Under the pieces are notes generated by a model. That model searched no databases, was not told the DNA's origin, and saw only the letters and a program-made list of their open reading frames with translations. A DNA stretch of 64,000 bases from Paramacrobiotus metropolitanus. Taxonomy: Eukaryota > Tardigrada > Eutardigrada > Parachela > Macrobiotidae. Shown piece by piece: positions 1 through 64,000 of the stretch (positions within the stretch are counted from its first letter, which is position 1; every line of letters begins with the position of its first letter). Made by a program: the position numbers and the translations under genes. The stretch covers positions 372,001-436,000 of the forward strand of contig NW_026570323.1 of NCBI RefSeq assembly GCF_019649055.1. Direction: 5' to 3'.

Positions 1-539
1 ATATAGATATACTACGGTTACAAGTTCCAAAAACAACCAAAATCACTCCCTTCCTCAATTTTACTTCTGCCCGGCAAAGTCCCTAAAACTGCGGCAGCGT
101 TTCCCTGCATTATCGCAAGACCAATGCGCCCAATGCGCTGTTTTAAGAAGGCGGTAGATCGGCTTTCTCCTGTCTTTCCGCGAATCAGGCGTCAAACGAA
201 GCTGACCATGTCAACGCAACATGGTCACCGCAGTGCTTACAATTAGTGCTACTGCTTACCACCTACGGGAGACAGCACGAGTACTATAGAAGGACTTACA
301 GCTGACAAGAACTGTCAAAGTTTGTGTGATGATGATGATGATCAGCCTAGATCAGGGCTCGTGAGTTGTTTTGATAATTAGCGTTTGTAAGTATTTTCCA
401 GTTTCAAGAAACGTCGTTTAAATCTACGAAATTCTTGCTGGAAAAATAAAAGAACTTCATAATTTTATTGCAACAGGCAGTTTTGTGGACAGGCACTCTC
501 CAGATTCCCGCCAGCCGTGAATACGTGCATTCTGTAATC
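1..539. other. intergenic, no gene seen
   Basis: This stretch lies upstream of the first BTB gene. I see only a short GAT trinucleotide run near 330 and an AT-rich segment before the start codon at 540. No open frame here looks like any of the families in the window. Confidence 0.5.
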
Positions 540-3500
540 ATGTCTCAGAGTTCGACACTCTCCTCCATCTCATGGTCAGACCGTCGCGGAGGAGTCGAGA
601 AGATCGCTGACTGCATGAAAGAAATGTTAGCCCGTGGAGAATCGAGCGATGTACAGTTCGCGATAGGACGCAGCTATGGCGCAGCGCAGGTCTTTCCAGC
701 TCACAAGTGAGTGCTCGACACTGGCTTGTGCCATATCGTTCTGTAACTGATGGAAATCTTTTTTTTGCAGACTGATCATGAGTGCCCGAAGCAATGTCTT
801 CCACCAGATGTTCTATGGAGCTCTGCCAGAGAAGTGCACGGCTCCCATCGACATTCCCGACATTCTCCCTGATGCATTCGCTAACATGCTCAGTTGCTGA
901 ACATGCTGAACAGTGTAGCTGAAGAAAAGTACATCACTTGTAGGTCACAGCATCGCTGATAATTATAGTACTATGCTTTTACTATAGCATTTCTTCTGAT
1001 AAGATTCTTCACATTGCACGCATACGAACATTCTGCAGTTATATCTATACCGATGCCGTGAAAAGTCTAAGTGAAGATAACGTTTTTGAGACGTTGAACT
1101 GCGCCGATAAGTACGATCTGCCATCGCTAGTGGACACGTGCACGCGCTTCATCCTAAGCCAACTCAAAACGGCGAACTGCCTGCAAGTTCTGGATAAGGT
1201 TGGTTCTTGTTACTTCTCATACGTTTGGCTGTGCTTGCTGCCACAATCTCCGCTTCGTCCCTATATTTCTTCGCATCTTGCTTGTTATAGGCGGTTCAAC
1301 AGTCATGTGCGGCGCCGGTCATCAAGGAGGAGTGTTTGCGTCTGATCGACGTGTCCGCGGGGACTATCTTGCAGTCGGATCAGTTCTGTGCCATCGGACA
1401 AGAAGCGCTGCGAAGTATTCTTGAGCGGGATACGTTTGACGTCGACGAAACTGCCATCTACTCATCGCTTGAAAGGTAGAAGTACTGTAATTTCAAAGCA
1501 GCTAATTGCTTTTGTTGGCGGTCTGGGGGGCGGTTCACTGTCCCTTAAAATTTAAATTTGAGGAAATGCAGTACATACTGTATATCATATTATGCATCTA
1601 TTTCGAACTCGGCGATGCCATGTACAGTAATTTGCTGTAGTAAACTGCATGTTACCGTGCCTCCCAAATTAGACGTGCCCTGCTGTTTTATGAAAAAAAA
1701 GACGCCGTCCCGAACTTATCGTCCGGGGCGCCTCAGTCACTTTCTGCGCTTCCGGTTTGTAGGTGTGCCGTACAGTTGAAATGGTACATGGTGCTAGCAA
1801 GTAAAGTACTACAGGTAAGTTGAAATATTAAACACCCTCTGTGGTTTTGAGCGCCCCTCCACGCTCTCGGAGAGAATACAAACCCAAGGCGTTTGGTATC
1901 TAATGTACGGTAGAACAGGGCGTTCTTGATTTGCCCCAGCATTTGTTCGGTGTGATGATTATGTTCGGTATGTGTGATGAACATTATCACTGTCGCATTG
2001 CTCCGCAGGTGGGCTGCGTATAACTGCAGCCAAAGGAACATCGATGCATCGTCCGTCAACCGACGGGAAGTGTTGGGCGCTGTGCTGTATCTTGTTAGAT
2101 TTCCGCTACTGACAGATGCCCAGTTACTGGACGGGCCGGCTAAGGTACGTAGTAACGAGGGAGATACCCGAACACGTCCGCGTCAGATCAGCATACACTT
2201 GGTACCATTAGAATCCTTAGAATTTCAGCTATTTTCTTTGATAATCAAAATACCCCCAAGTAAAGAACTCGAGTTTAGGGATCCCTGAGAAGCCAGCACA
2301 GATATGATGGCTGATTTCCATCGAAACGTCAGCAGACGCCATACAGAGCTATACGGCGCGCCTGTACGGATGCGAGATTGCGCAACCGTCTTTCAGCGAA
2401 GTTAAATAGCGCTTTATCGATAGCTATCGCAGTTTTTTAACTCATTAAGCGCAGCAGCATCGACTAGCTGCATAGAGATCAATGCAACCGCGGATGCTGT
2501 GCGCGCGATAGGGCAAAATGGGTGAGACAGCCGTCAACAAAACCAATACAGAATCAACAGATTGCAGTCAGACTGTGCGTAACGCATGGCGTATCTAGGC
2601 TGGACAATGCGTACGGCGCCTGCTGACGTTTCGATGGAAGTCAGCCATCATATCTATGCTGGCTTCTCAGAGATCCCTAAACTCGAGTTCTTTATTTGGG
2701 GGTGTTTTGATTCTCGAAGAAAATAGCTGAAATTCTAAGGATTCTGATGGTACCAAGTGTATGCTGATCTGACGCGGACGTGTTCGGGTATCTCCCTCGT
2801 AAGTAGTACGTAATCAAGTACGACATGACTTTCCTCAGGGCCAAATAAACCGGAGCTCGGACTGAAGCCACCTCGGAGACAAATGACAACCATACACGAA
2901 ACGAAATATTTATGTTAGTGTAGACTGGTTTGTTATTGCAATCGGAAGCATGGGACATCTTTAACTACAAGCACGCCGCCATTAAACCGCAGCTCCCGTT
3001 TCCTGTTGAACCCCGACAAAGTTAGCGTGTTCATACGTTAAAATTAAAATTTCCATTTGCGTCTAATATTCCGCCGGTTCCAGGTGCGCGCTCTGGCGTT
3101 ATTAATTATACGATTCCGGATCTGAGGATGCTAGACGTTGCATGCATACTTAGCGATCCAGTAACGGTTAAGAAATTGTCCTGGTAAGCCGATGGCCCGG
3201 TAGTCTTCGCTGGTGCAGCGAATTTTGTTAAAAGTCTACAGCGGAGTCTTTTTACAGGCGGATCTCGGTTTCAGTTACGCCGATGCCGCCGCATGGTGTT
3301 CGTTGTTTGAGTTATTTCCTGCAGTGTGAGGGTAATCCGGAATCGCTGGTATGGACGTCGCAAATTAAAGGGGAGCTGCGTGTGCTGCCGTGGAAAGCAG
3401 AAATTGCACCTGTTAAAATACGTATGTTGATTTACTGTAGTCCTCTTGATATCAATCGAACACACGATTACTGAATTGTTCGTTGATTATTAAATTGTTT

Positions 3501-4453
3501 GGTATGTGATTTTTAATTAAATAGACTTAATTTTCTAGCCATCTCCCATTTGTTCTCACCCAAAGAACCTCGTGGAGGATTCAACTTTTATATGGAGCTC
3601 ATGGTGAGGTACTACTACAGATAGTACGTTCGGCAGTACTACTTCGATTTTTCTCATATTTCGGTCACTTTAACTTTTTAAGAATACGGTTTCATATTTT
3701 TGGTCAATGTCACTTACAAGTTACTACATCCCAAAGAACACGAATAGCTGCTGATCGCACAGTGTGCTTTGTTATTTGTTTTGCACAGGTCTGTAGTCAT
3801 CAAAACAAAATTAAAAATGTCGAAATTTAAAATATCTAAAATTTACAAAAATGGAAGAGCGGTTACGTTGCACTCGATCCAGTTCCTGCTCTTCAGTTGG
3901 TTATTTTATAGAAATTCCTTTAAATTTATACTTCGAAATTCATGAGTTTTCACTATGAAAACTAATCATTTCTGGGATTTTCGTTTGTCAGCAAAACTTT
4001 ATTTACACCAGGTGACCAAAATATGAAAATGTGCACTTGATGTGACCGAAATATGAGAAAACCCGAAGTACGAGTAGAAGCATGATTATCGCGTCTGCAG
4101 TTGGGAGTACTTTGGTTTTTATTCACTGCTCGCACACTTCAACAACTGAGCTGATGACAACAAGATTGTCAAATCTTTGCTATCAGCGATTCTGCTCAGC
4201 CGACCTGCACTCGCGTAGGCCAAGATCTGACATAATAACTGTAATGATGCCAATAATTTCCACTGTTTCTCGACTACGTCTATACGGAATCGTGTTATAA
4301 CTTCTACATACGCTACAGCGCCGTTGTACGTGATCAAAGTAAGAGTTTGTACTGCAGAAGCTGTTGAATCCGGTGAAAGGTTACGTCAATCCCATGGACT
4401 TCTCGTTGAAACTGCAAGCGGAATTCACTGCTGAGCTTCCGTCTGGAAGCTGA
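540..4453 (+). CDS. BTB-BACK-MATH protein, splice-site lesion in exon 2
   Basis: Likely Cullin-3 E3-ligase adaptor, inferred from domain order. Exons read as 540-706, 771-893, 1039-1198, 1291-1475, 2009-2144, 2924-3020, 3084-3183, 3258-3421, 3539-3603 and 4358-4453, about 430 residues if all are joined. The BTB fold (exons 1-3) shows SSDVQFAIGR, FPAHK and IDIPDILPDAF. BACK covers exons 3-5. Exon 6 is the hinge ending in EPRQ. Exons 7-10 give a MATH/TRAF domain with INYTIPDL, LSYFLQCEGNPES, SHLF and LLNPVKGYV, closest in my reading to the USP7 MATH domain. The start ATG matches the MSxxS start of the paralogs. Exon 2 should stop at CTCAG before a GT, but the sequence reads AG-TTGCTG with a stop at 898-900, so the copy is probably damaged. 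An inverted-repeat element lies in intron 5. AATAAA overlaps the stop codon. Confidence 0.75.
2155..2800. mobile_element. long-arm inverted-repeat element (MITE/foldback) in an intron
   Basis: The left arm from 2155 to about 2340 (starting ACGAGGGAGATACCCG) is the near-perfect reverse complement of the right arm from about 2615 to 2800 (ending CGGGTATCTCCCTCGT). Each arm is about 185 bases and the spacer about 275. It sits inside intron 5 of the BTB-BACK-MATH gene at 540-4453. The hexamer GTAGTA lies just outside both ends but a clean target duplication is not evident, so superfamily is unassigned. It has no coding capacity. Confidence 0.85.
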
Positions 4454-6035
4454 ATAAACACGGTGCGCGTTAGGATGTGGTTTACGAACGTCAATGCAGT
4501 GGATGTGCCAAGCGTTTGCGATTGATCGCCCACCCTGAATCGGCATGTTACGAGTGTCTTGGATTTTCGTATCCGTGCCTTTTTCTAATTTGCACAGTTT
4601 TGATCGCGCAGCATTTTTACAATTGATTTCTCAGATACTGTAGTGCATAATTCTGTTACTGCGATGTACAGATACCTTCTTTTTCAAGATATTTTCTCGA
4701 GGGGCTTTGTTGATACCTGCCAAATGAGCATTCAAAATTGACGAGTCTTCCAAGTAAAGCACCTTATTTCTTGTTCCAGCAAAACTAGCCGGAAGTAGAA
4801 CTTACTGTCGCCGCTTAAGCTAAATTCAATTTATTTGCTTAAGCAAAATTCGAACAGTGTTCGAATTTTGGCCTTCTTAACTAACGTTTAGCTATCGTAT
4901 TTTTTACAAACTGTTTTACTCGGGACCCCGAAATAAAGACCCTACTGAGGGGTCGTTTTTACAATACTCCCTCCCCCCTTTGAAAAAAAGTTTTCCACGA
5001 AATAAAGGCCCCATCCAAAACCCTTTCGAAATAATAGTAACGCTGGGTCACTATCTGATAAAATACGGTAATCGGTTTACTCAAGTCACGCCGTCCGACG
5101 TAGGCGGAAAGAACGATCTGTTTGTAATGGACATGTTCAACGTCCAACGTACGTACAAGTATAATGCGATCGAGGGCGATTCCGCGCAGAACAGTCTGCC
5201 ACGTACACTCATCTACCGCATCCGGCGGTTTAAATTGCATATTACGTTACCACAGGGTTGCATGCCGCTTAGGTCTGCATGCCGGTTAGGCGGTTATATA
5301 GCTCACAGCACGATGGCGATGCTATGAGAATGCTCGATAACCAGTTAGTTATTAACCATAAAAATATGCCATTTTCTGCTTTCGAAGTCTGTTCAGCGTT
5401 TCCCTTGTCTCCTGTTAACGGGTGTCCGGATTAAGTACTTAATTTTGCTCTGGCTTCCGGTTTGACTACCACAACAGAGTGTCGGAGTTACAGCTGCCAA
5501 ACGGCGTGCAAATAGAATCACGGCGGCTGCAACGTGTGCGAGCATTTGCAGTCGGCATAGTCCCACAAACAGCAGTGTATCCCGGCAATATTTCACTGTA
5601 TAGAACATTAAAATGAGGCGATGTTGCATCATGCATGTTAAAGTGTAGCATGTGCATCATGCAATTGCATGTTATGGTGTACTCAATATTGCAGCCGTGC
5701 TGGTTAATGACGAGCGATAAACTATTACGGTCTTACGTGTATTACGGTCTTAGGGGTATCAAATATACATGTATGCACCCATAGTTAGTTCACGCGGTTT
5801 TCTAGCTGGATGCACTCTACCCGGTTTTTCACTGTTTTGCTCTTACACAGGTTTATAAAAGTACATTTTTCAATATACTCTGACATATCTGAATAACTTC
5901 CCTTTATTTTAAAGTGTATCTTGAGCACCGATATTTTCTTAGTCGAGATCAAGGTGCTGGTGAACGATTGGTTTCCTGACTTTGTAAAGAGAACAACAGG
6001 TACGTGTCAGCTTGTCAGTCTTCCGGAAATCCAGC
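4454..6035. other. intergenic with a small hairpin
   Basis: There is no convincing gene between two BTB genes. A 12-base-pair perfect hairpin with a 3-base loop lies at 4844-4870 (arm CAAAATTCGAAC). A short local repeat of GCATCATGCA and GCATGTTA lies around 5620-5680. Open frames up to about 115 codons near 4980-5327 have no family resemblance I can name and no matching splice sites. Confidence 0.4.
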
Positions 6036-8274
6036 ATGTCGCAGGATGCCAATGTACAGCGACGCGGAACTCTTGCTGGCCTCGTCACTTGTATGAGGGG
6101 CATGCTGGCGACTGGTGAACTGAGCGATTTTGAATTCCACATCGGACAGGCTCATGGAGAGATGAAATCGTTTCGCGTACACAAGTACGGCCTTTGATGT
6201 TGACTGTTGAGCAATGTATACGGTGATGAACGTCGGAGAACCGCGGACGTTAGTACCGTTATTTATTAGGTACGTTCTGAGCATGCGCAGCCCGGTTTTC
6301 CGGGCTATGTTCTATGGAAGTATGGCTAAACCCGGGCAGAATACCGAGGATATTCCCGATATTCATCCAGAAGCCTTCGCTAATATTCTGAGGTAACTGC
6401 AAACATATAAATGTATTAATACTTATCTATCTCAAAGCGTTCAGATATGTATGTCTACATGTCGACTATATGCATACCTTTTGTCAGCAGTACGACACAC
6501 TACATTAGAAATTTTTCAGGGCGCGCGAAACGTAACTTTTATTGTTTGTATGCTAATCTGCTCCATGGACTTGACCGGTCATTTCCGGCCTTCGTTAACC
6601 CAGTTAATGGTCTACACTGGCGTCAAAAACGCTTTAAAATTTCAACTAACAGAGATGCAATATTCGTATAACTGATACTGATTTATTTTGAAGCTTTATG
6701 TACACTGACAAAGTGGACGACCTCGACCCCGACAACGCCTTCGCCACATGGGTCGCGGCTGATCGATATGATTTGCCCTTGCTGGTGGAAATGGCTTCCA
6801 AATGCGTCGTGAATACGCTTAACGTCTCGAATTGTTGGTACTATCTGGAGAAAGTTCGTCACGGCTCTAATAAATTATTATTATAGAAAGATCAACGATA
6901 AACAAGAGGACTGCACGCTGGGAATTACTTGCTGCTCCTTTTGCAGACCGGTCGTCTGGCAGCTGACTGTGAGCGTCTGCAGAAGAAGTGCTTGGAATTG
7001 GTGGACGTTCACAGCGATGTCGTTTTCCAATCGAAAGACTGCGATACGCTACCGCTGACTTCTCTGAAGCTGATTCTGGAACGCGATACTTTGACCGCGG
7101 AAGAGAATGTGATTTACCAAGCCGTTGAGCGGTAACCTACAGTTCCTTTTGAACTGAATTTTGGTTTTCGGAAGCCGAGATTATTTACGTCAGATGGCGT
7201 TGTATTAGATGGGCTAGGGCGGCGTGCCTCCGAAGTGACGAAGAACCTTCGCCAGCCATGCGGCGCTCCAAGTTGGGAGATGCTTTGCAACTCGTGCGCT
7301 TTCCGCTTCTCACTGATGTTCAGCTGGCTGAAGGACCTGGCATGGTAAGCTGACCTTTGCTACAGTGTGTATTGTTTGGCATTCGGCTAAGACTAACAAA
7401 TTAATAATCCGGGCGATGAAGGCGACAATCTGGGCGACAGTGTGGGCTATGGGCGTTTTGCTGAATGTCGTCAAGCAGAACATAACCTTCAGGGCGAAAA
7501 AACGTTTTCCGAAAAATTTTACCGACCAAGGTTTTATCCCATATTTAACCGAATGAATTTCAACAACATTGTGGCCGTAATTTTAAAATCCTTTTAATGT
7601 TTTTCGTCGCAACTTTATTAAAGTTAATGATGTCATTGAATGCTGCTAATATTAACTGGTGACCACTCCGTTCGCAGTCTTTCTCTCGGTTTCACAACCG
7701 TCTGAATTATCATTCCTAGTTAAGTTTTCCAGACGGGGACGTTGGTCGGCATACGAATTTTAATCCGTTTCTTGTGTAGACTGGTTTGCTGACCGAACAA
7801 GAGCGCATCACATTCGTTTGTGCAAGCGTCTCGCTAACAAATCGCCGGCCCAGTTCGGGACCAAGCCACGCCAGCACCGAGCCTGGAAGGCCGGCACAAC
7901 TTCATTTCCCGATGGAGAGGAGGTATTTGTTACTCTCTGCGCGGAATCCGTTGTCTGGGAAGCCGCGCGGGTTGCCCGGAATAATGTTTCGCGAGCAAAC
8001 TTAACGGTTGTGTTGCTGGCAAGACAGCCCAGCGGCGACGCAGCGGTTGTACACCGTCCATACGAAATTGTTCGTGCTGGGGATATCCTGCAATCCGGGC
8101 GGGAGGTGCGTGCCAACGTGGGCGAGGAAGACGCTCCCGTCTGGGTGGAAGCCATTTATCAATGCGGGCGTGCATGTCGTCCAACATGACAACCGCGAGT
8201 ACAGCGTCCAGTTCCGGGATATGACTATGCGAACCGGGCAGGTGATGGCCCGGAAAGCCGTTCTCCTGGGATAG
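6036..8274 (+). CDS. BTB-BACK gene with Tudor-like C-terminus, last exon frameshifted
   Basis: Exons are 6036-6184, 6270-6392, 6694-6853, 6947-7131, 7209-7344 and 7780-8274. Exons 1-3 encode the BTB fold (LSDFEFHIGQ, EDIPDIHPEAF) and exons 3-5 the BACK domain (YDLPLLVEM, LVRFPLLTD). The last exon should encode the hinge and a Tudor-like module as in the intact gene at 16407-18652. Its hinge starts in one frame (TGLL), moves to a second frame by about 7810 (RLCKRLANK through DILQSG), then returns to the first frame near 8165 (HVVQHDNREYSVQFRD) to a stop at 8272-8274. These are two opposite one-base shifts relative to the paralogs. Exons 1-5 are intact, so a truncated BTB-BACK product is possible. 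Otherwise it is a young pseudogene, or the assembly has two indel errors. Confidence 0.65.
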
Positions 8275-9703
8275 TCATTGACGGTATATTGTTAGGCCAG
8301 GTGGATGATGCCGGTACGCGCACAAAAACTGTCGTGTTTTCCATTTGGGCAACAGGGCTTTCGACAGCCGGTGCGAATTGTTTTCGTGTTATGTTAGAGT
8401 GAGATTCGTGGATCATCATAGTTATTATATGACTTCATTTGTGTGTCCACAAATATTTTATTTTATCGCACACCAGGAAATTACGCATGATAGACTTGAC
8501 AGTCAACGGTTTAGAGTATTTTGTCAATGTTTAAAATTCAATATAATAAATAGTGTGTAAATCCGCGCAAGCGTATTAGCTTATGTACAGGCTGTTGCCA
8601 AATAAAAGTCCGATTTATATTTGTCTTTTTGTATTTCTGTTAGCTGTTGTGCTTATAACGCAATAATAAGTTTTTGTCAAAATTTGTAGTGTATCTACTC
8701 ACTCTCGGTTAAAAATACGCTGGGAGAAAATAAGATTAAAAATTTGTTATAGGAAGTTTGCAGCCATTTCCGCCTGAATCACCGGCATGCTGGTTTCTGT
8801 TAAAAAGCAGCTCGGGTGCAAAGTGGTGAGCAGGTAATAAAGATTTGCCGTGAAAAGTACTGTACAATACAACACTCGTACGTACAGTATCTTCACTTGC
8901 GATATCTGGGAATTTTTACTTTGTCTGCAGGATGCACGTGGCATAAGCTGTAAAAATGCTATTAAAATCTTCGAGTAAAGATTTTAAGGTGTAGATTACC
9001 GTTCAGATAACGCTTCCGACACGAGCAGGAACATGCAGAAAATACCTAGAGGAGTTACATGAACCCAATCAACGTAGATTACTCACATCAATCAAATTAA
9101 TTTCTTCATTTGCCGTCTAAAGAAGGCAGTCACTTTCTGATTTGTCATATTGTGGTGGTTATTCACCTTTCTGATGATTCCGAAAACATATACATATTTC
9201 TCTCATGAAATTATTAGTGATATCTGCCAGTTTTCCGGTTTTCGATCGTGGCAATTTTGTTTTAATTTGCAATATTATTGTCTTGCCTAACCAGTTTCTC
9301 ACAATTATACAAGTATCTGAGCTTGAAAAGAGACTAGGTACATTGGTGTATTCTGACAATTTGCGCAATGTACACGTATCCTGCTTATAGTTCAAATACG
9401 CAGTACAATAACATTTTCCGCCATATATGTTGAGATAAAGCTGCCACAGCTTCCGCTGCACTTTTCGAAACCGTATTAGGTATTTAATAAGTGAAAATTT
9501 TTGCGTGAAGGGTCAATTTATAATCATATCACATAAACAGGTCCCTTTGAAAATCCGTTGGGAAAAAATTAACTCACGGAGGAAGCTAGTACATAACAAT
9601 AAAGAAAACAACAAACTTATATTTTAAACACGAAATGTCCAAACAGGTTCATAGCGAGTACCGGTACCCGGTAAACTGGTTCGCACGGAAAAGGCTAAGT
9701 CAC
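8275..9703. other. intergenic, AT-rich
   Basis: This AT-rich spacer separates the + strand BTB gene from the convergent - strand gene at 9704. I see no supported gene, repeat array or RNA. Confidence 0.4.
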
Positions 9704-12240
<2,537 letters not shown>

Positions 12241-13077
12241 CACGGAATGCCGGATTATCATAGACTGCATTTGTTAGGCGGCAACAACATAAAATTTACT
12301 TATGTAAAACGGATAATAACAAAGTATCACTTGAATTTCTTACCGATACAAACAAGGGTCACCAGAGTCTTCATTTTGAACGTAAAAAAGTGAAGTATGC
12401 CCAGATCGTTTTTGAGAAAAAGGGAAACAAGCAGCGAAAAAAAATGAGAAATGCACTAAAGCAACAAATTTTTATTGGATACTGGTGCTTTCTTTACGGT
12501 ATTTACAGCCGCATATACATTTGTACGTGGACAACACACCTACGCGATCGACGTGTAAGCATTAACTGTACGACAGTGATCGATGCGAGTGTTAACCTAC
12601 AGTAGAAAAACAATCATTAAAAACCTGTCGAAGAGTGCCTTTACGTGGATGGTGGGGTGGGGATACTATACGTACCTGTTTGAAACCCCTATACGTGTAC
12701 GGCGCCATTTACAACCCGCAGCATCTCGGCCGGATAATTAGACCGGTTGGGTACGAGAAGATGACACAGTAGGGGGAAAATGAGATTTTAACTGGATGTA
12801 CCGGTATGATACAATTATCTGTATTACGAGCACTTTTTACGTTGCCGAGTTAATCGACAGAGTACAGGTGAGTCTGGCTCTTGAGCGGACGTGGATTCAG
12901 TTATTTCAACCCAAGAAAACGATTAGTCAATTTTTCTAAATAAACATATCTGAACAGTAAACAAACAGTATTCCCTTTTTTAATCTAAAGTAGAAAGCTG
13001 CTACGCAGTTCTTCCTAGAAAGCAAAAAATAAGTTCCCCAAGTAATAAGCATTTACATACAGATGTAGTCTGGGAAA

Positions 13078-13873
13078 GGCCAATGTCAAAACGACGGCGG
13101 AATTTTATGCCGGCGGAAATTTTTTGTGGTCAAAACGCCGGCGGAAATTCTCGTGGTCAAACTGCCGGCGGAATTTTCTGAACGTGCATTTTTTTGTGGA
13201 AATCGCAAATTGATACAAAACCAGTCAACATTAACAAACGAGAACTACAACTTTAAAAAATTTGAAAAATTAAAAAAAAGCACAAGCAAACAAAAACACA
13301 ATGATAAAAGAATGTACGTACGTGCTCGAATACCAATCAGCTAATCTGCCGGCAGTTTGACCACGAGATCTCTGCGCGTAGAGATTCTTGTTCTGAGTTG
13401 GCTGTGCCAGTCCATATTCAGAGAAGTTGTGAGTCTTCCCAGAAAAGGCTCCAAAGGGATTAGGCTAGATCACACCTCAGTGTCATCGCCGCAGTGCCAT
13501 CGTCAAACACCTTGTTTGTCTCTTTTGCGCGGCTCAGGTATTCTCTTGAACGAGCTTGTTCGCTAGTTCTGTGCAAACTGCCGACGCAACAACGCCCATC
13601 CAGACTGAACATACATGCGGCCCGATAAAGAGGTTTATATTGATAACGGTGCGCCCGAATCTATGTAAGGTACATTGTTCTTGCAAAATTGTTTTTAACT
13701 ATGCACAGTAAATGAAATTAAAAGCTACAAAAATTCCGCCGGCAGTTTCACCACGAGAATTTCCGCCGGCGTTTTGACCACACAAAATTTCCGCCGGCAC
13801 AAAATTCCGCTGTCGTTTTGACCACAAAAAATTTCCGCCGGCAGAAAATTCCGCCGTCGTTTTGACATTGGCC
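13078..13873. mobile_element. GGCC-ended MITE with 9-base target duplication
   Basis: The element begins GGCCAATGTCAAAACG and ends with its reverse complement, with terminal arms of about 29 bases. Both ends also carry subterminal repeats of GCCGGCGGAA followed by GTGGTCAAA, and another copy lies inside near 13350. It is flanked by a perfect 9-base duplication TCTGGGAAA at 13069-13077 and 13874-13882. It has no transposase. A 9-base duplication fits Mutator-like or Merlin-like elements; this is inferred, not proven. Confidence 0.9.
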
Positions 13874-15158
13874 TCTGGGAAACTGCACGCGCTGCAACAA
13901 AACCATTTTTTTTGAAAAAGCGACTAAAATTACGAAGGAAGTATTTAAGAATAAACTGGAGCTGCCACGGTATACACCGCGTAGATATGTACCAGTGAGG
14001 ATCGTTTTTCGTCGGCTTTGTAATCGTTTCTGGATATCGAACAATTTTCATATGTAGTATGTACTGTTATACTGTATATGTACTTGGTTGCTTCGATTAT
14101 AGTGCATCTTTGGAGCTAATCATGTTAGCGGCAGTCGGCAGAAAAAAGTACTTTTGCAATCACGGTAATCAGTTTTAGGAGTGAACACCTAAAGGCAAAG
14201 ATGAATCAATAAAAGGTCACTCACCGGTTTACAGCAAAACATGAATAAAATATTGGAGTATTTTAACTTTTTCCAATCAAAGATGGTCAAGTGCTACTAA
14301 CCATTTCTGTCAGGCGTTACACCTTGGATTATTAAAGAGAAAAAAGGTTCATTTCTTGTCCAGCCGGCTGCGCCTGACCCTGAAGCACCAAGCGCTGTTT
14401 TCTGTTTATACCATGAATTCGTTTGGAGCGCCGAAAATGCTGCACTTTTCCGTGCCTTATGTGGCGTGGATGCTTCATAAAAAACTTGACCTTCTTGATC
14501 GACCAATCGCTTATGGAGAAACCAGAGCGGCTCTTCAGCGGCACCATTGATTCTGCTTGGTTACAAGTATAGAGTACTGCGATTGCGATCCGTTCGCTTC
14601 GCGAGCTTGATTATAGCACGGATCAAAGACCCAGCTCCTTCAGTTTCCTTAGTTTGCCCGTCTGGCATCGGCTTCCTTTCGTGTTCTGCCGCGGAAACAA
14701 GCGAAAATGCAGAAAGCACAAGCACATAACGTATCTCTCAACCACGCTAGAAAGAGTTCTTGCGACAGCGTCCATCCAGCAACGCCTACAGAAGGAATGG
14801 AATGCGCTAAGCTCTTTATAGGCACTTCGCTTGACGCCGAGATTTAACTGATGAAGTATCTTAGTTGTGACTGTTATTATACAAGATTCCCATATTAAAG
14901 TATTTTAACATACTTGGCAGGTAACGAAAGTTTTGCTGGGGCAAATGTCCATAAAAACCAAACTTTCCTGTAGAAAAGTTTTGGAAATTTCAGCTCAAGG
15001 CGTTTTGGACAGTTCGTTTGTCTGTAAAGGCGTACGCCGTAGCGGCAGCTACGTGGTGTCCAATCGCGCGAGTGCACACGTATGTTCTCTGAGTTCTCCT
15101 GCATGTTTCATTTTTGAGTTCTGGTTTCTCTGATAAATTTAATTTCTGTAAATGTAAA

Positions 15159-15252
15159 GTGGCAGTGGCACCTGCCACACTGGCAATTGCCACTGGCAGT
15201 GGCATCTGCCAGTACCGGGTCTGGCAAGCGATAAAACGTGGCAGATGCCACA
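15159..15252. repeat. GTGGCAG/CTGCCAC inverted-repeat cluster
   Basis: Repeated GTGGCAG, GGCAGTGGCA and CTGCCAC words occur in both orientations within about 95 bases, so the strand can fold into several overlapping stems. No protein or RNA family is recognised. Confidence 0.6.
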
Positions 15253-15909
15253 ACACTAAAATCCGTCGTAGGTGATTCTGGTCGCGTCCGGTCACTTCGG
15301 CAGCGTTAAATTTCGGGAACACGCGAATCACGTTTTGTCCAGTGCCCAAAATTTGGTGTCAAAAAATTAAAAATTTTGTAACGCTTCTTGGGGAGTGCAA
15401 AAGGTCGCAATATTTGACTCGTCAGATCCTTAGATTATTTCTGTTTTTTTTTTAAATTATGCACTAGCTGTAATGTCATAAAGCAGTACAAGAAAGTGTT
15501 TCCGTCCGACTACAGATATTTCTTCGCTTGGGAAATTCGAATTTTCCAGACACCAAAGAGTATAACACCATCGTATCTAACCAGCTGCAATCAGTTAAAA
15601 TGGCTACAAGATTTGTTAGCGCGTTTGTCCCCCTTCTGGGGACAGGAGAACAAAGAGACATCCGAAAATATTATGAACCTTAAGATCAGCCCATTAAATG
15701 TGTTGGTACGAGAATGGGTATGCTAAGAAACTGCTTTTTTTACTTCTATAGTCGTGTGACAAGCTTTCTGGGTTTATCGTCTCATGGTTTCTCAGGTGCC
15801 TTCGGTTCTTTTTTTTATATTTTAATTAGGTTAACAAGATCCAATTTTCGGTTGACAGAGACTGACGTTTTGCGGTTAGGTTATGGTAAATGCTTACTTC
15901 ACTGAGTTC

Positions 15910-15977
15910 CCCCTACCCGACTTTTCACTGAAACTGCGAATCCGGATGATTGCTGACCTTCCCACTGGAACTGAGTG
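15910..15977 (+). pseudogene. orphan last exon of a MATH domain
   Basis: A + strand stretch reads PDFSLKLRIRMIADLP and ends TGTE then stop, the same as the final MATH exon of the BTB-BACK-MATH genes (for example 30585-30683). No other exon of that gene type is found nearby and the LLDP-GY part ahead of it is degraded, so this is a detached remnant. Confidence 0.6.
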
Positions 15978-16406
15978 ATTGAAGTGCACTCTGAATGGAC
16001 TGAAAGGAGAAAGCTGCATGGATGACAACTTGAATTAATATATTTTGAAACGTTATATTAATATTGTGTGGTTTATTTTCGTGTTGTGATAAATTTCGTA
16101 TTAAATTTTGTGGCCAATTTTTTTAGTTACCCAAGAGCTCATAAACTGATTGGACGGGCTACTGATAAATAATAATAATTGTGTACGTTCTTGTGTTTCC
16201 GAAGGCGCTCTAAACTCCTTAACAGACTATAGGCGGCCTCATAGTTCACCGAAAACGGATTGGTCGACTGCACGCCGACGAATAACATAACCTCCAGAAA
16301 ACATCCGATTTGATGAGCAAGCAAGCAGACGAATCGACAATCACAGTCTGCGCATTGCACTGTATATCATTATCCTGCGCACTGCACTGTACACCGGTAG
16401 GACGTA

Positions 16407-18652
16407 CTACGCAACACTTTTTGCTGCTTTCCATGCCTGAACCTGCTCACTGGCAATCCGCAGATCCCGAAATCTTACAGCATGTTCTCGATCGGAGACG
16501 CGGACGATATACTGGCCAGATGATTCTGAATCATATACTGCTGGGTAAAACACCTTGTCGACGCGCACCAACACCGGCAGACCGTGTTGGAGAATATCCA
16601 CCGCGCGAACAGTTTCCTCTGGGACGGCTTTTTCGGGAACGGCTGTATCTGTAAAACCCGATAGCTCCATATCCACCCGATAGTTTCCTGTAACGATGGC
16701 CGGTAGCCAAAAGCCGCTGACGCATAGCATGAAAATCTTTTCACGGAGGTTGTAAAACGCCTCATCACCAATTGGGCAAACTTCCGCCGCGTATGTCCGC
16801 GGCTGAGTGTTAAAGTCCAGTGGCTTTTCTGTTGCCTTATTTCTCCACATGAAGATGCCACACATCTCAGTGGCACTCAGGAGACCGCTCTACGGTAGAA
16901 ATACAAAAGTTTATCTGAAAGTATCTTTAGCTTCGGGCAGGAAGTAGTCCCGAGAACTTCCCGTGCGGTCGTCCGGTTGGCCACCTGAAGTTAGTAAATG
17001 GGCAATGACCTTTCGATCTGGCTATCGTGAATCAAAATTTCAACTAAAAGTTTTTTCCCGGTTTTTTCTTTTCTCGGTAAGCATAATGTACTCTTTACAG
17101 TTAACGCAGTATTTGGAATCTTTCCAAAAACTTGAACCGATCTCCTGCAACTGCGCCGACGTTAAATACTGTAAATTAAATCAAATTTAAAAAATTTAAT
17201 TACATTTCAAAAGTTTCAGGTACCCTACTATTAAAAAGTACGTTCTGCTTAGCTGGGTAAAAAAACCGGAAGAAAAACGGTTTATAGAAATTTTAATTTC
17301 ATGATGGATAGATCGAACGGCCTTTGCCCATTCACTTACTTCGAGGTCAACCGAACGACCGTACGAGTAGCATTTGATAATTCTTACTTTGACGGGACCG
17401 TTAGCCAGCTGTTCATCGGTCATCAGCGGGAAGCGGACAAGAGAAAACGCTTCTCCCAACACCTTACGGCGATTAAATGCCGATGGGAGCGAACGGTTGC
17501 GCATGCACGCCGCCGTAGCCCACCTACCAAAGCACATTAAAAAGAGCAGTGCACTGTTCTACGCTATATTGAAATGTTGACAAAAAAACCTGAGATCCAT
17601 TAGCAGCTTTCTCAATCGTGCAAGCGCAACGACAGATACTTGCTATAAAATGGATATCCAAGCTAACATTTAAAGGTGACTTACTTTTCGACTGCCTCAT
17701 AGACGGTATTCTCCTCTGCCGACAGGGTACTGCGCTGGAGAATCGTGAATAATGTGTTCTTTCCGATAGCGGAGAAGTTCTCGGATAAAAAAACGGTTTT
17801 ACTGAATTCATCGATGACGTCTAAGCAGTCTTCTAGAAAGCGGTCGCAGTGCGGGCTCCACTTCAGTACCTGTACGATACAACAGCCTGGGTCACTGGTT
17901 AGTTTAGTGTGTCACTGCTCAGAGACCTACATTTTCGAGAATCAACAGGCAGTTATGGGCACTCAGCTGCTCCCGGACAAATTGTTTGCAATATTCTTCC
18001 AGCCACGGCAACTCATATTTTATGGCGCAATACAGAGTTGGCACAACATTTTCCGGTGTCAAACTTGTCATGGTATCAGTGTAAATGTAACTGAAAGCGC
18101 AAAACTGGAACAAATTTGTAATCACTTAGTATTATCAGGACCCCAATCAAAATTATTAACAATCTTAATGACATCAGCGCAACATCCTAACATGACATCC
18201 TAACATCAGCTTAACAGGATTAGAAAGCTGTAGAATCACGAACGTCAAGCGAAATTACCTCAACATGTTAAAGAATGCTTCGGGGGGAATATCCGGAATA
18301 TTAATGATATCTCCTCGTTCAGCCGAATCTCCGTAAAATGTCGTGTAAAACACATCGCTGCTGATACCTAAAATCAGCCTGGAAGCAAAAAGAAGTGTGG
18401 ATCGAAGACGCTTTCCGGTGCGGATTTCCAAGGTCATAATGCAGGTAGTAAAAACGTACACCCTGTACTTTTTACGTACTTGTGGGCTGCGAAAATTTTC
18501 ACTTCGCCGTGATCGCGCCCAACAGCGAGTTCAATGTCGCTCAGCGCACCACTGGCTAAAATGTTCCGGATACGACTGCTGATTGCGGGAACGTAACCCC
18601 GAGCCTCTGCGCTGCCAGTACCGGACAATAATGAGTGCTGCCTTTGAGACAT
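16407..18652 (-). CDS. intact BTB-BACK protein with Tudor-like C-terminus
   Basis: Probable Cullin-3 adaptor. Exons on the - strand are 18480-18652, 18259-18378, 17931-18090, 17685-17869, 17388-17523 and 16407-16889; all junctions are GT-AG and in phase, giving 418 residues. BTB covers about residues 35-110 (LSDIELAVGRDHG, IPDIPPEAF). BACK covers about 115-258 (YELPWLEEY, ending LVRFPLMTDEQL). The hinge follows at about 259-290 (MCGIFMWRNKATEKP). The final 125 residues look like one or two Tudor/Agenet-type barrels: VRAVDILQHG, then VLVRVDKVFYPAV, QYIVRVSDRE and VRFRDLR. The Tudor-like call is from pattern only (YPA, aromatic-acidic strands) and could be another small beta-barrel. Exon 2 is 120 rather than 123 bases. 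It is the cleanest copy of the Tudor-type subfamily. Confidence 0.85.
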
Positions 18653-18906
18653 TTTCGCTGCCAGCTTCGAAACGGAATTTATAAAACATAATCTTAAAAA
18701 TCAGTCGATCATATCAAAGCGGGCTGTACGTCACTTTTACAAACATTCGCAAGTCTCTCTAATTATTGGTCATAACTCATAAGCAAACCGCCATGAGCTA
18801 AAGTGCCGTTCTTTACTTGATACATCGGTAACTATGCATGAAACATTAAATACCGCAATTTAACGGCATGATGTCACAATTATTAATCTCGTTATGCGAT
18901 AATAGT

Positions 18907-18955
18907 GTTGTGTGGACTGAAGAAGATAAATTATATCTTCTTCAGTCCACACAAC
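18907..18955. repeat. perfect 22-base-pair hairpin
   Basis: GTTGTGTGGACTGAAGAAGA plus TA, a 5-base loop, and the exact reverse complement. It lies between the start of the - strand BTB gene and the retrotransposon. It could be a transposon remnant or a cruciform. CCACACAACCTGTT also occurs near 57400. Confidence 0.8.
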
Positions 18956-19460
18956 CTGTTCAGTTTTCTATATAACTGACAATCATGATGATTAATCTAT
19001 TATAATTCAGCTGTTATCACTGTTCAATAGTAAAGGCGATAGCGATTAGTGAGACCAGTTAATACTCTGTTACGTAATGATAACCACGAAAGCAGATACG
19101 GTGAGACCGGCAAAAGTCGGCAAATTCATAAAACCGGCAAAAGTCGGTTCGATCAGTTTCGAACGTACTCAATACGTATAACATGTTGTTTGTTGAACTG
19201 GCGAAGAGTGACGCAGTACCATCTGGATATGCGTGCTAAATAGTAAATACTACGAGTATTATACTGCACTGCTCGTACCACAGGTCCACAGTCAATATAG
19301 TTAACACCTTTGTTTTTGACTTCCGAGTGGATGATTATGTAAAAATGACGAGCACATCCACGAGCACATTCATCTACGGTAGCTGCCTGTGTGCAGTACT
19401 GTTGTGATCTGTCCTTGAGATTGACTTGAGTGCCAATGTTCCCGGGCGACCGTTAGCAGT

Positions 19461-20747
19461 ATGCCTCAGTACTCCTGTTCTGGCTGCGGTAAATTGTTAC
19501 AGGGGTGGGGAAGTCACAGACGTTCGTGTCCCAGAACCCTGTCTCAAGAGCCGGAATTGATTCCCGTCCTAACCCAACAGCCTCCTGCTCCAGCCCCTTC
19601 TGCGCCGATAACAGCAAACCCAACTGACGATCAGTCTACAGGCAGACCAGCGCTGGTGAAGGAGCGAATTACTCGCAGGGTGCCACACGGCGCCCGTCGG
19701 GCTGTGGCAGCATCTTTCGAGAAAGCCATCAAGAATGCCGTGCACCATAATGATGAGCAGCACTGGGTAACGCTCCTGTCCTTTGCATCGCAGGTTTTAG
19801 CTGTTCCAGAAAGCCCGGATGGTGCTCGTAAAGTTTCCCTCGCCACTTTGATGAAACAAGCGGTAGCGGACTATGAAAGCGGAAAGAAGCGTCCCCTGCC
19901 ACGTCGAAAGAAGAAAAAGCCCAAAAAGCCTAAAGATCCCAACGGCGACCTAGTGCGACGTGTTGGAATCAAGATTGACGACGGTGATTGTTCTGGAGCC
20001 GTTCGCATTCTGATGTCCACTGACGCCATAGCCGAAACGTCGCGCGAGGTTCTGGATATCATGGCGGACAAACACCCCCAGTCCCCCTTGCCTGACAGAC
20101 CCGGAGTTACCGCATCAACACCATCAGTTACAGCGGAGGAGGTACGTCATGCAATCCTCAGTTTTCGACGCGGATCAGCTGCAGGACCTGACGGCCTATT
20201 ACCTCAGCACCTACTGGACATGTTGGGGAAAGTTCAGGATGATGTCTCCGCTAGCTTTTGCAAAAGCCTGGCCCAGCTACTAGACATTATTATCCAAGGT
20301 AATATTCCTGACTCTGTTCGCCCGTATTTTTTTGGCGCAAAACTCATCGCCTTGCGGAAGAAAGACGGTGGCCTGAGGCCTATCGCGGTCGGTAACACTT
20401 TGCGACGGCTAACGGCAAAAGTCATATGCCGCCGCGTTAAAGAACGCTCGACAGCTGCTCTTCAGCCAAGTCAACTGGGGTTCGGTATTAACGGGGGCGC
20501 CGAGGCGATCGTCCATTCCGCTCGGGAATTCTTGAGCAGCGATCCAGACCAGGTGAAGGTTCTTCTGAAGATAGACCTAAAGAATGCCTTCAACTGCATT
20601 TCCCGCGCCACCGTCATGGAAGTTGCGAGCGTTCACCTTCCGAATATGCGAATTACCTTTACGCCTGCTACGGCCATTATTCGGAACTGTACCTCGACGA
20701 TGAAGTTTTGTCATCGCAGAGCGGCATCCACCAAGGCGATCCACTAG
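19461..20747 (+). pseudogene. retrotransposon ORF, N-terminal part: zinc finger and RT motifs 0-A
   Basis: A frame of 428 codons. Residues 6-23 form C-x2-C-x9-H-x3-C (CSGCGKLLQG...). A basic RKKKKPKKPK run lies near residues 150-160, which could serve nuclear entry or nucleic acid binding. RT motif 0/1 reads AAGPDGLLPQHL, then GAKLIALRKKDGGLRPIAVG, and motif A is IDLKNAFNCISR with the first catalytic Asp. After that the frame drifts into unrelated sequence and stops at 20745-20747 because the true frame continues in the next reading frame. Confidence 0.85.
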
Positions 20748-22219
20748 GTCCGCTTTTATTTTCTCTGGGCATTCTTCCATTTACATCCAAGCTCAAGGCA
20801 ACCTTCAATGCGTGGTTTCTCGATGACGGTACACTTGGAGGGTCTGTCGAGACGGTCGCTGCGGACTTCCAGACTGTCATCGATACAGCACATGCATCCG
20901 GACTGAGCGTCAACATGTCCAAGTGTGAGATTTTTGTCTGTGGAGGGACCTGCGTTGAACGGGAAGCAGCTGTTAAAACTTTCCTGGACCGTTTTCCAAC
21001 TGTTTCAGTCGCTGCCCCAGAAAACCTTTGCCTTTTGGGTGCTCCACTGACGAAAAACGGTATCACGTCAGCCATACAGCAGAAAACAGAAGTTATGCGC
21101 CTAATTGCCAATCGTCTCGATCTGTTACCCAAACACCAAGCGTACTTTCTACTGAAATGCAGTCTCAGCGCGCCAAAGGTCATTCACCTTTTACGTTGCT
21201 GCCCAACCTTCGAAGCACGAGAGAGTCTCTGCGAATTTGACGACGTCTTGAGACAGTCGTTGCAATCAATCTGCAACGTACGCATGGATGCACCTGCGTG
21301 GCGTCAAGCTTCCTTACCAGTGCGCTGTGGTGGGCTCGGGATCCGACGGGTAGAAGAATTATCATTGCCGGCCTATTTGGCCTCGATTCACGCTACCCAA
21401 GGCCTGGTTTGCCGACTACTGCCGCATTCAACAGGAGTTGCCGTGACGGATCACGTGGCCCTTTGGAGGTACCTGTCCGGCGATGCTTCACCTCCTTTAC
21501 CCGAAAGCCGACACCTACAACGCGCATGGGACACTCCGTACTGTTTAGCGGAGCAGACAGCCATGCTGCACGAGGCTTTAGATCTCGCTAGCAAAGCTCG
21601 GCTGTTAGCCGTTTCAACTCCGGAGTCAGGCGCCTGGACACACGCACTTCCATCGTCCCCAATCGGAAACCTTTTGGATGATGAGGCTTTTCGGATTGCC
21701 GTCGCAATTCGACTTGGCGCACCCGCTTCATCTGATCACCAGTGCAAATGTGGAAGTGAAGTTGCTGCAGACGGTCACCATGGCTTGAGCTGCAAATTCT
21801 CAGCCGGAAGACGCCCTAGACACGACTGCATTAACGACATCTTGCGACGGGCTCTTGGAGCAGCAGGCATACCCGCAAGGACTGAACCTAGAGGCATGCA
21901 CCATGAGAACGAAACACGTCCCGATGGCATCACCACTTTTCCATGGACAAGGGGATTGTGCTTGGCATGGGATGTTACCTGTGTTGACACTGTCGCCCGT
22001 TCGTATTTGGACCAGACCAGTGTGAAGGCCGGAGCGGCAGCAGACCATGCCGAAGCCGAGAAAGCAAGAAAGTACAGCTTCCTTTCGGGGCGATACGAAT
22101 TTAAGGCTGTTGGTTTTGAAACATTCGGCAGTTTTGGTACATCTGCCAAAGGATTTGTTAACGAGATTGGGAAGAGGATTTTGCTACAAACCGGCGAGAT
22201 TCGTAGTCTGGAGTTTTGA
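20650..22219 (+). pseudogene. retrotransposon ORF, C-terminal part: RT motifs B-E, CCHC, endonuclease
   Basis: Continues the RT in the second frame. Motif B is SGIHQGDPLGPLLFSLG and motif C is AWFLDDGTLGG (F-L-D-D instead of Y-A-D-D), followed by SGLSVNMSKCEIF. A C-x-C...HHGLSC finger precedes the RH motif and the endonuclease signature RPDGI ... AWDVTCVDT (PD-x(n)-D) near residues 400-425. An open frame begins at 20708 but homology already starts upstream of it. The stop is at 22217-22219. Confidence 0.85.
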
Positions 22220-23370
22220 AACAGAACATCTCTTTAGCAATTCAACGTGGTAATGCTGCTTCAGTAATGGGGACCGTCGAGAATGTTGTTTCGTTTGACC
22301 GTAATTAGATCTTGATATTGTTAAAAAACTAGTACATAAATAAAATATGTCACATTGTTTTTCTAGTCGCCTAAACGTGCTGGCGCGAATTCTCTCATGT
22401 GTTCTGCTGACAAACCGAAATACTTACTAGGCAGGAAACAATATATTTTGGAGGTTGTTGCTTCTAGACCACAGAGACGTTCAGCGTACTTATTTACGAC
22501 GTCAAAGACAGTTCATGACTCCATAGTCATACCAACAGAGCCGCATCGGAATTATTCTCATAGTCTTTAATTCAACGTAACGCGGATAAGAGTATCGTAC
22601 GCGACGTAATGCCGGTTAGAAGTCCAGATTTTTCGACAGTGCTGATAACAGAAGCGACAATAAATTATTCTGCGACATTACCTCGTGAATTGCTAAAGAG
22701 ATATTTTGTCTCAGATGCTCATGAGTAGGATTGTTGTATGAATTGTTCTTGGCACTAATTTTTAGTAATTCTTGGTCTGATTAGCTGATTAAATTAAATG
22801 CTTAATTAAATAAAATTCGATAAATTGCGCCTCCCAGACAACGTCACCGGTTCGAGCTGAAGCCGACGAACGATCGGAGTCAAATCGTATCTTAACGCCC
22901 GGAATATAATAAGTACGATTAGAAGCGTAATTATAAAAGATACAGTAGAAACACCGAGCACGTTTGCCAAAAGCACGAAGCAATCGACATCGCATTAGTG
23001 TCAGGAAATTAATTTTATCCAGCAAACGTCCCCCACCGGACTAATACCTAGGCGTATAAACTGCGGAACAAGCCCAGTCGACAAAAAACCGCATTCCCAA
23101 TCATAAGTTTCGCTAACGGGCTACAAGATGCACGAGTCGCATTCAGAAATCGTAGCTCCCGGGTAGTTGTCGCGAGCTGGCGCGGCGTGCGCGATCGACC
23201 AGCCCTACAGCACCGCAGCGAGACGACTTTATTTGCCCGGAAATGGCGCACCCAACCGAAGAGATGTCGCAGAAGACTTGCTCGACCAATATACATACTC
23301 CGCAGGCGACCCGGCCGAATAAGGATCACCGACTTGTAGTCTTGTAGATATCCTGGTTTCGGATTCATGC
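22220..23370. other. intergenic, no gene seen
   Basis: Sequence after the retrotransposon. It is AT-rich to about 22800, then moderately GC-rich. No coding segment matches the families in the window, and the retrotransposon 3' end is not identifiable. Confidence 0.35.
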
Positions 23371-24267
23371 GGCCCATGCTCAAACTCGGACTTGGACTCG
23401 GACTTGGACTACTAAAACTTGGACTTGGACTTCACTTGGACTCTAAAACTTGGACTTCACTTGGACTCTAAAACTCGGACTTCACTTGGGCTCTGAAACT
23501 CGGACTTTACTTGGACTCTAAAACTTGGACTTTATGACTTGGACTTGGAATTAGGCGTTTCTTATGTTTCTGTGTCTTCTTACGTTTCTTCATGTTTTCT
23601 TAGGTTTCAGGTTTCAGGTTTCTAGGTTTCAGGTTCTTAGGTTCTTAGGTTTCTTAGGTTTCTTGGTTAGGTTTCTTAGGTTTCTTAGGTTTCTTAGATT
23701 TCTTTGGTGTTCTTAGGTTTCTTAAGTTTCTTCGGTTCTTCGGTTATTCTTAAGTTTCATTGGTGTTCTTGCTTGGTTTCTTAGGTTTCTGTTTTCCTTA
23801 GGGTTTCTTAGAAAGATTTAGTTTCTTTTAGGGTTTTAGGTTTTAGTTTTCTTAGGTTTTTAGGTTTTAGGTTTCTTAGGTTCCTTAGGCTCCTTAGGTT
23901 TCTTAGGTTTCTCAGAATATCAAAGAATACCTAGATAACCTAAGAAATGTTAGTAACCTCAGAAACCTAAGAAACCTATGAACACAAAAAAAGAAACCGA
24001 AAAAAACCTAAGAAAGCTAAGAAACCTAAAAAAACCTAAGAAACCTGAGAAAACATGAAGAAACGTAAGAAGACATGAGAAACCCAAGTCCAAGTCCAAG
24101 TCATAAAGTCCGAGTTTTAGAGTCCAAGTGAAGTCCAAGTTTTAAAGTTCAAGCGAAGTCCGAGTTTTAGAGTCCAAGTGAAGTCCAAGTTTTAGAGTCC
24201 AAGTGAAGTCCAAGTCCAAGTTTTAGTAGTCCAAGTCCGAGTCCAAGTCCGAGCTTGAGCGCGGGCC
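23371..24267. mobile_element. 900-base foldback palindrome, GGCC ends, 9-base target duplication
   Basis: Left arm: repeated CTTGGACTCGGACT and CTAAAACTTGGACTTCA units, then TTTCTTAGG units. Right arm: the same units in reverse complement order (CCTAAGAAA, then AGTCCAAGTCC). Arms are about 350 bases or more around a T-rich/A-rich centre, and the ends are GGCCC and GGGCC. The 9-mer GATTCATGC lies directly outside both ends (23362-23370 and 24268-24276), so the palindrome inserted as a unit. It codes for nothing. Ends and duplication length match the element at 13078-13873. Confidence 0.9.
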
Positions 24268-24276
24268 GATTCATGC

Positions 24277-24678
24277 TGGTCATACGGCTCGAATGTAGCG
24301 AAAGAACGGACGGTGAAAGAAATCGGAGGCCATGCTGCCACTCCGGGTGAGGACATAACATCTTAAAACTTGAGCGGCTCACCGCCCACAGGTGCAGGTG
24401 CAGGTTATCCTAGTATACCTAGTTGTCATATCGGGATGGCTCCTTGGGCCTTCGTAGTTTAGCTTCGTATTTTTCGTATCTTCGAATTTTAAACGAATCG
24501 TATACTGCTATAATTTCTAACGTTTAGATCCTTAAGTACCATTTGTATTCTGTATCGTGAAGATACAGCCTGTTAGGTGGTTAGCGCTGCACTGGATGGT
24601 TCGTCTTAGTTTGGACCTCTGCTGTTTTGTTCGCCAAATTCATTTCTGTCGACAAACTGCTGCCAAATATCTGAAGAT
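24277..24678. other. upstream region of a BTB gene
   Basis: About 400 bases between the foldback element and the next BTB start codon. It presumably holds that gene's promoter; no specific motif could be assigned. Confidence 0.3.
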
Positions 24679-26940
24679 ATGTCTGAAAATCCGAAACAAT
24701 GTTCGCACTTAAAAATTCAGGGCAGGGTTGCGAAGATTGGTGATTGCATCAAGCCCCTTTTCGGCTGTACAAAAACCAGCGATGTTCAGTTTGCGGTGGG
24801 ACGCGATTATGGCGCAGCGAAGCTGTTTCCAGCTCATAGGTGAGAAGTAAAAGAGGAGTAAAAAATTTTATTGCATTACTTATTCATGATTAAGTTTTAG
24901 TAAATCATTTCGTTGCTCTTTTTGTAGCTGCCTTGAGTATAACTGACAATATCCCGATATTCGAAAATATTGTTTCCTTTAATCGAAACTGTTTTCGCAC
25001 TTTCGTAAACAAAATTTCAAAGATGATCTCTTATATGCAGGTTGATTATGAGTGTGCGCAGCACAGTGTTCGATACACTGTATTATGGGAGTGTACCAGA
25101 GAACTGCACTGCCCCCATCGATATTCCCGATGTCCTTCCCGAGGCCTTCGCGAATATGCTCAGGTGTGTCTGCATTTGATTATTCTTGCAACGAATAATG
25201 TTCATAAGATTGATAACTTGGCAATTTGTTAAAGTTACATGTACACCGACGAGGTGACGAACCTGACCCTGGATAACGTGTTTGACACGTTGAAGTGCGC
25301 TGACAAGTATGATTTACCGCTGCTGCTAGCAATGTGCACCGACTTCATACTGAGCAAGCTCAATATCACCAATTGCCTGCATATTCTGGACAATGTGGGT
25401 TTTCACGATGCCGAGTAATTATTAAACTAAGCTGTCGAGCAGTTTTGTTTTCTAGGTGGTGAACTATGGAGATGCTGCGCCGAGTATCGTGGAGAAATGT
25501 TTCTGCTTAATTGATGAATCGGCGCTAACAATCTGGCAGTCGGATCAATTCTGTACAATCATTAGATTGTACAGATGCATCATTAGATTGTACAGATGCA
25601 TTAGATTGTACGGATAAAATCATTAGATTGTACAGATGCATTCTGTACAATCATTAGATTGTACAGATGCGTTACGAGCCATCCTTCAACGGGATACTCT
25701 GACAGCTAACGAGGATACCATCTATTTGGCGGTTGATAAGTAAAAGCGCGTCTCTCTGCTGCCGTGTTTGGCGGTGTTTTGACATTCTGTGGCAGCTGTT
25801 CATTAAGTCGTGATATTTTTGTCAGGTGGGCTGTAAACACCTGCAATCAAAAGAATATTGACACTTCCTCCGGTAATCGGCGGGAGGTGTTGGGCCGAGC
25901 GCTGTTTCTCGTCCGATTTCCGCTCTTGACTGATGCTCAGTTGCTGGATGGACCGGCCAGGGTACAGATCATTGCCTTGCTAAAAAAAAGCCTTTTCGTC
26001 TTTGGCGAGTTGAACAGGCCTTCTCGCTCGCCTCGGCCAGACGAAACATAGATCTCATGAATAAACGTCACTTGTGTTTTGGTTTGTTTAGACTGGTTTG
26101 TTACTGCCATCGGAAGTACTGGACATCTATCATTACAAGCACGCCGCCATCAAACCACAGCTGCCCTTCCGTACGGAATCCCGACAAAGTAGGCGCGTTC
26201 ACTGCCAAACATACCCAGTTATCTTTCAGATAACTTTCTATGTAGATGAACGCGCTGAGGGTGTCCTTAACTATACGGTTCCGGATGTCAGGGAGCTGCT
26301 GAAAACGCCCCCGTTCAGCCGGCTCAGACTGTTCAGTGAATCCATAACTGTCAGGAAACTTCTTTGGTGAGGAATCCATCGAAGTGAGAAGCGAAAGTCG
26401 GAGGGTGACGCTGTTGATATGCTTGATTTTGCAGGAGCATTGACGGTGAGGTGGAGAAGAAAACTGACGATCAGTCTGTTACTCTGGGCTTCTTCCTACG
26501 GTATTCCGGTAGCACGACATCGGCGTCCTTGAAGTGCCAGGTTAATGCAGAGTTCCGCCTGCTGCCATGGAAAACGGAAACTGCACCAATCAGCAAACGT
26601 ACGCTTTCTTGTGCGATCATTGATAGACAATCCTAATATTGGCAAAGGTATTCTTAACTTTTGCAGAGACATCCCACCTGTTTGACCAGGCTGACTGTGC
26701 TTGGGGGTACTGGGCTTATATTTCTATGGAGGTAAGTGGTTTTTTCGTAGAACCTTTGGCTGTGCATGGAATGTCAATTCGTATTTCCAGGAATTAATGG
26801 ATCCTGCGAAAGGATACGTCAATCGTAATGACTTTTCCTTGAAGCTGCAAATCAAATTAGCCGCTGACATTCCTGCTGGGATCGAATGCATGCATCGCGC
26901 ATGCGGATGTACCAGCATGAAAAATAGTCATGCGCGCTAA
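24679..26940 (+). pseudogene. BTB-BACK-MATH gene interrupted by a minisatellite with a stop
   Basis: Exons are 24679-24839, 25041-25163, 25235-25394, 25456-25739, 25826-25961, 26092-26188, 26246-26366, 26435-26598, 26667-26731 and 26791-26940, all with consistent phases. BTB: TSDVQFAVGRDYG, FPAHR, IDIPDVLPEAF. BACK: YDLPLLLAMCTDF and LVRFPLLTDAQLLDG. Hinge: LLLPSEVLDIYHYKHAA. MATH: LNYTVPDVRELL, LGFFLRYSG, CQVNAEFRLLPWK, SHLFDQ, WGYWAYISMEELMDP. Exon 4 is 284 bases rather than 185 because a repeat of an AGATTGTACAGATGC unit replaces the QFC-x-IG-x-EAL segment. The length change keeps frame but an in-frame TAA lies at 25615-25617. The C-terminus is also extended beyond the usual GIE end by an extra 17 residues. 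Confidence 0.75.
25551..25670. repeat. minisatellite inside a coding exon
   Basis: Five or so copies of a roughly 20-base unit (TTAGATTGTACAGATGCAT with variants), with CTGTACAATC appearing as the inverted half. It sits in BACK exon 4 of the gene at 24679-26940 and contains the stop codon that breaks it. No other paralog has it. Confidence 0.9.
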
Positions 26941-27793
26941 TTATTAACAAAACTGTATATATAGTGGTAGTAAAGTTTCTCGCGCACCTTGAAATGTACC
27001 GATCTTTGTCGCAGTCTGAAAGATTGTGTACCAATTTTTGTTACGAGAATGGGCTAAAAGAAAGCTGTTTGTGCAAAAGCTGTTTGCGCATGTTCAGATA
27101 CATATTAAACTCCCGTTACCTGTTTATCAGTCTATATGTGTAGTGACTGTGTAGTGTGTACTGAATGTATCCCTAATGATCAATCCTCGCCCATTCGTTA
27201 TACATGTAGCTGTTCCTCCTACGTGCCTCCAGTGCATGCACTTTTGCACAGCCGTCTCATCGCACGCTGACCGGTGGTCATTTCTTAACAGTTCACTTCT
27301 GCCAAACACTTCATCTAACCCTTCATTTCCGATACAGTGTACACGCTCACACAAGCTGCCGGTTGCCGTGTTCTTATAATTCAAAGAGCGGCCGCCGAAA
27401 GAGGATCAGTACCAGGCTGTCACGTGCGGGTGGTAGACGCAGCTTGCTTTCTGCGCGGTTGGCCGCCGTAGTTGCATCGGACCGGTATTCGGTGGAAGCA
27501 GAAACTGCAGCTACTTATAGATAAACTATCATTGATAGATAATGATAGCTAAACTGAACTGAAATACGTAAGTCAGTCAGATGCAAAAACGTACTTAATT
27601 TCGCCTTTTCGATTGTTTTAAGTACAGTACTTTTTAATCATAATTGTCAGATGATTTACGAGCACACCATATCTTGCAGAATTTTGACTGGCAAAACTCC
27701 AGTGTACTGGCCGACTACGCTTTGTCCTGTTTGTCCCTGTAAAATCTGATTGTAATCCAAACGTTCACTAACTGTTACCAAATTCTAGCAGCG
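26941..27793. other. intergenic between tandem BTB genes
   Basis: A segment near 27378-27420 (TTCAAAGAG then GGCCGCCGAA) resembles 34806-34840, which likewise lies about 400 bases ahead of the next BTB start. This is probably shared upstream sequence copied with the genes. No separate gene is supported. Confidence 0.35.
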
Positions 27794-30683
27794 ATGTCTG
27801 AAAATCTCACAGTCACGCCGTTGTCGAACTTGGAAAATCCCGGTTCGGTCACAAAGATTGGCGATTGTATCAAGCCCCTGTTGGTCTCTGGAGATCTGAG
27901 TGATGTTCAGTTTGCCGTGGGACGTGGTTATGGCCCAACAAAGATCTTTCCAGCTCATAGGTGGGAGTATTAACTTGGAATCTATAAATGAATGCACTAT
28001 ATACTGTGAATGAGAATATTAACTTTGAATGCGCTATTACTGTATTTCTTTCCAGTTCTTTGTAATACTAAAGGTATCCTGTGATTACAATGCATACTAT
28101 CAGGACTCTTTTTGATTGTCTCTAGAATAATGGTCTGACTGTATTAAATATTCTAAATTACAGTACAACACTTATATGTATCATGTCGGCATCTAAATTC
28201 AGGTTGATAATGAGCGTCCGCAGCGCAGTGTTCCGTGCGATGTTCTTTGGAAGTATGTCCGATAACTGCACGGCTCCAATCGACATTCCGGACATCCTCC
28301 CTGAGGCCTTCGCTAATCTGCTGAGGTATGTCGGCACTCTGTGTATAGGAGTGCGCTGTCTTTGTGGTGCATACGGTAAACCACATTAATATGTAGCTAC
28401 ATTTACACCGATGCGGTGGCGGATTTCACAGAGGACAACGTGTTTGACACGTTAAAGTGCGCTGACAAGTACGACCTACCGCTACTGCTTGCGATGTGCA
28501 CTAGCTTCGCCCTGCAAACGCTCAACATCAACAACTGCTTGGACATTTTGGACAACGTAGGTCATCCTTAGTGGCTTATGTCAACCTCGGCCTCACCTGT
28601 CGTGCGTTTTTGAAAATTTCTTGCACAGGCGGTGCAGTATGCAGCTGCGGCGCCGAGCATTCCTAAAAAGTGTTTGCGTCTAATTGACGAGTCACCGGAA
28701 ACTATTTGGGAATCGGAGCAGTTCTGTGCAATTGGACTGGAGGCTCTACGCCTCATTCTCCAACGAGATACGCTGACCGCCAACGAATGTACCATTTCCC
28801 GGGCTGTGGATAGGTGAATAATTTTGAATAGCCTTTCTTTTAGTGACACAGAACGGCGAACCCGTTTTGTCTGGGATTCTTATCAGCTGCTTTATGGCAG
28901 GTGGGCTACAAACATGTGCACTCAGCGGAACATGGAAGCTTCCTCCGTTAATCGACGCGAAGTACTAGGCCAGACACTGTATCTCATCCGGTTTCCACTC
29001 TTAAGTGACGCTCAGTTGGCGGATGGACCGGCGAGGGTGGGTACTTGTGGCCTTGAGGAATGTTTTACTGGTTTGTTTTTTTCCAGCTTCACGATCGCGA
29101 CGTTTCGCATGCTTACGACTCACGGTGAGGCGTGTTATCCGCGGAAACACACAATAGCACATAAACACTTGAAAGATTCTTTTCAAAATAATCAAACTTT
29201 TCGATTTCTCGTACCACAGGGTTATGTCAATTTTAAGTTTGACAAATATTTGGCATACCAACATGTAAATTGTCCAAACATCGGTGTGCAAACTTTGTCC
29301 TCAATGTCAAGGAAATTCAAGAGCAAAGTGCTAAAACTGTTGCAAGACTAACAGTGGATTGATTAAAATTATATGTGCATGCAAATTTCTTGTCGCAGAT
29401 GTCCTGAATGTATCCCAGCTAACAAGAAGTAATGCCGTTAATTTCAAGCTGCAATCGAATTTGAAATTTTGAAATATAATAACATTTCTGTTTACTGACT
29501 AGGAAACTGGAACCAATAATTATCAATGTACATGATGTTTGTAACGGATGTACTGGTATAAGTTGTAACTTGCATGTATTAAGTACTGTATGCGGTCGAG
29601 TAACTACTTTACCATAAATCTTTATGCCTAGAATGATATCGTAGCCAGGCAGGGAAAGAACCATTTATGTAGTTAGGAAAGAACGTAAGCGTAGCTATAA
29701 AAGAAGAGAAGATTGTCAAAAAATTAAAAAATAGGATGGACATAGGAAACCACGAAACTGCATAACCATAGAAGTATGGTCACAGCTTTCATCAACTGTT
29801 TTGACGGCAGTTGAACTCAGCGTTGACCGAGTAAATGAACCGCTACAGTCAGACTGGATCGGTAAAAGTTGTATTAATTAGATTGGTCTATTGCTGCAAT
29901 CCGAGGCATTGGACATCTACCTCTACAAGCACGCCGACATCAAACCGCAGCTTCCGTTTCCTACGGAGCCCCGACAAAGTTAGCAGACCCATGGCTTTGC
30001 TGCTTCCTGCAACCTCGCTATACAAACTGCTGTTGCTTTTACAGATGTACGCGCTCAGGGCGTTCTTAATTATACGATTCCGAATGTCAGAAAGCTGTCG
30101 GAGGCTTCCACGTTCAGCGAGCCAGTGGCAGTCAGAAAGCTTCTTTGGTAGGAGATTAAGGGAGCAAAGACAGACAATAGGTGAAGGCTAAGTAAAACCA
30201 TTTCACATTTTAGGGGTATCAGCGCTAGAAAAGAAACGCAAGGTGCTGATGAGTCTGCTGCTCTCAGCCTCTGTCTGTGGTGTTCTGGCTATCCGGAATC
30301 ACCTTCGTGGATGTGTCAGGTTAATGCCGAAATGCGCTTGCTTCCATGGAAGCCGGAAACTGCACCAATTAAAAGAAGTATAATTGCTTGTGTGACATTT
30401 CAACTTCCGGTCTACCCTGATGATCTGTTGCATGGAAATTTTGTAGAGTTTGCCAAAGTGTTCGGCAAGAATAGACGCTGCTGGGGCGGGAAATATGTCT
30501 CTATGGAGGTCAGGGTTTTGTGCACGGAAATCATAAGTCGCTTTAACTGACTTACTTGCTGGTCATATACGCTTGTATCCGTAGCAACTGCTTGATCCGA
30601 AGAAAGGCTACGTCAATCCTACCGACTTTTCGTTGAGACTGCAGGTACATGTTGCTGCTGACCTTCCCACTGGAATCGAATGA
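27794..30683 (+). CDS. intact BTB-BACK-MATH protein
   Basis: Probable Cullin-3 adaptor of 431 residues. Exons are 27794-27960, 28203-28325, 28397-28556, 28629-28813, 28901-29036, 29882-29978, 30045-30147, 30214-30377, 30447-30508 and 30585-30683; every junction is GT-AG and in phase. BTB is about residues 35-110 (LSDVQFAVGRGYG, IDIPDILPEAF, YIYTDAV). BACK is about 115-257 (YDLPLLLAMCTSF, RDTLTANECTI, LIRFPLLSDAQL). The hinge is about 258-289 (LLLQSEALDIYLYKHAD). MATH is about 290-431 (VLNYTIPNVRKL, LCLWCSGYPESPSWMCQ, NRRCWGGKYVSME, LLDPKKGYVNPTDFSL). Tryptophans and the LLDP-KGYV strand match the USP7-type MATH pattern. Intron 5 is the long one (845 bases). This is the reference copy of the MATH subfamily here. 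Confidence 0.88.
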
Positions 30684-31290
30684 ATGGAGCGTCGACGCAT
30701 AAAAAATAGCGACGCTTGTAAAAGATAAGCGTCTTCCGAAAGAGTTTTAGTTCCGCCCTTCATGTTGCTGCCGTGTAAATGGCTGCAGTTTCTGACGAGT
30801 TGTGTACCGATTCTTTTGCTAGACTTATCGTGGCACAAGAGAACGTAAGCTGACTACCTGAGTGAGATGCTAATAATTTATTGGACTGTGTGTAGGGATG
30901 CCGTCTGTTCCACACAAACGCTTTTTGTATTTCCCGCAAACACGATTTTCTATTCGCAGTACGTACGCAGTACAGTGTTTACCCTAGCTTCCGCAATATT
31001 TGCAATCGTAATGTGATTTTGTTTTTATCTGCGTATACTGTATTAACTGAGTGCCCAAAAAATCAAATGTTTGCTTAACGTCCTGCAGCTTATGCAATTT
31101 GATATGGCCTTCGTGATACAGTTGCACTATACCAGCATTTAAAAATTCAGAAAGATACCGTTACAAGCGAGCAACTAGAAGATTAAAAAAAGAAGAAGAT
31201 GATTTTAATCTAAGTACTGAGCCCCGTTTGCCATATTCTCGTTCATGCCACCTCTAAACTGATTCGCTAGAAAAAGAGCTGCGGTATGTC
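30684..31290. other. intergenic between convergent genes
   Basis: No coding segment is supported. The sequence becomes AT-rich toward 31200. Confidence 0.4.
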
Positions 31291-33520
31291 TCAGTTAGTT
31301 CCGTCGGATCCGGCCAAGGCTCCAGAGCCGGTTCCCACATTCAAGGCATCCAACACTTGTTGATATCCGGTGATATGGTTCTGCATACAGTTTGTAGGCG
31401 GCCCCATGGGACATATTAGTTTATCAGCGGTACGAAAATACAGCGAGACATCATTGGCACTGCATCCGAATTTATTGAAGAATCCATTTTCCACGGCGTC
31501 AAACGCTGCACGATCAGCCGACGTCAGCTGTAGTGGATTGGCGCGAATGCAGTGCACCACCACCGGTGCATCGCAGACACCGGCCTGCGCATTCTGCTGG
31601 CCGCCGAAGCGCTAATCAGAGGAGAAGCAGATGGCCCAATATTGTGGAATTCAGCTACCATGTTCACCGGGTCTGGTTCGGGGGCGAACATTCGTCGGTA
31701 CACGTAGTAAGTTCCACTAATCTATCAAAAGTTTAAAACCAACCGGGTACAACTTCGGTTTCTGATATATAAGGTAAACTGATTCGGGCTTTTACCAGGG
31801 TGTTATTGATTACTCCTGGGGAGGGCATTGTATTTGGCCATTTGCAAATCGATGACGTGGTGTTACTGCTTCCATAGCTCGATGCCGCAATGGTTGCTGT
31901 TGACGATGAACCTAGAGTAGCCAATACGCGCACATAATTACTTTCAGATTCAAGTAAAATGTTATTTCAACTGTTATTACGATATTAATTTAATTGTCAT
32001 TTAAATTCAACGCACGGTATTTAAGTACACGTTATTGCGATATTATTATTTGACCAGTGGTAACTGCGCAGTTACGCATTAGTTTGGGCGTTCGTTCAAG
32101 CGGCTTCCGCGGTTACTTACTTGTGGTGTTCACAATGGTGTTCCTCATGCCTCGATAATCCTCGCCAATGCAGCCCGGTGGCTCTACCGGTATGCACAGG
32201 CCCTTTGGCTCCCACTCATCCCTGGGTATACTCTGTACTGTAATGCAGTATTTGGAAAATATGGAGTTAATGATGTTGTCAAAACTGTCCATTTGCTCTG
32301 CCGACAGCCGGTCTGGTCGCGTCCGAGTTTGCGCGATAATGGTGGGTGCCGCGCAATGGACACCGTCCGCCCGTGGCTTACTGCAGCCGTAGCTGACCAT
32401 AAGATTTTGGTAATCGTGGTACAGAACCACGAAATCCGTTGGACCTGCGACATTCGGTTACAGTAATTGCTTTAAGAAACAGATTGTCAAAATTACAGTA
32501 GATTGTACGGTAGAGCGGTAATGGTTTACCGCATTTGTGCACTGAAGCTGCTACCGTATGGCTGCATCCACCATATCTCACAACTGAAACGGCACCATGA
32601 GTCTGCGATAGATGTGTGTGTTACATCACTCTACGCCGGTTATAGTTACACCGCCCTTATACGGGTCGCTCGTTTTCTGGAAAGGCCTAGCTGGATAAAG
32701 CAAAAGCACCTCGAATACGAAACATTGTATTGGCGGGCATTTTATGGTATTTTTAAGAAGTTATATCATTGTCAGGTTTCGAAAAACTGATTTTTCAAAT
32801 TGCTCATACGGCAAGAATGCTGTCTTATCTGTAATCGAGAACCACATGAGTTCAGTATGGCCGATAGCGAGTTGCAAAAAAGTTATTGATTGTTATAAGC
32901 TGTACAGTAACGATTCTGCTGTCAACGTTGTTTGCATCGCGCACAAGCGATTCTGCCGCTCAGACCAAGAACACGGTATAACTTCTTCTTAAGACCGGTC
33001 GCTTTTAAGTGTTACTGGCAAGCATACGCACGCATAATGTAGTTGTCATTGGGTCCGCCAAGGTCTCCGATTTGTTGTCCACTGGAAGTATAAGATCCTG
33101 TCCAGTGCTGGGTTGGGCAAAATGATAAACTGGATGGGTCGGTTGAATTCTGGAGACGTCTGATCTGCCACCATTGCAGATATCCCGGTGCGCTGGTAAC
33201 CGGATCCGCATATGGCGCTATGCTCTGGATACTTATCTCTACTGTAGCGGGATAGGTTCCGCCCATTTGACGGTATGAATACCATTGGCCGAACGCCTAA
33301 TAATAACGTGAAGCTCCATTAAAAGCCAAATTTCAATAATGCCAATAATGCCAAATGCCAATAACTCCAGATAATGCCATTGCTTAAATTAATCCTACTT
33401 GTCGGGGATCATCTCCGCCGATTCCTTGCAGCCTGGTGGGGAGAGACGGTGAACACTGTTGCGCTGAGCATTTTGGAAAGCCAAATGCAGCTATTAAGCA
33501 GAATAGTGCATTATTGATTC
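31291..33520 (-). pseudogene. paralog of the modular secreted protein, with an internal deletion
   Basis: On the - strand: first exon 33399-about 33520 (signal-like LFCLIAAFG then KCSAQQC), module A exon 33032-33296 (WYSYRQMGG ... YIM), module B exon 32121-32444 (YGC, LSAEQMDSFD), exon 31796-31911 (CKWPNTMPSPG) and a last block 31291-31721. In the paralog at 9704-12240 that last block is two exons with an intron. Here it jumps near 31610 from the middle of the first (SASPLIS) into the second (GGQQNAQAGVCD), losing the end of one exon, the intron and the start of the next. The two parts are in different frames, so the product cannot be completed as it stands. The C-terminus ends GSDGTN without the Gly-Thr expansion. 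Confidence 0.7.
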
Positions 33521-35192
33521 GATGTCAAAGATATTTTCAAATATTTTCATACCGACACAAAGAAGGGTCATCACAAAATTCATGTTAAATGATAAATTAG
33601 TACATCCAAACCAGGCCGACTTTAAGAAGAAAGGGGGTGCTGCACCGTACATATAATATTTTGAAACGCACCGAAGTTAAACTGTTGCGACTGCTGGTGT
33701 ACAGTGCAAGACATAACCGCGTGCACTTTCACAACAGTCATGCGATCGACGTAAAAAAATACCTACCTATGCGGCAGTGATTAATGGGAGTATTAACCTT
33801 AATTGCTGTAGTAGAATAACAATTCCATCAGAACCCGTAACGCATAAATAAGCCTTAACGTATGGCTGCCTGCGTATGCATGTTGCATACTGCACTGCAT
33901 GCATGATGCCCACCTTGGCATCACATGGTGACTGTAATTGGGGAAACTCGGGAAACTCAGAAGTATATAACGGTACTGCCAAAAATTCTCCGCCAGTCGA
34001 TCAATCGCAAACTTATGTCAATGGCGCGTAATCCTTTAAATTTTTTCTCTTGTTTTTAACGAATGCTCTTGTACATGTTACAGGTCCCTGCAAAGTTGAG
34101 CAAACTGTGCGCGCAATACGGGAGCGAATCGTAGCACTGGATGTATAGCATTTGCTCGATTCGGTATTAGGTTGGGAGGTACATAATAATAGTATTAATT
34201 TTCATACTTCCAAGGTTTTATTGATTTTGCAAAATAGAATAACGGCAGCCAGAATGTGAAATACAAACTACCGAGGACGCAACAACCATGGATTACTGCG
34301 GCACAGCAGATCGCAGATTCACAGTAATCGGAAAGCTGCCGTCCGATAAATCCATCCATCGAAGCGATTCGCTAGATGCTATTCGGAGATCCATTGCGAA
34401 ATACCCGATACCGCAAGATGTCGCACTCTAAACTCATGCTTTCTACTGCAGCAACGAAAAGTGCGCGTACGTCGAGCGAATACAACAACGCTTGATCGCT
34501 GGGCGTTGGTTATTTTTACAGTAATGTCTCTACGCAACGAAGGGTGACTGCCATAACTTTGGCTTCCTCGCCATAATTAGCTTTTTCAATCGTAAGAATA
34601 TCCCAACGTTGCGTGCTGGGGAACATTGTATTAGGATATTATGGTTACCATCTTGAGCCCAAAACCCGCGCTTCAAAAAACCTTCCATATGAGGAGCGCT
34701 TTCTCCACAAATACAGCACCAACCTTCCCATATTCCTGTAGGGCATGCGCTTTATATTGTACTTGCCAAATGTCGGCAAAGAGCCACGAGTGTCGGTGCA
34801 GTGTTCAAAGAGAGGCCGCCGAACACCAATCAATGCCAAACTGCCACTTGCTGGGTGATGGCAACTACGCATTAGAGTTCTGGGTGGTTGACCGCCCGCA
34901 GGTGCGGGGCACGATTCGCTGGCAATAAAACTGCAATATCAATACGTGTACGGTGTATCTTTGACTCTTTACTCTTTAGTAGTGTTAGTTTCTGATTTCC
35001 GATAATTTCTTGAGAAAGTTTATCCAATATCCATGGTACGAGGAGTCAGTAGACTCAGTACTACAGATCTTTCTGAATCTGGAATGTGGAGACCAGCAGT
35101 GTGCGCTGCATAGTGAATCACTGTTGCTGCGCTTTTGTGCATTGGATTTCGTAAACTGGCTGTGTTCTGAACGTTAGCCAGTTTGATCACTC
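33521..35192. other. intergenic with a decayed coding-like stretch
   Basis: Between about 34720 and 34928 two frames give protein-like text (GNYALEFWVVDRP ending RGTIRWQ, and VSVQCSKRGRR ahead of it) separated by stops. This suggests a degraded exon of unknown family. The rest shows no gene. Confidence 0.3.
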
Positions 35193-37349
35193 ATGTCTGG
35201 AAATTCCGTGCCATCATCGTACCCAGAAAGCCGCGGTGCGTTCGCGAAGATGGGTGAATGCATCAAACACCTGTTCCTTCGTAGAGAAATGAGCGATGTT
35301 GAGTTCGCGGTGGGGCGTGATTATGGCGTGGCGCAGCTCTTTCCAGCACACAGGTGCTTGCTCAGTTGCTGGTCGAAAACAGTGTGTTAACTCGTCCCAT
35401 GATAATCGCTGTGTGTGTAGACTTCTCTTGAGTGCGCGTAGCGAGGTGTTTCACACCATGTTCCATGGAAGTCTGCCGGAGACTAGCACAGCTCCCATCG
35501 ACATTCCCGACATTCATCCCGAGGCCTTCGCTAATATGCTCAGGTAGTCTGACGTAACGATATTTCGTTGCCAGTGCAGCGAATGTTTCATAACGAGGCA
35601 GCATATCGTACAGCTACGTCTACACCGACGCCGTAACGGATTTCACCCACGAAAACGTCTTCCACACATTAATGTGCGCTGACAAGTACGATCTACCGTT
35701 GCTGGTAGTGCTGTGCACTGACTTCGTCTTGGGCACGCTCAACTCCCACAACTGCCTGCAGATTCTGGACACGGTAAGTTGTATCGATGGTTGGGAGCTT
35801 TTTGCTACACTGAGCGGTTCTGCTTTCGCAAGAACCTGGGTTTTTGTAGGTGATGCACAATGTCCTTGCCTCGCCGAGTATTCTCGAGAAGTGTTTGTCT
35901 TTGATTGATGAATCAGCGACAACCATCTGGCGGTCGAATGAGTTCTGTCAAATCGGACCAGAAGCTCTTCAAGCCATCCTTCAACGGGATACTTTAACCG
36001 CCAACGAACATACCATTTGTTCTTCTGTTACCAAGTAAGCATTCCCAATAGCTTTTTAGAGATCCGGAAAGGTGAGCCTGTTTATCTATGACCGATCAGC
36101 CGTTGTCTTGTAGGTGGGCTACCAACATGTGCACGCAAAAGGACATGGAAGCTTGCTCCGCCAACCTAAGGGAAGTATTGGGCGACATGTTGTATTTAGT
36201 CCGATTCCCTCTTTTGACCGACACTCAGCTGCGGGATGGGCCTGTCAAGGTGCGGTCTTTACCACTAGGGTAGTATATGTAATTGTTTATTGGGCAATAG
36301 CCGCCATAACAACAAAAGTGCAAGCGCGGGCACACTACTTTACAGTTAAAATTTAAACATTAAAAAAACAACCAAAATCTCTATCCATATAGTATATAAG
36401 GATAGAGATAGTATATAAGGATAGAGAGGGTAGTATATATAAGGATAGAGAGGGTAATATATAAGTTTTCAGTTTGTTGGAATTACCCAAAACATGCTGG
36501 AACAAGGCGTGTGTTTTAGAGCGGTTTGTTGCTGTATTCGGAGGCAGTGGACATCTACCTCTACAAGCATGCCATCATCATACCCCAGCTGCCATTCCCT
36601 ACGGAGCCTCGGCAAAGTAAGGATCGTGTGTGCGTTTGATAAAATTGCATCCATGTTTATTAACATCACTTGGTGTCTAGATGAACGCGCTGCGGGTGTC
36701 ATTAATTACACAATTCCCGATATCAGAGAGCTGCAAGAAGCGTGCTCGTATTCGTTCAGCGAAAAGATAACCGTCCGAAAGCTGTTTTGGTAAGTGGCGG
36801 TTAGAGTTGACTGAAGGTGGCCGCGATTGATACGCATCGTTTTGCAAGTCTGTTGGCGCTGGAATGGGCAAACGCGGCGCATCTGCTGTTCTGGAGCTCT
36901 ACCTGCGCTGCAGTGGCGGTTCGAAATTGACTCCCTGGGCGTGCCACGTTAATGCAGATGTGCGCGTGCTGCCATGGAGCAGGGAAACTGTCCCAGTAAC
37001 GAAATGTACGCTCACTTACGTGGTTATTTATGTCTGAGATAACCCAGAATGAAATTCCCCGCAAGTGGTCTTCGAAATTTTTTAGCCTTCTCCCTGATGT
37101 TCGACAAGGAAAAACGCTGCTGGGGCCTAAGGTTTATCACTATGGAGGTCAGGATTTTGTGCGCGGAAAATTTCTGTCTTCTGTCGCAAACGCATAGTTA
37201 CAGGTTGCACACGCACTGTATTCGTTGTTCATATAAGTTTGTCTCCCCAGGAATTACTTGATCCGGAGAATGGTTACGTCAATCCTAGCGACTTCTCCTT
37301 GAGACTGCAAATTCAGGTGGCTGCTGACCGTTCGGTTGGGATCGAGTGA
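35193..37349 (+). CDS. BTB-BACK-MATH protein, one doubtful acceptor
   Basis: Exons are 35193-35353, 35421-35543, 35614-35773, 35850-36034, 36114-36249, 36520-36616, 36681-36789, 36849-37005, 37086-37147 and 37251-37349. BTB: MSDVEFAVGRDYG, IDIPDIHPEAF, YVYTDAV. BACK: YDLPLLVVLCTDF, LVRFPLLTDTQL. Hinge: LLLYSEAVDIYLYKHAI. MATH: INYTIPDIRELQ, LELYLRCSGGS, HVNADVRVLPW, KRCWGLRFITME, LLDPENGYVNPSDFSL. All junctions are in phase except exon 8. The conserved acceptor GCAG reads GCAAG here, which puts exon 8 one base out of register with both neighbours. The gene is therefore probably impaired in its MATH domain unless an unseen alternative acceptor is used. Intron 5 carries an AT-rich microsatellite. 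Confidence 0.78.
36391..36465. repeat. AT-rich microsatellite in an intron
   Basis: Three imperfect copies of GTATATAAGGATAGAGA, with GGG between some copies. It lies in intron 5 of the BTB gene at 35193-37349. No function is implied. Confidence 0.85.
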
Positions 37350-37611
37350 GTGCAATTGCGTGTTTGGACATATGAGATACAGTTTTCTTAGCATCATCAA
37401 GGTTTTCCTTCATTCGCGCATCGAGAAATGGAGTAATCCTTTTGTCTGTTTGATTTTTGTCATTTCTTTGTGGGATATTTTTGGTGACCCTGGAGCTCGT
37501 GAGCTGATCACAGTTAATTAGTCTTCGTTTTTCTGGGTAAATTCGTATGTTTTCACCTTATTTAAGTAAAACTAGTGAAAATAATGTTTCGCGACCGGAA
37601 ACGGTACACAT

Positions 37612-38276
37612 GTGCCCACTACTGTATACAACTGCTCTCCTATGCCTTGGCGGTCGGTAGCGACACCACCAAAGACCAACAAAGCACCAATCTTCCAGTG
37701 GAAGCTTCAAGCTTCCACTTTCGAGTACATAACTCACTTACCGATGCCAGACCGGTCATATGTGCAGTTTGCAAAGAGAGGGCGCCTAAAGGACATTGGC
37801 TCCAAATTACTGTCACTTGGGGGTGATGCTGACGGTGGGTCTGTCTCTCTTGGCGTCTTCCTTTATTGTTATGGCTACCAGAAATCGGACCCTGTGGCAT
37901 GCCAGGCCACTGCTGAACTTTGCCTGCTGCCGTGGAAAATGGGAGTTGCATCGTTTAAGAGACGTATGCACACTGCACATCAATTTCCTTATTGTTAGAC
38001 AAGCTTTGTTACAGTCTATGTAGTGAATCTAGTATCTACACAACGGAGTCTTTATTAAACTTTATCATTTTGCAGAACTATCCCACTTGTTCGATAAGAA
38101 TCCATGTGGCTGGGGATACCCGCAGTTTATCTTTATGTATGGAGGTGAGGTTCTGCGCAGGGAAACCTTTGGCTATCTATTGCTGACATAGGTTGATTTT
38201 CTAGAAAAATCCTTCTGACTCTTCCCTGAAACTGCAAATCCAGATTACTGCTGAACTTCCTGCTGGGATGGAGTGA
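37612..38276 (+). pseudogene. solo MATH-domain fragment behind a BTB-BACK-MATH gene
   Basis: Three segments match MATH exons 8-10: 37612-37963 (IFQWKLQ, then LGVFLYCYG, CQATAELCLLPWK), 38076-38144 (LSHLFDKN, CGWGYPQF) and 38205-38276 (SSLKLQIQITAELPAGME then stop). The second segment is four bases longer than usual before its donor, so the last segment is read out of frame and meets a stop. The last exon also lacks the LLDP-GYVN part. No BTB or BACK exon precedes it. It is a decaying duplicate, or a source of alternative 3' exons for the gene just upstream. Confidence 0.55.
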
Positions 38277-39324
38277 ATCGACTGCAGTGCTGGATGATCG
38301 AGGGGGGGTAACGAAGCGCTTAAAGGATAATGTACTCTTAGTTGTTTGGGGAAGCGTTTTGAGACCGTGCATGCGTGAACGACGCACCCTGTTGACGAAT
38401 TTGTACAAGCTCTTGCTGCTAGATTTTCTGTGGCATAAGAGCTAGTTATGCTAACCTAATTAGATAAGATGGGTTCAGCTGTAGACTCTTATGTTTCTGG
38501 ACAGCTTTTGTTTTTGGCGATCCTTTTTTGGCAGAGTGCGGCTTTCATATGTGTGTCAAGTTTACAGTACTGTATATCAATGCAGCTTATTTAATGTACA
38601 TCAGTACAATGCGCTGGTCCTTTTACTCGTCTAAGCACCTTGGCCCGAATTTTGTCATAGTTCTAGTTAGTAAATCATCTCAGACGAATACTATATCAGA
38701 CGTAACGTTCAGGTACCTAATTGCACTGCACTGCAGATGCGAACACATAAGTAAAGCCTGAAAGAGTTTTTGTAACGTAGTTTCTTCTGTAGGGAAAACT
38801 TTTCGGCATGGAGTTGACAGAATTAGGGCGCATGCCATGGAAGCCCGTGCGCATTAAATTTATTGTCCGGCACATTTGTTCGTTATTGTTTCAGCTGTAG
38901 TTTTCGTTCGCTTGAGCCAATAATTTTATCGCCGTAGAACAAGACTCAAAGTGGCTACCAGTAACTGCTTCGATACGCCAGGTTTTAATTTTAGACAGCG
39001 GTAAACTTGCTCATTCAAAATTGTGGACATTCCAGACTAACCGACGTCCGCTACAGGAAATATCCGCAGCACTCTGTATAGTAAATCAGGAAACAACAAA
39101 CACACAACAAGCTAGGTATAATCAACAGCAAAAAAATAGAGACGATTGATGTTTTCTTTGGAGCGTGTATAATATTTCTACCTTACTAATAAAATCAAAA
39201 ACAGCAGCAAAGTGCACCGCAAAGTATCACCATGAAAATAAGATCAACGAAAAAGTGCAGGACTAAGTGGGTAATCCAAGGACGCTACATTACAAGGGGG
39301 GTTTGGACTTTGGACTGTAAACGG
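38277..39324. other. intergenic, no gene seen
   Basis: This spacer lies between the MATH fragment and the convergent phosphatidyltransferase gene. No coding or repeat structure is supported. Confidence 0.4.
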
Positions 39325-42187
39325 TTAGAAGGAATCTTCATCATCACTGGCTGCTTCAGCTTCCTCGTTTTCGTTTATGGGCTCCTCGTTCACTTTAGCT
39401 TTTGTCCGGTACTCCTCGGGAATGTCGCTTAAGAGAAGCAGTTTGGCATGCTGCCACACAAACCACATCTGCAACATATTATCAAGTCAGACAAATTAAA
39501 TCAAATATCAAAAGTTATGCCTTACTTATCTGTACTTCCTTAAGGGAAGTGACCCGGTAAATGGTACTAAAATTCCTGTACATGTACGGAAAATCTTTAT
39601 TTTCGCGCACTTCCAAAAACTTTTGCCTTGTTTTATGATTATTATGATTGTAGCCCGACGATTTGTATACAGATGGCGGGAAGACCGCTTATACGCGCGA
39701 CATCCCGTTGGGAAGTAACGGTTGTCAGAAAGTTCCAAAACGTTACGCAAGTTCCTTCAAATTTTAAAATTAATTTCAAAAACATTACAACAAATTCCTG
39801 AAATTTAAAAATCCTTTTAATTTTGAAAAAAATCTACAACCGTGGTGCGGTGTAAAAACGATCCTAATACTAAAGTGGGCACAATTACATAAATCGGCCC
39901 ACAATAAGACTTTTGGTACACATGAATGCGATTAAACTTTATACATAGAATGCATGAACAGTGAACACCAATGCCTTACTAACCGGATGCTGCGCGCACA
40001 AACGTTTTTCACGCCAGTATAAACAAATCTTCGGGCTACAGAATGGCAGAAAACAATGACAAAAGTTCTGCTGTGAGTGCGAGAAAGCAGGTTCTCCTGC
40101 ATATGTACACGAAATGCATGTGCGAAATTTGTGGCATGTACTGAGTCATGAATGCAATACAGAATGTTTTATGAATCACACTGTGTACTTAACATACTTC
40201 ACATATTTCGAATGTTCCAGGGTTTGAAGGCAGAGATGGTTTGCAGTCTATTTTACATGGGCACCCCAAACAAACCCGATATGTGTGAATATCAGTGTAC
40301 AATTATGCATACCTCAATAAAGAAACACCAAATTCGACCGAGAATCAACATCCACAGCACCCCGTACTCCGTTATTCGCCACAACTGCTCGTAAATGTTG
40401 TTGCCCGGCAGAATACTGGACTTGGAAACGGCACGGGCGGCGGGGCCGAAGAATAAACGAGTCAATAGGCGATGACGCCGGATGAACAGCCACACCGGAA
40501 GGACATGCAAACCCGCTATCGTAAACACACCCAGCCGACTTCGAAAACCTAGAAAGCAAGGATAAATAATAAATCAATCCTCAAAGAAAAATGGATCGCC
40601 CATACCATTCTGCATGGTACAAGCCACCGGCGTGGGAAGCGACACGGCTTCTTCGGGATGGGAGGATTTCCACGCTGCTCCCAGTTGGTGTGTGCAGACA
40701 AACACTAGCCACTCCACGCATCCAACCAGCCATCCATACTACAATGGAAATCCATCAACAGAAAAACCGGAATCAGAATTATCAGATGCGAAATATGCGT
40801 TTATTTGTATAGCTCTGTTAAATTGTCCACAGAACATAAAAACACAAAAATAATACAGCTGTTAAATTTAGAAAATCAAAACCTTTTGTCAGGATTATGG
40901 CTATGGACGAGGCAATTAATGCTGACCTTCGATACGCGGCTCCAAATTAGCTGTCGTCCAATTATGTCAATAACGACATCCATCTGCAAGCACAGACAAA
41001 ATGGTGAAACGACTATATAACAGAAATACTGTACTTGTACTGATAAGTACAAATGCGTACAAAATACTAATTACGGCATGCACACATTTTGTATTTCAGT
41101 AAATGCAAAAGTTCAAAATTTAAAACTATACACGTACGGCATAAAAAATCTGCAACTAATTCTTTTACCATAAGAATTTAAAAACATTTTAGAATCAGCA
41201 GCCCGCAGTACGGGTACGCCAAGAAAAAGTAATACGAATATGAAAATACTTTACCAGTAATTATTACAGTAGTTAAATAATTAAATCCTGCAGACAGTGC
41301 AAAGCAAAATTCGATGCAGCTCGTTTTTATAAATCTTCTTGCCTTACTCTAGAAATAGGCATCCCTGATTTTGCCAAATTTTACTGTCACAAGTTCGACC
41401 AGATTCATAAATATCGTACGTACCCAAGCTCCGAATGTTGATGCTTGTTTAAAATATCTCGCAGCCCAACCGTCGATGCCTAAAGAATAAAATAAAATTT
41501 CATAAAATCATGAATCCATAACGAAGATTTCGTTGTTGTACGCGTATCGTAAACACATAACACGACTTCTGATATTATCAGAAGTCGTTTTGCACATTAC
41601 GAATGCAATCAGATATACCAAAAAGTACTGCAAGATGCTTCTTGCAAGTTATAATTAGAACTGCAAAGCGAGTTCTCTAAAAGTAATTTAAATAATCACA
41701 ATAACTGTGGCTGAAACATGACAACATAAACCACAGCTTCATCATAATGATAATTCTTACACCTTTTCCAAATTTTCGAAATTTTATGCTTTCGGGCATA
41801 TGTTTGTTGAACTGTAATTATTCCACTTCTTGGAACGCATAAGGATTAACAATTAAACATGCTGAATTTTAATATAATAATTCCTGTGGAACAATAAGTA
41901 AAAATCATATTACACCCTTATTATCGAAATGCACAACAAAGTGCACAAGGAGATTTATCGATTTTTCCCCAGTGTGCATTACACGATACTTCACCGGTTA
42001 CAGCAGCACTACAGCAGCGGAGGAATTTACCATCAAGGATTATGGATGCGCAATAGAGCAGGATGAAACTCCACGGCGAGGATCCCCTGAGCCAAGCGAT
42101 AACCAGCAGCACAATCCGAACATAGCCGATCAGGTTGGGAAAATATTGCAAGATCTCCCCCTTCGATTTCGGGGCTGGTGACTGCAT
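39325..42187 (-). CDS. CDP-alcohol phosphatidyltransferase (PI-synthase-like), membrane enzyme
   Basis: Transfers a phosphatidyl group from CDP-diacylglycerol to an alcohol, probably in the ER. Six - strand exons, all GT-AG and in phase: 42031-42187, 41424-41479, 40927-40983, 40606-40738, 40313-40548, 39325-39468; 260 residues. The N-terminus has FPNLIGYVRI, typical of phosphatidylinositol synthases, then a hydrophobic segment. The class signature D-G-x2-A-R-x8-G-x3-D-x3-D is complete across exons 1-3 (DGWAAR, then GAWMDVVID), with all catalytic residues present. Further hydrophobic segments follow (WLVGCVEWLVFVC; VFTIAGLHVLPVWLF; YGVLWMLILGRIWCFF). The tail is acidic, ending DDEDSF. It is longer than the roughly 210-residue animal PI synthase, and the part after the motif diverges, so the alcohol substrate is not certain. 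It is a single-copy housekeeping-type gene. Confidence 0.85.
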
Positions 42188-42516
42188 TGCACCACCAACG
42201 TGCTTAACGTGTTCGTTCCACTGGCAGAACCAAGAGGATGGATAAAACCAAGCAAGGTTCAAAATTAATAATACAGTCAGCTGAGAGAGGACGGCATTCG
42301 AAATGAGCTTCGGAGCGACTTTCTCGCGCTACAGCCAGTTCCCACCAGAAGACGTCGGCCTTCTCGAAATCCTATTGGAAAATAAGCCAAGAAAAATATG
42401 GTTTGTCAGCAGTGCAATCGTAGGCTCTTGAGGAAAGATTACAGATCAAAGAGTAGATTGTTACTTATAACTTACTAGTACTAGTTAGTACCGTTCGAGA
42501 ATCCCTTCGAAGAAAT
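42188..42516. other. upstream region of the phosphatidyltransferase gene
   Basis: About 330 bases between the start codon at 42187 and a transposon end. It is the likely promoter; no motif is assigned with confidence. Confidence 0.3.
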
Positions 42517-43260
42517 TAGATTGTGTTCGCAAGCGCAAAAAGGCTTACGATATGCGGTACGATATACGATAGGCTCTTGCACGTCATCATGGCGTACCCT
42601 TATCGGACCGTTCGACGATAGGATTGACGATAGAAAGCAAAGCTATCGTCAAGCTTACCGTTAAGCCCTGCGAAATAGCAACCGCTCTTAGTGGCGATTG
42701 CATCGACTGGCACGGCTACAAGTGCCAACTCACGAAACTTTTGAGGTATCAGAATAAGTTCGAATGGTTTTTGATTAACAAACGGAGTAAATCAGAAGAA
42801 AGACAATATTAAAATAAGTTTTTTGATACCACGTGAGGGCAGTTTGTTCAAAAACCAATGGTTTTGCAGCTGTTTCAATTTACCATGCAAAGCCTACGGC
42901 GTTGTTGGAGTACTCAGCGCGAACTTTTTACTCGAACTCCGTAGACGCCTGTTTTAACTTCAAATGTTCATAACAACGCTCACTGGCGCTCAAATCTAGC
43001 AGCTTTGGTGTCAAAACAATAATTTATAATTTAGTTTCATCGGGTTCACAACTAAAAGCAGTTTAGCACAAACAAGCCCCAAGGGTTACTGAAACTTTTT
43101 ACATTTCACTTCGGAGGCAACATTCGACCGTATAACGTTTATCGTTTGTCGCCTGTGATGAGAACGAACACTATAAATTACCGACGATATGCTTACGGTA
43201 CGGTGCTGCATCGTATCGTACACCGGACCGTCTTATCGTTGTGTAGGCGAACACAATCTA
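42517..43260. mobile_element. 744-base inverted-repeat element, copy 1 of a family
   Basis: Ends are TAGATTGTGTTCGC and its exact reverse complement. The interior matches the element at 53657-54389 in the same orientation for most of its length: CTCTTGCACGTCATCA, GGCGTACCCTTA, a central block around GGTACTC-type sequence, and ACCGGACCGT near the end. Subterminal ACCGGACCGT/ACGATA words recur in both orientations. No target duplication is clear for this copy. Non-autonomous, no coding capacity. Confidence 0.85.
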
Positions 43261-44584
43261 ATAGATTGTGTCGTAAATCGTAATGCGTGTTGAAACAGAG
43301 CATCGCACGAGGGCGGTACACCTAGAGACACTTCCGCCGGAAACAGTGTGCGTTTTATGTAGCCGCCCGCGGTAGGCATTTGCACTAAGTATGGGGTAAC
43401 ACCGTACTATCTGTTCTGTACGGTACGTGATGTACTGGATAACTTGGTTGCCATTCACAATAATTAGGTCTGGGAAGTTAGCTCGGGATAGATGCGAAAT
43501 TCTTAAAATAAAACTGTAACCTTCTGATTATATGAGCCGTAACTATCATTTATAAAAATTGATGCTTTGCTGATAAAGTAGTAATGGAAGTTACACAACA
43601 AGTTGAAAGCTACCGATGAAACATGTTGTAGGATGATCGTATCTGCTGCAACTACATACAGCGAGAAAATCAAACCGGCTATAAAGGAATAGATCCGTCC
43701 GTATCCGAAATAGGCTGGACTGGCCGGTGGTGTCCTCCGGATCGCTAGTGTACATCCACGCTCCTTCAGGGCGGGAAGACGTGTGTATTCTTCATTGAGA
43801 AGAATTACCGTACAACGGTTTTTCACTTTTTTGGTGGTTTTTTGTAGTGCTCAACACTGTTCAACTTTCAATGTTTTGCAAAGGTTTGCCTGTGCTTTTC
43901 CTTTGTTTTTCATGACCGAGAGAATTTTTTGATAGCAACATAATAATTTTTGTTTGCTTTCGGTTCCGTGTTTCTACAGTTTCCAAAACATATGCGCTTT
44001 GACCTTTAGTCTACAGTACTCTCTCTATTCGGCTGTGCATCCTTTTTGCTTTTATCTGACTTTGACTTCAACGCGAATTTCTTCTTGACGGTGGGAAATC
44101 GCGGAAAGACAAAATTTAACTGCCACACTCAATCGATCTTTGCGTAGTAGTTTTTACAATGGAATGCTTGAATTTGCATTACACACTGAAATTCTAGAAA
44201 TGTGTTAAGTATCAGCATTTGTCCCATTCGATCGGACAAATATCTCCTCCACTTGAATTAGTCAGGATATTTTACTGTATAAAGCAGCCACGTCGGGCCA
44301 CTTGAGAATTTTTTCCCGGAACATGTCGGCGCGGAATGCGAGTTCTGCATGAGCGTAGTCAGCACTACCACTCTAAACGGTTTACGGACGTTGAAAGCAC
44401 CATCAGAGTTGGGTGCGGAAAGTTGGAAACTTTACTGCAGATATAAGCGAAGATGTTCTGGCCGTTTTCTGATACTGCGTGTGGTACATTTATCTGGTGT
44501 GATTTGTCTGCAGTGCTTTAGCGCAAATCTGGAGCCAAACTTTGTGTGGGTCCTGTCACACTACCCTGTGCCCCAGAGATCAAA
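43261..44584. other. intergenic, includes duplicated promoter block
   Basis: A - strand open frame at about 43503-43826 looks membrane-like but has no ATG, no splice context and no recognised family. From 44279 to 44584 the sequence matches 47426-47731 and is the upstream block shared by the two cysteine-rich genes. Confidence 0.4.
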
Positions 44585-45123
44585 ATGATTGTGCGTTTAC
44601 CGAATGCGGGAATTTTGGGAGTGTTGATGCTGCTGATTTTTGGAGCTCTTCCACGTCCCGGTAAGAGCCAACTGCACAAATGTGCAAAGGTCATATGAGC
44701 GTAATTGTAAGAGTGATTTCTGGATGTTTATATTGGACAGCGACGGCTTTCTCATCAGTCTTTCAAAACCCGGATTGCGTAGCCACACTTCCGACTGACT
44801 GCAAGCCGGTATATGGTTCGACTTGCAGCTGCTGCCCAGCAACATGGCCATCAGATGACTGGTACGCGTGTCTTGATGCGGCCAACAAGCCGCCCACCAC
44901 TCCCACTACCACCATTCCTTTCCCAAAGAGTACAACGATGATTGGTGGCCTGGTCGATGATTTCAATAAACGCCACTGCCTTAATAAGCCTCCGCCTGCG
45001 CGTTATAATCCTATGGTGTGCGTGCCGGAAACCGGTACCAACTGCTGCTGTTGTCAGGGTCACGAACGTTTTCAATGCTATCAGAAGAATGTTCTTGCGA
45101 AAAACCCTTGGAAATGCGAATAA
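44585..45123 (+). CDS. secreted 14-cysteine protein, copy 1
   Basis: Family not recognised. Exons 44585-44660 and 44741-45123, joined in phase 1, give 152 residues. Exon 1 is a signal peptide (ILGVLMLLIFGAL). The mature part has two cysteine-rich halves joined by a Thr/Pro linker (TTPTTTIPFP). The first half has a TCSCC cluster, and the second has HCLNKPPPARY, MVCVPETGTNCCCC and a Cys near the C-terminus. I count 14 cysteines, the same as in copy 2 at 47732-48268, so disulfide pairing is likely. Identical exon structure and a matching 300-base upstream block show a recent duplication. Function unknown; an extracellular structural or binding role is only a guess. Confidence 0.8.
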
Positions 45124-45810
45124 TCCTCTAAGAACGAATATTGGATTTGTAGCAATATGTCTAACAATGTAATGTCCCGCTGAAAATGTTGCAAGAGTCG
45201 AATACATCCTAGGTTATATTATATGGCTTCAGTAACGTAAGCAGTCAATTAGGTTATACTTTCATGAATGCCTTAAACTTATCGTTAACAACAGTCTTGT
45301 TACCACCATATCAACAAAACTTGGTGCGCTTAGTTAGTATTCCGATATAAGTAATTAGGAATGCAGTTTATTGACAAAGATGTTTATTGATAAATATCAC
45401 AACGCAAAATAAAACACCTTTAAATAAGACAGTGGTATTCGGTAATAAATTTTGCAACGCTGTCGCACATGGTATACACACTCGGATAATGCAGTAATTA
45501 AAAAAGGACCACAGAATGGCGGTTACGACCTTTGCCGCTTAGCTCGTGAGGCCGTTAATAACCGGCGATCAGAACACTGCCGAAAATACTTACTATCACA
45601 AACCATAGCAAGATTATGCAGTTAAATCACTGCTCCTTTACATAACATTTACTGACATCCCGTCTAAAATCGTCATGGCAATTGGACATACAGGAAAAGT
45701 AAGAAAAAGGGAACAATTATTTCGTACGATGGTGCGCGAGCATACCTAAACGTTTAGTGGCTTTTATTGTTTCTAACAATTATTCATATTTAGTGCTCAT
45801 TTATAACGTT
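45124..45810. other. intergenic, part of a segmental duplication
   Basis: Short blocks here resemble 48269-49042, the spacer between the second cysteine-rich gene and its neighbouring BTB gene. Nothing coding is seen. Confidence 0.4.
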
Positions 45811-46142
45811 TCATGGATCGTGCCCTTGAGCAACTCGTTTACTCATCTCCGGTGTAACCCTGAATAGTAATAGCGAAAAGTGCGCAGGAATGGCAGGATT
45901 AACGTATCCCTTCGCCGGGTCCAGTAAACTCTACGGGTACAGTACAAATTTACGTGACAAAGTTCAGCTTGAAATCATAGAGTAAAAAGCCCAAGACACC
46001 TTACCTCGAACGAAATAAATTCCACAAATCCCCAGTCAGCCTCTTTCTTGCAGAGCGCATGAGATACTTGGCCATCATGAATTTGGCCATCATGGCTCAT
46101 GAGCGAGGACCCATCAACTGCTAACACAAATCTAGCGCTCAC

Positions 46143-46303
46143 CTGTGAGCTGGAAAGATCTTTACCGCGCCGTGATCGCGTCCCACCGCGAATCGAATGT
46201 CGCTCATGTCTTCGCAGAGTAAGATGTCCTTTACACGGTCGGCAACCTTCGCCACTCCGGCGCGACTTTCCGTAGCCGTGGATTGTGCGGAATTTTGAGA
46301 CAT
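46143..46303 (-). pseudogene. orphan BTB first exon
   Basis: A complete 161-base first exon with the family start (MSQNS) and MSDIRFAVGRDHG, FPAHR and a GT donor. It is the right length and phase for this gene family. The next exon that should follow (IPDI block) is absent: downstream on this strand come only MATH exons 9 and 10, which it cannot join in phase. It is therefore the leftover of a deleted or rearranged copy. Confidence 0.7.
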
Positions 46304-46613
46304 AACTGGAACGATTGTTGACAAAGGAACGATTGACAAAGGAACGATTGACAAAGGAACGATTGTTCAACTAAAGAAAGTCATGTAGCTCTTAAACAAT
46401 AAAGAAAGAAGGTAAGAACATAAATAATTATGATTCCTCTGTGAAATACTTTTATGCATTTATGATACAGTACCTGTATCTTGTTTGTACTGTAGCTTAT
46501 ATACAGTCTGACTAAATGAGGAGGCTACGGTCTATGTTAAAAAGCCAGCGAACAGCCTTTTTTGCCCGCTGAGGCAGGTTGATCAGTGCTAGCTTCCTTT
46601 CTTGCTCGCATTG

Positions 46614-47083
46614 TATACTTCGAATACTGCCTTATATGGGCTCCCCTTATATTACTCTCCCTTATCTGGGCTCCCGGCTAGTTTGCAATACCCGTCAAAT
46701 TTAATTTATCGGATTTATAGCAGAAGTTGACTGCAGAACCCTTTTGTACTTCTTTCAGTCGGATTTACCAGTGAGCACACCAAAGAATTCCGAAATTTCA
46801 CATCCGAATTATATTTATAAATATTATTTATATATATTTTTCATTAATTTCAACCGGATTTGCCAATTAACAAACTGAAAAATGCTACGAAAGTACTGGC
46901 AAAATACGTATTTTAAATAAATAAAAATTTTCAGTCAGTCATAGCAGTTAACACTGATAAAACTGCGAAAGTGCGAGTAATAACGTAACCGCCCATGTAG
47001 AGGGTTGCTCATATTGCTCGGGGAGCCCAGATAAGGAGAGTAATATAAGGGAGCCCATATAAGGCAGCATTCGAAGTATCACT
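46614..47083. mobile_element. 470-base element with 58-base inverted repeats
   Basis: The left arm (ATACTTCGAATACTGCCTTA...) at about 46614-46672 is the near-perfect reverse complement of about 47024-47083. The arms share the unusual words TATGGGCTCC and TTATCTGGGCTCC, and the interior is AT-rich and non-coding. No target duplication beyond a possible TA is visible. Confidence 0.75.
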
Positions 47084-47425
47084 GAAGCACGAACAAAATG
47101 TAACACTTTTATGAAAAGGCATGGCGACACATGTGACACTTTTAGCCGATGGTTATAGGACTCAGAAAATTGATACGCTTCTGCAGAGAATACGGTGCTG
47201 TATGATACAGTACATACAGTTATTCACCGGTACCACTTCCCCTTTCCATGGTAGCAAGCGGAGCTCCGCATCAGCCTGACATTTCCAGGAGGCCGACTTC
47301 GCACTACCTCCACACCATAAAAAATAGCCCAAATAAGCAGTTCTTGCCTTCGTATGATTCTTGACCAGTATTTTCTTAGAATATAGTCGCACTTCAACTT
47401 GTTTTTCAAACTTCAAATTTGTACA

Positions 47426-47731
47426 AAGCAGCCACGTCTGGCCACTTGAGAATTTGTTCCCAGGAACATGTCGACCCGGAATGCGAGTTCTGTACAAGCG
47501 TAGTCAGCATTACCACTCTAAACGGATTACGGACTGCATAGACACCGTAAGAGCTTGGTACGGAAACTTCACTGCAAATATAAGCCCAGACATTCTGGTC
47601 GTTTCAAATGCATTGGAATTCTCTTAATCCTGTTCGCAATATATGTACATAGTTGGCCGGTGTACATTGTGTGCGCTCTAAAATATTTTTGCGTGAATTG
47701 TGTTACTGTACTCTCTGCAACAGCAGTCAGA
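47426..47731 (+). promoter_or_regulatory. duplicated upstream block of the cysteine-rich genes
   Basis: This block matches 44279-44584 (AAGCAGCCACGTC, CACTTGAGAATTTTTTCCC-type start, GCGTAGTCAGCA, TACCACTCTAAACGG) and ends directly at the start codon in both copies. It is presumably promoter plus 5' UTR of each gene; the role is inferred from position only. Confidence 0.5.
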
Positions 47732-48268
47732 ATGGTTGTACGTTTATCGAAAGTGGGAATTTTGGGAGTGTTGATATTGGTGACCTTTGCAGCGCTAACA
47801 CCTCCCGGTAAGGGCCAGCTTTGCGCATCTGTGAAGGTTATGTGAGCCGGTCTGATTGCGAGAGTAATTTTTTCTCTTTTTCTGACAGCAACGGCATTTT
47901 TCGATTTACTCTTTCTAAAACCGGACTGCATGCCGACGCTTCCCATCGACTGCGAACCCGTGCGTGGTTCGACCTGTAACTGCTGCCTGGATACAGAATG
48001 GGTTGCGTGCTGGAGTGCGAGCCAGCCGACCACCACTCCCACCACTCCTACCACCACTGTTCCTCTCCCAACGAACACAAGGAAGACTTTTGACCTGATC
48101 GATGATCTTAATCCGCGCCACTGCCTTAATAAGCCGCCGCCTGCGCTTTATAGGCCTATGGTGTGCGTACCAGAAACCGGTACTAACTGTTGCTGTTGTC
48201 ATGATGACGAACGAGTTCGATGCTATCAGAAGAATATTCTTGCGAATAAACCTTGGAAGTGTCTCTAA
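47732..48268 (+). CDS. secreted 14-cysteine protein, copy 2
   Basis: Paralog of the gene at 44585-45123. Exons 47732-47807 and 47889-48268, same phase-1 junction, give 151 residues. Signal peptide ILGVLILVTFAAL. Two cysteine-rich halves with TCNCC and NCCCC clusters are kept, and all 14 cysteines align with copy 1. The linker is longer in Thr/Pro (TTTPTTPTTTVPLP). Conserved second half: RHCLNKPPPALY and MVCVPETGTN. Most divergence is in the linker and between cysteines. Function unknown. Confidence 0.8.
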
Positions 48269-49042
48269 GAACGCGTATTGTGTGATTTATAGCAATATTT
48301 TTAACATCGTAATGTCCGCTGTAATTTTTGCAAGACGACAAACACAATGAGTGTGAATATTATGTCATAGCTTACAGTATGTTATAGGCAGTCATTTAGA
48401 TTACTCACTCTCAGAAATATCAGACTTAAACTTACAAATCTTTTTGTTAACACAATATCATCAAGATGCAACTTAGTGATAGACTTCTTTTTCCGATACA
48501 ATCGAAAACAATTAAAAACAGGCTTATTAATAAACTATGGATAAGAAACATTTCGCAGTGCTGTCGGTTAGTTTACTCTTTTCTTAACACTTTGTTGACT
48601 AGCACGGAAGGTGGGCAGTTCGGTTAGCCGGGTGGAAATTTTGCGCCGGTGCTATCTTGCTATGATTACAATTAAAAAAGCTTATGGTGGCAATTCTTTC
48701 AAATAGCGCAAAAAAATGACAAAATGTGCCCTCTGTACAAAGTTAGTAAAATCTGATGCAAAAATCCAGAGCGAATCGATCCAAACGGAACAGATACTTC
48801 TATACTTCAATACTGGGTTAAGAGTTTCTTGCAATGAACACATTTAATTTACGCGTCCGACACCGTCCCGGCAATGGGATATATAGGAAAATAATTCACC
48901 ACGAAAATCTTTGAAACAATTATTCCTTTGCAAACCTATACCTTCAACACCTTTTTAATACTTCAGTCACGTGTTCATATTTAGATTTTAGGGTGCATGT
49001 GTTAAGTTTATCGAATGTGTTATGTGCCCAAGAGGAACTCGA
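48269..49042. other. intergenic, part of a segmental duplication
   Basis: AT-rich spacer between convergent genes, similar in length and in short blocks to 45124-45810. No gene is supported. Confidence 0.4.
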
Positions 49043-51295
49043 TCACTCAACGCCAGCAGGACCGTGAGCAGTAATCTTCACCTGGAGCTTTAACGCGAAC
49101 TGTCCCGGACTGACATATCCCTTCTCCGAGTCCAGTAAATACTAACGAACAAATTTAAATAGACAATGTTTATCAAGAATTTCGATCACCTAAGACAGCT
49201 AACCTGGAACGAGATAAAGTCCGGGTATCCAAAGTCAATCACTTTCTGGCAAAACGCATGGGATAAAGCTGAAGCATAAACATTAATGTGACACTATTAC
49301 GAAAAAGTTAGCCACTGGTTTAATGAGGCTCATAACACTGATACAAGCAACACATACAGTTCTTAACCGTTGCCACTCCCTCTTTCCATGGTAGCAAACG
49401 GAGTTCCGCATCGGCTTGGCACTTCCAGGAGGCCGACTTTGGGCTACCTCCGCACCATACAAAATAGCCCAAATACGGGGATCCTTCCTTGATGTGCTTC
49501 TTAACCAAAATCCGCCTACAACATAATCGTACTTCACAGTTCACACACGTTTTCGTGATTTCAGCGCTTCCACATCTCCCTGCGGCTCACCAAGGCAGCT
49601 TCCGGACTGTTATGGGATCGCTCAGCGTGTGAGTCTCATCCAGCTTCCTAATATCCGGAACCGTGAAATTAATGATACCCTCAGTTCGCAGGTCATCTGA
49701 CAAACAGACACGATTAAACAATTTCTAAATGATCGTGAATTTAATCATCATGGTAGGCTAACTTTGTCGGGGCACCGTGCAGAACGGCAATTCCGGTTTG
49801 ACTGCGGCGTGCTTGAAACGGACGATATCCAGTAGCTCCGAATGCAGCAACAAACCAGTCTGGACAAACCCCAAAAGATGTTAAAGAATTATGCCATCCA
49901 GGCACTGCCTGCATCCGTCTCGAGCGAATCAAACGATCGCGCTATTCTGATTATTAACGTCGTAAAGATCAGTACTCTAATCGCACCTCAGCAGGGCCAT
50001 CCATCAGCTGTGCCTCCGTTAAGAGCGGGAAGCGGATAAGATGCAACGCCGGACCCAGTATTTCACGCCGATTGACGGCAGAAGCCTCCATATTCCGCTG
50101 CTTGCAGGCACTACTAGCCCATCTGCCAACGACGGCAGGCGGCTCAAAATACTACCAGTATGACCATATTTTACAACCAGCGTGAAGCTCGAGATTCTGC
50201 AATTAAGCCTGCTTCGATAGTTAAAATTCTTCGGCAGACGCAAGACGGTGTAGTGAAACATTTCGCAGTCTCACAGCGCCAGCACTTCCGTTACAACCAC
50301 AATTTTTGTCCACAAAGTACACGTATTGCAGATGTACTGCAGATACAGTTATAATACGAGAACTAGCGAAGAATTCGTACTTACTTTTCGACCGCCCAAT
50401 AGATAGTGTCTTCATCCGCAGCGAGCGTGTCTCGCTGCAGAATACTCTGTAGCGTCTCTTGTCCGAGGGCCAAGAAGTGATCCGACAGCCAGATACCTTC
50501 CGCCGATTCATCGATCAGACGTAGACACTTCTTCGTGACACGGGGTGCTGTACATTTATGACGAATGATCTACGAGTACAGAATCCATAAATTTAATAGT
50601 AAAACCGCTCACGGCAACGGAAACTGGGCCAAACTGTCGAGGAAGCCAACCTTCTCCAGATGTTCCAGACAGTTATCCGTGTCGAGATTATCCATGATGA
50701 AGCGGGTGCACTTTTCCATCAGCGATGGTATGTCATACTTGTCAGCACAAACGAGTGTTTGGAATACGTTGTCCTTGCTGAGAGTCTTCACGGTATCCGT
50801 GTAGATGTAGCTACACCAACAACAGACTGCGTTGTTTATAAACATGCGCTGTATTTCCAGGAGGCAATGCTCAAGAATATACTAACCTGAGCATATTAGA
50901 GAAGGCGTCGGGAAGAATATCCGGTATATCCACGGGAGCTGCACAGTTCTCCGGTATACTTCCAAAGAACATCTTGTGAAACACATCGCTACGGGCACCC
51001 ATGATGACTCTACAAAAATCAATGGAATCCAGCACACTGCCAAGAGCAGAGAATCATCATCCACGGACCCCACCACGGCAGCGTAGAGCAGTTGCCACCG
51101 TAGTTATGGGTTGCATGAACAACAGAACAAGCACCTGTGAGCTGGAAAGATCCGCACTGCGCCATAATCACGTCCCACGGCGAACTGCACATCGCTCATG
51201 TCGCCACAGGCCAACACCTGTTTCATGCACTCGGCAAGCTTAGTGGCTTCGCCACGGTTACCTCGGTCGGGGGACCCCATGGAACTTCGAGACAT
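49043..51295 (-). CDS. intact BTB-BACK-MATH protein
   Basis: Probable Cullin-3 adaptor, 429 residues. Exons are 51135-51295, 50887-51009, 50651-50810, 50385-50569, 49987-50122, 49763-49859, 49591-49696, 49358-49515, 49204-49268 and 49043-49141; all junctions are GT-AG and in phase. BTB: MSDVQFAVGRDYG, FPAHR, VDIPDILPDAF. BACK: YDIPSLMEKCTRF, RDTLAADEDTIYWAVE, LIRFPLLTEAQLMDG. Hinge: LLLHSELLDIVRFKHAA. MATH: INFTVPDIRKLD, LGYFVWCGGSPKSASWKCQ, AELRLLPWK, SHAFCQK, FGYPDFISFQ, LLDSEKGYVSPGQF. An upstream M-S-R-S-S start is preferred over the inner Met because it fits the family. It lies next to the second cysteine-rich gene, mirroring the damaged copy beside the first. Confidence 0.88.
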
Positions 51296-51863
51296 GGTTA
51301 CTGTAACAGAGTGAAAAATCTGCTGCAGTGGTACTGCCAGAGTGCCAGGAATTCGCGAACCTAGGCTCACAGTTCGAACAAACGAAACAGCATGCCACGC
51401 TAAAAGGATGGATCCTAGACGTACTGACTGTCAAATATCGTGCACGCTATCATACAAGATTTACTTTAAGTCTTAAGACCACGTAATATTATACTTATAA
51501 CAGCCAGATAAGGAACAGGCAGCAGTATCTTAATTCGTCAACACTACACATCCAGAAAAACTAGTGCAACCAAAGCTCAGTGACTCACGAATCAAAACGG
51601 AATACAGCATTATGGTAAGTAACTAGAGAACTGCGCCATAGTGCTCACTTGGGAGTTGTTGTTGAGGTATTGGCTAGCACGTAGCTGCCGCTGCGTGGCG
51701 CACACCCATTCATAATTTACTTCCTAACGTCGTCTCGGGGCGGTTGACAGCCAGATGACGGGACGGCGATAAATCATCGTAGGCTCATAGCAACCGTGTT
51801 TAAACAGCGCTAGTGTGCACCATTGCACATTATTCTCCTTTATATCAGTACGATACGACAAAC
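51296..51863. other. upstream region of a BTB gene
   Basis: About 570 bases between the BTB start codon and a hAT-like MITE. No promoter motif is certain. Confidence 0.3.
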
Positions 51864-52529
51864 TAGAGATGGCAACGGCCGGCTAAACGGCTGACCTTTC
51901 GGCTGACGGCCGGCTGAAGCCCTTAGCCGGCTAACTCAACGCGGCTGGAAGTCTCAGCCGGCTAGAGCGGCTGACCAAAATTTCCAGCCGGCTTAGCCGG
52001 CTAGCGGCCGGCTTAGCCGTTTACATTCTCGCTATAAAAAAAATTCGCAAAATTTTTAAAATAACGTTGCAAAGTGCCGTTAAATCACAAAAAATTAGGA
52101 GTTTTTCCGTTTATGTTGTGAAAAAACGGTTTTCAAAAACTTTTGAAGCAAAAAAAAACAGCGGTTATTTGGGAATTCCGAGTCTGAATGAGACATGAGT
52201 TACAGTTCCCTAATTTTTAACAATTAATGGCGCCGTTGCTACTGAAAGGGCATCATGACGGCCGAGTTTAACAATATCACGAGCGAAAGCGACAGAAATT
52301 AGGCGCCGGCCGAAGAAAATGTGATGCAAAGTGACTCGGTGGCGCCATCTTTACCGCCAAAACGGCACAACGACGCCGCCGTTCAAGCCGCTTCAGCCGA
52401 GTCGGCCGCCGGCTAAGCCGCGGCTGGCTGAACTCTCAGCCGGCTTAAGCAGCCGGCCTGACGTCGGCTACGGCTTGCAAAAACCGTCAGCCGGCTGGCC
52501 AATAGCCGGCTAAGCCGTTGCCATCTCTA
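51864..52529. mobile_element. hAT-like MITE
   Basis: Ends are TAGAGATGGCAACGGC and its reverse complement, a classic hAT-type terminus. It is flanked by an 8-base duplication with one mismatch, CGACAAAC at 51856-51863 and CGACATAC at 52530-52537. The subterminal parts are packed with AGCCGGCT/GCCGGCTAA words in both orientations. No transposase frame. Confidence 0.88.
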
Positions 52530-52537
52530 CGACATAC

Positions 52538-53649
52538 ACATTAAAAATAACAGGAAACTAAGCTTTACCAGCTGGGTGACACATGCCTGATAAAAAGTGC
52601 AATGTGCTCTATAGATTACGTGCCGATGCCGTGGCCACGGTATCAGAGAATGCCTAACGTGCGGCGGTCTCGCGTGTTTCGTAGCGTACGCGCAGTAGAG
52701 ACCGAAAACAGTACTAAATTTCTGTACGGCTACGTACGGTTTGGCTTGCGGCTCCTACGGCTACGGTACGGTTACGGTAAAAAAAGCCGGATTGACCGTG
52801 TATTTTGTACATGAGCCTGTATACCATATTTCCTGTCTATACATTTTATTCCCTGTGTACTTTTTGCCAATCTATTTTGATCATAATGCGCACATCTTAT
52901 AATGTTTTTGAATAAATATATATTGTCATCAGAGCATTGTACTCGTTGTATATAATGGGGAATATCATACGGTAGTGCAATTATAATTGTTGGTAACTGG
53001 GTCCAGAGCGAGTGCCTGCTTAATTTTTTTTCTGCGTGTGCCCGCAAATGTTCTCTTTTAAAGCTTTGTCGAATGAAAAACGTATTATAAATTTTTAATG
53101 GCTCGGCTAATGTTGCTGTTGATAAATATATATGACCGTTAACGTTTTATTACCGCTCTGTGTGCATGCAGCTCATGTTCACTGGTCGAACTTACGGTAC
53201 AAAGAGAATTACATATGTATCAATGGTTACCTCAAATTCACAACTAAAGGATGAAGAATTCGACATTTAGAAAGGCAAACTTCCGGTTGCAGGTAATCTC
53301 GAACGCAGAATAATATCATCCTGTCTTCTGAATGTCTGTAGCTAATGTTAAATTATTTATCGGCAAATTGAAAATTAACTGAAGATATTCAGATAACAGA
53401 TACAACAAATTTTGTAGAACGTAATTTTTGTTCGCACAGTTGGTGTCCGAATGCGACAAAATTGGATCCGTCACAAAAGGTATGATCCATTACAAATTTT
53501 GTCCCTCTAGGTAAAAAAAGTGATGATTTTAAATGTAATATATATATGGCGCAATATACACCCAACGACTGATCTCAACATATGGTATTTACATAATTAT
53601 TATAGTTATGTAAATCAGATTTGTAAATACTCGTATCACGCACACCGAC
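52538..53649. other. intergenic, no gene seen
   Basis: A short patch of CTACGGTACGG-type repeats lies near 52720-52780 and AT-rich DNA follows. Nothing coding is supported. Confidence 0.4.
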
Positions 53650-53656
53650 GACAAAG

Positions 53657-54389
53657 TAGATTCTTATCGCAACACAAAATGGACCCACGATAGACGGTAC
53701 GATATACGGTAGGCTCTTGCACGTCATCACGGCGTACCCTTACCGGACCGTTTGACGGTAGGATTGACGGTAGAAGGCTGAGATATCGTAATGCCTACCG
53801 TTGACGTCTGCGATATAGCAACCACCCTCGATGGCAGTGGCGAGAAGCACAACGGTTGCAGCTGCCAAATCGTGAAACTTTACAATCGTTCTGGTAGGTT
53901 TTAGTTGTTGATTCACAAGAAAACGATATAAAAAGAAAGATAAAATTCTAAAGAATTTTTTGGTACCAAGCAAGTGCAGTATATCTGAAAATGAACCATT
54001 CTGCAGCCATCTGAATTTAGCATGCCGCTTACGGAGCCGTTGAGTACTCTGCGCGAGCTGTCATTTAAAACTCCATAGGCGCCTGTGTTAAAATTCAACT
54101 GCTCGTAGATTGATTCATGGGCTGTCAAATCTGGATGTTTTGGTATCAAAAAATAATTTAGAATTTTAGTTTTCATCAGGTTTTCAATTGAACGATTGTT
54201 ACCATATGCTAAGGCCTTAAAACTGATTTGAACCACAGCATGTTTCACGTCAGAGGCACGATTGGACCGTATCGTGTACCGTACGCTTGTTGCGATCACT
54301 CTAACTTATCAACGGTACGGTCACGATACGGTGTCCCACCGTATCGTATACCGGACCGTATATCGCGACTGTGGGGCGATAAGAATCTA
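53657..54389. mobile_element. 733-base inverted-repeat element, copy 2, with 7-base target duplication
   Basis: Ends are TAGATTCTTATCGC and its exact reverse complement. It is flanked by a perfect GACAAAG duplication at 53650-53656 and 54390-54396. Homologous to 42517-43260 throughout in the same orientation. The outer six bases TAGATT are shared with copy 1 while the next eight differ between copies but still match across each copy's own two ends. Non-coding. Confidence 0.88.
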
Positions 54390-54396
54390 GACAAAG

Positions 54397-57096
54397 TCTT
54401 TCATGCCGACGGTGCGCGTATACGTTACTAAACCCGGTGCATTTCGTTTTTGTTGCATTGTTTGTCAAGCTTTTATCAATTTTGTTTACTGATATATTTG
54501 TTTGCGGATCCTATACTAATACATATTATGATAATATATAGACAGACTACGTCGGTAATATATTATTTAATAGGTTTGTCGAATCCAACCGTGCAGCGCC
54601 TACGTGAAATAATACTGGATCCCAAACAGGCCTAAGACACTTACCATTTCGAGGGTACCGGTACCGGGACTTTTACCTGCTTATTAATTTCTCTACAGGT
54701 TTGTACAGGTTTGTATGTACGAGTAGTATAAACTGACGAAAGTAAAGAAATTAAAGGATATAACGCAAGTAAGTACGGTAAAGTATATGCTGCCCGAGAA
54801 AAGTTGTGCTTTTACGGGTGTATCACATGACAATTTCTGTTAACCCCTCATCGGAAACACAGACTTACAATATTACTAGCGGTGGTTGATTATAACCGTT
54901 GATACAATGGATTTTATAAATGTGGTTACAACACTCTGTATAACTGTATCTGTACATACCTGCGCTATTTGTAAACCAAAGTTTTAACTGAGTGTACCAC
55001 TGTAAAGGCACAAGCAAATAAGTAATACTGTACCCGAAATAACTAATTAAACTTCTACCAGAAAGATCTTCTAGCTGCTCTACCCGAATTATTCTTTTCC
55101 CTAAATGTTGCGGCATTCACCGCGGTGCCGGCGCCTCAACTGGTCATTTCCGGTCCGCTTGCGCGTTGCCACTTAGTAATTATGAAGAACTGAGTGATCT
55201 TACGCGATGGGGTATGATGCTTCTTCACGTCAGAGAACAATTAAATTCAAATTGTATGTTTACATTTTTTAGCAATAATAAATTGGTGTATAAATTTTAC
55301 AGCCAGTGTGTAGCACCTTATTTTTTCATGCGTGCCATTATTATATGTATCACTACTGTTGTTGACTGTATTGTAGAAGAAGAATCTACTGTAGCTAATT
55401 TTTCCTTTCAAGAAATGCTGTTACACCGCTTCGTTGTCATACGCATACAGGCGTGCGCTGGACTTCGAAATGGTGTTAACGCATACGTCTCCATCGCATA
55501 GCGGTATCCGCCGTGGGTGTAAGCATTTTTCTGAAGTCCATTGTAATAAAACATATACGGCCAGCAGAAATTCATACCACTGGTAATATTCATGTCAAAA
55601 GTAATGCATCTGTAAATACCACATATGCCAATTTTATATACAATTATGCATGCATATGTATGGTGGTAATTATGATTGTACTAATAATACTTTTCCTTTG
55701 GCTTGTGCTGATGTCTACTTACCTGTTACAGTACAATGTAAATCTGAAGTTTTACCGTAGTCAGGTTTAAATTTCCTTGCTGTACCGTGACCCTTGTCTG
55801 TAACGGGCTTAAACCTACCTGTCTGTTCGAATAAACAGTTTCATAATGCAGCCACTGCGGCATAATGAATGCAATGGGTATGCGGGCGTATAAAATTCCG
55901 TGTGCGCTTCGGGAATTATCTGGCGTGGAAGGTACAAGAGCAGCGGAAAAGCGACAAGATCCACAAGAAAAATACGGCTAATAAAGTAATAAGCAGTAAC
56001 TTATCAGCTGGAAGAAACAAATTGGCACCCTGGTAAAGAAGGAAAGCCAGTTGGTTTGGGCGCGGGCGATGTGTAAAAAAGGGCACTATGGAACCAGTGT
56101 CGATACATGCATCGCGTAGATTGGTGTATTGTGTGGTACCTGGTCGTGTAGTGGCCGCCCGAAACATTCAGTGCTAGCTCGGTCGTTCCAGCCGGGGTTC
56201 AGGCTTTGCGGCTCGAATACCTTGGGCAGCTGCGGCACCGATAGTCGTTTCTGCACAGACAGATTGACAGGGTCATCAGGCATTTCGAGCCGCGTCTCGT
56301 CACCCGCGCAGCCGGTTCCACCGTCCAACACTATCCATTATCGGCACTGCATCCGGCACGATAAGAATGCGCCGTTGCAGCGGAAATCCGTTGTTTGGCG
56401 TTTCGAAGCAAAGGTCGCGGTTTAAAGAAGCAGTTCCACTTGAGCCGATGACGCGGGTGTCCGCAGTATTCCATTCTGCACCGCCAAAGCGGAACATTTG
56501 GATGAGCCTTGGGCAGCTCTTTGTCCGGAGTCAGAGGTGCAAAATCGTGATGGAAGAAAGCATAGGAATTGGCGAATAGTGGGCATTATTGGTGCACCTT
56601 TGTTGCGTCGCCTAAATAAACAAATAGCGTCTAACCAACGGCTTACGATGCGCATTCACATAAGTACTGTACTCGCAGGCTCGCAGCCAACCACCGACAC
56701 CGCTTAAAATAGTCGAAACAAAACAAATAAATAAGATTTTTAAAAAGCTAAAAATAAAAGTAAAGCCGGCGCTTCCAGTACGTAGTAAATTAAGGTGATC
56801 GATCGTTTACCACGCAAAAAGGGAATCCCGACGCTACATTCTAGGGTAGCTTTAGACGCCGACTCATGTCTTAATAATTACGCAGCACGGAAACTGTATG
56901 CACTTACCTAATACAGCGGCGAAGACAGTTCTACGTAGCCAGCAGCATCCCGGCCTGAACTGATTGGGGAAGAAAAGCATCCAAGTCCAAAAAGCGAAAA
57001 GAAATTCAAAGCGAGCAGCTCATCTGGGATGCTACTGTTTCTGCCACAACCTTTGTTGACCAAGGATACCGAAGAAAAACCAGCTCCGCTGCTACC
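54397..57096. other. gene-poor interval with one coding-like patch
   Basis: Between about 56090 and 56500 the - strand has two overlapping frames with protein-like composition (LCFETPNNGFPLQRR in one; PQLPKVFEPQSLNPGW in the next) that would need a frameshift or splice to join. I cannot name a family. The rest is AT-rich with no supported gene. Confidence 0.3.
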
Positions 57097-57210
57097 GCTG
57101 TATGCGCTTACACACGAATTCGTGTGTTAGCGCATACAGCAATAGCAGCGATTAAACAGGTTTTATGGACAGCGGTCACATACCGGTACACTGCCTTCGA
57201 AGGCAGTGTA
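57097..57210. repeat. cluster of short palindromes
   Basis: A 44-base near-perfect palindrome at 57097-57140 (arms GCTGTATGCGCTTACACACG, one mismatch) is followed by a perfect 24-base palindrome at 57187-57210 (TACACTGCCTTCGAAGGCAG...). Related ACACCTGGA/ACATACGG words recur to about 57350. Probably the decayed ends of transposons. Confidence 0.7.
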
Positions 57211-59307
57211 CAGTGAAATCTGTCTTTTGTATACACCGGTAAATACATACACCTGGAAATTACATACGCGGAAAGTTTTACCGGCGCGTCCCACAGACTG
57301 TAATATAGCTCTGTGTAATACACCTGGATAACACATACGGTTTTGCTTTAACCGAAGGTGTATTTAGTAAACAGGTTTCGCTGTATGTGATCGCCGTCCA
57401 CACAACCTGTTTGACCAGTTTGCCTCATCGCGTTGCAGAACTGAAAGCGACAACCTGCTGGTGTAATGGTATTCAGTAGTTTCCATCATATCCACACATA
57501 TTCCAGTACGTATTGACCTATAATTTTGTACCTGTACGTACAACTTGATGTCAAGCAGTTCCAGGAGGAGTATGAAGTTGATGTATACGGTGATTTAATC
57601 TTCGAAGCTGGCCATCCAGATTCCTGCGCGAAAATTGCTTTCCGCCCAGCCGTTTTATGCTGACCAGCAGACAGCGGCCAGGTCGCTCAGATGATAACCG
57701 GTTATACTCGTAACAACCAGCAAGTTGGCCACGGCGATCATAACAGCCTCAGGACACAACAGCTTCCACAAAAGTACTGAATACTATTCTGCAAAATATG
57801 TACTATTTTTATCAGTCCCATTCAAAACAATCGGAGAAAGATTTATATTTAATCTTATCACAGAAGTCGGCCCTAAGTACGGCCGGACGTGGTGGTCTCA
57901 GTGGAGGAAGGGCAATTCCGTGAGGTATTCGCAAAAATGGCGATGGAGCGGAATCGAACCACTGGCACAGTCACTGTGTCATTGCCGCTGTTGGCGAAGA
58001 TCAAGATATTTGTGCTTGAACTTGAGCCAACCAGGTAGGCGGCTGTCGTGGGGCCGTGGGCACAGAGTAGTCTACTCTGACAATCTTATATTTGAAAATT
58101 TAATGGAAAAATAATTCACGATTAGTCAAGACTCAAGCAAAGCTGATCACTAAAAAGTCCACTCGTGAGCTGCACTTTCCAACCGCCACTGTTTCACTTT
58201 TGCGACAATTTACCTTTTTCTCGTATAAAAGGGGTGCAATTCGGTAAAAATTCAGTACAAATTCAGTACAGAACTTGGTCGGAGCAGGCTAGAAGCAAAA
58301 AGTACCTGTGCGTCCGTTTCGTATTTCATACTCATCGATTCAAATGTTGTCCAAGCAAATTATTGAGGTTTTGGGTTGTGGAAGATTCGCAACCCGCACG
58401 GAAACAAAAATAAAGGACATTAATTCTGTATTTTTACGATATATCCTATTTAGCGGTTGTTCGAAAATTATTCGTTTTTGGTGACCTTTCTGTCGATGGT
58501 GTTAGACGCATTTGGTGAAATGAGACGAGTGTGTGCCTCACAAATTTTTATGGGCAGTTTTTCCCAAGAACATTGTCTAATTATCTGGTAGTTGGTATGT
58601 CAGATTATGGAAAAATTACCAGTGCAGAAAAATATCCTTTACACAATTTTCTCACCATCCAGCAGTGTACTGTATCCAGTTTGACCAATAGCGTATACCA
58701 ACTTAGAAAATGTTATTTACCATCAGTTGTACGCGAATGCACGGGTATGCCATTTAAGTTGCTGTAATATTATGGGTTTGTCAAAGTTTGGCTGATTTCT
58801 TATCTGTTAATTAATACTGGTTTAATAATGTAATGCGTTTTCTATTTCTGTTTCTTTTGCAGTTTCAAATTTCTGCACTACGAAATACTAGGGTAGTACT
58901 TAATGGCGGTCAATCACAGTCGCTGTACACTGTACACCAGACAAGCTGCCAACTAGCGCTTTATTTCAATAAAAGGAAAAGACATACTATGGAAATTTCA
59001 AATCCGATGTGTACAATGCTTTGTCAATTACCGGCTTCTATTACGCACACTTCTCTCACAATGTCATGTGAAACAGCTATTCACCGATCGCGAAAGTTGT
59101 CCGAGCTATCACTGACGTAAAATCAGGGAATAAAAGGTTTAATCGCTAACTAGAACTGGATTTACAACGCTGACAGAGGAAAGCAAGGAGAAAAAGAAAA
59201 ACAACAAAATGGACTTAATGAAATGATACACATATGCAAGTGCACGCAGCGTGCGGCAAGTATCATATACGTGTTTTCAGCGAGCGAAATCAAATTCCCT
59301 TGGTTCT
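57211..59307. other. intergenic, no convincing gene
   Basis: A + strand segment at about 57943-58034 starting at ATG and ending before GTAGGC could be a first exon, but no partner exon was found. Otherwise AT-rich with no supported feature. Confidence 0.3.
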
Positions 59308-61085
59308 TTATTCGTGGGCTGCCTTCCACGCCGCGCCCACTTCTTTGGGCAGCACCATCTCCTCAACCTTGGCGAATCTCTCATTTCCGTCGACTTCCAC
59401 CACGTGCTGACCTCCGCGGTAGTGGCAGTAGGTAGCCCCGACCAGCATTCCCCACAGAAGCGGTCGTAACTGAAGGCCCCGCTGCAGAACATCCGCCGCA
59501 CGGATCAACCTCTCCACCGCTATGGGACCTTCCCAGCGCGTGTGCAACCACCGACCGACACATTTCCCTCCTCGCTCTCCGATTACTTCTGCCGGGTACC
59601 AGTAGCCGTCGCCGTTGTATTCTTCCACAAAAATAGCCTCTTTGTCTTTAAAAACGACGTCTCCAATGCGGTGCTGCACGAAGCGACGCGGTTCAGTCGC
59701 AAAGGGCAGCGCCGGCTGCTCCGTGGTGTGCTTGTACAGGTAGATATCCCACAGCTCCGGTGGCAGCAGTAATTCATTCTTAACCGAAAAAGTACAACAC
59801 TTTTGGATTCGCAATTTCGCATATATTGCGCGAACTGACTCAATATAAACAGGATCTTCCTCAAAACATTTTCTGAAGGTTACGTAGGTTTGTTTTCTGT
59901 AACCGCAATGCAAACACAAAAAGGCGGGCGCATGCGTCTACGTCGACGATGCATCGTATATTCGCACTGCTATCATATCGTGCTTCTAATGCGTACATAT
60001 TTACCTTGACAGGACCGCCGGCCAGTTCGGCATCGGTCAGCAGCGGAAAACGAACCAAAAACAATGCATCGCCTAGCATCTGACGCCGGTTGGCGGTGGA
60101 TAGATCCATATTGTGACGTTTGCATTCCCCGGCAGCCCATCTGCAGCAAGTCAACTTTCGCTGCACACTGTGCGCGGTAACCCTCACCATACGCAGAATG
60201 TCAAAAACGCTATCTGCAACAACGTTCCTCATCAGCCGGTTTAATCCGCGCTTGGTCTTACTTCTCGACGGCTTTGTAGATGACGATCTCGGGTGCCGCC
60301 AGTGTCGGGCGCTGGAGGATCATTTGCAGGCTGTCTAGGCTCAGCGCAGTGAAGGGCTCCGATTGAAAAACGGCTCCATCCGAAGCGTCCACCAGATCCA
60401 GACATTTCTCCACAATGCTGTCGAAATCCGGGCTCCAGCGGTTGGCCTACAGAAAATAAATTACCGAACCAAAAGTGCCATCGTCAATATGATCAGCTCA
60501 CGTTTTCCAGCGTGATCAGACAGTTGTCGGTATTGAGATGGTGCAGAATGTATTCACAGCAACGGTCCATCAGCACTGGTAAATCGTACTTATCGGCACA
60601 GCGCAAAGTGGGAAACACGTTCTGCGCATTGAAATCCTCCACGGAATCGGTGTACACATAGCTGTCAAAACGCAGTACTTATTGAATGATTCGAGATGAA
60701 TACGGGCTACAGGCCCACCTGAGCATGATAGCAAAGGCTTCCGGAAGAATATCAGGAATGTCGATTGGCTCTTGAGTACTGGCGGGCATACTCCCGTAGA
60801 ACATAGTATGGAACACATCGCTGCTCAGGCTCAAGATGTTCCTACAAGGTTTTCAACACACTCAACTCAAGAATGCAGCCTGGGAAAGTGGCGATGTTCG
60901 TGCAGCAGTGTAACGTACTTGTGTGCCTGGAAGATCTTTATTTCCCCGTCATCGCATTCCCGTCCCACGGCAAACTGCACATCGCTCAACTCGGCAAGGG
61001 ACAAAGCACGCTTCATGCGGTTGGCCAATCCAACCACTGCGCCACGACGTTGTAAATGCGCACGAGATGTTGAGCTGTGGGACAT
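59308..61085 (-). CDS. intact BTB-BACK protein with Tudor-like C-terminus
   Basis: Probable Cullin-3 adaptor, 413 residues. Exons are 60919-61085, 60719-60841, 60502-60661, 60262-60446, 60005-60140 and 59308-59778, all GT-AG and in phase. BTB: LSDVQFAVGRECD, IDIPDILPEAF, YVYTDSV. BACK: YDLPVLMDRCCEY, KCLDLVDASDGAVF, LVRFPLLTDAELAGG. The last exon reads from the hinge (LLLPPELWDIYLYKHTTEQP) straight into the C-terminal module without the intron found in MATH-type genes. The module has GDGYWYPAEVIGERGG, AADVLQRG, a GATYCHYRGGQ strand pair and VEVDGNERFAKVEEMVLP. This suggests one or two Tudor/Agenet-like barrels that may bind a modified or basic peptide, inferred from pattern only. Sister of the damaged gene at 62317. 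Confidence 0.87.
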
Positions 61086-62316
61086 GATGGATCGGGAAGT
61101 GAGGTGCTCCGCGTTACAAAAAGCGTTAGAACTTTCCAATGAGTCGCCAGACAGCATTACGGTTTATGACTGCCAAGTGCTTAGACACCACAATTTATTG
61201 TAAGCCAGCTTAGAAATATAACATTATGAATAGATTGCAAGATTGGCAGAATACGAAAATTTCGTAGATCGTTTTTTAAAACTAAATGTAAAACGGTAAC
61301 ACCTGAAACTGCTCCAAAGCTTGAAATTTCGAGAAAGATTCTATAATACGAGTATTATGCAACTAGAAACAGGCGGCACCGTCATCTGCGGGCGGTTTTC
61401 ATGCGCTTGGTTTTACATCATTATATTGCGGTGCCAGCCAATGTGTTTTCTTCGCTTCAGTACCGTTGATAAACGCCAGTAGGCTGTTACTTACGTACAT
61501 GATAAGATCGAAATCCAGTGACCTATGAGGCTTGACCTATTGATGGACGATCTCTTAATCGCAGTTCGCAAGCGCTGTTCTGTTTTCTGGACGGCTTGAT
61601 CGAAAGTTTCCACAAGCCCGTCCACAACGTGACCGACCGTTGCGAACGGGAAATTAAAAAGCACGGATCAAGCCATTAAAAGTACTACGGCAAGCCACAC
61701 CATCATGGTTATTTTACCGACAACCGCGGGAAGGATATCCTAGTCAGTTTCCGTGATCGTGTGCACAACATAGCCCATCATGTTGCTAGACTACGACTCA
61801 CTACGGGACTGGAGTTATTGGTTTCTACTTTCCGGTTACGGTATCTGGGGATTCTGGAGTAGATACCAATCATCAAAGGTATCCATTGCAGATTTGTACT
61901 TGGTCAATTTTTATCATTGGTGGTCTGATGTCAACTTAACACATACGCAGCGGCGGTGTAATATAATGTATTTCTTTTAAACCTGCTCGCTACGGAGCTA
62001 ACCGAACACCGAATAATATACGAGTTAATGTAATAACAATAACAACACAAGTTAATAATAACAATGAATACCAACCCTGTTGCTACGGCGCATTAGCCAT
62101 CGTCGGCCCATCGGACATGCACGAGACACGAGTAATTTTTGCACGCCGTTGTTCAGGATCAATTTTTTTAACCTCTGATACCATTCGGAATCATGATAGC
62201 CGTTAGCGGTCTGAAACAAATGCACAGCCTAAAATACGATTTGATAGTTTCATCGCTCACCATCAGTTTCTATCAAAAACACGCACAACAACCCACAAAC
62301 TTCCCTCACCCGTGCA
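61086..62316. other. intergenic between tandem BTB genes
   Basis: The upstream region of one copy and downstream region of the other. No gene or clear repeat. Confidence 0.4.
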
Positions 62317-64000
62317 TCAGTTGTTGGCCGCCAACCACGCATGGACCACCTCTCCAGGCAACATCAGATCCTCCGACTTCACGAGCCTCTCCCGGCCATG
62401 GGCTTCCACCACATGCTGCCCCCCGCGCCGGCGAATGTAGGTCACCCCGTCCACCATTCCTCGCACGAGTAGACGCACCTGTTGGCCGCGCTGCAAAATA
62501 TCCGCCGCACGGATGAGCTTATCCGACGCTCGGGTACCTTCCCACCGCATCGACTTTCTCAGTCCCCGTACGACAACTCCCCATCCTCCCCATCCGATCA
62601 CCTCTGCTGGATAGCTGTCGCCCCGGCGACCTTTCACAAATACCATCTCGCGATGCTTGAGCGCCAACCTCCCGACGCGGTACTTCGCATAGCGGCGTGG
62701 TTCAGTGTTGAAGGGAAGTGCCGGCTTTTCGGTGGTGTGCTTGTATAGGTAGATGTCCCACAATTCCGTTGGCAGCAGCAATGCATTCTGAAGCAGATCA
62801 ATATAAAAAACCCTTCGAAGGTTCTGGCATTTTTATAGACGATAATTCACAAGAAACAAAGTTGGCACCGCAGATGCAGCATAAAGTTTATACCGTAAAT
62901 TGACTCCACGATATAAAACCGTTTTATAGGCTAAGCTGCTTAAAGCGTATCCGTAATGCCAAGGTGGGTTGTACCTTAACAGGGCCACCGGCTAACTCGG
63001 TATCCGTCAGCAGCGGAAAACGAACCAGAAACAATGCCGTGCCTAGCATCTCACGCCGGTTGGCGGTGGATGGATTTACTTTCCGGAGTGTGCAGGCCGC
63101 GGCAGCCCATCTATACAACCGCGAAGCAGACGTTTAAGCACAGCTGAAAATTCGTTTCTCCCGGCACACCGGCCTGTTCAATCAATCAATCGCCATCTCT
63201 ACAAGAGACTTGTCACGATTTTGTCACTCACTTCTCGACGGCTGTGTAGATGACATTCTCCGGTGCCTCCAGTGTCGGGCGCTGGAGAATCATATGCAGA
63301 CTCTCATGGCTCAGTGCTGCGAAATGCTCAGATTGGAAGACGGCTCCGTCCGAGGCATCAATCAGATCGAGGCACTTCTCCACAATACTGTCGAAACCCG
63401 GGCTCCAGCGGTTAGCCTGCAGGGAAAAAATATCAGCTACCCGCACAATGAAAGACAAGTTGCGTGACAAATATGATACGACTTACATTGTCCAGCGTTA
63501 TCAGACAATTGCTTGCATTGAGATGTTCGAGAATGAACCCGCAGCAGTGTTCCACCAGCAGGGGTAAATCATACTTTTCAGCGCAGTACAAAGTGGAAAC
63601 ACGTTCTGCGCATCCAGGTCATCCACGGAATCCGAGTAAACATAGCTATCCAAACGCAGTACTTGATAAATTTTGCTGGAAATTACAGCCTAAAAATACT
63701 GGTCGCCCACCGGAGCATGTTAGCAAAAGCCTGGGAAGGGATATCAGGAATGTCGATTGGGTCTTGGGTGCTGTCGGCCAAACTCCCGTAGAACATGGCG
63801 TGGAAGACATCGCTGCTTAGACTCAGGATGTTCCTAAAACCGTTTCCTGATACTGAATTCAACTTATGCGTGTATTGGGCTATCTAAGACAGCGGCAGTT
63901 GCTGGTGGCGTCGCTACTTACTTGTGTGCATGGAAAATCTTCACGTCGCCATGTCAGTGCCATGATCGCGTCCCACGGCGAACTGCGCATCACTCAACTC
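62317..64000 (-). pseudogene. BTB-BACK-Tudor-like gene, cut by window end, two frameshifts
   Basis: Sister of the gene at 59308-61085, with exons 62317-62787, 62975-63110, 63232-63416, 63487-63645, 63711-63833 and 63922 to beyond the window. The last exon has the same 471 bases and an intact module (LLLPTELWDIYLYKHTTEKP, YPAEVIGWGGWG, AADILQRGQQ). BACK exons 4 and 5 are intact. Exon 3 is 159 instead of 160 bases: one base is missing after NVFP, shifting the frame through the rest of the exon. Exon 1 shows a short insertion around CATGGCACTGACATGGC that shifts frame before the FHAHK equivalent. Two lesions make it a pseudogene, although its C-terminal half looks untouched. Confidence 0.75.

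Follow-up and report, generated by a model that had tools for sequence, protein, structure and literature searches.

The window analysed here, 64,000 nucleotides of the tardigrade Paramacrobiotus metropolitanus, holds a cluster of genes that begin alike, with BTB and BACK domains, and end differently. How can one scaffold carry unrelated C-terminal tails, and where did these tails come from? The reading that we consider likely is that a BTB-BACK family expanded from a BTBD1/2/3/6-type (PHR) gene, that its tail is replaceable after a hinge, that the MATH tail was captured from USP7 and that the tails redirect Cullin-3 (Cul3) adaptors.

A shared scaffold with two kinds of tail in the window

We modelled nine loci (A to I) and three fragments (e1 to e10, exons).

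540-4453, + strand: locus A, BTB-BACK-MATH type, e2 without the usual donor frame; e1 540-706, e3 1039-1198, e4 1291-1475, e5 2009-2144, hinge e6 2924-3020, MATH exons e7 3084-3183 through e10 4358-4453
6036-8274, + strand: locus B, BTB-BACK-Tudor type, frame changes break hinge and tail (about 7780-8274); e2 6270-6392, e3 6694-6853, e4 6947-7131, e5 7209-7344
16407-18652, - strand: locus C, BTB-BACK-Tudor type, every exon open; e1 18480-18652, e2 18259-18378, e3 17931-18090, e4 17685-17869, e5 17388-17523, hinge and tail 16407-16889
24679-26937, + strand: locus D, BTB-BACK-MATH type, repetitive insertion interrupts e4; hinge 26092-26188, e7 26246-26366, e8 26435-26598, e9 26667-26731, e10 region from about 26790
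27794-30683, + strand: locus E, BTB-BACK-MATH type, all ten exons open; scaffold exons 27794-27960, 28203-28325, 28397-28556, 28629-28813, 28901-29036, hinge 29882-29978, MATH exons 30045-30147, 30214-30377, 30447-30514, 30585-30683
35193-37349, + strand: locus F, BTB-BACK-MATH type, frame lost at the e7/e8 join; hinge 36520-36616
37585-38276, + strand: extra partial MATH tail 3' of F, without hinge; e8-like 37779-37963, e10-like 38205-38276
46143-46303, - strand: orphan first exon (e1), no scaffold exons found downstream
47165-47503, - strand: partial MATH tail downstream of G, without hinge; e8-like 47218-47342
49043-51295, - strand: locus G, BTB-BACK-MATH type, all ten exons open; e1 51135-51295, e2 50887-51009, e3 50651-50810, e4 50385-50569, e5 49987-50122, hinge 49763-49859, MATH exons 49591-49696, 49358-49515, 49204-49268, 49043-49141
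59308-61085, - strand: locus H, BTB-BACK-Tudor type, every exon open; e1 60919-61085, e2 60719-60841, e3 60502-60661, e4 60262-60446, e5 60005-60140, hinge and tail 59308-59778
62317-64000, - strand: locus I, BTB-BACK-Tudor type, e3 frame broken, e1 reaches the window edge; e2 63711-63833, e4 63232-63416, e5 62975-63110, hinge and tail 62317-62787

The original prediction had counted six MATH and four Tudor loci. We recovered the four Tudor loci and five loci with a MATH-type hinge (A, D, E, F and G); the only candidates for a sixth were the two partial tails and the orphan first exon. As it had proposed, the MATH and Tudor loci share their scaffold exon sizes and a hinge exon. In the spliced models e2 measures 123 nt (120 in locus C), e3 160, e4 185 and e5 136, with the splice junctions predicted from sequence by an exon finder restricted to template phases. 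The BTB (E-values 4e-18 to 4e-22) and BACK (6e-9 to 1e-12) Pfam profiles scored above cut-off in all four open models (C, E, G and H). The MATH profile matched G at 3.6e-10, above cut-off, and E at 9.4e-7 with 29.6 bits against a cut-off of 32. The domain order in Pfam is BTB at residues 25-138 and MATH at about 299-419.

The same exon set was found repeatedly across the genome on many contigs, so the pattern in the window is not due to chance. Four of the nine spliced models are fully open (E and G of the MATH type, C and H of the Tudor type); in the other five, mutation or assembly error has broken the e2 donor (A), the frame of hinge and tail (B), e4 (D), the e7/e8 join (F) or the e3 frame (I). 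Uncollapsed haplotypes may account for some of the loci. This proportion of damaged loci, together with near-duplicate contigs (L033 and L034 are 94% identical, and C182:133046 and 143696 have identical scores), would fit a cluster made up mostly of pseudogenes or assembly artefacts, with the mixture of tails as noise. We regard this as very improbable, since four loci are open in every exon, exon sizes are conserved across many contigs and omega is well below 1 for both scaffold and tail. The omega medians for scaffold and tail were 0.22 and 0.34 in 131 MATH pairs, with the higher value in the tail in 121 of them, and 0.19 and 0.42 in 7 Tudor pairs (tail faster in all seven), the pairs in both sets not being independent. 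The scaffold thus evolves more slowly than the tail.

The tails join at a hinge exon

In all five window loci the MATH-type hinge exon e6 is 97 nt long and leaves in phase 1, as had been predicted, and it enters in phase 0. An example is the hinge of locus E, which ends with PRQ followed by the phase-1 donor GTTAGC. The same length was found in 30 of the 33 MATH-type hinge exons modelled genome-wide. The swap point of the MATH type therefore falls exactly on an exon boundary. In the Tudor type the hinge exon runs on to a stop codon; this holds for C, H and I and, apart from its frame breaks, for B.

The original prediction suggested donor loss as one of two explanations, the other being exon replacement, and on donor loss our results point the other way. 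The genome contains a canonical BTB-BACK-PHR gene (BTBD1/2/3/6-type) with intron positions and phases that match the scaffold. The first part of its PHR exon is the homologue of the cluster hinge, and there the exon reads on without a donor. The hinges before C2H2-like, Arg/Gly-rich and Pro-rich tails also read on past the MATH donor point. Since all of these behave like the Tudor type, it is simpler, and probable, that the MATH type gained its donor.

The cluster genes thus resemble BTB-BACK-PHR proteins (BTBD1, BTBD2, BTBD3 and BTBD6) in their BTB and BACK domains, in a homologous hinge and in the introns of the genome's PHR gene. They differ in that a scan of four cluster proteins for the PHR domain (PF08005), with E-values of up to 1 allowed, was negative, while PHR exons were found elsewhere in the genome. 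The family also greatly exceeds the four to seven members per metazoan genome given in PMC1257465.

The MATH tail resembles the MATH domain of USP7

The nearest MATH chains in PDB to the MATH tail are those of USP7 (best E-value 6.6e-11). The genome has its own USP7 gene (C62), in which catalytic exons lie downstream of the MATH exons. We compared 36 MATH tails with three references, this local USP7, human USP7 and human SPOP. All 36 were closest to the local USP7 (41-57% identity, against 23-33% for human USP7 and 14-26% for SPOP). The USP7 motifs LPW, GYFL.C and SW.C.A.AELRLLPWK recur in the tails.

The gene structure agrees as well. With USP7 itself left out of the counts, the e7/e8 intron lies in the same alignment column as in USP7 in 33 of 34 tails and the e8/e9 intron in 31 of 34. 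The e9/e10 intron is in the USP7 column in 20 of 35 tails and, judged by the alignment, differs in 15 of 35. Junctions read directly showed that the USP7 exon upstream of MATH ends at a phase-1 donor. Across its own donor, e10 of USP7 reads TGG TAA, which places a stop codon where the exon meets the intron, and in 26 of 33 MATH tails the last exon is 99 nt long and ends at that TAA codon. The MATH tail was apparently taken, introns included, from the genome's own USP7.

One could instead derive the tail from another MATH gene, SPOP-like or older, with the exon structure agreeing by chance. The MATH domain is old and widespread, and the tree of MATH tails, at weak support, places USP7 among them and not clearly outside. 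We find this origin quite improbable in view of the nearest reference in all 36 comparisons, the recurring motifs, the two intron positions shared by nearly all tails and the coincidence of entry phase and of stop with donor. Moreover, the MATH-like match near a BTB match at C46 is a single 99-codon stretch, unlike this exon structure. The known MATH-BTB proteins (SPOP and the C. elegans BATH proteins) also combine the two domains and show lineage-specific expansion. Here, however, the order is reversed, with MATH C-terminal after BACK, and the MATH domain is of the USP7 kind.

With the TRAF-like (MATH) domain of USP7/HAUSP, in which D164 and W165 contact the substrate, the MATH tails share sequence, intron positions, entry phase and, in 24 of 35, the equivalent of W165. 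Unlike USP7 they sit on an adaptor scaffold and not on a protease, and the equivalent of D164 is kept in just 4 of 35. The specificity of the USP7 MATH domain is for P/A/ExxS (PMC7419626). Since the D164 equivalent is mostly lost, this specificity has probably changed in the tails.

Capture from USP7 would have proceeded as follows. The genes stayed alike up to e5 and into the first part of e6 (the hinge, with PR at its end), while the sequence beyond the hinge became exchangeable. The MATH tail would have been captured as genomic DNA from the tardigrade's own gene for this deubiquitinase. A phase-1 donor would have arisen, or been joined, just past the hinge, so that the four USP7 MATH exons could be spliced on with their introns retained. 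The fourth MATH exon, no longer spliced onward, would read into its intron and reach the stop. PDZ, C2H2-like, Arg/Gly-rich and Pro-rich tails would have joined other copies.

Tails may also have been replaced mainly by recombination in the e5/e6 intron, or be spliced as alternative 3' cassettes, and not captured after the hinge. Each tail type does have its own hinge with a phase-0 acceptor, and partial MATH tails lie downstream of F and G. In one case (L068) a hinge and PDZ cassette comes after another PDZ gene, and the 0.5 kb that separates them is free of scaffold exons. Likewise, no scaffold exon was found in the 2.3 kb examined upstream of the hinge and MATH exons of L010 and L011. Such cassettes may be relics, however. 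Since the MATH donor sits exactly after the hinge, the first MATH capture needs that boundary, and we judge both of these routes unlikely as the main one.

The single-exon tail has a predicted tandem Tudor fold

Two AlphaFold models, built from three-sequence alignments (pLDDT 46 and 72), suggest that the single-exon tail folds as a tandem Tudor module. The model of the locus H tail, at pLDDT 46, matched 53BP1 with a Foldseek E-value of 3.8e-3 and Z of 9.5. The second model, of the locus C tail, gave a best 53BP1 match of 2.4e-4, with Z 11.1 over 102 residues at 2.6 A, covering both repeats. At the sequence level no Tudor family was matched significantly: among Tudor profiles, Agenet appeared in 4 of 26 members (best E-value 0.074, below cut-off), a PDB profile search with the tail returned no Tudor family, and hhalign of the tail against Tudor was no better than controls. 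The "Tudor-like" label of the original prediction therefore holds for the predicted fold, where the likeness is to the 53BP1-type tandem Tudor, and not for sequence. A PHR origin of this tail was also considered and dropped, as the hhalign signal did not rise above controls; the profiles were of single sequences, so this comparison is a weak one.

At least six kinds of tail across the genome

The two interchangeable modules that had been proposed turned out to be too few, as at least six kinds of tail besides PHR sit on the hinge. Reading on from the 150 best-scoring hinge exons, we found tandem Tudor, MATH, PDZ, Arg/Gly-rich, Pro-rich and C2H2-like tails. Overlap with genome-wide tail searches assigned 49 to Tudor and 54 to MATH. 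The other 47, read individually, comprised 16 Tudor, 8 broken Tudor, 5 PDZ, 4 Arg/Gly-rich, 4 Pro-rich and 1 C2H2-like, together with 3 that had a MATH donor without an intact tail and 6 unassigned. The single-exon tandem Tudor module is the commonest tail among those sampled.

PDZ matches scored above the Pfam cut-off (1.3e-7 and 2.8e-6), the PDZ exons being allotted by downstream proximity to the hinge, without a splice model. These tails match other PDZ genes at 31-52%, and none of those stands out as the donor. In the search for a donor of the C2H2-like tail, a similar, hinge-less finger pair was found at C77 (59% over 89 residues), with the DNA likeness limited to the finger-coding part. 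The tail of L072 had no Pfam match.

We built a scaffold tree from 58 of the 81 candidate genes; the 23 left out had too few standard exons (11 MATH-labelled, one of them USP7, 8 Tudor and 4 others). The original prediction had taken a mixture of MATH and Tudor types in such a tree as the sign of repeated swapping. Of the 26 MATH-type genes, 25 formed one clade (100/100), with L016 alone outside. Forcing all 26 together cost 0.87 lnL (p-AU 0.60, and 0.57 in another run); an earlier fast constrained search had given p 0.054 for this test, with poorly optimised constrained trees. Since joining L016 costs so little, a single MATH origin fits, and repeated MATH/Tudor exchange is not supported.

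A Tudor-only clade was rejected (p-AU 0.015, and 0.006 in another run), so at least one other tail, the C2H2-like one, arose on a Tudor-type background. The AU test did not reject a clade of Tudor plus C2H2-like (p 0.116), while it rejected Tudor plus Pro-rich (0.018) and Tudor plus MATH (0.0056). In the maximum-likelihood tree the C2H2-like gene grouped with four Tudor genes (98.5/98) and the Pro-rich with L036 (97.3/99), and PDZ was also nested among Tudor types. The AU test demands such nesting for the C2H2-like tail only.

A putative family of Cul3 adaptors

From sequence, we infer that the family serves as Cullin-3 adaptors. Of 27 MATH-type genes, 22 retain the Cul3-contact motif phi-X-(D/E), defined after PMC6484134, as do 16 of 21 Tudor-type genes; among the latter, one unparsed row was scored as a miss. 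Among the other types it was present in 2/2 PDZ and 1/1 other, and in 0/1 each of Arg/Gly-rich, C2H2-like and canonical PHR. In such an adaptor the BTB dimer would bind Cullin-3, BACK would position the tail and the tail would bind the substrate, so a change of tail would alter which protein gets ubiquitinated.

BTB-BACK might instead be merely a dimerising platform, with Tudor, RGG and zinc finger tails that bind chromatin or RNA. Tudor, C2H2-like and Arg/Gly-rich tails do suggest binding of nucleic acids or methyl marks, and some family members, like the canonical PHR gene, have lost the Cul3 motif. Its retention in most MATH-type and Tudor-type genes speaks for adaptors, as does the BTB domain, which is closest in PDB to BTBD6 (1.1e-17). 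In a 2005 survey (PMC1257465), too, PHR is expected to serve as substrate module within a Cul3 complex. On balance we find the platform somewhat unlikely.

A more far-reaching picture can be put forward tentatively. A substrate domain of USP7 would have moved with its introns onto an E3-adaptor scaffold, so that proteins once spared may be marked for destruction. The hinge would be a standing dock for new modules (tandem Tudor, PDZ, zinc finger, disordered), possibly as alternative 3' cassettes of one scaffold, and the family a set of fast-diversifying tardigrade degradation receptors. If some USP7 clients are still bound by receptors of USP7 origin, a single module would be used both to take ubiquitin off and to put it on. 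The family also raises the question of what the tardigrade degrades with so many receptors.

Known expanded families of ubiquitin adaptors usually keep and vary one recognition domain, whereas here several unrelated ones sit on one scaffold. The RING/B-box/coiled-coil (RBCC) scaffold of the TRIM family is presumably unrelated in sequence to BTB-BACK. What the two families have in common is a single ubiquitin-ligase scaffold on which the C-terminal recognition domain can be exchanged, as described for TRIM in PMC2533329. Since the join lies at a fixed exon and USP7 can be named as donor from intron positions, domain capture becomes testable at single-exon resolution. The tail-swapped genes are also natural designs for re-targeting a Cul3-type scaffold. 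A limited literature search found no BTB-BACK-MATH, -TRAF, -Tudor or -PDZ proteins and, in the portions of the tardigrade literature covered, nothing on a BTB-BACK tail-swapping family. A row of a tardigrade table in PMC5531438 lists a BTB/POZ group of 27 proteins.

Exon scaffold of the cluster

Exon-sized peptides recurred across the window, G000:C103:372001-436000, when all-frame translations were made and the window was compared with itself. The genome is almost certainly that of a tardigrade, since a CAHS segment used as query matched it at 1.1e-67 with 66% identity. Spliced models gave nine loci with scaffold exons. Five are of the MATH type (A, D, E, F and G), with the hinge exon e6 spliced to four MATH exons (e7-e10), and four are of the Tudor type (B, C, H and I), with the hinge exon reading on into a single-exon tail. 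The original prediction of common exon sizes and a 97-nt phase-1 hinge held: e2 is 123 nt (120 nt in C), e3 160 nt, e4 185 nt and e5 136 nt, and the MATH-type hinge is 97 nt, running from phase 0 to phase 1, in 5/5 loci. The hinge exon in C, H and I was also seen to read on past the donor point as proposed, to a stop 468-483 nt from the exon start. All four expected Tudor-type loci were found, but only five of the six expected MATH-type loci; besides these loci the count includes a pair of partial MATH tails and a single orphan first exon, and the sixth is one of these three pieces. All exons are open in E, G, C and H, while each of A, B, D, F and I has at least one disruption, from mutation or assembly error. 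Pfam recognised BTB and BACK in 4/4 open proteins and MATH in G (3.6e-10) and, slightly below the cut-off, in E (9.4e-7).

A canonical BTB-BACK-PHR gene is present on contig C183. Around e2-e6 its introns match those of the cluster genes in both position and phase, and the hinge exon runs on beyond the homologous 'PR' to encode the PHR domain. Since this hinge reads on, the reading-on form is probably ancestral and the MATH donor gained, so that the donor loss suggested for the Tudor type was not borne out. The 2005 BTB survey (PMC1257465) gives four to seven BTB-BACK-PHR genes per metazoan genome and expects PHR, within a Cul3 complex, to act as the substrate module. The C183 gene lies head to head with a C2H2-like scaffold gene (L060/L061, G000:C183:99500-112500), a possible birthplace of the family.

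The single-exon tail

The single-exon tail had no significant Pfam match (Agenet in 4/26 members, best E 0.074). No Tudor came up when the PDB was searched by profile, and profiles compared with 53BP1 and FMR1 segments did not rise above controls. Structures of the H and C tails, which are 29% identical, were predicted independently from alignments of three sequences each, and the 53BP1 tandem Tudor was the best match of both: for H (pLDDT 46) Foldseek E was 3.8e-3 and Z 9.5 over 99 residues, and for C (pLDDT 72) E was 2.4e-4 and Z 11.1 over 102 residues at 2.6 A. On these models we accept a predicted tandem Tudor fold. At L041 (G000:C11:1321960-1324400) a Tudor tail lies within a 396-codon open frame also bearing a BTB match, possibly an intron-poor or retrocopied member.

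Probable USP7 origin of the MATH tail

The PDB chains nearest to the locus E MATH domain were USP7 (6.6e-11). A human USP7 MATH query had its best genome match on contig C62, in a gene with an acidic N-terminal exon, four MATH exons and USP7 catalytic exons in that order, which is the genome's own USP7. The donor of the exon upstream of MATH in this gene is in phase 1, as is that of the hinge. Excluding USP7 itself, the e7/e8 boundary fell at the USP7 alignment column in 33/34 tails, e8/e9 in 31/34 and e9/e10 in 20/35, the remaining 15 ending e9 eight columns later; locus E also has a usable e9 donor at the USP7 position. Phase agreement among tails is partly built in, because the exon finder sought template phases alone; the USP7 junctions were checked by eye. 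The fourth USP7 MATH exon ends GGA GTT TG|GTAAAT, with read-through codons TGG TAA, and the last tail exon is likewise 99 nt and stops at that read-through codon in 26/33 tails (e.g. GGA ATC GAA TGA). All 36 of 36 tails are nearer the local USP7 (41-57%) than human USP7 (23-33%) or SPOP (14-26%). In a SPOP-rooted tail tree USP7 fell inside the tails, with weak support, near locus G, L011, L012 and L016; the tree thus gives no date for the capture and is compatible with several captures.

D164 and W165 of USP7 contact P/A/ExxS motifs, according to PMC7419626. The specificity of the MATH tail has probably moved from that of USP7, judging from the residues, because the W165 equivalent is retained in 24/35 tails but that of D164 in only 4/35.

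Range of tails on the hinge

The genome (169.8 Mb, 533 contigs) was searched with the Tudor tail (best 150 of 343 candidates scored), the MATH tail (176 exon matches) and a 31-residue hinge consensus (best 150 of 307 candidates scored), and the resulting counts may hold both haplotypes of some loci. Among the best 150 of 307 hinges, 49 overlap Tudor matches and 54 have MATH matches downstream. The other 47, read singly, comprised 16 Tudor, 8 broken Tudor, 5 PDZ, 4 Arg/Gly-rich, 4 Pro-rich and 1 C2H2-like, together with 3 in which no intact tail followed the MATH donor and 6 that were short or left unassigned. A further hinge, L072, leads into about 155 residues with no Pfam match. The predicted swap of tails on one scaffold thus stands, but not the number of two modules, since PDZ, Arg/Gly-rich, Pro-rich and C2H2-like tails were also read.

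PDZ tails exceeded the Pfam cut-off (1.3e-7 and 2.8e-6), and the C2H2-like fingers fell below their own (2.9e-3; a relative on contig C77, 8.4e-5). In 5/5 loci the hinge is followed, 0.5-1.2 kb downstream, by the PDZ exons, which were assigned by position, not by a splice model; the interval separating L068, one of the five, from the preceding PDZ gene is free of scaffold exons. No scaffold exons were found upstream of the tail cassettes at L068, L010, L011 and window 37585-38276 and 47165-47503; these cassettes are candidate alternative 3' ends or relics. L071 (G000:C109:437000-438750) has a MATH-type hinge and donor, followed by a long open frame instead of MATH exons that by eye looks like a retroelement gag-like protein. 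Parallel matches on contig pairs C251/C103, C302/C103 and C94/C319 (e.g. L033/L034, 94% identity) point to either uncollapsed haplotypes or a recent duplication of whole blocks.

Scaffold tree

A tree of e2-e5 was built from 58 genes, 23 having been dropped for too few standard exons; it has a long outgroup branch and an uncertain root. Mixing of MATH and Tudor types, which would indicate repeated swapping, was not supported: 25/26 MATH types form a single clade (100/100), and constraining all MATH together gave p-AU 0.60. Three PDZ types grouped together (99.4/100), two Arg/Gly-rich genes paired (97.1/99), the C2H2-like gene nested within a Tudor group (98.5/98) and the Pro-rich gene was placed beside a Tudor gene from its own contig (97.3/99). 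Constraining Tudor only gave p-AU 0.015 (0.006 in another run), Tudor plus C2H2-like 0.116, Tudor plus Pro-rich 0.018 and Tudor plus MATH 0.0056. From these tests, the MATH types need no more than a single origin, and a Tudor tail was replaced at least in the C2H2-like case. For the remaining nestings the tree speaks in favour but gives no proof.

Constraint and proposed function

The scaffold is under constraint and the tail evolves faster. Median omega was 0.22 for scaffold and 0.34 for tail in 131 overlapping MATH pairs (tail higher in 121), and 0.19 and 0.42 in seven overlapping Tudor pairs (tail higher in 7/7). The phi-X-(D/E) motif, a Cul3 contact according to PMC6484134, was found in 22/27 MATH-type, 16/21 Tudor-type, 2/2 PDZ and one other gene, and was absent from the one Arg/Gly-rich, one C2H2-like and one canonical PHR gene examined. 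In the best-supported mechanism, each functional step of which we infer, the family would act as Cullin-3 substrate adaptors, with the tail setting the target.

Lineage-specific BTB expansions are known already, as are ligase scaffolds with several C-terminal domains such as TRIM, which the present BTB-BACK scaffold resembles in carrying several tails. We found no published description of a BTB-BACK scaffold with such tails in the open-access papers searched. Distinctive here are the fixed exon join to several unrelated recognition tails, and MATH in reversed order with a traceable USP7 origin.

Other elements in the window

Further elements of the window are as follows.

19425-22219, + strand: two overlapping frames that match reverse transcriptase (RVT_1 1.2e-6 and 2.1e-6, each a partial profile just below cut-off)
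9707-11322 and 31294-32457, - strand: open frames containing cysteines, in two pairs that resemble each other; a long Gly-Thr repeat occurs in one
44665-45123 (+ strand) and 47569-48147 (- strand): inverted pair of similar stretches

Two of the frames in the 9707-11322 and 31294-32457 pairs were scanned and had no Pfam match, nor had the cysteine-rich open frame at 44665-45123 (+). The reverse transcriptase element, between loci C and D, is frameshifted and non-LTR-like.
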